Virus record (IMG/VR): IMGVR_UViG_3300025151_000135
Location: 1-35,310 of that record
DNA from: a virus
Length of the DNA: 35,310 nt
Direction: 5' to 3' (one strand)
The position numbers were made by a program, and so were the translations under genes. How positions within the stretch are numbered: the first letter of the stretch is position 1; the number at the start of each line of letters is the position of its first letter. This document shows positions 1 to 35,310 of this stretch, piece after piece. Under the pieces are notes generated by a model. It made no database searches and had not been told where the DNA came from. It worked only from the letters and a program-made list of their open reading frames with translations.

Positions 1-56
1 TTCCCGTTTAGTTTGGTAGAAGTTATATAGATTTTTCTAGGTTCTTTAACTCGCAT
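1..56 (-). CDS. 5' part of small basic ORF that crosses the circular joint
   Basis: The start codon ATG is at 56-54. It is preceded on the minus strand by an AAGGGA ribosome-binding motif. The frame stays open to base 1. When the 12-bp terminal repeat is merged it continues from 35298 to a TAA at 35193-35195, giving 53 residues (56 + 106 = 162 nt, exactly 54 codons). The product starts MRVKEPRK and ends FSVK. It is lysine- and aromatic-rich and I do not recognise a family. Its start lies inside the preceding gene (23-178), as is common in this leftward operon. It is good internal evidence that the molecule is circular or circularly permuted. Confidence 0.6.
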   Translation of the reverse strand, partial: MRVKEPRKIYITSTKLNG

Positions 57-178
57 TGGATAATTCCCTTGTTAATTCGACGGTTTAAAGTATTGGCGGT
101 TTTACGGTCGCGGTTCGTACATATCCGGCGACGATTCCCCACGTTTATTTTTCCTTCTTTCCGGTATAGGTTTTTCAT
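23..178 (-). CDS. Small very basic protein, 51 aa, unknown
   Basis: The frame runs ATG (178) to TAA (23-25). The product begins MKNLYRKEGK and is dominated by Arg, Lys and Asn, including an NRRRICTNRDRK stretch, with two Cys. High charge suggests nucleic-acid contact, but no family is recognised. Its ATG directly follows the TGA of the gene at 180-326, so translation is probably coupled; only a weak SD (AAGG) is seen. It is part of the leftward operon that starts near 1645 and runs over the joint. Confidence 0.5.
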   Translation of the reverse strand: MKNLYRKEGKINVGNRRRICTNRDRKTANTLNRRINKGIIQCELKNLEKSI

Positions 179-179
179 A

Positions 180-326
180 TCAGACAGCCTTGTTTTTAAG
201 GATAATTTGACCGGCTAATAATCGCCGTTTTTTAGCTTCTTCAAGCATTTTTAAAGCCTTCACCAATTCTTTTTTTTCCCATCGTGGTTGATTCCCTACG
301 ATCTTCTTAGCTTTTTCTACTGTCAT
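180..326 (-). CDS. Small charged protein, 48 aa, unknown
   Basis: ATG at 326-324 is preceded by a good Shine-Dalgarno sequence (AGGAGAG, about 6 nt spacing). The product starts MTVEKAKKIV and is mostly Lys/Glu/Leu, predicted as one or two amphipathic helices. It lies 13 nt downstream of the C5-methyltransferase-like gene and is followed immediately by the 51-aa gene. No family is recognised. Coding status rests on the SD, tight packing and clean termination. Confidence 0.6.
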   Translation of the reverse strand: MTVEKAKKIVGNQPRWEKKELVKALKMLEEAKKRRLLAGQIILKNKAV

Positions 327-339
327 AATTAACTCTCCT

Positions 340-999
340 TTATTGATTGGCTGCAAAAAATGCCCTAGCGAATCCGCGAGGGGTCATTGATCGCATTTCT
401 TTTGTTTTTTCAGATTTCCCACCATAGAGGCGGTGCATTTTGGAACCGTCGACGGGATCAACCGGTTTTTTCTCCGGTTCCTGAAAATCGCCCCACAAAC
501 AAGTCCTTTTCGTATAGGCATCTTCGGCGGGGTCGTCGCACCATCCGCCAAATTCGCATGGTTGAAAGGTCATTTTATGGTGTCCGATATAATGCTTTAG
601 CCGGCCGACCGGATTTTCTAAGACCCAGAATTTCGGCTTATTGAGATAAACGAATCGCAAAGTAGCATCGACAATCGAAAGACCCTGGATCAACTGCTCG
701 TTTCCCTCCTCGGCCTTCTTTTTCCAATGTCTAGCACCGGCCGCACTAAAGGCGGTACACACCGGAGCAGACAACAGACCATAAACCGATCCGATATCCT
801 CTAAAGTCAAAAGGCGACAGTCGTCGCCATGCTTAAGATCAGTTTGAATGACGTTATAACCGGCGTCCCGATAGGGATCCGACCAGATCCCCGAATAATC
901 GCATAAAGACAAAATCGTTTTTGTGGAATTATCCGGTTTTTTAGGTTCCGGTTGATGATTGGCGGTTTTTGCCCTGTTTTTTCCTAGTTTAGTTTGCAT
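340..999 (-). CDS. C5-cytosine DNA methyltransferase-like protein
   Basis: The 219-aa product matches the plan of Dcm-type C5-methyltransferases. It has a SAM-binding motif I (LSLCDYSG, about residues 30-37), a motif IV segment with the catalytic-type Cys (SAPVCTAFS, Cys81), a motif VI-like VLENP (126-130), a motif VIII-like TKRTCLWG (163-170) and a C-terminal TPRGFARAFF resembling motif X. Two differences are visible. The usual PPC is PVC, and ENV is ENP, which leaves activity and product uncertain. The protein is short for the family, with little room for a target-recognition domain. The start has a textbook SD (AAGGAGATATACCC). It is the second gene of the leftward operon. The likely role is protection of phage cytosines. 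Confidence 0.7.
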   Translation of the reverse strand: MQTKLGKNRAKTANHQPEPKKPDNSTKTILSLCDYSGIWSDPYRDAGYNVIQTDLKHGDDCRLLTLEDIGSVYGLLSAPVCTAFSAAGARHWKKKAEEGNEQLIQGLSIVDATLRFVYLNKPKFWVLENPVGRLKHYIGHHKMTFQPCEFGGWCDDPAEDAYTKRTCLWGDFQEPEKKPVDPVDGSKMHRLYGGKSEKTKEMRSMTPRGFARAFFAANQ

Positions 1000-1032
1000 G
1001 GGTATATCTCCTTTTTATTTAATCTTTACCAT

Positions 1033-1058
1033 ATAGCCCACTAGCGAAAATGGGCTAT
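1033..1058. other. Intercistronic hairpin
   Basis: ATAGCCCA (1033-1040) pairs with TGGGCTAT (1051-1058) around a 10-nt loop. It lies between two leftward genes, upstream of the SD of the C5-methyltransferase-like gene. There is no U-run on either strand, so it is more likely an RNA processing or stability element than a terminator. Confidence 0.5.
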
Positions 1059-1071
1059 GGGGTGAGACTGA

Positions 1072-1614
1072 TCAAAGTAGTTGTTCTAATTGCTTTTTAT
1101 AAATTTGAATTAACGTTTGGTCGTTATCCAAAACAGCACAAGCAAGTTTTTTGCTCACGTTATCGATTGTAGTAGCGACATCAAAAGATTTATCAAAGTC
1201 TTCTAACTCGGAACCCTGCAAAAATTCCCGCTCATTTAAATATGAATTTTCAACCCAATCATTTAAAATCGAAAGTTTTTCACTAATGACCTTTTCCGTG
1301 GGACACGTCACGGTATTGGACACGATATCAGACAGGGAAAGATTTTCTATAATGGACAAGAATACGCTTTGACTGAATTCAGTGGTAAAGGTTGTGAAAT
1401 CAAAAGCATAATCCTCAAATTGCTCAAGATTCCACGCGTATGCTTCTAGGAATTCGTGAAAATCAGATTCTATCCAACATTTAAAGGTGCTAGTGACATC
1501 CGGCAAGATGATTGGGGAATCGTTTCCTTCTTCTTTTCTACATAATTCCTGATTCTCAACCCATGACTCGATTGCTTCAAAAATTACCCATTTATGTATG
1601 TCTACGCTTTGCAT
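1072..1614 (-). CDS. Acidic protein, 180 aa, unknown
   Basis: This is the first gene of the leftward operon, about 30 nt downstream of a good sigma70-like promoter, with SD AAGGAGATAAC before ATG 1614. The product is acidic, Ser- and Glu-rich, with many Trp/Phe residues in its first half (for example WVENQELC and FHEFLEAYAWNLEQFEDYAFDF). It appears soluble and helical, without signal peptide or membrane segment. No family is recognised. Being promoter-proximal, small and acidic is typical of phage host-takeover or anti-defence proteins, but that is inference only. Confidence 0.65.
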   Translation of the reverse strand: MQSVDIHKWVIFEAIESWVENQELCRKEEGNDSPIILPDVTSTFKCWIESDFHEFLEAYAWNLEQFEDYAFDFTTFTTEFSQSVFLSIIENLSLSDIVSNTVTCPTEKVISEKLSILNDWVENSYLNEREFLQGSELEDFDKSFDVATTIDNVSKKLACAVLDNDQTLIQIYKKQLEQLL

Positions 1615-1651
1615 TGTTATCTCCTTTATTTAACACATATCTAAACCTATT

Positions 1652-1679
1652 ATTATACCCTTAAAAGGGTGTATGTCTA
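1652..1679 (-). promoter_or_regulatory. Predicted sigma70 promoter of the leftward operon
   Basis: Read on the minus strand, the -35 is TAGACA (1679-1674), the spacer is 16 nt, and the -10 is a perfect TATAAT (1657-1652). The transcript would start near 1645, about 30 nt before the ATG at 1614. The operator-like ACCC-N6-GGGT fills the spacer. Confidence 0.7.
1657..1670. promoter_or_regulatory. Operator candidate, ACCC-N6-GGGT copy 1
   Basis: ACCCTTAAAAGGGT has 6-bp arms (ACCCTT/AAGGGT). It sits between the -35 and -10 of the leftward promoter, so a bound protein would exclude RNA polymerase. The same ACCC-N6-GGGT spacing recurs at 2145-2158 and 30193-30206, each time in a predicted promoter. 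Confidence 0.6.
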
Positions 1680-1707
1680 CTAATGTCAATAGCAAAACAT
1701 GAATTAT

Positions 1708-1721
1708 TTTCACGGGTGAAA
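1708..1721. repeat. Inverted repeat TTTCAC-GG-GTGAAA
   Basis: A 14-bp near-palindrome with perfect 6-bp arms. Its arms resemble those of the parS-like site at 2167-2182 (TTTCA/TGAAA), with two extra central bases. Confidence 0.45.
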
Positions 1722-1730
1722 TGGTCCGAT

Positions 1731-1752
1731 ATTCAATAGCCTGGCATTGAAT
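1731..1752. repeat. Inverted repeat ATTCAAT-N8-ATTGAAT
   Basis: Perfect 7-bp arms at 1731-1737 and 1746-1752 are separated by 8 nt. The right arm also begins a 12-bp palindrome, ATTGAATTCAAT (1746-1757). The function is unknown; it lies upstream of the leftward promoter. Confidence 0.45.
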
Positions 1753-1942
1753 TCAATTGTTGAGAAGGGGAAATTAGGGGGAAAAATCTCTCCTAACGTT
1801 TCTACGCTCAAACGGGGGGAGGAAAGGGGAAGGCGGGAAATCGCCTCGTTGCTAGGTCTACGTTGATTTTCGGGGGTGGAGATACTAGGGCAAGGGGTGA
1901 TCGTTTTATTTGCAGTAGCGAGCGTGTATGGCGGTGGGTTTT

Positions 1943-2019
1943 ATACCACAAATCTGTGGTATGTTTGCAACAAATAGGGGTGTGGTTTTTATGCCACAGG
2001 TGGTGGTTTTTCTACCACA
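1943..2019. repeat. Cluster of TGTGGT/ACCACA repeats
   Basis: ATACCACA (1943-1950) and TGTGGTAT (1955-1962) form a perfect 8-bp inverted repeat around AATC. It is followed by TGTGG (1981-1985) with CCACA (1994-1998), and GTGGT (2003-2007) with ACCAC (2014-2018). Six half-sites in 77 bp suggest cooperative protein binding or an iteron-like array. Confidence 0.55.
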
Positions 2020-2026
2020 GCCATGA

Positions 2027-2055
2027 TGCAATGCACAAAGCTAGTGTGCGGTGCA
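2027..2055. repeat. Imperfect hairpin with TGCA and GCACA/TGTGC arms
   Basis: Outer TGCA (2027-2030 and 2052-2055) encloses inner GCACA (2033-2037) and TGTGC (2045-2049). It lies directly downstream of the TGTGG cluster. No U-run follows. Confidence 0.4.
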
Positions 2056-2137
2056 ACAGAGCAATTTATTTCTAGACCCCCTCCCCCTGGGATTTTTAGG
2101 CGTAGGCTTGGAGCGACACAAAAAAAATTCTAAAACT

Positions 2138-2165
2138 TTGATTTACCCTTTCGTGGGTATACACT
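2138..2165 (+). promoter_or_regulatory. Predicted promoter of the late rightward operon
   Basis: TTGATT (2138-2143), a 16-nt spacer and TACACT (2160-2165). The -10 is weaker than in the leftward promoter, and an overlapping TATACA is an alternative. The transcript would start near 2172, inside the parS-like palindrome, about 25 nt before ATG 2197. Confidence 0.5.
2145..2158. promoter_or_regulatory. Operator candidate, ACCC-N6-GGGT copy 2
   Basis: ACCCTTTCGTGGGT lies in the spacer of the late promoter. Its geometry is close to that of copy 1 in the leftward promoter. Confidence 0.55.
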
Positions 2166-2166
2166 A

Positions 2167-2182
2167 TGTTTCATGTGAAACA
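2167..2182. promoter_or_regulatory. parS-like 16-bp palindrome
   Basis: TGTTTCATGTGAAACA differs at one central base from the widely conserved bacterial parS consensus TGTTTCACGTGAAACA (established knowledge). It lies between the late promoter -10 and the first SD. No ParA or ParB gene is in the genome, so a function would need a host ParB. Alternatively it is an ordinary operator. Confidence 0.5.
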
Positions 2183-2196
2183 CTGAGGGTTTGATT

Positions 2197-2601
2197 ATGG
2201 GTGATGTAATTAACTTGAGGGACGCATTTACAGAGTCAGAGCGTGTAACGCACACGTTACCGATTAACAAGGATTGGGAGGCTTTTATACCAAAGACTAA
2301 GTTATTGCAGATTAGTGCGGAGTTAATTTTGGGTGTAAAGGAGGTTCGTAACCGTTGTGAGGAAGATTTGCATGAGTATATGGGTTTGTATTATTTAGGG
2401 GAGGATGACAGGCCGTCAAGTACCCAGGTTGGTGTATTAGCTTTTGCGGATATTGCGAGGATGTATGTTTTAACGGAATTTTTCAAGACGAGTACGGATA
2501 TGATGGAAGAGTCGGATTTCAGGGATTTTGTATTATCGGATCCTAAGTTATGTCGTATTTATGAGTTATTAGTGGAGTATTTGAATGACGCAGATTGTTG
2601 A
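2197..2601 (+). CDS. Hypothetical protein, 134 aa, first gene of late operon
   Basis: ATG 2197 is preferred over the in-frame TTG at 2191 because GAGGG lies 7 nt upstream of it. The product begins MGDVINLRDAF. It is acidic and helical, with an NRCEEDLHEYMGLYY segment, and has no membrane segment. Codon choice is T/G-rich, as in the 67-aa gene that follows, whose start overlaps its end by 17 nt. No family is recognised. Its place directly behind the parS-like palindrome and the late promoter suggests an early-expressed or regulatory role, which is unproven. Confidence 0.6.
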   Translation: MGDVINLRDAFTESERVTHTLPINKDWEAFIPKTKLLQISAELILGVKEVRNRCEEDLHEYMGLYYLGEDDRPSSTQVGVLAFADIARMYVLTEFFKTSTDMMEESDFRDFVLSDPKLCRIYELLVEYLNDADC

Positions 2602-2788
2602 TCAGAAGAAATACCAGTCAAATCGCCGATATATGGCGTGGGCATCATTAGCTATGATATTAGTCACTTGTATAGCGGTACTTGCGTTTCCGAGCCGTTT
2701 TGAGCCAGCTGAGAGTATTTTAATGATGTTGTTAGGGTCATTAAGTGCAGTAGTGGCAGCGTATTTTGGATTTAGTCATAAGAAATGA
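2585..2788 (+). CDS. Small two-helix membrane protein, 67 aa (holin-like)
   Basis: After a charged N-terminus (residues 1-15) come two hydrophobic segments, about residues 17-35 (ASLAMILVTCIAVLAFPS) and 44-63 (ILMMLLGSLSAVVAAYFGF), and a short basic end, SHKK. Small size, two helices and a basic tail are typical of class II holins or membrane-anchored phage peptides. A clearer GTA-type holin is encoded at 4016-4390, so this may be a holin partner or antiholin. It overlaps both neighbours by a few bases. Confidence 0.6.
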   Translation: MTQIVDQKKYQSNRRYMAWASLAMILVTCIAVLAFPSRFEPAESILMMLLGSLSAVVAAYFGFSHKK

Positions 2789-3324
2789 AGGGCAAACAAT
2801 ATAACATTATTTATGCAGATCCACCGTGGAGCTACAAAGAAAATTGGGGCAACGGTGCAGTTCACCATCATTATGATTCCATGACCGCTAAAAGTATTGC
2901 GGAACTTTCAGTGCAAAACATTGCCGATGATAATTGTCACTTATATCTCTGGTACACCAATTCGTTTGTGAGAGAAGCCCATGCCGTTTGTGATGCTTGG
3001 GGCTTTACATATAAACAAACGCTAACGTGGGTTAAACAGTATTCAAACAAAAACATTGAAATGGGGTTGGGTTATTATTTTCGAGGAGCAACCGAACACG
3101 TTTTGTTTGCAGTAAAAGGCAAATTACCACGCTTGCGAAAAGATTTGAAAAACGTTATAGAGACAGAAGGTAGTGCAGTTTATGAAATTAACAGCCGTAA
3201 GCACAGCGAAAAACCGCAAGTATTCAGGGACATCATTGTGCAACATTCTGGCGATCTGCCAAGAATAGAGCTATTTGCAAGAAATAAAACAGAAGGTTGG
3301 GATGTTTGGGGAAATGAAGTTTAA
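2785..3324 (+). CDS. MT-A70 family adenine methyltransferase
   Basis: The product carries the MT-A70 hallmark DPPW at residues 12-15 (IIYADPPWSYKE), followed by LYLWYTNSF, a GYYFRGATEHVLFAVKG block typical of the family, and a C-terminal RIELFARNKTEGWDVWGNE. Phage members methylate adenine N6 in DNA. At 179 aa it is a minimal catalytic domain without a separate recognition domain. ATG 2785 overlaps the previous stop by 4 nt. Base use differs visibly from its T/G-rich neighbours: more A and C, CAC and AAA codons. This suggests separate acquisition. It probably marks phage adenines against restriction. Confidence 0.88.
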   Translation: MKGKQYNIIYADPPWSYKENWGNGAVHHHYDSMTAKSIAELSVQNIADDNCHLYLWYTNSFVREAHAVCDAWGFTYKQTLTWVKQYSNKNIEMGLGYYFRGATEHVLFAVKGKLPRLRKDLKNVIETEGSAVYEINSRKHSEKPQVFRDIIVQHSGDLPRIELFARNKTEGWDVWGNEV

Positions 3325-4016
3325 TGATTACAGATACAAAATATAGTCGCGAAAATCCTTCGGATTTTTATAAGCGGTGTTTGGAATATTATATTCAGAT
3401 GCACTCTACGACCAAGGCGTTTGATGGGCGTAGTATTAATAAGTTTGTATCTATTATAAAGACGTTGATTAGGAATCATCATTGTAAGACGTTATTGGAT
3501 TATGGGTCGGGTAAGGCAACGTTATATAGTGATAATTTTGGTTTATTGACTGATATTATTGATCACCCGTTACAGGAATATTGGGGTTTAGATAAGGTAT
3601 TTTTGTATGAACCGGCGATTAAGGGGTTAAGGGTATTACCGCCTAAACCGGTAGATTGTGTTATATGTACGGACGTTTTGGAGCATATTCCCCCACAGGA
3701 TTTACATTGGGTAATAGATGAGATGTGCAGTAAAGCGACTGAGTTTGTGTTTTTAAATATTTGCACATTTCCGGCTATGAAGGTGTTCCCAGATGGCACG
3801 AATGTTCATGTGAGTGTGTTTGATCAGAATGATTGGCTTACTTTTTTATCCAGAAAACGTAAAAATTTTGAAGATTTAGTAATTTATGTGTATTTTGACG
3901 TATTAGAGAATGATGAAACGATTAGTCGGGCGTATAAATTAGATAACTATACGCCGGAGCATATTGATTTTAAGATTAATCGTGTAGAGCCGTTATCTAT
4001 ACAGGGAGGCATATAA
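3324..4016 (+). CDS. Class I SAM-dependent methyltransferase
   Basis: The 230-aa product has a motif I-like LLDYGSGKATLYS (about residues 52-64), the central VDCVICTDVLEHIP (about 111-124) characteristic of Methyltransf_11/23-type enzymes, and a following helix-strand pattern (VFLNICTFPA). No DNA-specific DPPY/NPPY motif is seen. The substrate may be a small molecule, protein, glycan or base intermediate. It overlaps the MT-A70 stop by 1 nt and the holin-like start by 1 nt, so the genes are translationally coupled. Confidence 0.75.
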   Translation: MITDTKYSRENPSDFYKRCLEYYIQMHSTTKAFDGRSINKFVSIIKTLIRNHHCKTLLDYGSGKATLYSDNFGLLTDIIDHPLQEYWGLDKVFLYEPAIKGLRVLPPKPVDCVICTDVLEHIPPQDLHWVIDEMCSKATEFVFLNICTFPAMKVFPDGTNVHVSVFDQNDWLTFLSRKRKNFEDLVIYVYFDVLENDETISRAYKLDNYTPEHIDFKINRVEPLSIQGGI

Positions 4017-4390
4017 TGCTAGGTTTTTTAACACCGATTGCTAAAATTGCCGGTAGTTTGGTAGAGGGTCAGGTAGAGAAGTCTAAAGCTAAAGCAAAAG
4101 CTACGGTAGCCAGGGCAGAAGCGGAAGCGGAAGTGATGAAGGTTGCTGCTACGCATGAAGCCGGTTGGGAAAAGATAATGGCAGAAGCCTCGGCTGGTTC
4201 TTGGAAAGATGAGGCATGGACTATTTTATTTATCATTATTATAGGGGCATCATTTATTCCGTGGTGTAGACCCTATATTGCCGAAGGATTTCAAGCCTTA
4301 GAAACTGCACCGGATTGGTTTACTTATGCGATGTACGCTTCTATAGCGGCATCTTTTGGTATTCGTGGCATTAAAGGTATGAAGAAATGA
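4016..4390 (+). CDS. Holin, GTA three-TM type
   Basis: The 124-aa product has an amphipathic Ala/Lys/Glu-rich first half (residues 15-50) and a SWKDEAWTILFIIIIGASFIPWC membrane segment. This is followed by a second helix, AMYASIAASFGIRGIKGMKK. That matches the GTA_holin_3TM family found in alphaproteobacterial gene-transfer agents and many marine phages (family knowledge). It would release the M15 endolysin encoded at 32639-33007, although the two genes are far apart. A basic C-terminus fits a cytoplasmic tail. Confidence 0.72.
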   Translation: MLGFLTPIAKIAGSLVEGQVEKSKAKAKATVARAEAEAEVMKVAATHEAGWEKIMAEASAGSWKDEAWTILFIIIIGASFIPWCRPYIAEGFQALETAPDWFTYAMYASIAASFGIRGIKGMKK

Positions 4391-4638
4391 CTGTTAATTA
4401 TCGTGGAGAAACGTTTTCGGGCTATAACAAACCTAAACGGAGTCGAAAAGGCGGTAAAAAATTCGTAGTATTAGCTAAAGTAGGCGATCAGACTAAGATG
4501 ATACGGTTTGGCGATGCAAATATGACGATTAAGAAAGACCAACCTAAAGCTCGTAAATCGTTTAGAGCCAGACACAAATGCGATACTGATCCACCATCAA
4601 AACTTACAGCCAGATATTGGAGTTGTAAAAAGTGGTAA
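4387..4638 (+). CDS. Small basic conserved phage protein, 83 aa
   Basis: ATG 4387 overlaps the holin stop by 4 nt. The product is Lys/Arg-rich and ends with a KSFRARHKCDTDPPSK...ARYWSCKKW pattern in which two Cys, one His and several aromatic residues recur. Proteins with this tail are common in podoviruses near terminase genes, with no agreed function as far as I know. High basicity suggests a DNA- or capsid-associated role. Confidence 0.6.
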   Translation: MTVNYRGETFSGYNKPKRSRKGGKKFVVLAKVGDQTKMIRFGDANMTIKKDQPKARKSFRARHKCDTDPPSKLTARYWSCKKW

Positions 4639-4766
4639 GTTACGATAAACCGATTACCCAATCGTCAATTATCCCACCAGAACGAAAACCGTTGGTAAAA
4701 CCACAAGAACCGGTTAAAGAAGTACCACCACCTAAATCTACTAATCATGTAGATAAAACAGTGTAA
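4632..4766 (+). CDS. Proline-rich small protein, 44 aa
   Basis: The start is GTG 4632, overlapping the previous stop, with GGAG about 10 nt upstream. The product has many Pro and Lys (IIPPERKPLVKPQEP, then VKEVPPPK). Its stop TAA overlaps an ATG that opens a 9-codon frame (4766-4795), which is probably not functional. Coding is supported by tight packing and a clean frame, but non-ATG initiation leaves doubt. Confidence 0.4.
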   Translation: MVSYDKPITQSSIIPPERKPLVKPQEPVKEVPPPKSTNHVDKTV

Positions 4767-4804
4767 TGGCTAGAAAAGTCCCAAAAACTAAATAGGAGAT
4801 TATT

Positions 4805-4945
4805 ATGCCCGTTATGAAATCAAGCAAAGGATATAAATACGGTACTAGCGGTAAAACCTATAAAGGAAAAGGGGCAAAAAAGAAAGCAACTAAACAGGGA
4901 TTAGCGATTCAAGCAAGTAAACGGAGAAAACGTTTAAAAGGCTAA
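4805..4945 (+). CDS. Very basic small protein, 46 aa
   Basis: ATG 4805 has a good SD (TAGGAGATTATT). Over a third of residues are Lys or Arg (for example SKGYKYGTSGKTYKGKG and ASKRRKRLKG), with repeated Gly-Tyr-Lys units. It is likely a nucleic-acid-binding or virion-packaged peptide. It lies directly upstream of the terminase gene, with only 2 nt between stop and start. A role as a packaging accessory is inferred from position alone. Confidence 0.6.
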   Translation: MPVMKSSKGYKYGTSGKTYKGKGAKKKATKQGLAIQASKRRKRLKG

Positions 4946-4947
4946 TA

Positions 4948-6210
4948 ATGCAAATAAAAATACCGTATACCCCTAGAAAATTACAAAGAAACGCACATAG
5001 TCGTAAAGAACGTTTTGCTTTATTGGTATGTCACCGTCGATTTGGAAAGACAGTATTTGCTATTAATGAAGTCATTAAATGTGCGGCAATGTGCCGTCTT
5101 AAAGAACCGCGTTTTGCGTATATTAGCCCTTTATATAGGCAAAGTAAGGCAGTAGCGTGGGATATGGTCAAACATTACACCCGTCCTATACCAGAAGTAA
5201 AATACAATGAAGCGGAATTGCGTTGTGATTTACCTAATAACGCACGATTAACGTTATATGGCGGTGATAATCCAGATTCTTTGCGTGGGTTATATTTAGA
5301 TGGCGTAATTATGGACGAATATGCCCAGATGAGTGCAAGATTGTTTCCAGAAGTAGTACGTCCTGCATTAGCTGACCGTAAAGGGTGGGCAGTATTTATT
5401 GGGACACCGCGAGGTCATAATAGTTTCTTTGATTTATATCAGAGTGTAAAAGACGATCCGGATTGGTATGTAAAAATACATAAAGCGTCAGAAACCGGTT
5501 ATTTGGAAGACGAAGAACTAGTAGCAGCCCGTAAACAAATGTCAGAAGACCAGTATTTGCAAGAGTTTGAATGTTCTTGGACAGCTGCAATACAGGGTGC
5601 ATATTACGGTAAATTGTTAGAAGCAGCAGAAAAAGAAAGTAGAATAGGCAAAATACAGTTTGATCCGTCGTTTTCTGTAGAAACATGGTGGGATTTAGGT
5701 ATAGGGGATAGTACAGCAATATGGTTTGTGCAAAGAAATGGTGGAGAATTGCGTGTTATTGACTACTATGAAGCATCAGGAGAAGGATTAAATCATTATG
5801 TCAATGTGTTACAGGAGAAAGCTGCAACGGGAACATGGACATATAGTGACCATATTTTTCCGCATGATGTACGCCAAAGAAGTCTAGATACAGGGCGATC
5901 TAGAGTGGAAGTGCTATACAATTTAGGCATAGAGGCTAAGATAGTAAAGATGCACAAAGTGGAAGATGGGATAGAAACAGTGCGTAGAACGTTGAATAAT
6001 TGTTGGTTTGATGACCTTCGATGCAGAAGGGGACTAGACGCATTACGTCAATATAGGGCAGAATACGACGAAACGAGAAGAACATTCCGGTTAAAACCGG
6101 TACATGATTGGGCATCTCATGCAGCAGATGCGTTTCGATACGGATGTATGTATTCACCGATCATGAATACATGGGACACATTAAATTATAGTAATTCAGG
6201 AATAGTTTGA
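4948..6210 (+). CDS. terL: Terminase large subunit
   Basis: The 420-aa packaging motor has a deviant Walker A (CHRRFGKT, residues 28-35), a Walker B with catalytic Glu (GVIMDEYA, Asp123-Glu124) and a motif III-like VFIGTPRGHNSF. The C-terminal RNase H-like nuclease shows WWDLGIGDSTAIW (about 247-259) and HDWASHAADAFRYG (about 386-399). It pumps DNA into the prohead and cuts the concatemer. Length and motifs fit the Terminase_6 group of short-tailed phages. The following small gene may be its partner. Confidence 0.93.
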   Translation: MQIKIPYTPRKLQRNAHSRKERFALLVCHRRFGKTVFAINEVIKCAAMCRLKEPRFAYISPLYRQSKAVAWDMVKHYTRPIPEVKYNEAELRCDLPNNARLTLYGGDNPDSLRGLYLDGVIMDEYAQMSARLFPEVVRPALADRKGWAVFIGTPRGHNSFFDLYQSVKDDPDWYVKIHKASETGYLEDEELVAARKQMSEDQYLQEFECSWTAAIQGAYYGKLLEAAEKESRIGKIQFDPSFSVETWWDLGIGDSTAIWFVQRNGGELRVIDYYEASGEGLNHYVNVLQEKAATGTWTYSDHIFPHDVRQRSLDTGRSRVEVLYNLGIEAKIVKMHKVEDGIETVRRTLNNCWFDDLRCRRGLDALRQYRAEYDETRRTFRLKPVHDWASHAADAFRYGCMYSPIMNTWDTLNYSNSGIV

Positions 6211-6211
6211 T

Positions 6212-6487
6212 ATGGGTGCACCACTAGGAAATAAAAACGCTTCAAAAGAAAATCGCCAATTCCGTAATTCATTAAATCGTAATTTAAAAAGGTTTAAGGC
6301 TGAAGGCGTACCCGATGGAGATGCTTTGGGTAAAATTACACAAAAATTGATTCAATGTGCGATAAACGGAGAAGCCTGGGCAATAAAAGAAGTTGCAGAC
6401 AGGTTAGAAGGTAAAGCACCACAAGCGATTGGTATAGCGGAAGTACCAGATGCAATAAGTTTAACTTGGGATCAAGGTGATGAATAA
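6212..6487 (+). CDS. Possible terminase small subunit-like protein, 91 aa
   Basis: The product begins MGAPLGNKNASKENRQ, a pattern common in phage DUF5681/small-terminase-like proteins. It continues with a helical body and ends AIKEVADRLEGKAPQA, typical of the same group. Position between large terminase and portal fits. A DNA-binding N-terminus is suggested by basic residues 8-32. An experimentally supported terminase function for this family is not known to me. Confidence 0.6.
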   Translation: MGAPLGNKNASKENRQFRNSLNRNLKRFKAEGVPDGDALGKITQKLIQCAINGEAWAIKEVADRLEGKAPQAIGIAEVPDAISLTWDQGDE

Positions 6488-8730
6488 TGGCTACGGCAAT
6501 AAGTGACGAGCAGATTGCATCAATTTGCCGGTCAGAAATAGATAGTGCTTCAGGTTATGCTGGAGGAGAAATATCTAATGAACGGGCAGAAGCATTAAAT
6601 TATTATTATGGGGAACCATACGGCGATGAAGTAGAAGGCCGTAGTCAGGTAGTAACCCGTGAGGTAATGGAAACGGTAGAATGGATTTTGCCGTCTTTAG
6701 CAAGAATATTTACCGATGCAGAAAATTTAGTAGAGTTTACTCCTACAAATCCAGATGACGTAAGTCAGGCAAAATTAGAGACTAAAGTATCCAATTATGT
6801 GTATTGGAAACAAAATCGTGGTTTTTATAATACTTATACGTTTTTAAAAGATGCGTTATTAAGTAAAACCGGTATTTTGAAGATTTATTGGGATGATTCC
6901 GATAAAGAAAGTAAAGAAAAATACGAAAATTTAACGCCAATGCAAGTAGAAGCTATGCAGATGGATCCTAATACTGAGCGAGAAGTATTAGAACTGGAAG
7001 AATTAGAAAATGGCTTAGTTAATGTTACTTTTAAAACTATTGAGCGAAACGGCCAAATTAGAATAGAACCGGTTCCTCCAGAGGAATTTGGTATTGCTCG
7101 ATATGCTCGTACACCTTATACGGAAGATGTTAATTTTTGTTATCACCGTACACAAAAAACATTTAGTGAATTAGTCCAAATGGGTTACAGCCCTGATGTT
7201 ATACGGACGTTGCCATTTGATGATGATGTCCAAACAGAGGAAGAACTTGCTAGACGTAATATGTCTGATGAGCAAGAACCATATGATTATGTTTCTGAAG
7301 AATCTATGCGTATGTATTGGATTTCAGAGTGTTACATTAATGTAGACCGTGATGGCGATGATATTGCAGAATTATTAAGGGTAACGTTAGCTGGTGGCCA
7401 TTATACTGCGTCGTCAGCCCGATTATTAGGCATAGAAGAAGTAGATATTATGCCTTTTGCAACGTGTAGTCCTATTTTAATGCCACATAAATTTTATGGT
7501 TTATCTATTGCGGATTTGACAATGGATTTACAAAGAATTAAATCCGTATTGTTACGCCAAATGCTAGATAACACTTATTTAGCGAATAATACGCGAACTG
7601 CCGTTAATGATACCCATGTTAATATGGACGATTTATTAACGTCTAGGCCAGGGGGCGTAGTAAGATACAAAGGTGAAGGTGCTGCGTCGCAATATATTAC
7701 GCCGATTCCCCATAATGCGTTGCCAAACCAAGCATTTAATATGATGGAATATTTAGATGATACGCGTAAACAACGTACTGGTGTGGGTGATGAGGTAGCA
7801 GGGTTAGATAAAAATTCATTATCGAGTATTAACCCTGGGGTTGCAGCTATGGCATATGATGCGGCTCGTATGAAAATAGAGTTAATTGCTCGTATTTTAG
7901 CGGAAGTAGGGTTTAAATCAGTATTTAAAATTATTCATAAATTATTATTAACCCACCAAGATATACCTATGATGGTTAATGTCGGTAATCAATTTGCAAT
8001 GGTTAATCCGGCAGATTGGAAAGATAGAGAAAATACCAGTGTAACAGTAGGTACGGGTACGGTTTCTAAAGAAAAGAAAATGATAGCGTTAGAAACTATT
8101 ATGAATAAACAACAGGAAATAGTAAAAAATGGAGGTTTAGGCACTATTGTTATGCCTCATCAGTTATATCAAACTGTAGCAGATATGGCAGATGCGTTTG
8201 GTTTACCCTCAGACCAATACTTTACTGACCCCAGAACCGTACCGCCAAAACCACCACAACCAGACGTTCAACAGGAATTAGCGATCGCACATTCCAAAGC
8301 ATTGGCAATGGACGCACAATCAAAATTATTACAAGTACAGGTAACAGCAGCTAAAAACGAAGCGGAATCATCGTTAAAATTAAGGGAGCAGGAGTTAACT
8401 GCCCAATCTGATCGCATCAAACACAATATTGAAATAGAAAAAATGCGATTAGAGCAAATGCAAGCCGAAACACAATCGGAAGAAAAAATAGCATCTTTAG
8501 GTATACAAATAGATAAAAACGAGACAGAAGAACGTATTAAAGAAATGCAATTAGCATTGCAAGAAAACACAGAAACACAAAAACGAGAAGTTGAAATATT
8601 TAAAGCTAAAATTGATAGTTTAACAAAATTGTTGCAAACCGAAGCAAAAATTAGCGATAATCAGCAAAACCGTGATATGAATATGTTAAAAGATCAATTA
8701 CAAAAAGATGTAAGTGATGGAGAAACATGA
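6487..8730 (+). CDS. Portal protein (P22-like head-tail connector)
   Basis: The 747-aa product resembles the large podoviral portal family. It has an N-terminal EGRSQVVTREVMETVEWILPSL segment, in which RSxVVxRxV is a hallmark of P22-type portals, and the central GLDKNSLSSINPGVAAM is also typical. Residues about 590-740 form a long Gln/Glu/Lys-rich coiled coil, equivalent to the P22 barrel. Twelve copies would form the DNA channel at one capsid vertex and bind terminase during packaging. ATG 6487 overlaps the previous stop by 1 nt and has AAGGTG upstream. Confidence 0.9.
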   Translation: MATAISDEQIASICRSEIDSASGYAGGEISNERAEALNYYYGEPYGDEVEGRSQVVTREVMETVEWILPSLARIFTDAENLVEFTPTNPDDVSQAKLETKVSNYVYWKQNRGFYNTYTFLKDALLSKTGILKIYWDDSDKESKEKYENLTPMQVEAMQMDPNTEREVLELEELENGLVNVTFKTIERNGQIRIEPVPPEEFGIARYARTPYTEDVNFCYHRTQKTFSELVQMGYSPDVIRTLPFDDDVQTEEELARRNMSDEQEPYDYVSEESMRMYWISECYINVDRDGDDIAELLRVTLAGGHYTASSARLLGIEEVDIMPFATCSPILMPHKFYGLSIADLTMDLQRIKSVLLRQMLDNTYLANNTRTAVNDTHVNMDDLLTSRPGGVVRYKGEGAASQYITPIPHNALPNQAFNMMEYLDDTRKQRTGVGDEVAGLDKNSLSSINPGVAAMAYDAARMKIELIARILAEVGFKSVFKIIHKLLLTHQDIPMMVNVGNQFAMVNPADWKDRENTSVTVGTGTVSKEKKMIALETIMNKQQEIVKNGGLGTIVMPHQLYQTVADMADAFGLPSDQYFTDPRTVPPKPPQPDVQQELAIAHSKALAMDAQSKLLQVQVTAAKNEAESSLKLREQELTAQSDRIKHNIEIEKMRLEQMQAETQSEEKIASLGIQIDKNETEERIKEMQLALQENTETQKREVEIFKAKIDSLTKLLQTEAKISDNQQNRDMNMLKDQLQKDVSDGET

Positions 8731-8999
8731 CACCGGAAGAAGAAAGACGGCGATCAATATTTGCTAGAGAAATAATTGAAAATCCGTTATGGAATGAAAC
8801 CATTACGTTAATTAGAAATAGATTAATGGAAATGTGGCAACATTCTGATTGGGAACAGACAAAAGAACGTGAGAACGTATATCAGCTATATAATGCTGTT
8901 AATTTGATACAATCAGAAATTGAAACCACATTAAAAACTGGAAAAATGGCAGAGATGCAATTAGAGGATAGACAATGGCTGAGAAGCAACCAAGTATAG
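8727..8999 (+). CDS. Small helical protein between portal and scaffold, 90 aa
   Basis: ATG 8727 overlaps the portal stop by 4 nt, with GGAG as SD. The product starts MTPEEERRRSIFAREIIENP and is predicted mostly helical, with several Trp. Proteins of this size and position recur in podovirus head modules. It may be a scaffold or head-assembly accessory. The next gene begins within its last 25 nt. Confidence 0.6.
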   Translation: MTPEEERRRSIFAREIIENPLWNETITLIRNRLMEMWQHSDWEQTKERENVYQLYNAVNLIQSEIETTLKTGKMAEMQLEDRQWLRSNQV

Positions 9000-10048
9000 A
9001 AGAACGAATTACTGCGGCTTTATTGCCACAAGAAGAAACGCAGGAACAACCGGAACAACCAGAACAAGAGATTGTTGAAACAGTTGAAGAAGTTGAAGAA
9101 CCGGTTATAGAAGAAGAAAGTGTTGAAACACAACAAGAGCCCGAACAAGTAGAAGAAGTTGAAGAAATAGAAGAACCAACGGAAGAAACGTGGCAAGTAG
9201 AAACGTTAGGTCAATTAGCAGAACAAATTGAAGTAGATGCTGCTGATTTATATAATTTAAAAATACCGGTAAATGGTTCTGACGGTGAAAGAAAAGAAAT
9301 AACGATTGGTCAATGGAAAGATGATTGGCAGTCTAAGGAAAAATTTGAAAAAATTGCATCTGAAACGATAGCAATAAAACAAAAACTGGAAGACCAGTTA
9401 AACAGAGAAATACAACAATTTGAAAAAGATTCGCAACAAGGAGCAGAATTTTTACAAGAGTTACACGAAAATTTTCTAAATGAGTTTAAAACAGTAGATT
9501 GGAAGACGTTAGAACAGACAGATCCAACACAATTTGTGATGCAACGTCAAAAATTTGCTGATAAACAAGCCTATTTAGAAAATTTACGAAGCAAAGCAGC
9601 CCAAAATTGGGAGCTTCGCCAAAATGAATTTAAGGAAAAGCGTGTTAAAGCGATGGGAGAAGCGATTGAGAAAGAGCAGAAAGCATTGTTAAACGCTATA
9701 CCAGAATGGAATGATGAAAATGTATATAATGCAGAGAGTGCAAAAATCCGTCAATTCCTCAAAACGAATGGATATTCGGAAGATCAGGTAAATAATATAA
9801 CCGATCATCGTTTTTTTGTTATGGTCAGAAACGCGATGCAGTTAAACGATTTACAAGATCAAACGAAAAAAGTTCGTAAAAAAACAGCAGCAAAGGTTGG
9901 TAAAAAAATCCTAAAGCCAGGAGCAAAACGAACTAATGCAGCAATTAAACAGGACGCGGCTAATAAAGTGCGACAAAATTTGAAAAAATCAGGTTCAGTT
10001 GACGATGCAGCCGCAGCAATTTCTAACCTATTTAATAGTAGAGGATAA
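8975..10048 (+). CDS. Probable scaffolding protein
   Basis: The 357-aa product has an extremely acidic N-terminus (residues about 8-75, mostly Glu/Gln/Pro/Val), a long helical/coiled-coil middle (about 100-245) and a strongly basic C-terminal region (about 295-340, with KKVRKKTAAKVGKK). This polarity and the place between portal and major capsid protein match phage scaffolding proteins, where the basic end contacts the coat protein. The assignment rests on architecture and synteny, not on a diagnostic motif. ATG 8975 has an AGAGGAT SD. Confidence 0.72.
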   Translation: MAEKQPSIEERITAALLPQEETQEQPEQPEQEIVETVEEVEEPVIEEESVETQQEPEQVEEVEEIEEPTEETWQVETLGQLAEQIEVDAADLYNLKIPVNGSDGERKEITIGQWKDDWQSKEKFEKIASETIAIKQKLEDQLNREIQQFEKDSQQGAEFLQELHENFLNEFKTVDWKTLEQTDPTQFVMQRQKFADKQAYLENLRSKAAQNWELRQNEFKEKRVKAMGEAIEKEQKALLNAIPEWNDENVYNAESAKIRQFLKTNGYSEDQVNNITDHRFFVMVRNAMQLNDLQDQTKKVRKKTAAKVGKKILKPGAKRTNAAIKQDAANKVRQNLKKSGSVDDAAAAISNLFNSRG

Positions 10049-10053
10049 GTAAA

Positions 10054-11025
10054 ATGGCAGTACCAGCAGGTTCATACCAAACTTACACAGCGATTGGTCA
10101 AAGAGAAGATTTGACGGATATTATTTATGATATTAGTCCTATGGACACTCCGTTTCTAACTAATTCAGCAAGAGAAACTGCTACAGCGACTTTATATGAG
10201 TGGCAAACAGACTCTTTGGCTTCTGCTGCTAGTAACGCTCAAATAGAAGGTGATGATGCAACAACTAATACCGCAGCACCTACTTCTCGTTTGGGAAACT
10301 ACACGCAAATTTCCACTAAAGTACCTAGAGTGACGGGTACGCTTCAAGCAGTAAACACTGCGGGTCGTAAAGATGAGTTGAGTTACCAGATTTCCAAAAG
10401 AGGTAAAGAACTCAAGAGAGATATGGAAACTGCATTAACTTCAGCACAAGCCGGTACAGCTGGTGGTGCAGGAACAGCAAGAACATTGGCCGGTTTAGGT
10501 GCATGGTTATCTACTAACCAAGTACAACAAGGGGCTAATGCGACTACTCCAGCAACTACTTCTGGTGTCCCAGGAACGGCTCCAACAGCAGGAACCGCAG
10601 CTACTTTTGTAGAAGCAAACCTAAAATCTGTTGTGAAGTCATGTTGGGATAACGGTGGAGATCCTGGGGTTATTATGGCAGGGTCTTTTAACAAACAAAT
10701 AGCATCAGGTTTTGCTGGTATCGGTACTTTGTACAGAGATGCTCAACCTAATGGTGGATTAGCTCCTGGGTCAATTATTGGGGCTGCTGATATTTATGTA
10801 TCAGATTTTGGTCAACACCAAATTGTTGCTAATAGATTTCAACCGGCAGGAACAGTATATGCACTAGACATGGAATACTGGTGTGTTGCTTATCTTCGTG
10901 GTATTCAAACAGAAGACCTTGGTAAAACAGGCGATTCCGACAGACGTTTGATTATTACAGAATATACGCTTGGTTCTAAAAACGAAGCAGCTTCTGGTAA
11001 AATCTATACAACTACTACATCATAA
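10054..11025 (+). CDS. Major capsid protein, SU10/DUF5309 type
   Basis: The 323-aa product starts with the typical ITxxREDLTDIIYDISPMDTPFL-like region (residues about 14-36). It continues with TLYEWQTDSLA, TKVPRVTGTLQAV, ISKRGKELKRDME and a Gly/Ala/Thr-rich central loop (about 135-185), then DIYVSDFGQHQIVANRF and LIITEYTLGSKNE. These are the HK97-fold family markers of DUF5309. ATG 10054 has a strong AGAGGAT SD, and a terminator hairpin follows 22 nt after the stop, consistent with high expression. Confidence 0.9.
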   Translation: MAVPAGSYQTYTAIGQREDLTDIIYDISPMDTPFLTNSARETATATLYEWQTDSLASAASNAQIEGDDATTNTAAPTSRLGNYTQISTKVPRVTGTLQAVNTAGRKDELSYQISKRGKELKRDMETALTSAQAGTAGGAGTARTLAGLGAWLSTNQVQQGANATTPATTSGVPGTAPTAGTAATFVEANLKSVVKSCWDNGGDPGVIMAGSFNKQIASGFAGIGTLYRDAQPNGGLAPGSIIGAADIYVSDFGQHQIVANRFQPAGTVYALDMEYWCVAYLRGIQTEDLGKTGDSDRRLIITEYTLGSKNEAASGKIYTTTTS

Positions 11026-11047
11026 CCTCCCAAAGTGTAGTAATAAT

Positions 11048-11076
11048 GGGGCTTGGTCAAACAAGCCCCTATTTTT
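11048..11076 (+). terminator. Rho-independent terminator or attenuator after the capsid gene
   Basis: GGGGCTTG (11048-11055) pairs with CAAGCCCC (11062-11069) around GTCAAA and is followed by TATTTTT. It lies in a 65-bp gap inside the late operon, so it probably reduces rather than stops read-through, raising capsid mRNA relative to downstream genes. Confidence 0.8.
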
Positions 11077-11090
11077 AAGAGGATTAAGTT

Positions 11091-11255
11091 ATGCCAAAAA
11101 AGACTTATAAAGGCAATAAAGAAGCAAAAGGGACGGAAACCTTTTCTAATAATAAAAGCCAGTTTATGAAAAATATTAATAATTTTTCTAGTAAAGGGCT
11201 AAAACAAATGCCACAAAATGCAACATTTGGAAAAATGTCTAAAACACACGCATGA
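11091..11255 (+). CDS. Small basic protein, 54 aa
   Basis: ATG 11091 has SD AGAGGATTAAGTT. The product begins MPKKTYKGNKEAKG and is rich in Lys, Asn and Met, without hydrophobic segments. Its TGA overlaps the next ATG (11252). It resembles the 46-aa basic protein before the terminase in composition only. A capsid- or DNA-associated role is possible. Confidence 0.6.
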   Translation: MPKKTYKGNKEAKGTETFSNNKSQFMKNINNFSSKGLKQMPQNATFGKMSKTHA

Positions 11256-11608
11256 GTAAACGTTTATTAGATTATGATCCTATAACTCGTACTCAAACAT
11301 GGCATGAGTATGATGAGGTTAACAATGTAACCACGATTGCAGAGGTGCAAGACGTAGAGCCAGCATTAAATTTGAACAAAGCTGTTCAAAATTATGATGT
11401 AGGTGGAGCTAAAGGATTGAATGAATATTCTAAACAAGGCATCAAAAATGATTGGTGGCACGTTGCGTCTATACCTAATTCAGTAATCATCAAATGGAAA
11501 AAAGAGAAAGGCATTGATATTTTTAATAAAAATCAATGGAATGAAGTAAAAAAACTCTTGAACGATAGCGAATACGCATATTTGAGAACTGGAACGGGGC
11601 GTGTCTGA
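11252..11608 (+). CDS. Conserved phage protein, 118 aa, downstream of capsid
   Basis: The product starts MSKRLLDYDPITRTQTWHEYD and carries KNDWWHVASIPNSVIIKWKKEKGIDIFNKNQWNEVKKLLNDSEYAYLRTG near the end (read here in parts). This ending recurs in podoviruses beside DUF5309 capsid genes, where the proteins are of unknown function. ATG overlaps the previous gene by 4 nt, and the next gene starts 8 nt inside it. It is probably part of the head module, possibly structural. Confidence 0.6.
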   Translation: MSKRLLDYDPITRTQTWHEYDEVNNVTTIAEVQDVEPALNLNKAVQNYDVGGAKGLNEYSKQGIKNDWWHVASIPNSVIIKWKKEKGIDIFNKNQWNEVKKLLNDSEYAYLRTGTGRV

Positions 11609-12947
11609 ATTATTATTAGATATACATAACGCACTACAAAATAAAGACGTAAAATTTGCTGGAGCAGCATTGCTTGAGCATTTTTATGATAATCCTGATG
11701 ATCCAGAAGGATTAGTGTTATTAGCTCGGTTTTTTATAGACGGGGGTAAAGCTCCGTTTGCCTATCCTATAGTAAAACAAGCCGTATTACAGAAACGCAC
11801 TTGGCGTACTTTAATGATGTTAGGTGCGACAGAAGCAGTATTACAAACCCCCCAAAAAGCGGTAAAAACCCTAAAAACGGCATTAAAAATGATGCCAGTA
11901 ACAGAACCGCCTAACCATAAAGCAATGATTTACCGATTAATAGCTAATGCTTATGTGCAAGGATTTAACTTTGCAGAAGCAGAAAAGTGGGCAAAAAAAT
12001 CATTAGATATCGAACATCACGCACAGGCTCATACTGCGTATGCGTTTGCTAAATTACATAAAAGAGAATGGCGAGAAGGTTGGTATCATTATCAATTTCA
12101 ATTAGGTCATGCTGATTTTAGAGATAAACATGATTATGGTTTACCGGAGTGGCAAGGTGAGAAAGATGCAAAGTTATTAGTATACGCAGAACAAGGGTTA
12201 GGCGATCAACTAGCATTTATGAGTGCGTGTCCTATTAAACCTACTCAATTAAATTGTAATAAAAAATTAGAAACATTATTTAAAAAAACCTTTCCTAATA
12301 CCCAGGTATTTGGCAAACAATTTGATAAACAGGTTAATGAACCGATTATTGCAACGCATCAAACGTCTATGGCTACAATGATGCAATGGTCAGAAATGAA
12401 ACCTAGAGGAGCATATTTACAATTAGTTCCAGAAAAAATAGCTATGTGGAAAGGTTTATTATCGACATTAAAAGAAAAAATAAATATTGGCATAGCGTGG
12501 ACAGGAGGCATGGCTGGGTCCGATGGCTGGAGGAATAGAAAATTAGAACTCGAACAACTGTTGCCAATATTAGAATTACCAGTAAATTTTATATCCTTAC
12601 AATATAAAGACTATTCGGAAGATATTTTAGAATTATTAAAAACACGCGGAATAAAAATACATGATTTCCCGTGGGGAACAATGTCTCCGGATTATGAAGA
12701 TACCGCAGCATTAGTAAATTGTTTAGATGCGGTCGTTTGTGTACCAACTACAGCCTATCATTTAGCCGGAGCATTAGGAAAACCCGCATTTGTAATAGTG
12801 CATGATAATCCGCATTGGCATGAAGGAGTTGAAGGTGATTGTCCGTGGTGGGAAACGGTGGAGTTTTATCGACGGCCACAATTAGGCGTAGAAGGAGCAA
12901 TTAAAGCAGTCAGGAATCGAATTCGGGGTAAATTTTTACAGGATTAA
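11601..12947 (+). CDS. TPR-glycosyltransferase (GT-B, GT9/GT41-like)
   Basis: The start is GTG 11601. The 448-aa product has an N-terminal helical repeat region (about 1-190) with TPR-like periodicity (AEKWAKKSLDIEHHAQAHTAYAFAKL in parts). Its C-terminal GT-B half contains VYAEQGLGDQLAFMSA, NIGIAWTGGMAGSDGWRNRKL, FISLQYKDYSEDI and a nucleotide-sugar region, DAVVCVPTTAYHLAGALGKPAFV. This fits TPR-linked glycosyltransferases related to heptosyltransferase or O-GlcNAc transferase. A sugar transferase inside the head module may glycosylate virion proteins or host surface glycans. The substrate is not predictable. Confidence 0.75.
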   Translation: MSELLLDIHNALQNKDVKFAGAALLEHFYDNPDDPEGLVLLARFFIDGGKAPFAYPIVKQAVLQKRTWRTLMMLGATEAVLQTPQKAVKTLKTALKMMPVTEPPNHKAMIYRLIANAYVQGFNFAEAEKWAKKSLDIEHHAQAHTAYAFAKLHKREWREGWYHYQFQLGHADFRDKHDYGLPEWQGEKDAKLLVYAEQGLGDQLAFMSACPIKPTQLNCNKKLETLFKKTFPNTQVFGKQFDKQVNEPIIATHQTSMATMMQWSEMKPRGAYLQLVPEKIAMWKGLLSTLKEKINIGIAWTGGMAGSDGWRNRKLELEQLLPILELPVNFISLQYKDYSEDILELLKTRGIKIHDFPWGTMSPDYEDTAALVNCLDAVVCVPTTAYHLAGALGKPAFVIVHDNPHWHEGVEGDCPWWETVEFYRRPQLGVEGAIKAVRNRIRGKFLQD

Positions 12948-12949
12948 TT

Positions 12950-13672
12950 ATGAGAATATACATAGGGGTAGATCCAAGACAACCAGTAGCGTATAACGTA
13001 TTACATTGGTCAATAGTGCGTAGATCATCAAAACCGGTAGCAATAGTGCCGTTAGTATTACCAGCTTTGCCAATAACCAGAACTGGATTAACCGATTTTA
13101 CTTACAGTCGATATTTATGTCCTGCTTTAAGTGGATATCAGGGTATTTCAGTATTTTTAGATGCTGATATGTTAGTGTTAGGAGATATACAAGAGTTACA
13201 ATCGTTTGTTAATGGTCAACATTCAGTATATGTGCGTAAAAGCGAAAATCAATTTGAATGGCCGTCATTAATGGTGTTTGACAATGCTAAATGTCAAAAA
13301 TTAACAACTGAATATATAGAAGATCAAACAAGTAACCCACAATCATTTGAATGGGCAGAATCAGTTGGTGATTTACCTGAAGAATGGAATTTTTGTGTTG
13401 GGTATGAAAAAACAGATGAAATCCCAAAATTAGTACATTATACTGCGGGGATACCGGATTTTTCGGAAACTAAACATTTAGACTATGCAGGAGAATGGTT
13501 AGCAGAAAAAGAATCAATGACAAGTAATTGCAGTTGGTTAGAGCTAATGGGCGATTCGGTTCATGCAGATTTAGTGCTTCAAGGGATACAGGAGCGTAAA
13601 AAAACATGGCAATTACGACATACGCAGAACTCAAAACAGCAATCGCAAACTGGACAGCCAGAAGCGACTTAA
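12950..13672 (+). CDS. GT8-like glycosyltransferase (GT-A fold)
   Basis: The 240-aa product begins MRIYIGVDPRQPVAYNVL. It contains the metal-binding DxD motif as DAD (residues 71-73, in ISVFLDADMLVLGDI) and a C-terminal WNFCVGY...LVHYTAGIPDF block, as in family-8 enzymes. It follows the TPR-glycosyltransferase by 2 nt, so the pair may work in sequence. The last 22 codons (13606-13672) overlap the next gene out of frame, giving a Gln/Lys-rich tail not typical of the family. The role is virion or receptor-glycan modification. Confidence 0.75.
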   Translation: MRIYIGVDPRQPVAYNVLHWSIVRRSSKPVAIVPLVLPALPITRTGLTDFTYSRYLCPALSGYQGISVFLDADMLVLGDIQELQSFVNGQHSVYVRKSENQFEWPSLMVFDNAKCQKLTTEYIEDQTSNPQSFEWAESVGDLPEEWNFCVGYEKTDEIPKLVHYTAGIPDFSETKHLDYAGEWLAEKESMTSNCSWLELMGDSVHADLVLQGIQERKKTWQLRHTQNSKQQSQTGQPEAT

Positions 13673-14256
13673 CTGCTTATATAGATGAGTTTATTGATTT
13701 AGCTGAAACGTATATTAAGCGTGATCCGGCACACCCAGACAGTCCAGAAATAGGCGGTGTTCGTGGCAATATACAACGAGCAACAGGCACATTATCAACC
13801 AGTGCATCAACTTTAGCGTTACCCACGGATTTTTTAGAAGGATACAGATTAAATTTAACATCAGATGCAGATTTTGTGGTGTTAAGATATGTAGCTCCTA
13901 CGCAACTATCATTACACCATAGGTCAGGTACGGGTAGACCATCATTTTATACCATATCCGATGTTATAGAATTTGATGTTAAACCAGATAGTGCATATCC
14001 ATACGAATTGTCTTATTACCCCCAAGTAACCGCATTATCAGATAGTAATACTAGTAATTTTGTATTAACTGGTTATCCAGATGTATATTTAAGTGCGTCT
14101 TTATTTCATGCGTTTCGTTTTATTCAAGATGAGCAATCCGCGGCTAGTTGGTTAAGCCAATATAAAACGTCTGCTTGGACAGCATCAGAAACATATCGAA
14201 GACCCAGGGCATCGCAAGGGTCAGTAGGTATTAAAACAGATTCGGCGAATCCATAA
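13606..14256 (+). CDS. Head-tail adaptor/connector protein
   Basis: The 216-aa product starts AITTYAELKTAIANWTARSDLTAYIDEFIDLAE, a pattern common to podoviral adaptor proteins located after the capsid. Later blocks (LALPTDFLEGYRL and FVLTGYPDVYLSASLFHAFRF) recur in the same group. ATG 13606 has AGGAG 10 nt upstream, supporting the start inside the glycosyltransferase gene. It would form the ring between portal and tail, like P22 gp4 or T7 gp11 by position. Confidence 0.72.
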   Translation: MAITTYAELKTAIANWTARSDLTAYIDEFIDLAETYIKRDPAHPDSPEIGGVRGNIQRATGTLSTSASTLALPTDFLEGYRLNLTSDADFVVLRYVAPTQLSLHHRSGTGRPSFYTISDVIEFDVKPDSAYPYELSYYPQVTALSDSNTSNFVLTGYPDVYLSASLFHAFRFIQDEQSAASWLSQYKTSAWTASETYRRPRASQGSVGIKTDSANP

Positions 14257-15725
14257 TGCCAGTAGCTACTTACACATTTGGTGATTTTCGTCCTGATTTA
14301 CCGGATATAGGAACAAAAGGGGTAACATTAGCTAAAAATGTTGTACCTAATGAAAGTTCTTATTTGCCCTTTAAAGGTATGTCTATAGATACAACAGCAT
14401 TAACGGCATATGCAAGAGGAGCTATTGCACTATCGGATAAAGATGGTAATACAGAAACGTATTGTGGTGATGCGACTAAGTTATACCGATTAGTTAATTC
14501 TGGTGGCACGTTAACTTGGACAAGTATAGGCGGTTCGACTTATGCAACAGGTGATGAAAATTATTGGCAGTTTATAAAATGGGGCGAAAAAGTTATAGCC
14601 ACTAATCGTGACAATAATATTCAGATAGCCGATTTTGGTGGTGGTACATTTGGTGATTTAGGCGGTAGCCCACCCAAAGCAAAACAAATAGGCGTAGTAA
14701 GGGGATTTATTGTTTTAGGTGATATAGATGATGGAACTGAATATGTAAGCCGATTGCAATGGAGTGGATTAGAAAATGAAACGTCGTGGGGAACTATCCC
14801 AACTACTCAATCAGATTTTCAAGATTTAGTAGGTGATGGCGGTAAAATAATGGCCATTGCTGGTGGAGATATTGGTGTTGTATTTCAAGAACGCAGTATT
14901 TGGGAAATGGAATATGTAGGTACACCATTAGTATTTCGGATTAAAGAAGCGTCGGTAGGTATGGGGACTCCGGCATCTAAAAGTGTAGTGCGATATGGAA
15001 ATTCGGTATTTTTTCTTTCACAAGACGGTTTTATGCGATATGACATTGGTGGTGGTTTAACGCCTATTGGTGATAAACGTATTGATCAATGGTTTTTTGA
15101 AAGAGCAAATAACCTTAAATACCATAGAATTACAGGTATTATTGACGTACCTAATGCAAAAGTTATGTGGAGTTATTGTAACGGCGATGGCGATCCAGAT
15201 GAAATATTAATTTATGATTGGAAAACCAATAACTGGAGTTATGCAGAAGTTAGTCATGAAATGATATTTGGAGGGCGTGGTGTAGGATATACGCTGGATG
15301 GATTAGATGCGGTATCTACATCATTAGATGCACTACCAGCGTCATTAGATGCAGATATCTGGAAAGGTGGGCAGTTAGCCGCTTATGTATTTAATACGGA
15401 GCATAAATCGGGAACATTCGGCGGTGCAGCGTTAACAGCCAGATTAGAAACTGGTGAAATTATGGGCGAAGATATGGATATGTTATTTCTTGATAGAGTG
15501 CGTCCATTAGTAGAAGGTGCAACAGCTACTAATACGGTATTTATGGCGACTAGAAATACATTAAATACAGATTTTACTTATGGTTCTGGTGTAACTGAAA
15601 ATACGATTGGCGAACATAATTTTAGAGTACCAGCAAGATACATTAGATTACGTTTGGATATTGCTAATGGATTTGAAAAAGCAGTCGGTGTACGAGCCAA
15701 TATTAAATCAGGGGGCATTAGATAA
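14256..15725 (+). CDS. Tail hub/nozzle-like beta-propeller protein
   Basis: The 489-aa product starts MPVATYTFGDFRPDLPDIG. It has many beta-rich repeats with GG, DG and WT patterns (for example YCGDATKLYRL, DIGVVFQERSIWEMEYVG and GFMRYDIGGGLTPIGDKRI). That resembles P22 gp10-type stabilisation proteins or T7 gp12-type nozzle proteins. It follows the adaptor with a 1-nt overlap. The C-terminal region (RYIRLRLDIANGFEKAVG) is also typical. It probably closes the DNA channel. Confidence 0.68.
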   Translation: MPVATYTFGDFRPDLPDIGTKGVTLAKNVVPNESSYLPFKGMSIDTTALTAYARGAIALSDKDGNTETYCGDATKLYRLVNSGGTLTWTSIGGSTYATGDENYWQFIKWGEKVIATNRDNNIQIADFGGGTFGDLGGSPPKAKQIGVVRGFIVLGDIDDGTEYVSRLQWSGLENETSWGTIPTTQSDFQDLVGDGGKIMAIAGGDIGVVFQERSIWEMEYVGTPLVFRIKEASVGMGTPASKSVVRYGNSVFFLSQDGFMRYDIGGGLTPIGDKRIDQWFFERANNLKYHRITGIIDVPNAKVMWSYCNGDGDPDEILIYDWKTNNWSYAEVSHEMIFGGRGVGYTLDGLDAVSTSLDALPASLDADIWKGGQLAAYVFNTEHKSGTFGGAALTARLETGEIMGEDMDMLFLDRVRPLVEGATATNTVFMATRNTLNTDFTYGSGVTENTIGEHNFRVPARYIRLRLDIANGFEKAVGVRANIKSGGIR

Positions 15726-17233
15726 TGACACCCGAACAAGAACGACAATCATTATATAATTTAAACCCATTTTTGTTTGGGTATAGTTCTAATAACATTA
15801 GTAATATTCCTGATGTGTCTCCACGGCAAACTGGCCAAAGAATAGAAACTGGTCGTGGTTCTTATTACCATGTTAATGCAGACGGTGACATTGATCGAAG
15901 CCAAGAACATTTTGTTAGTGCAAAAGATATTCCATTTGATCAACCAGGATGGGTAACATCTTTTTATGGTTGGAATGAAAATCCAGAACAAATATGGTCG
16001 AACATTAATAAATGGACGACAGAACAAAACCCCAACGAAAAAAACCGAGAAAACTTTAATCAAGATTTACGAGCTTATGCTTCCCAATCTGGAGAAGCAT
16101 CAATGCGTGAACAACAACAGTTATTAAATACGTTTTTAGATACTGGAAAAGTACCAGAAGGGTTACGTTCAGGTTTTGCTATTGACGCATTAGATTATGC
16201 GTTTAGAGAAATGGGTCGAGGTCAACAACGTAAATCCCCTGGGTTTATAAGTAGTTTTGTTAATGCTTTTAATCCGGTGCGTATGATGATGATTGGGGCA
16301 GAAAAAGAAGCAGTACAAATGACGGGAGAAGCCATTAGAGGCGGAAAGGATGATAAGTATAGTGATAGTTATTGGGAATTAGATGGAGAACAAATAGTTT
16401 CTCCAACTCAAGGACAAGATGTAGAACGCAATGAAACAGAAGCAGAACGATTATTCAGAGAAATTTTTGAACGTTCTCAAGATTATCAAACAGCATTAAA
16501 TGTATTTCGTAGTCAATATCCTCAATATAGTGGAATGACTCCATCAGACCCTACGACTAGCACAAGTCAAACTAGCACAGGCGCAAATGGACAAACAGGC
16601 ACAGAAACAGGTACAAACACAGGAACAAATGCAGGAACCAACGCAGGAACGAGTACAGAAACAGATAATAGAGAAGATGTAGCAAAAGAAATTATTAATA
16701 TGGGGTTATTGAGCGAAGCATTAAAACCTTTAAAAGAACCCCCAAAAGAAGGAATATTGCCTACATTTGAAGATCCTACGTTGCCAACAAGAAGAACAGG
16801 TTTTGGTCCAATTCCTACATTAAGTAACAATGCGTTAAGTAACAAGGCGTTAGCACCGAGTACGACGGCTGTATTAAATAATCCTTTTATAAATACAGCT
16901 AATAAGATTGCTGTTCAACGAGGAAGACGCAATTTGCCGGTAAATAATAGGATGTATAAACAAAATCCGTTTAAAAAGGCATTAAGAGGTATAAGTAATT
17001 TTTTTAGTCAACCGTATAATCCAAGCGTTAAAAGCCCTAGAAAAGCCAGTGGATTAAGTATGTTGGAAAGAGAATATGATTTTGCACCAGAATTTCGTGG
17101 TAGCGGACTTAGGCCAATAACAGAGTTTGGAACAAGAACAAAACCTTCTATTAGCCCATTAACAACGGGCGATAGAAATCCTTTTAAATCATATAATGAC
17201 CGTATGTTACAAGAATTTGTGAGGACATTGTAA
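15725..17233 (+). CDS. Virion-associated protein, 502 aa, with Thr/Gly linker
   Basis: No family is recognised. The N-terminal half is mixed, with YNLNPFLFGYSSNN and GWVTSFYGWNENPEQIW. Residues about 276-315 form a Ser/Thr/Gly/Asn linker made of four-residue units (TGTN, AGTN) encoded by 12-nt DNA repeats. The C-terminal half is Pro/Asn-rich and basic (KQNPFKKALRG). Position between tail nozzle and other tail genes suggests a virion or ejected protein with a flexible hinge. Confidence 0.55.
   Translation: MTPEQERQSLYNLNPFLFGYSSNNISNIPDVSPRQTGQRIETGRGSYYHVNADGDIDRSQEHFVSAKDIPFDQPGWVTSFYGWNENPEQIWSNINKWTTEQNPNEKNRENFNQDLRAYASQSGEASMREQQQLLNTFLDTGKVPEGLRSGFAIDALDYAFREMGRGQQRKSPGFISSFVNAFNPVRMMMIGAEKEAVQMTGEAIRGGKDDKYSDSYWELDGEQIVSPTQGQDVERNETEAERLFREIFERSQDYQTALNVFRSQYPQYSGMTPSDPTTSTSQTSTGANGQTGTETGTNTGTNAGTNAGTSTETDNREDVAKEIINMGLLSEALKPLKEPPKEGILPTFEDPTLPTRRTGFGPIPTLSNNALSNKALAPSTTAVLNNPFINTANKIAVQRGRRNLPVNNRMYKQNPFKKALRGISNFFSQPYNPSVKSPRKASGLSMLEREYDFAPEFRGSGLRPITEFGTRTKPSISPLTTGDRNPFKSYNDRMLQEFVRTL
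16595..16666 (+). repeat. Six imperfect 12-nt tandem repeats
   Basis: The units approximate ACAGGAACAAAT and lie in frame, coding TGTE, TGTN, TGTN, AGTN, AGTS and TETD. They form the linker of the 502-aa protein. Copy number could vary by slippage. Confidence 0.7.
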
Positions 17234-18030
17234 TGGCAGATGAAGAAATTATAACCACTAGAAGTACCCCGTATTTTTCTGAAGATTTAGATTATATTGC
17301 TGATGAGGCAGAGCGTCTTTACAGAGAAGGTGGGGTAGACACTTACGGTAAAACATTGTTACCAGATATGTCTCCAGAAAGACGAGATGCGTATGACATG
17401 ATGGAATCAATAGCGAGAGGTGGCGGTGGTGTATCGGATGCTGCGGTATCTATGTTATCAGATACGTTAAGTGGCCAATATTTATCGCCAGAAACTAATC
17501 CATATTTAAAAGGAATGTATGATGATGCTAGTGCTGCATTAGGCGAAGCATTTCGCAGAGAAACAATTCCTGGGTTAGCTGCACAATTTGCTAGTGGTGG
17601 TCGATATGGTTCGGGAATGATGACAGAAATGTTAGGCCGTGGACAAGAAGCAGTAGCAGATAGTATGGGCGAATTAGCTAATAAATTATATGGTGGTGCA
17701 TACGAATCAGAACGAGATCGTATGTTAAAAGGATTGGGATATCTTCCAGAAGTAGAAAAATCACGATATTTTGATGCGGATAGATTAGAAGATGTAGGGT
17801 CTAACAGGGAAATGTTTCAAAGAGAACAGTTAGCAGATGAATATGATATGTTTATGCGAGAACAGTTAAATCCTTATGAAAATTTATCACGATATTTAAA
17901 TGTAGTAGGTGGAGATTTTGGAGGTGATGTATCACGCACTGAGCCAGGGTTAAGTGATTTTGAAAAAGCATTAGGATATGCCGGTGAAGTAGCCGGAATA
18001 GGTGCAGATATTAGAGATATTTTTCGATAG
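17233..18030 (+). CDS. Virion protein, 265 aa, Gly/Ala-rich helical
   Basis: The product starts MADEEIITTRSTPYFSEDLDYI. It contains a helical Gly/Ser-spaced region (TIPGLAAQFASGGRYGSGMMTEMLGRGQEAVADSMGEL in parts, about residues 110-155). It ends with EKALGYAGEVAGIGADIRDIF. Proteins of this build are frequent in marine podovirus tail modules and may be ejected internal proteins. The function is not established. ATG overlaps the previous stop by 1 nt. Confidence 0.55.
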   Translation: MADEEIITTRSTPYFSEDLDYIADEAERLYREGGVDTYGKTLLPDMSPERRDAYDMMESIARGGGGVSDAAVSMLSDTLSGQYLSPETNPYLKGMYDDASAALGEAFRRETIPGLAAQFASGGRYGSGMMTEMLGRGQEAVADSMGELANKLYGGAYESERDRMLKGLGYLPEVEKSRYFDADRLEDVGSNREMFQREQLADEYDMFMREQLNPYENLSRYLNVVGGDFGGDVSRTEPGLSDFEKALGYAGEVAGIGADIRDIFR

Positions 18031-18058
18031 TAATTAGTAACGAGATTAGAGGTTAGTC

Positions 18059-19717
18059 ATGGCAGAAATACGAGATTATTCTGTAACAGCAGACGATAAT
18101 AATGCCGCAAGTCCAAATGGCATGGCTAATGGTTGTGCCCCATCGACGGTAAATGATACATGGCGAGAAGGCATCGCTAGAATGAAAAGATGGTATGAGG
18201 ACTGTCAGGGAGCCAAAACAACTACGGGTAGTTCTAATGCGTATCTTTTAGCGGCATCAAGGGTAGTGGCTAGTTATGCGGCTGGTGATGCGTATATGTT
18301 TAAAGCCAACCATACAAATACCAGTGCTGGCAGTACATTAAATGTAGATTCGGTAGGTGCTAAAGCGATCGTAACACCCACAGGGGCAGCAATAGCAGCG
18401 GGTTCTATTACAAGCGGTGGCGTTTATTTAGTGGCTTATGAAGCGTCAGTAGATAAGTTTATGTTAATTGGCGGTAGTCATTCAGGTGGCGATAACCCAT
18501 TTATTTATAACTCCTCACCGACTTTAACGCTTGAAAACTCTACCTCAGAAGATACATCTGGCGGTAGGGAATCCCAAGTAGTATTCAAGGGATTGCAAAG
18601 TGGTTCAGAAGAATCGACATTAGTAAAAATAACAGCATCGCACGAAGGGACATCTGATGATCAGAAAGGCCAGTTAGTTATTGGTGTGAATGATGGCAAT
18701 GATAATGACGCACCGACAACCGCTATCACGGTATCGAGTACAGGCAACACAACACTGGCTGGTAATTTAATTATTCCTGATGCTGGAAATATTGGTTCAG
18801 CTAGTGATACCGATGCAATAGCCATATCGTCTGGCGGTTTAGTTACTGTCTCTCAAGATTTAACAGTGAGCGATGACGTAACAATAGGCGATGATTTATT
18901 GTTAGACAGTGATGGTGCAGTCATCAAGCTCGGAGACGATCAAGATGTAACCCTAACGCACGTTGCAGACACAGGCGTTACGTTATCTGCTGGAGATAAC
19001 GATACAGTATTACAAATAGATTCAAATAATGCTGATGCTGGTTCTGCTCCAAAATTAGTTTTGAATCGAACAACAGATAGCCCTGCTGATAATGATAATG
19101 GTGGGGTTATTAAGTTTGATATGGAGAATGACAATAACCAGCAATTTAACGCGGCAAATATATTTGCTAAAGCTACAGACGTTTCTGACACTACAGAAGA
19201 TTCTTCGTTACATTTTCAAACAATTACGGCTGGTTCATCAGCAGATGCTTTAGTTTTAGCAGGAGGTAGAATTAGCTCTAGTGCTTACAGTCCTGCTGGT
19301 TCAATAGTTCAGGTAGTAGTTTCAGCGGCCGCATCAGCTTTTACGACTTCTACTAGTTTTGTTGATGTAACTAATGCGTCAGTAGCAATAACCCCAGCTT
19401 CTTCGGGTAATAAAATTTTTGTAATATCTAGTGTAGATGGTTTTCAAGGAGGGGTAAGCGGAGTTAACCAAATTTACACCCAATCATTATATCGAACTAT
19501 ATCTGGAAGCGATATAGGATTAAGCACCAGATATTTATCTTCGCAAAGTGGTAGCGGAGGGTTGCAAATTTATGCTGGAATAGCACACGCAGTTTTAGAT
19601 GCACCTTCTACAACAAGTGAAATAACTTACAAACTACAACATAAGGTAAGTAATTCAGGGGGTTCTGCTGGTGTCAATTCTGGAAGCTACATTATTGCAA
19701 TGGAGGTACAAGTTTAA
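18059..19717 (+). CDS. Tail fibre / receptor-binding protein
   Basis: The 552-aa product starts MAEIRDYSVTADDNNAASPNG, a tail-attachment type N-terminus. A beta-rich, Asp/Gly/Thr-repetitive shaft follows (about 160-330, with many DLTVSDDVTIGDDLLL-like strands). The distinct C-terminal domain (about 410-552) is Ser/Thr-rich, ends IIAMEVQV, and is likely the receptor-binding tip. ATG 18059 has an AGAGGT SD. The tail-assembly chaperone-like gene next door supports the call. Host specificity would be decided by the last ~140 residues. Confidence 0.75.
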   Translation: MAEIRDYSVTADDNNAASPNGMANGCAPSTVNDTWREGIARMKRWYEDCQGAKTTTGSSNAYLLAASRVVASYAAGDAYMFKANHTNTSAGSTLNVDSVGAKAIVTPTGAAIAAGSITSGGVYLVAYEASVDKFMLIGGSHSGGDNPFIYNSSPTLTLENSTSEDTSGGRESQVVFKGLQSGSEESTLVKITASHEGTSDDQKGQLVIGVNDGNDNDAPTTAITVSSTGNTTLAGNLIIPDAGNIGSASDTDAIAISSGGLVTVSQDLTVSDDVTIGDDLLLDSDGAVIKLGDDQDVTLTHVADTGVTLSAGDNDTVLQIDSNNADAGSAPKLVLNRTTDSPADNDNGGVIKFDMENDNNQQFNAANIFAKATDVSDTTEDSSLHFQTITAGSSADALVLAGGRISSSAYSPAGSIVQVVVSAAASAFTTSTSFVDVTNASVAITPASSGNKIFVISSVDGFQGGVSGVNQIYTQSLYRTISGSDIGLSTRYLSSQSGSGGLQIYAGIAHAVLDAPSTTSEITYKLQHKVSNSGGSAGVNSGSYIIAMEVQV

Positions 19718-20088
19718 TGAACATACCTACAATGTTTGACGCTCTTATAGCATTATGTCCAGGGTCTGAATGGACTTGTGACGGCACTTATAATTCTATC
19801 ATTTGGCATAAAGGTAATGGCTATGAAAAGCCAAGTGAATCTGCAGTTAATGCAAAAATTACAGAAATAGAAAATGCAAAGCCAATGGTAGAACTAAGAC
19901 GGCAACGTGACGCAAAACTTACAGCTACCGATTGGGTTGTGACAAAAGCAGACGAAACAAACAGTGCAGTGGCGGATAATTGGAAAACGTATCGACAAGC
20001 TCTAAGGGATTTACCTGCAAGTGCAAGTCCAAGTTTAGATAACGACGGAAATCTTATAAATGTTACATGGCCGACAGAGCCAAACTAA
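19717..20088 (+). CDS. Tail fibre assembly chaperone-like protein
   Basis: The 123-aa product has the RRQRDAKLTATDWVVTKAD ... WKTYRQALRDLPASAS ... WPTEP layout of Phage_tail_APC-type proteins, where an Arg-rich helix, a TDW motif and a YRQALRDLP motif are characteristic. An N-terminal part with WTCDGTYNSIIWH is less conserved. ATG has GGAGG upstream. It presumably helps fold or attach the preceding fibre. Confidence 0.75.
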   Translation: MNIPTMFDALIALCPGSEWTCDGTYNSIIWHKGNGYEKPSESAVNAKITEIENAKPMVELRRQRDAKLTATDWVVTKADETNSAVADNWKTYRQALRDLPASASPSLDNDGNLINVTWPTEPN

Positions 20089-20363
20089 GTGTGGAATATT
20101 ACGAAGGCGGAGCAATAGTTGTTGTATTAGGTATGGTAGGAGGAATGTGGGTTTTTCTCCAGAAACTAATTACATCAAAGTTAAAAGAGTTATATGACAT
20201 ATTAGTTAAGTTAATTGATCGATTTAATAAAGCTGATGATTCAGCAGATAGACGGCATGAATTATTAGTAGAGGAGATTGATCAGTTAAAGGAACAAGTA
20301 AGTCAGTTAAGGGAAAAAATAAGTTTTTTACAAGGAAGGATAAACGGTAAAAGTGTGCAGTAA
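20067..20363 (+). CDS. Single-TM coiled-coil protein, 98 aa
   Basis: One hydrophobic segment (about residues 15-33, AIVVVLGMVGGMWVFLQKL) is followed by a coiled coil (about 38-92, with LYDILVKLIDRFNKADD and VEEIDQLKEQVSQLREKISFLQ). This is the architecture of small phage membrane-anchored or spanin/holin-accessory proteins. The start is uncertain: ATG 20067 lacks an SD, and in-frame GTG 20091 would avoid the 22-nt overlap. The function is unknown, possibly lysis or ejection. Confidence 0.55.
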   Translation: MADRAKLSVEYYEGGAIVVVLGMVGGMWVFLQKLITSKLKELYDILVKLIDRFNKADDSADRRHELLVEEIDQLKEQVSQLREKISFLQGRINGKSVQ

Positions 20364-20848
20364 TGGTAGAACCGCTCAGTGTTATTGCGGCAATCAAAGT
20401 ATGTTCGAGTGCTGTAAAACAAGTAAAACATCTAGTAGAGCAAGGTGCAGAAATACATCAGTGTGCCCAACACATCAGTAACTTTTTTGCAGCCAAACAA
20501 GATATTGAAAAAGCCAAAGCACGAGCCGAAAATCCTCCAATATGGAGAAAAGTATTACAACCAGAGTCTGCACAAGCTGAAGCTATAGAAGCGGTAATAC
20601 AGAGGAAGCGTTCTATTGAGTTAATGGTAGACTTGCATAGAACGTTAAAAATGCGATATGGGGCAGATATTTGGACTGAAATAGTAGCAGAACAGCGAAA
20701 AATTGAAGCAGAACGACAACGGTTATACTATGCAAGGAAAGAGTTAATACGCAAATGGACAGAAGGAATACTAGTCGTTTTAGCGTGTATTTTAAGTGTA
20801 GGGATTGTACTTTTATTTATTTATATTGCAATGAACCGAGAGCAATAA
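20363..20848 (+). CDS. C-terminally membrane-anchored protein, 161 aa
   Basis: A soluble helical body (residues 1-132, Lys/Glu/Gln-rich, KARAENPPIWRKVLQPES and AEQRKIEAERQRLYYARKELI) is followed by one strong transmembrane helix (about 135-157, ILVVLACILSVGIVLLFIYIA). It ends with a short hydrophilic tail. Similar proteins occur next to ejection-protein genes in marine podoviruses. A membrane-anchoring role in DNA ejection or lysis is inferred. ATG overlaps the previous gene by 1 nt. Confidence 0.55.
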   Translation: MVEPLSVIAAIKVCSSAVKQVKHLVEQGAEIHQCAQHISNFFAAKQDIEKAKARAENPPIWRKVLQPESAQAEAIEAVIQRKRSIELMVDLHRTLKMRYGADIWTEIVAEQRKIEAERQRLYYARKELIRKWTEGILVVLACILSVGIVLLFIYIAMNREQ

Positions 20849-20849
20849 T

Positions 20850-22709
20850 ATGGCAATAGACCCAAAATACGATATAACACAACCATTAGATGACCCACAA
20901 GATTATTCTGGTATGTCTAGCAATGTTTTATTTGGTAACGAAATGCGTAGCAGGCCGAATAATTCAATGATGATGTCTAGGCAAGGAGGAATATTGGGTG
21001 GTAGTAATAATGTAGGAATGTTAGGTGCAGAAAATGCAGCCGCACAAGCCAAACGAATTTTTGATGAACGGCAAATGCGTGATAGGGAAAGCATAGAACG
21101 ATTACGAAATAGTATAGGCCGTACAGAGCAATTTTTAGCTGATACACCGCCACCTCGTCCATATACCAGAGCCGATGCGTTAATTGACCGTTTAAGAGCG
21201 TTTGGTACAGGTCGTGGCGGTTCTAAAACACGCAGAATATTTGATTCCCTGGGTCGTGGTCGTCAAATGTCTCAGGAAAATGCGTTATTACGTCGTCAAC
21301 AAATGAGTGATTATTTAGGTTCTCAATCTCAATTAATGGAAGGTTACAACCAATTATCGGGATTAGAAAACCAAGTAGGGCAAGACCAAATAGTTGCAAA
21401 CTGGATTGATACACTACCAGATGCACAACTTAGAGCATTATATTACGGAAACCCAGAGTTAGCCCGTGATGAAATGATAAAAAGTTTTGCATCGCCAACT
21501 GCTTTAACCCCACAAAAAACAACCAAAGTATTATCGCGAGAAGCATTGTTACGTTTAAGTGACTCGGATCTTCAATTTATGGGTGTAGATAGAACAGCGA
21601 TAAATGAACAGCCACAAGGTAGTTTTTTTGAATTTGGGTTTCAACCAGGAACTACATTTAACGAAAGGGGTGTCCCTACGCAACTTAATCGTTTACAGAC
21701 ATTTGAACCCAAAATTCCAACAGGGGCACAATTAACTAGTCAATTTGAAGATCCTTTTTCTCAAACAGTAGGTAAAATAACCCCCAAAACGGGAGTATAT
21801 GTAATACAAAATGAAGGACTTGATCGAGAAATAGAAATGATTACATCTACTGGAAAGAAAAAAATAGTTAAATTAAGTGATGTAGTAGAAGCTGGAGATA
21901 TTATTGATAAACAAAGTACAGAAAAACAAGGTGTAGGTATAATAGTGAAAGACCCTGATAATCCTGCTAAAACAGGATTTATAAGGTTTGTAAAAGGCAC
22001 TATGACACCATCTACAGTATCTCAAATAGGTGAAGGTTTATTAAGTGGCGAACAAATAGTTAAAAGAATAGATGAATTAGTAGAAGACAATACGAGCATA
22101 GACACATTATTGAAGTATATGGAAGTCAGACAAAGGTCTCCAGTGGGATTTAGGGGTTTGGTGTCGGATCTTACGGCAGCAATGTCAACATTGGTTCAAA
22201 AAGATCCAAATATAAGAAATTTAGATGAAGATCAATTATCGTCAGCACAAGGTAGAGCATTACTACAAGGTTTAATTGGTCGTATGAGACTAGAAGTAGT
22301 AGGCGGTGGCGTAATGACAGAACAAGATGCGTTAAGAGTAATTCAAGCTCTAGGTGGAGATTGGAACGCATTTCAAAATCCTCAAAGGGTAGCAAGAGCT
22401 ATTGGTGATGTATTAAAACGAAAAATGAGGGGATACAATAAAAAGCACAAAACATTATCTAAACAAATAGATGCTAGTAATCGCTTTAGACCGCTTATGC
22501 AATTTGAAGTGCCAGAGTTAATAACATTAGACGAAACAACATTTGATTTTGAATTAACGATTCCGCAATATTTAGACACTTTAACAAAAAGACAAAAAGA
22601 GGGTAAAGCTATAGATAATGAAGTCCTCCAATTAGTAGATGATTTAGAAAACGGCCGTATAAGTAACGAGCATATTCAAAGAGTAAATAAATGGTTAGAT
22701 GCTTTTTAA
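20850..22709 (+). CDS. Large probable internal/ejection protein, 619 aa
   Basis: The product starts MAIDPKYDITQPLDDPQDYSG. It has an Arg/Gln/Met-rich N-terminal third (about 25-170, for example RSRPNNSMMMSRQGGILGG), a middle beta-rich region and a helical C-terminus (about 430-619). There is no signal peptide or clear enzyme motif. Size and place near the end of the late operon suggest an internal core protein ejected with the DNA. No homologous family is recognised with confidence. Confidence 0.6.
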   Translation: MAIDPKYDITQPLDDPQDYSGMSSNVLFGNEMRSRPNNSMMMSRQGGILGGSNNVGMLGAENAAAQAKRIFDERQMRDRESIERLRNSIGRTEQFLADTPPPRPYTRADALIDRLRAFGTGRGGSKTRRIFDSLGRGRQMSQENALLRRQQMSDYLGSQSQLMEGYNQLSGLENQVGQDQIVANWIDTLPDAQLRALYYGNPELARDEMIKSFASPTALTPQKTTKVLSREALLRLSDSDLQFMGVDRTAINEQPQGSFFEFGFQPGTTFNERGVPTQLNRLQTFEPKIPTGAQLTSQFEDPFSQTVGKITPKTGVYVIQNEGLDREIEMITSTGKKKIVKLSDVVEAGDIIDKQSTEKQGVGIIVKDPDNPAKTGFIRFVKGTMTPSTVSQIGEGLLSGEQIVKRIDELVEDNTSIDTLLKYMEVRQRSPVGFRGLVSDLTAAMSTLVQKDPNIRNLDEDQLSSAQGRALLQGLIGRMRLEVVGGGVMTEQDALRVIQALGGDWNAFQNPQRVARAIGDVLKRKMRGYNKKHKTLSKQIDASNRFRPLMQFEVPELITLDETTFDFELTIPQYLDTLTKRQKEGKAIDNEVLQLVDDLENGRISNEHIQRVNKWLDAF

Positions 22710-22728
22710 TTACTAAAAGGTAAAATAA

Positions 22729-24840
22729 ATGAGTAGTTTAAGTCAAAGCACTTTAGATCGAATTAAACAGCGTAAAAATAACCGGCAAACTACCGGAACT
22801 AGTTCTGATATTGCTACAGGATTCCGAGGGACATTGGAAAGCATACCGTTAGCGTTAGAAGATATTGTTAGTGATGCACGATTGTTTGGGTATCGTTTAG
22901 GTGGTGGCAGAATGAATCCTTTTGAAGGATTACAAGATCTTTTTGAAACACGCCAACGCGAAGATTTACAAGAATTTTTTGAAGGCCGAAAAGATTTAGA
23001 AAGAAGAATTGCAGCACACCAACAAAAATATGCACCCAATCAACAAACTGGTGGAGGTTTGGTAGGTAATGTGTTGGGTTATGGATTATTAGGAGGCGGA
23101 TTAGGTTTAGGAAGAAATTTATTGCTTCGAGGGGCAGGACGACCAACTACCGTAACAGGGGCTACTGTTCCAGGGTTAGCAGCCACAGAAGCAGCATTAA
23201 TACCTACATTAGGAGATGACCCATTTAGTTTGGGTAATAATAGAATGGGTAATATGTTATTAGCAGCCGGTTTAGGAACCGCAGCAGATAGAGTGTTAAG
23301 TGGTATAGGCAATAGGTTAACTACAGGAAGTGACCGTAGAGCAGCATTAGCAACAGACCCTAATTTTCTTTCTACAAGAACTAGACAACCATTACCACGG
23401 TCGCCACAACAGGACGTAACAGAGGCTGCTCAAATTGCTCAGAACGCAGGATATATTTTAGACCCCAAAGCAATACGGTCGGATTTACCTATTAGAACAG
23501 CGACAGCGAGATATTTTCAAAGTCCTAGATTATTACAATCTGCGATGGGCAATCATAACCAAGATGTAACTAATATTTTAGCTAGAAAAGTATTAGGAGC
23601 GGATGAAAACACATCTATAGAAAGTGCGATTACTAGACGAATAACTGAACTACAAAACAAATACGAAGGGTTTAGAAATATTGGAGAACAAGCCAAAGTA
23701 TTTAAACGACGATTAGTAGATGATTTATATGGAATTAAACTAGGCGAATCTAGGCCAGATATTTTAAGTCGGTTTTCGGGTGCAACAAAAGAAGCTAGGG
23801 AACAACAAGCTAGAAAATTTAATCAATTTGCCGATTCATTAACAAAAATAAAAATTCAACCAGACAATATAGACCGATTAAAAACCTTATTAGAACAACG
23901 TATAAAATTAGAAAAAACGCTTGGTGGGCTAGGTACAGAACATAGAAATGTTTTAAACCAGGCTACCAGTATTTTAGAAAAAGGAGAATTAGAACCCGAA
24001 TTGTGGATGGACGCAATTAAGGTGTTACGAAATACTAAAAGCAAATTGTTTAAAAGTGGGGATGCTGATACAGGACGTATTGTTGGTGAAATTAGTGATA
24101 TTTTAGAAGATAGTGCAGAAAAACATTTTGTAGAATTAGATGAATTAATTGGTTCTCGCACTATTAATGATTTTTTACCAGATAATGTAACTGTTAATCC
24201 ACAAGGTCAATTATTAGATGCAAGTGGTGAAATTATTCCAGATTTACAAATTCCTAAATTTGGTAAAACGGTACAAGAGTTTAAAGATGCCAGAAAACAA
24301 TATTCGCAAGCGGAAGCAATAAGAGAAGCTACTGTCGGAGATATGGTAGATGCTGAAAAAATATATAACATTGGTAAAACTAAACCGTTAACCGATGAAT
24401 TAGAAACTATTGCTAAAACTTACGAGTATTTTGGAACTGGTCAAGGTACTAGTCCAAGAAATGTAATGCAGTTTGGTAAAACAGATGTTCCGCGAACTGA
24501 TGCACAATTAGGGACGTATACGTTGGCACAATTAGCGGGGTCATTAGCAAGTCCAGTTTTAGATAGAATATTGCCAAAACCAACCCATGCGTCGGCGATA
24601 TTATTAGGAGGGTTGGAAAGTCAGCCACGAATACGGTCACTGTTAATGGATCCAGCAGGATTTGGACAAAAAAACGTATTGCCTCCATCTTTAGGGTTAT
24701 TAGATAGAACCTTGCAAGCCCCGAATGTAAAAAGAGCGTTAAATGCTCCACTAGTTCAAAGTGGTTCACGACAATTACTAGCACCGGCATTAGGGGCTGG
24801 AACCTCAACATTTGCTGTTGATCAAACAGATTTATTATAA
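22729..24840 (+). CDS. Large probable ejection protein, 703 aa
   Basis: The N-terminus is polar and helical (1-100, with LQDLFETRQREDLQEFFEGRK in parts). A Gly/Leu-rich hydrophobic stretch follows (about 108-200, GLVGNVLGYGLLGGGLGLGRN and later MLLAAGLGTAADRVL) that could insert into a membrane. The rest is helical. This matches podoviral ejection proteins that build a conduit through the cell envelope. ATG 22729 has AAGG upstream. No lytic transglycosylase motif is evident. Confidence 0.6.
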   Translation: MSSLSQSTLDRIKQRKNNRQTTGTSSDIATGFRGTLESIPLALEDIVSDARLFGYRLGGGRMNPFEGLQDLFETRQREDLQEFFEGRKDLERRIAAHQQKYAPNQQTGGGLVGNVLGYGLLGGGLGLGRNLLLRGAGRPTTVTGATVPGLAATEAALIPTLGDDPFSLGNNRMGNMLLAAGLGTAADRVLSGIGNRLTTGSDRRAALATDPNFLSTRTRQPLPRSPQQDVTEAAQIAQNAGYILDPKAIRSDLPIRTATARYFQSPRLLQSAMGNHNQDVTNILARKVLGADENTSIESAITRRITELQNKYEGFRNIGEQAKVFKRRLVDDLYGIKLGESRPDILSRFSGATKEAREQQARKFNQFADSLTKIKIQPDNIDRLKTLLEQRIKLEKTLGGLGTEHRNVLNQATSILEKGELEPELWMDAIKVLRNTKSKLFKSGDADTGRIVGEISDILEDSAEKHFVELDELIGSRTINDFLPDNVTVNPQGQLLDASGEIIPDLQIPKFGKTVQEFKDARKQYSQAEAIREATVGDMVDAEKIYNIGKTKPLTDELETIAKTYEYFGTGQGTSPRNVMQFGKTDVPRTDAQLGTYTLAQLAGSLASPVLDRILPKPTHASAILLGGLESQPRIRSLLMDPAGFGQKNVLPPSLGLLDRTLQAPNVKRALNAPLVQSGSRQLLAPALGAGTSTFAVDQTDLL

Positions 24841-25187
24841 TGGCGACTTCTGGTTCTCTTATTGCCCAAACTAGGCCATCGAATACTACGGCTAGTACGG
24901 CATATACTGCTACTCTTAAAACCTCTATTTCCCGCATTATAGTGGTCAATACCACAGGGTCGGCTGCCACTTTTCGTTTATTTCACGATGACGATGGTTC
25001 GACCTATGACGAAACAACCGCCGTCGTCTGGGACAACAGTATAGCTAGTGGTGGTTACGTTGATTTACAAGCCTATTTGGACGCAGGAGCGATAACTATA
25101 GCGGTATCTGGAACGTTAGGGGTACGGTCTGGTACGGGCAATGCTTTGACGTTTAATGTTTATGGTCAGGTTGAAGACGCTAGATAA
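24840..25187 (+). CDS. Small beta-rich virion protein, 115 aa
   Basis: ATG 24840 overlaps the previous stop by 1 nt without a clear SD, so it is likely coupled. The product starts MATSGSLIAQTRPSNTTAST and shows alternating strands (RIIVVNTTGSAATFRLFHDDD and NALTFNVYGQVEDAR), as in single-domain jelly-roll or Ig-like decoration proteins. It could decorate the head or tail. No catalytic motif is seen. Confidence 0.55.
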   Translation: MATSGSLIAQTRPSNTTASTAYTATLKTSISRIIVVNTTGSAATFRLFHDDDGSTYDETTAVVWDNSIASGGYVDLQAYLDAGAITIAVSGTLGVRSGTGNALTFNVYGQVEDAR

Positions 25188-25317
25188 GAAGAATCAGTTA
25201 AAAGCGATTGGCGATTTCTGCCGGTCTATTTATTTTTGGATTATATTGTTAGTGACGTTAACGTGTATTTGTGGGTATTTAGTGGGTACGTTGTTGTGGT
25301 GGACGTTTGAAATTTAA
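25162..25317 (+). CDS. Small membrane protein, 51 aa (holin-like)
   Basis: ATG 25162 lies inside the preceding gene, out of frame by design (26-nt overlap). A basic N-terminus (MVRLKTLDKKNQLK) is followed by one long hydrophobic segment (about residues 21-47, YFWIILLVTLTCICGYLVG). It ends the late operon, and its stop overlaps the convergent NinG-like gene by 4 nt. N-terminal charge and one long helix fit a small holin, pinholin or late membrane factor. Confidence 0.5.
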   Translation: MVRLKTLDKKNQLKAIGDFCRSIYFWIILLVTLTCICGYLVGTLLWWTFEI

Positions 25318-25808
25318 CTAATGTTCTGTAATGCCCAATGTGTCCAATGTTCACGCAATTCGTTCTCTTGAGCTTCTATGTCTTGCCAATAGGTAGGATT
25401 TTCACGTTGTTTAATTAACTCTTGTAGTTTTTCTTGTAGATGTTCAATCATTTCCTCATATTGTACGCGACTGATTTTACGCGACGTATTGGATAATTGA
25501 CGTAACTCATCAACTACTTCGGAACCATACGTTTTAAGCATAAAAGGAAAATATTCCGCACCGTTGCCACCCAGGTTAATGTTGCACCGGTAACACTGAG
25601 GGTGAATATTACGAAGATCCCACGCGGTAGCATTACCTTGTGCTTTCGGGATAAAGTGACCAGCTTGCATTTCTTTATAATGTCTAGTGTGACCGCACGT
25701 TACGCATGAGCAATTATCGTCAAAGTCTGAACCGCGTAAACGAACATATAAACTGGTTAACTTCCATAACTTATTGCGTAAAGACGTAATTGTTTTAGTT
25801 TTGGCCAT
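25314..25808 (-). CDS. ninG: NinG/Rap-like recombination protein
   Basis: The 164-aa product has the NinG pattern. It has a basic N-terminus (SLRNKLWKLTSLYVRLR), a zinc-type CSCVTCG pair, QAGHFIPKAQGNATAWDLRNIHPQCYRCN with the second Cys pair, and a helical C-terminus (MIEHLQEKLQELIKQR). In lambda, NinG (Rap) is a structure-specific nuclease that resolves recombination intermediates. It is the last gene of the leftward block. The P-like gene upstream recalls the lambda P-nin order. Confidence 0.85.
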   Translation of the reverse strand: MAKTKTITSLRNKLWKLTSLYVRLRGSDFDDNCSCVTCGHTRHYKEMQAGHFIPKAQGNATAWDLRNIHPQCYRCNINLGGNGAEYFPFMLKTYGSEVVDELRQLSNTSRKISRVQYEEMIEHLQEKLQELIKQRENPTYWQDIEAQENELREHWTHWALQNIS

Positions 25809-25816
25809 AATAATCC

Positions 25817-26161
25817 CTAAGATTTACGTTGATTAGCATTAATAGACCGCCAAACATCAACAGTCATAATAAGCCGTTCTCTCTCTAACATTAATTTCAT
25901 TCGTTTAAATTCAGCCTCAACGAGCTTGTCTTTAGCCTGGGTGTATACATCGCTTTGTAACGCTACACGTTCCTTTTCGGCGATGGTTCCGGTGTCAGGT
26001 TGCCCTTTAGCTTTCGCTATAGGAAGACCCAATTTAGCGGAAGTGTAATCAGCACAAGAACGAGCATATTCCGCATCGGAATCTGGTAGCCGTTCCAAAA
26101 CTTCATCTATATCTTTTTCATTTGGTAAATATTTAAACCCCACAACATCCCTCACATTCAT
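25817..26161 (-). CDS. Hypothetical helical protein, 114 aa
   Basis: The product starts MNVRDVVGFKYLPNEKDIDE and is helical in the second half (LVEAEFKRMKLMLERERLIM), with an internal GLPIAKAKGQPDTGTIAEKERVAL segment. There is no SD at its ATG, which lies inside the 32-codon frame upstream, so it probably depends on coupling. It sits between QueE and NinG genes. The function is unknown. Confidence 0.55.
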   Translation of the reverse strand: MNVRDVVGFKYLPNEKDIDEVLERLPDSDAEYARSCADYTSAKLGLPIAKAKGQPDTGTIAEKERVALQSDVYTQAKDKLVEAEFKRMKLMLERERLIMTVDVWRSINANQRKS

Positions 26162-26231
26162 CTAATAATGACATTTGACTCGCGTTTTCTAACGTAAAAA
26201 AATCGACTTCGTTTATAAGTACAGTAATCAT
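26133..26231 (-). CDS. Tiny Cys-ending peptide, 32 aa
   Basis: ATG 26231 has AAGGA about 9 nt upstream. The product starts MITVLINEVDFF and ends DECEGCCGV, with three Cys close together, a possible metal site. It overlaps the start of the next gene by 29 nt and may act as a translational coupler or regulate it. Its place just after queE is notable. Confidence 0.4.
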   Translation of the reverse strand: MITVLINEVDFFTLENASQMSLLDECEGCCGV

Positions 26232-26244
26232 AAAAATAGTCCTT

Positions 26245-26871
26245 TTACATAATTCCTACAACTTTATGCGTTTGAATAGACAAACGCCATTGTGGGTTGT
26301 TTAAACAATATTGTACGGTTATTTTGGCATTGTCGTAAAAATGGTCATTATCTTTAGGTTGCAAATAAAAGTGGTTAAAAGAATAATTAGCAAAAACATC
26401 TGGTGATATAGTCTGTTGTGGGTAAACTAATTTTAATTCATTGCCAGAGGTAACTTTTACGTTAGCTGTTTTAGGAGAAACAGTAACCCAATCAACATCA
26501 GCAACGATGGGATTCGACCCGTTGGTTTCTATTGCAGTAAAATAATTACATTGTTTTAAGTCATTAACTAATTCACTAGTAATTTGTAAAGTGGGTTCAC
26601 CTCCCGTAAAAACCACAAATTTGTCACTATGGTCTACGCCCCATACGTCCTCTATTTTTTTAACTAATTCGGTAGCACTATATTCACCACCGTTTAAACC
26701 ATCGGTTCCGACAAAATCGGTATCACAAAAAGAACAAGTAGCGGTATCTCTATCAAGTTCGCGACCACTCCAAAAATTACAGCCCGTGAATCTAACAAAC
26801 ACGGCTCGTTTGCCAGCATTAAAACCTTCTCCTTGTAAAGTCAAAAACAGTTCTTTAATCTTAAACACCAT
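26245..26871 (-). CDS. queE: 7-carboxy-7-deazaguanine synthase, QueE
   Basis: This radical-SAM enzyme converts carboxy-tetrahydropterin to 7-carboxy-7-deazaguanine (CDG), a step towards preQ0. The 208-aa product has the QueE cluster motif CX14CX2C (Cys31, Cys46, Cys49), preceded by LTLQGEGFNAGKRAVFVR. FTGGEPTLQ follows, a SAM contact, and the C-terminus is QTHKVVGIM as in canonical QueE. ATG 26871 is preferred over the upstream in-frame TTG. It overlaps the DpdA gene by 11 nt without its own SD, so both are made together. QueD, FolE and QueC are absent, so precursors must come from the host. Confidence 0.92.
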   Translation of the reverse strand: MVFKIKELFLTLQGEGFNAGKRAVFVRFTGCNFWSGRELDRDTATCSFCDTDFVGTDGLNGGEYSATELVKKIEDVWGVDHSDKFVVFTGGEPTLQITSELVNDLKQCNYFTAIETNGSNPIVADVDWVTVSPKTANVKVTSGNELKLVYPQQTISPDVFANYSFNHFYLQPKDNDHFYDNAKITVQYCLNNPQWRLSIQTHKVVGIM

Positions 26872-27616
26872 GACAATCAAACAATTCTAAATTTAATTGA
26901 TTACCGGATGTACCAGACCACACACTAGCTTTGGCATGATTTTCCAAGCGATCCATAATGATAGCTGCTCTAGCAACAGGCGAATAAGGTGCATAAGCTC
27001 CTTTCCACACATTATCACGACAAATATTTCGAGCAAGGTGAGTACTGTCGGCTGACGCTAAAGGTAAATGGGCTAGTACGCTAGGATCTAACATCCGAAG
27101 CCCATGCAATTTAACAAAAGGTCGGCCACTAGAATCACAAATATAATTTAAAATTTCTTTGATGCGATTCCACCATGTTTTATTAGCTATTGTTGAAAAT
27201 TGACCACTACTTCCTAATGCGATGCGGGGATAGTTATCTATCAAACGTTTCAATCTATCGAAACTTTCATGCAAATGAAACACGGGAACGCCAAAATGTG
27301 CAAAAGGCCATTCATCCAACAAATCATCGTTATCTTTCTCGTTGCCATCAATAACGTCTGGGATGCAAGCCCATTCGCATCCAGGGTGTTTCAACCAATG
27401 GTCAACCCAATCGTAAAACTTTGACCAATCAGTAACAGGTTCACCTTGTCGCCACGCCGAAAAAGCACCATTGTCCAAAACAAAAGTACGACAGACTTCA
27501 GCTAACACTTTAATTTGGTCTGGACGGTGAAACGACACCATAGCATCGCGGTTGGCCATTGCTTTCACAACATTAAGTATTTCGCCAGAAAGGGGTGTTC
27601 CATGATAACAAATCAT
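26861..27616 (-). CDS. dpdA: DpdA-like DNA guanine transglycosylase
   Basis: The 251-aa product matches phage DpdA proteins, TGT-fold enzymes that replace guanine in DNA with a 7-deazaguanine. Visible landmarks are CYHGTPLSGE (3-12), FHRPDQIKVL (29-38), VLDNGAFSAWR (46-56) with an Asp at 48, WACIPDVIDGN (82-92) with Asp87, IALGSSGQFS (132-141), FVKLHGLRML (167-176) and LASADSTHLARN (187-198). It is shorter than bacterial TGTs, as usual for phage DpdA, and no zinc-binding Cys cluster is evident. It overlaps queE, giving a compact modification cassette. Which base is inserted (preQ0, CDG or a derivative) cannot be read from the sequence. Confidence 0.88.
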   Translation of the reverse strand: MICYHGTPLSGEILNVVKAMANRDAMVSFHRPDQIKVLAEVCRTFVLDNGAFSAWRQGEPVTDWSKFYDWVDHWLKHPGCEWACIPDVIDGNEKDNDDLLDEWPFAHFGVPVFHLHESFDRLKRLIDNYPRIALGSSGQFSTIANKTWWNRIKEILNYICDSSGRPFVKLHGLRMLDPSVLAHLPLASADSTHLARNICRDNVWKGAYAPYSPVARAAIIMDRLENHAKASVWSGTSGNQLNLELFDCHGV

Positions 27617-27912
27617 TGTTTATTCTCGTTTTGTTTATGTGTTTTCTTCCATTTTTCGTATTTGGTGGATACCGTATGTGTTCCCTGTAGGTTTTCATCT
27701 CCGAATACGGGAGAGAATCTAGGTAAGTTTTTGACGATTTTGTTGGCGTTTATTTGGGCTTCTTCTGCGGTTCTGTAGACTCCCAGATTCTTTTTGGTGT
27801 TGCGATCCCAAAGCGTATACCGCCATGTTTTGTTCCCTATACTGCTTTTGCTAATAGTAAATTTACCATTATTACTCGCCATCCAGTATTTACCTTTAAT
27901 TGTCCATTTCAT
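27613..27912 (-). CDS. Small basic protein, 99 aa, unknown
   Basis: The product begins MKWTIKGKYWMASNNGKFTIS. It carries a strand-rich, single-domain fold with WRYTLWDRNTKKNLGVYRTAEEA, a helix (QINANKIVKNLP), then a Lys-rich tail. This pattern occurs in small phage proteins of replication regions, without known role to me. Its ATG overlaps the P-like gene stop by 4 nt and its stop overlaps the dpdA start by 4 nt, so it is firmly in the operon. Confidence 0.6.
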   Translation of the reverse strand: MKWTIKGKYWMASNNGKFTISKSSIGNKTWRYTLWDRNTKKNLGVYRTAEEAQINANKIVKNLPRFSPVFGDENLQGTHTVSTKYEKWKKTHKQNENKQ

Positions 27913-28328
27913 AGGTCGTCTTTAGAACAACCTAGTAAGATTGCTCGTAACTCCTTGACCTTTTCAATATTCTCCTTCAGTTCTTCCTCGCTCGGTTCGT
28001 GAGTTAATTGGGGGACATATTCTTGTCTCGATTGCCACCCTTCACCGGCGAAACACATTTTGCGAAATTTAGGTAATGACGGTGGCCAATCCTCCCCACT
28101 TTCTACCACATTCCGAATACCACGTTTTATGTGAACTGGTTTCAAATCATGTAATCCCACTATCCAACTGGTACAAGGATCCTCGCCGTATTGAGACACG
28201 AATTTACTACCGTATAACTCAGTCAAAGTTACCCAAAGCGTAGATATTGTCTCTGTGGGCAGCCTTGGCTTTTTCTCGTACTCGCTCGACGGCTGATTGT
28301 TTTTTATTAGATTCTGTATTCGCTCCAT
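27909..28328 (-). CDS. Replication protein P-like helicase loader
   Basis: The start ATG 28328 has AAGGAAG 9 nt upstream and is preferred to an upstream in-frame ATG at 28379. The 139-aa product carries LWVTLTELYGSKFVSQYG ... WIVGLHDLKPVHIKRGIRNVVESGEDWPPSLPKFRKMC (read in parts). That resembles the lambda P family, whose members deliver host DnaB helicase to the origin. The call relies on the WPPSLPKF pattern and gene order. It overlaps the upstream gene by 110 nt out of frame. Confidence 0.65.
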   Translation of the reverse strand: MERIQNLIKNNQPSSEYEKKPRLPTETISTLWVTLTELYGSKFVSQYGEDPCTSWIVGLHDLKPVHIKRGIRNVVESGEDWPPSLPKFRKMCFAGEGWQSRQEYVPQLTHEPSEEELKENIEKVKELRAILLGCSKDDL

Positions 28329-28557
28329 ATCGGCAATCTTCCTTTTTATAAACTGTGAGCCATTCCGACTCCATGGCACTTTCGAGAAGCAACACTGGAT
28401 CGTATCCTTCCAAGCGAAACCGTTCTAGTTTATTCAAAAACATACGTTGGCTTCTTATTGTAAACTTTTTGGTCTTTTCTTCTCGCCGGTAGGCAACAAA
28501 ATCCTCCCACAATGCCACCGGCAAATAATCGGGTGGATCTAATATCTCGTTTTTCAT
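28219..28557 (-). CDS. Possible replication initiator-associated protein, 112 aa
   Basis: ATG 28557 has a strong SD (AAGGAGATAAC). The product begins MKNEILDPPDYLPVALWEDF. It has the pattern W-x3-hRR...K...(N)KLERFRLEGYDPVLLLESAMESEWLTVY, seen in C-terminal domains of phage replication proteins (O/DnaD-type). It lacks an evident DNA-binding N-terminus. With the P-like gene it suggests a host-helicase-dependent replication strategy, consistent with no phage polymerase. Its last 110 nt overlap the P-like gene. Confidence 0.6.
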   Translation of the reverse strand: MKNEILDPPDYLPVALWEDFVAYRREEKTKKFTIRSQRMFLNKLERFRLEGYDPVLLLESAMESEWLTVYKKEDCRYGANTESNKKQSAVERVREKAKAAHRDNIYALGNFD

Positions 28558-28566
28558 GTTATCTCC

Positions 28567-29181
28567 TTAAAACATTTGTCGTTGCACTGGTACACAACCC
28601 CCAGAATCATATCTTTGGGTTTTACCTTTTGGATAAGGTTCAATGGGGTAATTTAAACTATCAAGCAATTCACGTTTTTGTCTTTTATTACCACAAAAAT
28701 AGACGTATCTATGTTTCCTTGGGCGTTCTACCTGCGGCTGGCCAGATGGCTGATGACGATTGTGAACATTGGTAAGATAACAATTTTCTGGATCAGTTCG
28801 TTTAGCACTCAATCCTGTGTAGATAAAATTTGTTGCTTGATAGATATACCCCACATGATGCTGTGCGGTATCAGCATAGCTCACCACAATTTTAGGCGTT
28901 GGTAACAATTTTAACGAATGAGCTATCAAATAACTGGCTTCATTTTTTTTGTTATTTTCTAAACAAAGTCGGTTCAATTCTAAAACGTCATGCCGATATT
29001 TTTCCCCACAAATTCCTTCACACAAAGATGGAGAAGCTGGCAACCCATAAGTAATCACGCCTGTTAAATCATTTTCAATAAAAAGTCCAAATGAAAAACT
29101 AATAGACGGTAAGCGTTTGGCATAATGTTTAAACTTAAGCCAATCATATGTTTCCCAATTTTTAATAGATTTTACTTTCAA
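28567..29181 (-). CDS. mom: Mom-like DNA adenine modification protein
   Basis: Mu Mom, a GNAT-fold enzyme, converts adenine in DNA to a carbamoylmethyl derivative that blocks many restriction enzymes (established). The 204-aa product carries the family pattern. It has FGLFIENDLTGVITYGLPAS (31-50), the VLELNRLCL block (66-74), ASYLIAHSLKLLP, IVVSYADTAQHHVGYIYQATNF (98-119), and IYTGLSAKRTDPEN after it. The start codon is TTG 29181, with GGAGG 5 nt upstream; no ATG is available in frame. A short frame overlaps the start, and a structured leader precedes it, recalling the post-transcriptional control of Mu mom. Cofactor and exact product are unproven here. Confidence 0.82.
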   Translation of the reverse strand: MKVKSIKNWETYDWLKFKHYAKRLPSISFSFGLFIENDLTGVITYGLPASPSLCEGICGEKYRHDVLELNRLCLENNKKNEASYLIAHSLKLLPTPKIVVSYADTAQHHVGYIYQATNFIYTGLSAKRTDPENCYLTNVHNRHQPSGQPQVERPRKHRYVYFCGNKRQKRELLDSLNYPIEPYPKGKTQRYDSGGCVPVQRQMF

Positions 29182-29233
29182 TCATACCTCCTTTATGTTC
29201 GCCCACAATTCGCCATTTTCCGGTGAAGGGCAT
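29162..29233 (-). CDS. Short leader ORF overlapping mom start, 23 aa
   Basis: ATG 29233 has AAGGAG about 11 nt upstream. The frame contains the mom SD and ends 20 nt inside mom, in another frame. The peptide starts MPFTGKWRIVGEHK. Ribosomes terminating here could restart at mom's TTG. It is not similar to Mu Com in sequence, but the layout (small frame overlapping mom) is analogous. Confidence 0.35.
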   Translation of the reverse strand: MPFTGKWRIVGEHKGGMIESKIY

Positions 29234-29522
29234 TGGATATTTTTCTCCTTATCCTACCTTCAAAAGCTCAAAAAAGCTCCGGTAATTCTTCCGTATGATT
29301 AAACTCTTTCGAGCTTCACCGGTGGGGCGACATGGCGGGTCGTATATCCCCTAGTCGGCTTTTCTTCCTAGCAGCGACCGACAAACGCTCCTCGTATCGT
29401 CAGGAGTACGCGAAATTGGTTTTTGGGAATACTTTTGATAGACTAATTTTGTCCGAAGCTCCCAAAAAACCCCCGTTTCGGATAGCGGTGCGATCTCCCC
29501 ATAGGTCGCATCGCACTTTCAA
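29234..29522 (-). other. Structured leader region upstream of mom
   Basis: This 289-nt stretch lies between the winged-helix gene and mom and holds no supported gene. On the minus strand several stems can be drawn: TGCGAT/ATCGCA near 29500, CTCCT/AGGAG near 29385-29405, and a GGGG-CGAC/GTCG-CCCC nested stem near 29325-29352. It is visibly richer in G and C than neighbours. It may be a regulatory RNA leader, a small RNA, or part of an origin. No tRNA could be folded by eye. Confidence 0.4.
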
Positions 29523-29885
29523 CTATTGCATGAAATCTGTCATGCTTTCATAAATTAAATCAGAACCTAGCTCAGTGATCACCCAGGTCGTCGCATTTTT
29601 CTGCGAATCAGTACATTTTCGTATTTCGGCTTTCTCAACCAAACCCAATCTTTCAAGGTCACTTAACCGGCGATTGGGGGTATGGAAACAATCGTACAAT
29701 TTGATTTCGGGGAACATATCGTGGAGGAGATACGCGTATTCCCTTGCAGTTCGTCGAGGATGCTCATGTACAACCTGTAAAACTTTTTTTCGTAACAATG
29801 TCACTTTAGGCAGAATATCCATCGCGGCTTGATGGCTGGTGATAGGGTCGGTGTTCCGACGCAAAAATTTGGCTTCCAGATCCAT
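29523..29885 (-). CDS. Winged-helix DNA-binding-like protein, 120 aa
   Basis: ATG 29885 has a strong SD (AAGGAGATTATT), favoured over an upstream in-frame start at 29924. The product starts MDLEAKFLRRNTDPITSHQAA, a hallmark start of many phage winged-helix proteins. It continues with a helix-turn-helix region (REYAYLLHDMFPEIK, HTPNRRLSDLERLGLVEKA) and a wing (ATTWVITELG). It is second after the small HTH regulator. A regulator of replication or mom expression is plausible. Confidence 0.68.
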   Translation of the reverse strand: MDLEAKFLRRNTDPITSHQAAMDILPKVTLLRKKVLQVVHEHPRRTAREYAYLLHDMFPEIKLYDCFHTPNRRLSDLERLGLVEKAEIRKCTDSQKNATTWVITELGSDLIYESMTDFMQ

Positions 29886-29952
29886 AATAATCTCCTTTAT
29901 TTTTAATTTAATGTGGGGCTTCATGGTCGCTAAAGGAGATGTAAATATACGA

Positions 29953-30147
29953 TCAATCCGCCCCCAGGAAATAGTTATAGAGAGTTTGCACCATTTGGAT
30001 TCGCGGGTTCGTCGTTTCCCGAAAACTCAATTTCTGAAGTGTACGGTACGGGATTTTTGTTCTTTGAGCAATGATCGGTAACTGACCTTTCCGCGTGTCC
30101 ATCTCCTGTAACACATAACCCAAAATGTCTCGTTCTCTATCTTTCAT
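29953..30147 (-). CDS. Small HTH repressor-like protein, 64 aa
   Basis: ATG 30147 is chosen because a promoter -10 ends 6 nt upstream and no SD exists, indicating a leaderless mRNA, as for lambda cI from PRM. An ORF start at 30210 lacks any SD and would lie upstream of the promoter. The product has a helix-turn-helix at about residues 21-46 (LPIIAQRTKIPYRTLQKL). It continues with NPRIQMVQTLYNYF, like Cro/CI-type domains. It has no oligomerisation or cleavage domain. It is the best candidate for binding ACCC-N6-GGGT. Confidence 0.7.
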   Translation of the reverse strand: MKDRERDILGYVLQEMDTRKGQLPIIAQRTKIPYRTLQKLSFRETTNPRIQMVQTLYNYFLGAD

Positions 30148-30153
30148 AATCCG

Positions 30154-30182
30154 AGAATATCTGATATTTCTGAAAGATGCAA
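30154..30182 (-). promoter_or_regulatory. Promoter for leaderless repressor transcript
   Basis: On the minus strand: TTGCAT (30182-30177), 17-nt spacer, TATTCT (30159-30154), then six bases and ATG. The expected start site is the A of the ATG. Confidence 0.65.
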
Positions 30183-30189
30183 CAATGGG

Positions 30190-30218
30190 TTGACCCGAAA
30201 GTGGGTTCATGTCAGAAT
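30190..30218 (+). promoter_or_regulatory. Predicted rightward promoter of the recombination operon
   Basis: TTGACC (30190-30195), 17-nt spacer and CAGAAT (30213-30218). It lies back-to-back with the repressor promoter, 7 nt between the two -35 boxes. The transcript would start near 30225 and lead into GTG 30252. Confidence 0.6.
30193..30206. promoter_or_regulatory. Operator candidate, ACCC-N6-GGGT copy 3
   Basis: ACCCGAAAGTGGGT overlaps the -35 box of the rightward promoter. A further half-site (GGGT, 30187-30190) makes GGGT-N2-ACCC-N6-GGGT. Binding would block the rightward promoter and sit upstream of the repressor's own promoter, a lambda OR-like arrangement. Confidence 0.6.
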
Positions 30219-30251
30219 TAGTCTCAGAAACCGTTAAAAAAGGAGATAAAT

Positions 30252-30647
30252 GTGACTGAAAAGAAATTACGAAACCCTAAAAAGGGGTACGAATTATTCC
30301 AGAAAGATCCGGTAGAAAAGAAAATTCTGGAAACCATCAAAGTCCACAAGCACTTATTGTTCGACCAACTTCCTCAAAAAGTGAAAGACGAACTGATCTT
30401 TGAATGTGCCGCAAATCACTATTGGTTCGTGGATACTAGTCCCGAAAGAATCATCTACGCTATGCGAGAAATCCACAAAATTGAACAGCCAACTATGGAG
30501 ATTGCGGGCTGGGCACGATTGCATTTCTTGTATGAGGAAACATTGAATAGCCTACGAAAAGATCATAAAGATTTCGTTGCCAGTAAATATGATCATTTTG
30601 TGGACATGGAAGTAAACGAGATTTGGAAAGATAAACTAGGGAGATGA
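30252..30647 (+). CDS. Hypothetical protein, 131 aa, first gene of recombination operon
   Basis: The start is GTG 30252, with strong SD AAGGAGATAAAT. The product starts MTEKKLRNPKKGYELFQKDP and is helical, with many His and aromatic residues (LIFECAANHYWFVDTSPERI). No membrane segment or known motif is seen. As the promoter-proximal gene under an operator it would be among the earliest expressed. Confidence 0.6.
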   Translation: MTEKKLRNPKKGYELFQKDPVEKKILETIKVHKHLLFDQLPQKVKDELIFECAANHYWFVDTSPERIIYAMREIHKIEQPTMEIAGWARLHFLYEETLNSLRKDHKDFVASKYDHFVDMEVNEIWKDKLGR

Positions 30648-30790
30648 AAATGGAAAAGAAAGAAGCAAAGGAAAAGATCAATGATTGGGTCAATGACAAA
30701 ATCGAAATTCTGGGAATGGACGATAACACTGAAAAAAAATTTCGAGAGAAAATTGTGAAAAAAGTAGTAGGAGATGACGATGAAGGATAA
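30644..30790 (+). CDS. Small charged helical protein, 48 aa
   Basis: ATG 30644 overlaps the previous stop by 4 nt, and GGGAG lies just upstream. The product starts MKMEKKEAKEKINDW, is nearly half Lys/Glu/Asp, and ends VVGDDDEG. It overlaps the next gene by 11 nt. The function is unknown. Confidence 0.5.
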   Translation: MKMEKKEAKEKINDWVNDKIEILGMDDNTEKKFREKIVKKVVGDDDEG

Positions 30791-31475
30791 AACACTTTTA
30801 GGAAATCTATTCGCTAATTTGGGCGTAGTCGAGGGGGTGGATACATGGGATTGCCACGGAACCCCAGTCATTAGTCACAAAGCCTTGGAGCGTGTGGCGG
30901 AACAACGAAATATTACTTTCGACGACCCAGTAGTCATTGAATCCGACCCCGAAAAGAAGATTTGCGTCATGCGAGGGAAAGGGCAAATGTGGGAGATGAT
31001 AAATGGTCAGCCCAAACAAAAGGAAGCCTGGTCTACCGGTGAAGCCACTCCATACAACAACAAAAACACTTATCCCTATGCGATGGCAGAAAAGAGACTG
31101 AAAGATCGTCTTATTCTGAAATTAGTGGGGGTGTCGGGGTATGTCTATTCTGAGGATGAGTCGGACGATTTCAAGCGACCACCGGCAAAACTGTCGGAAA
31201 CCAAATTTGACATTCTAATGAACAAAGTCAAAGAATTGCCGGAAGAGTCAGAAATTCGTGGACGGTTCATGAAAAAATACCCCACAAGGGATGCTATGGA
31301 CGATTCAAAATTTGATGAGATTTGGAAATTTTTAAGTAAAGGAGAGAACAATGGAAATTCTAAGCGAAAAGGAGCTACCACAGGGAAGCGAAAAGTGGTT
31401 AAAGTTGAGGGAGGAAGTGGTCAAAACCGCGACCAGAACACCCCAAATAATGGGGAAAAGCCCGTATCTTCGTAA
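30780..31475 (+). CDS. Putative single-strand annealing protein
   Basis: ATG 30780 is preferred because AGGAG lies 6 nt upstream; an ATG six bases earlier abuts the SD. The 231-aa product has a core ending EAWSTGEATPYNNKNTYPYA and MAEKRLKDRLILKLVGVSGYVYSEDE (about residues 82-130). This recurs in phage proteins encoded beside YqaJ nucleases and recalls the AMAEKRA-type helix of Rad52/Erf annealing proteins. The C-terminal 42 residues are basic and low-complexity, and overlap the nuclease gene. The function is inferred mainly from the partner genes. Confidence 0.5.
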   Translation: MKDKTLLGNLFANLGVVEGVDTWDCHGTPVISHKALERVAEQRNITFDDPVVIESDPEKKICVMRGKGQMWEMINGQPKQKEAWSTGEATPYNNKNTYPYAMAEKRLKDRLILKLVGVSGYVYSEDESDDFKRPPAKLSETKFDILMNKVKELPEESEIRGRFMKKYPTRDAMDDSKFDEIWKFLSKGENNGNSKRKGATTGKRKVVKVEGGSGQNRDQNTPNNGEKPVSS

Positions 31476-32292
31476 ACAATATTCGCCAGCTGTTGCGACC
31501 GCCCGATTGATTCGGGGGTTGGACGAGGATTTTGTCAACGCAAAAATGAAGGAATCTATGGCGAATGGGTTGGAGAAGGAGGCTGATGTTCGAGCTATTT
31601 TGTCCGATCAAGGTCAAAAGTTTGAGCCAATGACTGTAATCAATGACGGTTATTTGGCTTCTCTCGACGGGGCAATCGTGGAGGATGGTAGAATTGTAAA
31701 GATTCTGGAAGTCAAAGCTCCCTCCAGTGAAACATCCCCTACTCTTACTCATTTGGACAAGGGAGAAATATGGGATTTGCATTTTTATCAGATTCAGCAC
31801 CAGTTAATGGTGACTGAGGCTGAATGTGCAACGTTAATCATAGTGGATCCGCGTGATGGTGAATGGAAAGAATTTGGGATAGAACCGAATCCCAAAATCC
31901 ATACCGAAATCAAACAAGCCTGGGAAGAAATGTGGTGGTTGCTAGAATGTGACGAGGAAGATATGACCGATTGCGTCCCGATTTCTCCGGATCAACGTCC
32001 ATTGTTAGAAAACTACAAAAGGGCATTAGATAATTTGTCACAAGCGAAAGACGATTTTGCCGATGCTGAAAAACAAGTCATGGAAGCGATTCAATCAGGC
32101 GAAATCCCCATCAATTCGGAGGGGTTCCATTTGCGAATCGTGGAAAAGGAAGGTCGAAAAGGTTCCACCAGTTGGAAACGATTGGCGACTGTGGAATTGA
32201 AAAAACACAACGTAAACGTCGCAGATTTGGAGGCCGAATATAAAAACCCCGATAGCGAGTCAAAAATTAAAATTGAGGATTTAAGAAAATGA
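31351..32292 (+). CDS. YqaJ-type exonuclease (viral recombinase)
   Basis: ATG 31351 has a very good SD (AAAGGAGAGAACA) although it lies 125 nt inside the previous gene. The 313-aa product has the PD-(D/E)xK nuclease core: GLEKEADVR (73-81), DGYLASLDGAIVED with Asp106, ILEVKAP with Glu120 and Lys122, and YQIQHQLMVT (146-155). This is the lambda Red exonuclease/YqaJ fold, which resects double-strand ends for annealing by its partner. The C-terminal 100 residues are helical and charged. Confidence 0.88.
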   Translation: MEILSEKELPQGSEKWLKLREEVVKTATRTPQIMGKSPYLRKQYSPAVATARLIRGLDEDFVNAKMKESMANGLEKEADVRAILSDQGQKFEPMTVINDGYLASLDGAIVEDGRIVKILEVKAPSSETSPTLTHLDKGEIWDLHFYQIQHQLMVTEAECATLIIVDPRDGEWKEFGIEPNPKIHTEIKQAWEEMWWLLECDEEDMTDCVPISPDQRPLLENYKRALDNLSQAKDDFADAEKQVMEAIQSGEIPINSEGFHLRIVEKEGRKGSTSWKRLATVELKKHNVNVADLEAEYKNPDSESKIKIEDLRK

Positions 32293-32630
32293 ATGAAGCG
32301 AAACCGTATGTATTTTCGGGAAAAGTAATAGTCAAAAAAGAAATTCAAGAGATTTCAGATACGTTTAAAAAACTGGAAATGGTAATTGATACCGGTGGGG
32401 ATTATCCAGAAACTATTCCAGTCGAAGCTATTAATGATACTATTGATTTATTAAACCCCATCAAAAGGGGCGATTTGGTAGAAATTACCGCCAATGTTAA
32501 AGGACGGCCTGGGAAGGGTAAATTTGAACATCGTCATTTTCTTTCGTTGAAAATTTGGAAAATTAAAAAAATTGGAGAGGATGTGCCGGTAGAGGAAAAC
32601 GACTTTATACCGGATGATCTTCCATTTTAG
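32289..32630 (+). CDS. SSB-like protein (DUF3127 type)
   Basis: The 113-aa product resembles DUF3127 OB-fold proteins. It has VFSGKVIVKKEIQEISDTFKK, VIDTGGDYPETIPVEAIND, then LNPIKRGDLVEITANVKGR and HFLSLKIWKIKKI. It ends DFIPDDLPF, the acidic Phe-terminated tail by which bacterial SSB recruits partners. With the exonuclease and annealing candidate it completes a recombination/replication set. ATG overlaps the nuclease stop by 4 nt. Confidence 0.75.
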   Translation: MNEAKPYVFSGKVIVKKEIQEISDTFKKLEMVIDTGGDYPETIPVEAINDTIDLLNPIKRGDLVEITANVKGRPGKGKFEHRHFLSLKIWKIKKIGEDVPVEENDFIPDDLPF

Positions 32631-32638
32631 GAGGGAAC

Positions 32639-33007
32639 ATGGACGTTTCACGATATTTTGATAAAAAGGAGCTAATTTGTCAGTGTGGTTGCGAAACTTG
32701 CGAGATGCAACCGCATTTTTTGGAGGCGTTGGATCAATTAAGGGAAGATTGGGGGAAGCCCATCGTTTTATCGTCTGCCTATCGGTGTCCAGATTACAAT
32801 GAAAAGATCAGTAGTAGTGGTCGGGACGGTGCTCATGTTTTAGGTGTGGCGGCTGATATCCGCGTTGATAGAAAAAATGCTTATGAATTGCTAAAACTCG
32901 CAATACCGCGTTTCAACGGCATTGGCATTAATCAAAAGGGTACGGGTCGGTTTATCCATTTAGACCTCAAGACGGGCGATTTACGGCCTACAATTTGGAG
33001 TTATTAG
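32639..33007 (+). CDS. Peptidase M15 family endolysin
   Basis: The 122-aa product has the M15A zinc-peptidase pattern. It has IVLSSAYRCPDYNEKISSSG, then GAHVLGVAADIRV with His66 and Asp73, and RFIHLDL with His107. These are the usual His/Asp/His zinc ligands. Such enzymes cut peptide cross-links in peptidoglycan (D-Ala-D-Ala or L-Ala-D-Glu). No signal peptide is present, so release needs a holin. Four Cys at 14, 16, 18 and 21 suggest an extra structural site. SD AGGAGGGAAC precedes ATG 32639. Confidence 0.85.
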   Translation: MDVSRYFDKKELICQCGCETCEMQPHFLEALDQLREDWGKPIVLSSAYRCPDYNEKISSSGRDGAHVLGVAADIRVDRKNAYELLKLAIPRFNGIGINQKGTGRFIHLDLKTGDLRPTIWSY

Positions 33008-33142
33008 ATGATCATTAAGTTAATATTTACCGGTTTTATTATTTGGTCGGCTTTGAAACAATTCGGCATTATTCAAAAATATTCCGACAATTATCACGAT
33101 AGAAACGTGACGATTATAGACCACAAAAAAAAGGGGGGATAA
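33008..33142 (+). CDS. Small membrane-anchored peptide, 44 aa
   Basis: ATG 33008 follows directly after the endolysin stop. The product starts MIIKLIFTGFIIWSALKQFG, a probable N-terminal membrane helix (residues 3-17), followed by a hydrophilic part ending DHKKKGG. It may be a spanin-like or holin-accessory peptide given the lysis neighbour. Its last codons form part of the opposite-strand terminator. Confidence 0.5.
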   Translation: MIIKLIFTGFIIWSALKQFGIIQKYSDNYHDRNVTIIDHKKKGG

Positions 33143-33152
33143 TTCCCCCCCC
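33125..33152 (-). terminator. Terminator of the leftward operon
   Basis: On the minus strand a G-run pairs with CCCCCC (stem bases 33133-33138 and 33145-33150, loop of six) and is followed by eight T (33132-33125). On the + strand there is no U-run, so it acts mainly on leftward transcripts. It overlaps the end of the convergent 44-aa gene. Confidence 0.85.
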
Positions 33153-33158
33153 TATTGA

Positions 33159-33272
33159 TTAACCACCCAGGCTGTAGGAAAGCATTAAGTAATACTGCGA
33201 TAGTGCAAAACACCCCAATAAAATAACGCTAATAGAAACAATGGCTAATGCTAATGTTTTGAAATCAGACAT
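33159..33272 (-). CDS. Small membrane protein, 37 aa
   Basis: ATG 33272 overlaps the upstream gene by 8 nt, with AAGGGG about 8 nt before it. The product starts MSDFKTLALAIVSISVIL and is almost one transmembrane helix (residues 5-26), ending in a short Tyr/Leu/Gly tail. It is the last gene of the leftward operon, ending 7 nt before the terminator. It could be a superinfection-exclusion or membrane-toxin peptide. Confidence 0.55.
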   Translation of the reverse strand: MSDFKTLALAIVSISVILLGCFALSQYYLMLSYSLGG

Positions 33273-33411
33273 TTTTTAACCCCTTTATTTCCTCTAAAAA
33301 TCGTTTGAAATCGCGGTTTTTCATCGCTCCAGCCACGCCACAAATCACCCCACCTTTTAAATGAATAGTAATTTTTCCACCGTCGTTAAATATTCTTGTT
33401 ATAGTTTGCAT
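33265..33411 (-). CDS. Small protein, 48 aa
   Basis: ATG 33411 has SD AGGAGATATC. The product starts MQTITRIFNDGGKITIHLKG, with beta strands and then a basic helix (AMKNRDFKRFLEEIKGL). No family is recognised. It lies 10 nt downstream of the 227-aa gene. Confidence 0.55.
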   Translation of the reverse strand: MQTITRIFNDGGKITIHLKGGVICGVAGAMKNRDFKRFLEEIKGLKNV

Positions 33412-33421
33412 GATATCTCCT

Positions 33422-34105
33422 TTATATTTTTATTCTGATTTTGCCGAAATGGATAGTTGATTTAAGACCCCTTTTCACTTGAAACGGTTTATTAAATCGG
33501 TGAATTTTGCCCAAATCATCGGGAACCATTTTTGGATGATCCTCTAACAGATCGAAGGGGATAGCTCCCAACGTCCCAGAATCCACGCTATATTCGCGTT
33601 TATTTTGGTCTAGAAAGCCACCATCACCGACAATCGTTGCCACCATAGCGAGAATTTTCCCCTTTATAGAGAGAAAAACCGGATTTATATCGTGGTTTTC
33701 TCGACGTTTCATATATTCGCGAAAAGCGAAACGTTTATTCTCCTCCGACAAGAAATAACACGGATCCCCGACGAAATAACGACCGGAGGGTAAAAAATGC
33801 AAGCATGACATGACCCAGGCTTTAACCTCATTTAAGGTATAATCGCTCATTTCTGGAAAATACTTGTTTCTCGCATCTTTTAACTTATCGTAGTCGGGTA
33901 AATTTAAAAAAGACCCAAACAACAAGAGACCGGCTTTCGGCGTTTGTTTCATCCCATCAGTAAGAACCACGTTAATGATCGTATGTTCTAAATCGGGGGA
34001 GCGGTTCACTTGACCAGCAAGATCGCGATCTCCCTTTTTAGAAAGTTTAATCAGCCATTGGCAACCATTGGGATCTTTAAAAATACATTTATGCTGTTTA
34101 TTCAC
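33422..34105 (-). CDS. Conserved phage protein with GDPCY motif, 227 aa
   Basis: The central and C-terminal parts contain SGRYFVGDPCYFLSEE (about residues 107-122), then MVATIVGDGGFLDQNKREYSVDSGTLGAIPFDLL. This G-x-Y-x-GDPCY / GDG / VDSGTxGxxP pattern recurs in phage and bacterial hypothetical proteins whose function I do not know. The N-terminal third (residues 1-100) is a separate region. ATG 34105 has SD GGAG. It belongs to the leftward operon. Confidence 0.6.
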   Translation of the reverse strand: MNKQHKCIFKDPNGCQWLIKLSKKGDRDLAGQVNRSPDLEHTIINVVLTDGMKQTPKAGLLLFGSFLNLPDYDKLKDARNKYFPEMSDYTLNEVKAWVMSCLHFLPSGRYFVGDPCYFLSEENKRFAFREYMKRRENHDINPVFLSIKGKILAMVATIVGDGGFLDQNKREYSVDSGTLGAIPFDLLEDHPKMVPDDLGKIHRFNKPFQVKRGLKSTIHFGKIRIKI

Positions 34106-34108
34106 AAT

Positions 34109-34363
34109 TCAATCTCCTTTAATAGTGTTGTATTCAAAATCCGATAAAGAAAACGACATTTCGCGAGTACGACCGGTCGCACTATCCGTTGATTTAATCT
34201 CATAAAATGGAATCCCGCCTTGCTCGTTTACTGCATCCTCACAATACGACAAGAAATCGTGCCAGAAATTATCGTCAAAAGCTGTGGCTGTATGAGCGGC
34301 TTTAATCTCTTTTTCTATCCTTTCAAATTCGCTATCTTTAATTTTGGTAAGTAAAAAATACAT
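34109..34363 (-). CDS. Small acidic protein, 84 aa
   Basis: ATG 34363 is chosen for its strong SD (AAAGGAGATTTTTTA); an upstream in-frame ATG at 34408 has none. The product starts MYFLLTKIKDSEFERIEKEIK and is acidic, with a WHDFLSYCEDAVNEQGG segment. No family is recognised. It is separated by 3 nt from the next gene. Confidence 0.55.
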   Translation of the reverse strand: MYFLLTKIKDSEFERIEKEIKAAHTATAFDDNFWHDFLSYCEDAVNEQGGIPFYEIKSTDSATGRTREMSFSLSDFEYNTIKGD

Positions 34364-34440
34364 TAAAAAATCTCCTTTTTTTAGGGGTGTATAGGTAAGG
34401 GTGGCCACGGTTAAACGCGACCACGCCTCTATTTAACGGT

Positions 34441-34454
34441 CGGTTTTCGCCGAT
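34441..34454. other. Small intercistronic hairpin
   Basis: TCGG and CCGA around a six-base TTTTCG loop lie just after the Gp88-like gene. It is one of several short stems between genes of the leftward operon. Confidence 0.35.
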
Positions 34455-35128
34455 TATTTAATTTTTTCAATAATAACGTCGGTTCCGCCTTTCTTATAAC
34501 ATTTCAAACAATCGCGGCATTTTTGACCGGAACAGTTATCGGTGATGTGAGAATCACGCGAAATGTTATTAAAAACTTTATCGAAATAAGGAGGAGGATC
34601 ACTAATGATTTTATCTACCTTCGGATTCGACCACACAAGAATCAAATTGGCTGGTTTTTGTCGTTTCTTAAAAAACGGTTTTATAATGTCGGTTCTCTTA
34701 GTCCATAGTGCGAAAGTACAATGATCGTTCCTTTCGGCTATCAAGCATATATTCTCTATATGATTAAAGCGACCAAATTTAATGGTTTTGCCGTTAATCG
34801 TTTGATCCGTTATTAATTCACCATGACCCGAAAAACGGAAAAACGCTCGATTAATATTCGGAATTTCTGAAGGTTTTAAAATCCTTTCAGCCAGGGTGGT
34901 ATTCCGTTGGAACGCTGGAACGGCCGATTTTCGGAATGTTTTTAACATATTAACGCTATAGCACACCCCACAAATATCTACAGTTTTTCCCGCCTTTTGA
35001 TTGGCGATTTTCGCCTTCTCATAACGTTTTAAACAAAAAGAATTAGTAAGGGTGTTAGTGTTAATAGCTCCGATATCGGTTAATTTACCCGACATTTTAG
35101 AAACGCCTATTTCGGCTAATATGGCCAT
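34454..35128 (-). CDS. Gp88-family protein, 224 aa
   Basis: The layout resembles the phage Gene-88 family. An N-terminal KMSGKLTDIGAINTNTLTNSFC is followed by ICGVCYSVNMLKTFR, RAFFRFSGHGELI, a FALWTKR block, NLILVWSNPKVDK, and a C-terminal CSGQKCRDCLKCY Cys cluster. Family members are common in phages, with no biochemical role known to me. The conserved Cys suggest metal binding. ATG 35128 has SD AAGGAGATTAAATC. Confidence 0.7.
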   Translation of the reverse strand: MAILAEIGVSKMSGKLTDIGAINTNTLTNSFCLKRYEKAKIANQKAGKTVDICGVCYSVNMLKTFRKSAVPAFQRNTTLAERILKPSEIPNINRAFFRFSGHGELITDQTINGKTIKFGRFNHIENICLIAERNDHCTFALWTKRTDIIKPFFKKRQKPANLILVWSNPKVDKIISDPPPYFDKVFNNISRDSHITDNCSGQKCRDCLKCYKKGGTDVIIEKIK

Positions 35129-35161
35129 GATTTAATCTCCTTTTATTAAATAACCACAAGG

Positions 35162-35185
35162 GATCCCACCCCGAAGGATGGGATC
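35162..35185 (-). other. UUCG-tetraloop RNA hairpin
   Basis: On the minus strand a 10-bp stem (GATCCCATCC with GGGTGGGATC plus closing pairs, one G-U) caps a C(UUCG)G tetraloop, an exceptionally stable RNA loop. No U-run follows. It lies between the joint-crossing ORF and the Gp88-like gene, so a processing or mRNA-stability role is likely. Confidence 0.6.
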
Positions 35186-35192
35186 TATCTGG

Positions 35193-35310
35193 TTACTTCA
35201 CGGAGAACAATTCGCCACGATCAACAAATACTTGTTGGCGGTTTTTATAGGCGATAGCTTTTACTTTTTGCCAATGGGGAAAAGATACCGTGTAAGATTT
35301 CCCGTTTAGT
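35193..35310 (-). CDS. 3' part of the ORF that crosses the circular joint
   Basis: This is the continuation of the frame that starts at 56 on the minus strand. Bases 35299-35310 duplicate 1-12, so the unique part is 35193-35298. It ends with TAA at 35193-35195, and the C-terminus is QQVFVDRGELFSVK. No family is recognised. Confidence 0.6.
   Translation of the reverse strand, partial: LNGKSYTVSFPHWQKVKAIAYKNRQQVFVDRGELFSVK

Follow-up and report, generated by a model that had tools for sequence, protein, structure and literature searches.

Candidate DNA modification genes of a 35-kb phage, probably exchanged singly at fixed genomic slots among close relatives

The closest described counterparts of the genes reported here are the 7-deazaguanine systems of phages 9g, CAjan and Rosebush and the Mom enzyme of phage Mu. 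Section 8 of PMC6884629 describes phages with DpdA and the pathway, phages with DpdA in which QueC is the one missing step (phage Bipper), phages with DpdA by itself, and phages with pathway genes but no DpdA; a pairing of DpdA with QueE and nothing else is not among the groups in its main text, supplement apart. Mom-type enzymes and a deazaguanine system occur together in the jumbo phage vB_PaeM_PA5oct, for which the relevant part of PMC7824862 reports five momylating enzymes. Proteus phage Inception was considered as another precedent and rejected, the named genes of its annotation including Mom and a DNA methyltransferase and no deazaguanine gene. A search of titles and opening lines of abstracts returned no description of the gene set reported below or of its exchange, which is no proof of absence.

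The window analysed here is the whole IMG/VR virus record IMGVR_UViG_3300025151_000135 (35,310 nt). Like the systems of 9g, CAjan and Rosebush as presented in PMC6884629, it encodes a TGT-type transglycosylase with the DpdA histidine and QueE alongside, but QueE is the only precursor gene found in the window and the transglycosylase is 251 aa long (317 aa in 9g). Its single Mom can be aligned with that of phage Mu (listed in the PDB as 8bv8, "Methylcarbamoylase mom"), yet it appears here as an exchangeable single-gene cassette; in contrast to the jumbo phage with its five enzymes (PMC7824862, same part), one Mom lies within 35 kb and close relatives lack DpdA. The record is probably a complete genome, because it carries a 12-base terminal repeat and one related contig (S2) spans both of its ends. 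All six reading frames named in the original prediction are open and in place (Table 1), and the modification genes do fall in three of four strand blocks when the record is treated as circular.

Table 1. Predicted modification genes and variable sites of the window
Feature	Coordinates	Strand	Evidence or remark
C5-cytosine-methyltransferase-like protein, 219 aa	340..999	-	phrog_757; variable site A
180-aa protein, no assigned family	1072..1614	-	lies in site A; missing in 3/3 siblings covering it
MT-A70 family adenine-N6 methyltransferase (predicted)	2785..3324	+	PF05063; one-gene cassette at variable site B
Generic class-I SAM methyltransferase, 230 aa	3324..4016	+	phrog_24759 "methyltransferase"; weak generic Pfam matches below cut-off
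Variable site C	25818..25821	.	no insert in window
QueE, 7-carboxy-7-deazaguanine synthase, Cx14CxxC type	26245..26880	-	TIGR04508, PDB 4njg
Short DpdA-type guanine transglycosylase, 251 aa (predicted)	26861..27616	-	phrog_887, 9g DpdA alignment, AlphaFold model
Mom-family adenine modification enzyme, 204 aa (predicted)	28567..29181	-	PF25680, PDB 8bv8; variable site E

The queE gene overlaps dpdA by 20 bases, and the pair occupies variable site D. QueE scores 291.5 bits against TIGR04508 (queE_Cx14CxxC, cut-off 240) and, along residues 4-210 of its 211, matches PDB 4njg (E 2.7e-65) with the radical-SAM cysteines aligned. The DpdA-type protein matches phrog_887 (E 4e-65) and no Pfam or NCBIfam family named DpdA; its profile aligns with 9g DpdA in hhalign (E 1.2e-9), which places H171 on H196 of 9g DpdA (position counted by hand). 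H171 is invariant in 38 of 38 aligned proteins, and 158 of the 163 loci scanned carry a looser K/R-x-H motif. D48, D87 and D190, the putative equivalents of the TGT catalytic aspartates, are likewise invariant in 38/38, each motif being kept in 155-160 of the 163 loci. The AlphaFold model (pLDDT 87.4) points to a TGT-type fold: of the 50 rows that VIA-align lists after re-ranking the Foldseek output, the top one is 9ntn chain A (Z 15.6), from a Cap10-CdnD complex containing an NDG modification, and the remaining 49 are all tRNA-guanine transglycosylases, aligned over 223-231 residues with Z 14.2-15.4 and rmsd 3.6-4.4. Foldseek alone gave no match below E 0.001 for this model and placed 1j2b at rank 2 (E 4.8e-3) amid other barrels.

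Searches of the window for QueC, PTPS/QueD, FolE and the PF02592 transporter family all came back negative. DpdA-QueE pairs elsewhere are mostly without detectable QueD or QueC as well (14 DpdA-QueE records, many of them fragments) and include at least three QueE types; their share among the sampled loci is no population estimate, because only the best 80 of 98 and the best 80 of at least 575 loci were taken.

Adenine is the predicted target of both Mom (PF25680, 122.6 bits vs a curated cut-off of 27.1; 8bv8, E 1.7e-13 over residues 2-185) and the MT-A70 protein, which scores 99.1 bits against PF05063 (curated cut-off 23.9), contains a DPPW motif (YADPPWSY), matches a PADLOC type II methyltransferase model (1.8e-57) and has METTL3 among its further matches. 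The cytosine-type protein matches phrog_757 (E 5.3e-52) and fails the cut-offs of DNA C5-methylases (PF00145, 16.1 bits vs 22; TIGR00675, 16.5 vs 100.65); a profile of three such proteins found no match in PDB at E 1. C81, E128-N129-P130 and R203-S204 are nevertheless shared by all 11 proteins aligned, C81 being the motif IV cysteine and E128-N129 the EN of motif VI of DNA C5-methyltransferases. Of the claim that one 35-kb phage carries genes aimed at three bases, guanine (DpdA/QueE) and adenine (Mom, MT-A70) are plausible and cytosine is less sure. The further SAM methyltransferase that had been listed with them is not counted here as a DNA modification gene, because its family evidence is only generic: no DNA methyltransferase model was matched in Pfam, NCBIfam or PADLOC (the latter two at E 0.01), and its AlphaFold model is poor (pLDDT 56.5). 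It is kept in all three related contigs that cover it.

Eight colinear contigs (S1, S2, S3 and S7-S11, hereafter siblings) align with the window in blocks that are mostly 92-99% identical; all eight are IMG/VR contigs of uncultivated origin, and seven measure 8.5-16.6 kb. Contigs S4 and S5, which share Mom alone, and S6 and four G contigs, which are too diverged, were excluded from the gene table. A gene was called absent when less than 10% of it was matched at 60% identity; the absent calls for orf619 and orf703 probably reflect a divergent allele. The colinear alignments show discrete gaps at the modification genes. Across 46 genes and eight siblings, 5/5 modification genes are missing somewhere vs 6/41 of the others (Fisher p 3.4e-4), or 4/4 vs 6/41 with QueE and DpdA merged (p 0.0014), values that are descriptive only because the siblings are not independent samples.

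At site A, the cytosine-type gene is found in S2 (93%), is absent from S1, and in S7 matches over no more than its C-terminal 101 residues, joined there to a different reading frame, so that the gene is whole in just one of three siblings. Its 180-aa neighbour belongs to no Pfam or PHROG family, and contig L044 matches 96 bases of that gene at 76% DNA identity. MT-A70, which lies within an AATGA start/stop overlap, is missing with a clean junction in the three siblings that cover site B (S1, S2, S7). Site C holds a gene for a 153-aa Dam-type adenine methylase in S1, S7, S8 and S10 (S1 copy, PF05869, 1.7e-32) and none in S9 and S11; more generally, Dam-type or N6/N4 methylases stand in for the window's genes in some siblings. 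DpdA-QueE is missing in 6/6 siblings that cover site D, where S1, S9, S10 and S11 have a PAPS-reductase/SspD-like gene (the copies of S1 and S11 share 73% identity) and S7 and S8 only a few bases. The SspD-like protein matches PADLOC SspD (3.7e-13) and phrog_424, phosphoadenosine phosphosulfate reductase; Pfam PAPS_reduct stays below its cut-off and phmmer found no match in PDB at E 1, and the likeness to SspD of SspABCD phosphorothioation is a lead only. Mom is kept in S1 and missing in S7, S8, S10 and S11 (four of five siblings); its slot contains 244 bases instead in S9, S10 and S11 and is bordered by ATCTCC/ACCTCC, which the coding strand reads as GGAGAT/GGAGGT.

MT-A70 and Mom also recur singly in phage contigs that otherwise show no similarity, with 87-91% DNA identity along a span of about one gene: contigs L258-L261 are 89-91% identical over essentially the MT-A70 gene alone (L260 and L261 may be near-duplicates), and Mom is found in L043 and L044. 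Within the retrieved flanks, Mom is present at 0/164 DpdA loci and any of the other searched families at 3/17 Mom loci, one of them S1, counts that underestimate co-occurrence because the flanks were 10 kb at most. By these counts the combination looks uncommon, in line with the original prediction; one layered set is not supported, since the siblings hold other combinations and the set in the window is thus a snapshot. It had also been suggested that Mom and MT-A70 might compete for adenine modification or order it. Mom stands beside adenine-type methylases in S1 (Dam-type, N6/N4), L044 (Dam-type) and L260 (MT-A70), and the two kinds are therefore not mutually exclusive.

We consider it likely that these genes are anti-restriction cassettes, separately acquired, of one or two genes each, and swapped at fixed slots. 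Each cassette would consist of one gene or the dpdA-queE pair, placed between conserved genes. Mom would acylate and MT-A70 methylate adenine N6, DpdA would put a 7-deazaguanine base in the place of guanine, with QueE raising the supply of that base, and the phrog_757 protein would act on cytosine. Sibling phages would gain, lose or replace cassettes singly, probably by recombination at short repeats near start/stop codons and ribosome-binding sites, so that each lineage would present its hosts with a different modification pattern. Varied restriction pressure behind the gene set can fairly be inferred. A more specific version, in which a few slots are kept and slot D alternates between a guanine change (DpdA-QueE), a sulfur-type change (SspD-like) or nothing, is tentative and somewhat doubtful; here dpdA-queE would be a minimal cassette that has arisen several times, QueE being sufficient as DpdA takes 7-carboxy-7-deazaguanine directly, or being the limiting step in a queuosine-making host.

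The genes might instead form a fixed layered programme whose enzymes modify the same DNA jointly or sequentially, as their presence within one probably complete 35-kb genome and the repeated pairing of Mom with adenine-type methylases would allow; such a programme should be inherited as a unit, which the absences at sites A, B, D and E speak against, and we regard it as improbable. Neutral traffic of morons that drift in and out, with no selection for protection, would account for the clean single-gene junctions and for the reduced, fused cytosine-type gene of S7. It is improbable, however, as modification genes are more often variable than other genes and three of them show purifying selection, dN/dS being 0.07-0.09 for Mom, 0.04 for MT-A70 and 0.13 for the cytosine-type gene, which suggests that these three are functional.

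Some of the enzymes could also have RNA or protein targets: RNA would be the substrate of MT-A70, tRNA or a protein that of the TGT-fold protein, and QueE would boost host tRNA queuosine. The structural neighbours of the DpdA model, headed by the Cap10-CdnD complex, and the METTL3 match of MT-A70 are in keeping with this, and section 8 of PMC6884629 proposes tRNA queuosine as a use of pathway genes in DpdA-less phages. We find it unlikely, given the alignment with 9g DpdA including the histidine H196, which DpdA2 is without according to the same section, the overlap of queE with dpdA, and the type II methyltransferase match of MT-A70. Exchangeable anti-restriction cassettes remain our preferred reading.

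This small, uncultivated phage has four separate kinds of gene that probably act on its DNA, while relatives that are almost the same elsewhere hold other sets in these positions, which suggests that such phages trade protective genes singly. If so, phage DNA chemistry would not be a fixed lineage trait, near-identical natural phages would differ cassette by cassette in their modified bases, much as bacteria do in their defence islands, and the siblings would offer a natural experiment on which modification beats which host defence. The dpdA-queE pair (~1.4 kb) would be a compact two-gene candidate to write a 7-deazaguanine base into DNA.

Megablast of window positions 1-20000 against phages gave no match. 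The terminase is 46-49% identical to those of HTVC010P-type pelagiphages and Methylophilales phage Venkman, and its 40 best matches (44-49%) include phages of Pelagibacter, Methylophilales, Rhodoferax and Ochrobactrum and did not reveal the host. The cytosine-type gene has a 48% homologue in HTVC106P, an HTVC010P-type pelagiphage, and MT-A70 a 43% homologue in Venkman; the Venkman annotation, with one named DNA methyltransferase and many unnamed genes, differs from the window's set. Tail and virion genes also vary among the siblings, and exchange is therefore not confined to modification genes.

The 35,310-base window is the entire IMG/VR record, and its 12-base terminal repeat, together with a colinear relative (S2) that spans both window ends in the DNA comparison, suggests a complete circular assembly. 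Every named open reading frame (ORF) was confirmed in the window, with the family matches listed in the table. The original prediction of DNA modification genes co-occurring in one phage is therefore borne out by ORFs and families; the bases they act on (G, A and, less surely, C) are predicted from sequence. The layered programme that it also proposed was not upheld, since siblings hold other sets, and the set most likely captures one moment in an exchange of cassettes. The "further SAM methyltransferase" counted among these genes is better left out for now, as this 230-aa protein had no DNA-methylase match in Pfam, NCBIfam or PADLOC.

Modification genes and variable sites of the window, and their state in colinear contigs (S numbers)
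Feature	Position (strand)	Family or structure match	State in siblings
Cytosine-type gene	340-999 (-)	phrog_757; below both Pfam and NCBIfam cut-offs	Whole in S2, partial in S7, absent in S1
MT-A70 gene	2785-3324 (+)	PF05063 (strong support)	Missing in 3/3 spanning the site
Slot C (variable site)	25818-25821		Dam-type methylase (PF05869) in S1, S7, S8, S10
QueE gene	26245-26880 (-)	TIGR04508 above cut-off, PDB 4njg (strong support)	Missing in 6/6 spanning the site
DpdA-type gene	26861-27616 (-)	phrog_887	Missing in 6/6 spanning the site
Slot D (variable site, DpdA-QueE in window)			PAPS-reductase-like gene in S1, S9, S10, S11; a few bases in S7, S8
Mom gene	28567-29181 (-)	PF25680, PDB 8bv8 "Methylcarbamoylase mom" (strong support)	Missing in 4/5 spanning the site (gene table)

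Eight contigs (S1, S2, S3 and S7-S11, the siblings) are colinear with the window in blocks mostly 92-99% identical in DNA (a few at 75-90%), and the gaps in these alignments coincide with the modification genes. When 46 window genes were scored as present if 60% of the gene was matched at 60% identity, all five modification genes were absent from some sibling versus 6/41 others (p 3.4e-4; 4/4 versus 6/41, p 0.0014, with DpdA and QueE counted as one), p values that are descriptive only because siblings are not independent. S9 likewise lacks Mom in the DNA comparison and was left out of the Mom count because its contig ends nearby. The six other genes are orf180, orf123, orf619, orf703, orf99b and gp88; for orf619 and orf703 the "absence" probably reflects a divergent allele, and S1 carries a 706-aa ORF where orf703 lies. 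Putative tail/virion genes at 18059-24840 (552, 123, 619 and 703 aa) vary strongly among these otherwise near-identical siblings, as would be expected for host-recognition genes. About 376 additional bases (ORFs of 75 and 85 aa) are found in S1 and S2 at window 4792-4797.

The S1 copy of the slot D gene matched phrog_424 and PADLOC SspD (3.7e-13). Two alleles of this SspD/PAPS-reductase-like gene, in S1 (L042:4892-5698) and S11 (L080), are 73% identical, and the genes flanking them are 91-100% identical to those of the window. In S1 an N6/N4 methylase (PF01555) adjoins Mom, so that its set is Mom, Dam-type, N6/N4 methylase and SspD-like genes, versus Mom, MT-A70, DpdA-QueE and the cytosine-type gene in the window. 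The S1 Dam-type gene (L042:6011-6472) matches part of phrog_33262, a 495-position family named phosphoadenosine phosphosulfate reductase, which hints at fusion of PAPS-reductase-like and Dam domains in some phages.

Single genes recur elsewhere: MT-A70 in four contigs (L258-L261, of which L260 and L261 are possibly near-duplicates) at 89-91% DNA identity over a span close to gene length alone, and Mom in L043 and L044 at 87-89%. Other window DNA matched these six at E 1e-5 in short pieces only (40 bases in L260 and L261, 96 bases in L044), and a comparison with 20 window and three sibling proteins gave as sole further matches a 61% Mom (L260) and a 63% Dam-type protein (L044). Start/stop overlaps and GGAGAT-like ribosome-binding repeats mark the cassette junctions. 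The dN/dS ratio of Mom is 0.07-0.09, that of MT-A70 0.04 and that of the cytosine-type gene 0.13. In S7 (L076, about 12891-13214) the cytosine-type gene lacks its catalytic core; what remains is a C-terminal part joined in frame with the opening residues of an adjacent 105-aa gene, which is whole in S2 (L003:1534-1851).

The DpdA-type protein belongs to a short (about 250 aa), widespread family found in 175 of 50,697 phage records by tblastn. Pattern scans yielded 98 loci from bacteria and archaea (best 80 used) and, from viral contigs, at least 575 (best 80 used). Residues D48, D87, H171 and D190 are invariant in 38/38 aligned members, and by a cruder count each of the four motifs is present in 155-160 of 163 loci. 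A 13-member profile matched phage 9g DpdA (E 1.2e-9), with H171 falling on H196. With the AlphaFold model (pLDDT 87.4), tRNA-guanine transglycosylases made up 49 of 50 rows among the VIA-align matches listed (Z 14.2-15.4), the first row being 9ntn_A from a Cap10-CdnD complex (Z 15.6); plain Foldseek returned no match below 0.001 and placed the archaeosine transglycosylase among other barrels. QueC, PTPS/QueD, FolE and a PF02592 transporter were not found in the window record, so host precursors would be needed if the enzyme acts on DNA. In Flyfo siphovirus Tbat1_6 a gene adjoining the DpdA-type gene (L095:2516-2992) carries the annotation putative vitamin uptake transporter and possibly transports a precursor.

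The 164 DpdA loci surveyed comprised 84 viral and 80 bacterial-genome loci, mostly the best-scoring of longer lists. At 14/84 viral loci (including the best 80 of at least 575) QueE and DpdA are no more than about 1.3 kb apart, against 0/80 bacterial-genome loci (best 80 of 98); some of the 14 look near-duplicate (L039/L040, L183/L184). Among the window and these 14 records, two matched QueC and two PTPS, and 12/15 matched neither, though most are fragments. Judged by eye, the cysteine motifs of 12 sequences separate at least three kinds of QueE: Cx14CxxC (window, L037, L179, L201, L223), CPLRCxYC (L038-L040) and C(S/N)VGC(S/P)WC (L178, L183, L191, L230, in which the queE end overlaps dpdA by 4 bases); L226 resembles none. 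Records with no detectable QueC or PTPS occur in all three kinds. The capsid proteins of L038 and the window are 81% identical, and in L038 the pair is flanked by homologues of two genes adjacent at window 11601-13672, and thus sits at a different place. These sequences suggest more than one origin of the pairing.

Mom was found in 0/164 DpdA loci (mostly best loci of longer lists, flanks up to 10 kb), and 3/17 Mom loci contain any other family searched (L042 of S1, L044, L052); flanks of this length give too low an estimate of whole-genome co-occurrence. Jumbo phage PA5oct is a precedent for Mom with a deazaguanine system in one phage (PMC7824862). Two contigs with a 49% terminase match (L022, L023) have a 32% Mom-like match at about 4351. 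The protein encoded at window 34454-35128, a gene missing from S7, matched GP88 and DUF5131 weakly, below cut-off; it has relatives at 48% in L022 and L023, and an ORF of L044 resembles it by eye.

Follow-up and report, generated by a model that had tools for sequence, protein, structure and literature searches.

Work on 7-deazaguanines in phage DNA has so far dealt mostly with complete pathways or with isolated dpdA genes whose status is unclear, and a 2019 survey divided phages into three groups: full-pathway, DpdA-only and DpdA-less (PMC6884629). Escherichia phages CAjan and 9g represent full preQ0 or G+ cassettes; CAjan encodes FolE, QueD, QueE and QueC together with a DpdA protein of 306 aa. 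In Salmonella phage 7-11 and Pantoea phage MED16, which encode dpdA only, dADG was present at very low levels (0.02% and 0.13% of G, respectively) (PMC6884629, PMC8306585). One cellular queuosine-pathway enzyme is QueE of Burkholderia multivorans (PDB 4NJG-4NJK). One more phage nucleoside, dCDG, was reportedly described by Cui et al. 2023. DpdA, QueE, lone DpdA and dCDG are therefore all already known. However, neither a recurrent dpdA-queE unit nor a graded series of partial cassettes was found described in the literature covered, which left the 2023 follow-up out of scope.

The sequence analyzed here, referred to below as the window, is an entire IMG/VR virus record (35,310 bases). Judged from its sequence, the window DpdA is a member of the compact subfamily (about 250 aa) that usually goes by the name of singleton DpdA. 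It shares this subfamily and reliance on the host pathway with phages 7-11 (39% local match), MED16 and BTP1, whereas no pathway gene lies beside dpdA in those phages and queE appears coupled to it in the window. Compared with CAjan and 9g, the window has the same DpdA and QueE function classes and conserves both catalytic Asp residues, but its DpdA is shorter (251 aa) and only remotely similar, and QueE is its only pathway protein, FolE, QueD and QueC being absent. The window QueE is a full-length homologue of the Burkholderia protein with the same Cx14CxxC motif, but it is phage-borne and encoded beside dpdA.

Genome context of the dpdA-queE pair

The 12-mer TTCCCGTTTAGT occupies positions 1-12 and 35299-35310 and has no other copy in the record; a terminal match of this length is expected by chance about once in 17 million. 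Because this repeat occurs at both ends only, the record probably represents a complete genome, whose ends may be cohesive over these 12 bases. The source phage, probably marine, encodes an SU10-type portal and capsid, and further genes include a terminase, a glycosyltransferase-like gene and a YqaJ exonuclease. A near-identity DNA search with bases 1-25000 gave no match among named phages. Structural genes were 94-98% identical in contigs L191 and L200, suggesting at the sequence level that the source phage, or one very close to it, occurs more than once.

The pair lies in a minus-strand block in the order mom, O-like, P-like, 99-aa ORF, dpdA, queE, 114-aa ORF and NinG/HNH. The dpdA gene (26861..27616, ATG start, 251 aa) encodes a compact DNA-guanine transglycosylase homologue, and queE (26245..26871 from its ATG; 211 codons if an upstream TTG at 26880 is the start) a predicted radical SAM CDG synthase. 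The end of dpdA overlaps the queE ATG by 11 nt (26861..26871), likely reflecting translational coupling. On the other side, the 99-aa ORF (27613..27912), which had no Pfam or PHROG match, overlaps the dpdA start by 4 nt; the possibility that it is a mini-QueD was dropped, as neither PF01242 nor our own QueD profile matched it. Upstream of it on the same strand are a P-like helicase loader (27909..28379; PHROG 109, 2.8e-7), an O-like replication initiation protein (28219..28557; PHROG 678, 1.4e-9) and a Mom-like DNA modification gene (28567..29181; PF25680, 2.2e-35; PHROG 1384, 2e-54), and a NinG/HNH endonuclease (25314..25808; PF05766, 2.6e-18) is located downstream.

The Mom-like gene, 0.95 kb upstream of dpdA, was absent from the original prediction and is a second anti-restriction candidate in the block. 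This 35-kb phage thus carries two different predicted DNA hypermodification systems, Mom-like and dpdA-queE. An MT-A70 methyltransferase at 2785-3324 is a further DNA modification gene, and a C5-methyltransferase-like ORF with a weak match lies at 340-999.

No match to FolE, QueD or QueC was found in the record, either with Pfam profiles (PF06508, PF01242 and PF01227) or with our own profiles at E<=10, and none of the genes scanned matched QueF, for which no dedicated profile was used. These results bear out the original prediction that two recognizable genes overlap by 11 nt while FolE, QueD and QueC are missing. The pathway in the record is likewise partial, as expected if the host is relied on for the other steps, a contribution that we infer.

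Features of the two predicted enzymes

On sequence, QueE can be assigned clearly to the CDG synthases of the Cx14CxxC type. It scored 291.5 bits against NCBIfam TIGR04508 (queE_Cx14CxxC; curated cut-off 240), its best PDB match was the Burkholderia multivorans enzyme over the full length (E=3.8e-65), and the radical SAM Cys motif is C31-x14-C46-xx-C49.

DpdA is 49% identical to a protein of Pseudomonas phage Epa33 and 44-46% identical to that of Lederbergvirus BTP1, and it matched PHROG 887, annotated as "queuine tRNA-ribosyltransferase", at 4e-65. Profile scans gave no Pfam or NCBIfam match, and it is therefore not a canonical TGT; the PF01702 match and the TGT zinc motif CxCxxC are both absent. 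When alignments of the window DpdA and of DpdA1 (CAjan/9g type) were compared by hhalign, they matched with a probability of 99% (E 6.7e-18). In this comparison window D48 aligned with the DpdA1 invariant D63 (LDSGAF) and D190 with the invariant D206 (VDSSS), residues which we take to correspond to the catalytic Asp pair of TGT. The original prediction had turned in part on whether the catalytic Asp residues are kept; both are present on alignment, and D48 and D190 are invariant in 78 homologues.

An AlphaFold2 model of DpdA had a mean pLDDT of 90.9. Foldseek placed archaeosine TGT (1iq8/1j2b) among its top matches (probability 0.99-1.00, TM 0.48-0.51), with other TIM barrels scoring equally and no match at E<=0.001. 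Neither the DpdA-alignment profile nor the DpdA1 profile recovered a TGT from PDB sequences; the divergence is too great for a search by sequence.

At six positions the window clade differs from residues that are 87-99% conserved in the subfamily: H3C, H24D, Q43R, W113F, N193H and G199C. The first three also occur in the QueE-less contig L006; N193H and G199C are near the catalytic D190, and W113F adjoins the invariant H114. Such substitutions could have shifted the base specificity of the window-clade enzymes. A charge switch following GSSG (E/D/Q) was also considered as a correlate of QueE and was rejected, as it does not track QueE pairing.

Partner genes across the compact DpdA subfamily

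Five viral contigs encode a DpdA that is 62-77% identical to the window protein. In all four with 72-77% identity (L002-L005) queE overlaps dpdA, with junction overlaps as in the window in L002, L003 and L005, and the most distant (L006, 62%) has no queE beside dpdA. The window DpdA groups with those of L002-L005 in a clade with an SH-aLRT support of 99. Within this clade the window and L002 share a Cx14CxxC QueE, and the QueE of L003-L005 is of a different subtype (25-28% identity); in L003 and L005 it matched TIGR04349, the gamma type, at 335-338 bits (cut-off 300). The occurrence of two unrelated subtypes in one DpdA clade indicates that the partner gene was exchanged while the pairing was kept. 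A third subtype, E. coli-like, is found upstream of dpdA in L032, L036, L040, L044 and L064, and three subtypes beside dpdA show that the pairing was made repeatedly.

The capsid protein of L003 is 80% identical to that of the window, placing both in the same phage group. In L003, exactly dpdA and queE lie between the homologues of two window genes, 11601-12947 and 12950-13672. The same two genes follow each other directly in the window (3 nt) and in L191, L193, L197, L200 and L201 (6-57 nt). As a control, 80 capsid-related viral loci (747 kb) were searched for DpdA, QueE, QueD and QueC, and none contained any of them.

We then considered the subfamily as a whole, with about 230 loci surveyed (locus counts rather than events, including some near-duplicates). 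QueD was called by PF01242 and an iterated profile, which pick up short QueD proteins. The DpdA-anchored set comprised 84 viral and 80 cellular loci. Among the viral loci, 62 had no nearby pathway gene, 10 had QueE, 10 QueD, one QueC and QueE, and one QueC; pathway genes were absent from 76 of the cellular loci, and the remaining four had QueD. The preQ0 transporter family YhhQ adjoins dpdA in 12 loci. The QueE-anchored loci with a small DpdA (n=53) were divided into about 18 with QueE only, about 25 with QueD in addition, 4 with QueC in addition and 6 with both. FolE was never beside a small DpdA in the surveyed loci, and among 35 whole records searched it was found in none and QueC in three. 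The partner set of compact dpdA may therefore be none, QueE, QueD, QueD+QueE, QueC+QueE, QueD+QueE+QueC or YhhQ. Partial sets are common in this subfamily, and the incomplete pathway of the window is no peculiarity of this phage.

Several arrangements in these loci deserve mention. A dpdA of the same family overlaps or abuts queD in Caulobacter phage DMCA (L271, 5705-6726) and a YhhQ-type preQ0 transporter gene in Vibrio phage BUCT006 (L275, 4001-5271). The QueE beside dpdA and queC in L083 (2964-3605) has an odd motif, CxxxC followed by 13 residues and then C, whereas the usual cluster motifs are CxxxCxxC or Cx14CxxC. In L050 (4711-5112), L067 (4108-4521) and L288 (924-1262), dpdA lies beside a short QueD homologue (about 110-135 aa) with an HGH motif that lacks the usual preceding Cys, and whose catalysis may differ.

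When the partner genes were mapped on a tree with 96 DpdA sequences, the minimum number of changes was at least 18 for QueE presence, 12 for QueD and 7 for QueC. The QueC-bearing loci L300, L301, L302 and L305 nest with QueC-less L313 and L319, and QueC-bearing L333 nests among QueC-less L320, L346 and L347; DpdA identities in these groups are 56-75%, and about 70% for L300, L301 and L305 against L319 and L313 and for L333 against L346, L347 and L320. Of these, L319 has QueE only and L300 QueE+QueC, and L346 has QueD+QueE and L333 QueD+QueE+QueC. QueC-bearing cassettes inside QueC-less clades suggest one shared product, with QueC supplied by phage or host, and the simplest reading of these sequences is that this product is preQ0 or ADG.

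Proposed inserted base and alternative roles

We consider it reasonably probable that dpdA-queE is a two-gene accessory cassette in which QueE acts as a booster and preQ0 or ADG is completed by host QueC. The predicted reaction of DpdA is the replacement of guanine in phage DNA, after replication, by a 7-deazaguanine base. The host folate/queuosine pathway (FolE, QueD and QueC, host QueC being assumed) would supply the precursor, and phage QueE, probably translationally coupled to DpdA, would increase the flow through the CDG-forming step in the infected cell. The final base would most likely be preQ0 or its hydrated form, ADG, and its likely role would be resistance to host restriction. We infer the enzymatic activity, DNA as the target, the identity of the base and the anti-restriction role alike. 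The presence of dADG in phages 7-11 and MED16, which encode dpdA only, supports this reading; both are on distant branches of the subfamily, outside the window clade (homology search, DpdA tree), and no dpdA knock-out was found in the literature for compact DpdA.

Another candidate, which we regard as unlikely, is that the window-clade DpdA is a CDG transglycosylase and dpdA-queE a complete minimal dCDG cassette, requiring host CPH4 only and bypassing QueC. The product could then be the same as in the phages of Cui et al. 2023, in which dCDG is reportedly the nucleoside formed. The composition of the pathway sets fits a CDG product, as they often end at QueE: such sets without QueC account for about 43 of the 53 QueE-anchored loci (about 18 with QueE only and 25 with QueD+QueE) and outnumber the 10 with QueC. 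QueC is also lacking in records of 6-65 kb searched over their whole length, the tight dpdA-queE overlap suggests coupling of a product with its user, and the clade-specific DpdA substitutions point in the same direction. If this were true, QueD+QueE+DpdA cassettes without QueC would be dCDG pathways needing only host FolE. However, QueC is present in near relatives of QueC-less members, and other members carry a preQ0 transporter, or QueC without QueE. Moreover, dCDG was assayed in MED16, and only dADG and traces of dPreQ0 were reported (PMC8306585). The original prediction held that the genome does not say which base is inserted; comparison softens this, as relatives with QueC or a preQ0 transporter, and the gain or loss of QueC among DpdA proteins of about 70% identity, favor a preQ0-type base over CDG.

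It is rather improbable that the transglycosylase acts on tRNA or protein, or that the cassette raises host tRNA queuosine in favor of phage translation. The TGT superfamily fold is consistent with such a role (although the Foldseek matches do not separate archaeosine TGT from other TIM barrels), as is the suggestion of a tRNA role by Hutinet et al. for phages with preQ0 genes and no DpdA (PMC6884629). However, the lack of a Pfam TGT match and of the zinc motif argues against it, dpdA shares its replication block with an adjacent Mom-like gene for DNA modification, and the protein aligns with CAjan DpdA, whose inactivation abolished DNA modification (PMC6884629).

That the two genes are decayed or inactive passengers seems very improbable: modification is low in the singleton-DpdA relatives measured, but both frames are intact, the catalytic Asp and Fe-S Cys motifs are conserved, the pair is 77% and 52% identical to that of an independent contig in which every motif is retained, and dpdA was re-paired repeatedly with different QueE proteins. 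We give hardly any credence to QueE as an inhibitor of host division independent of base synthesis, for which the moonlighting of E. coli QueE as a division regulator is a precedent (PMC11142719), since the window QueE is of the Burkholderia type and the pairing of dpdA with three QueE subtypes points to a shared enzymatic function.

DpdA pairs that are about 70-75% identical and differ by QueC make the inserted base directly testable. The graded series of partner sets shows which pathway steps phages choose to reinforce, and it suggests that a lone DpdA gene is a functional system dependent on its host.
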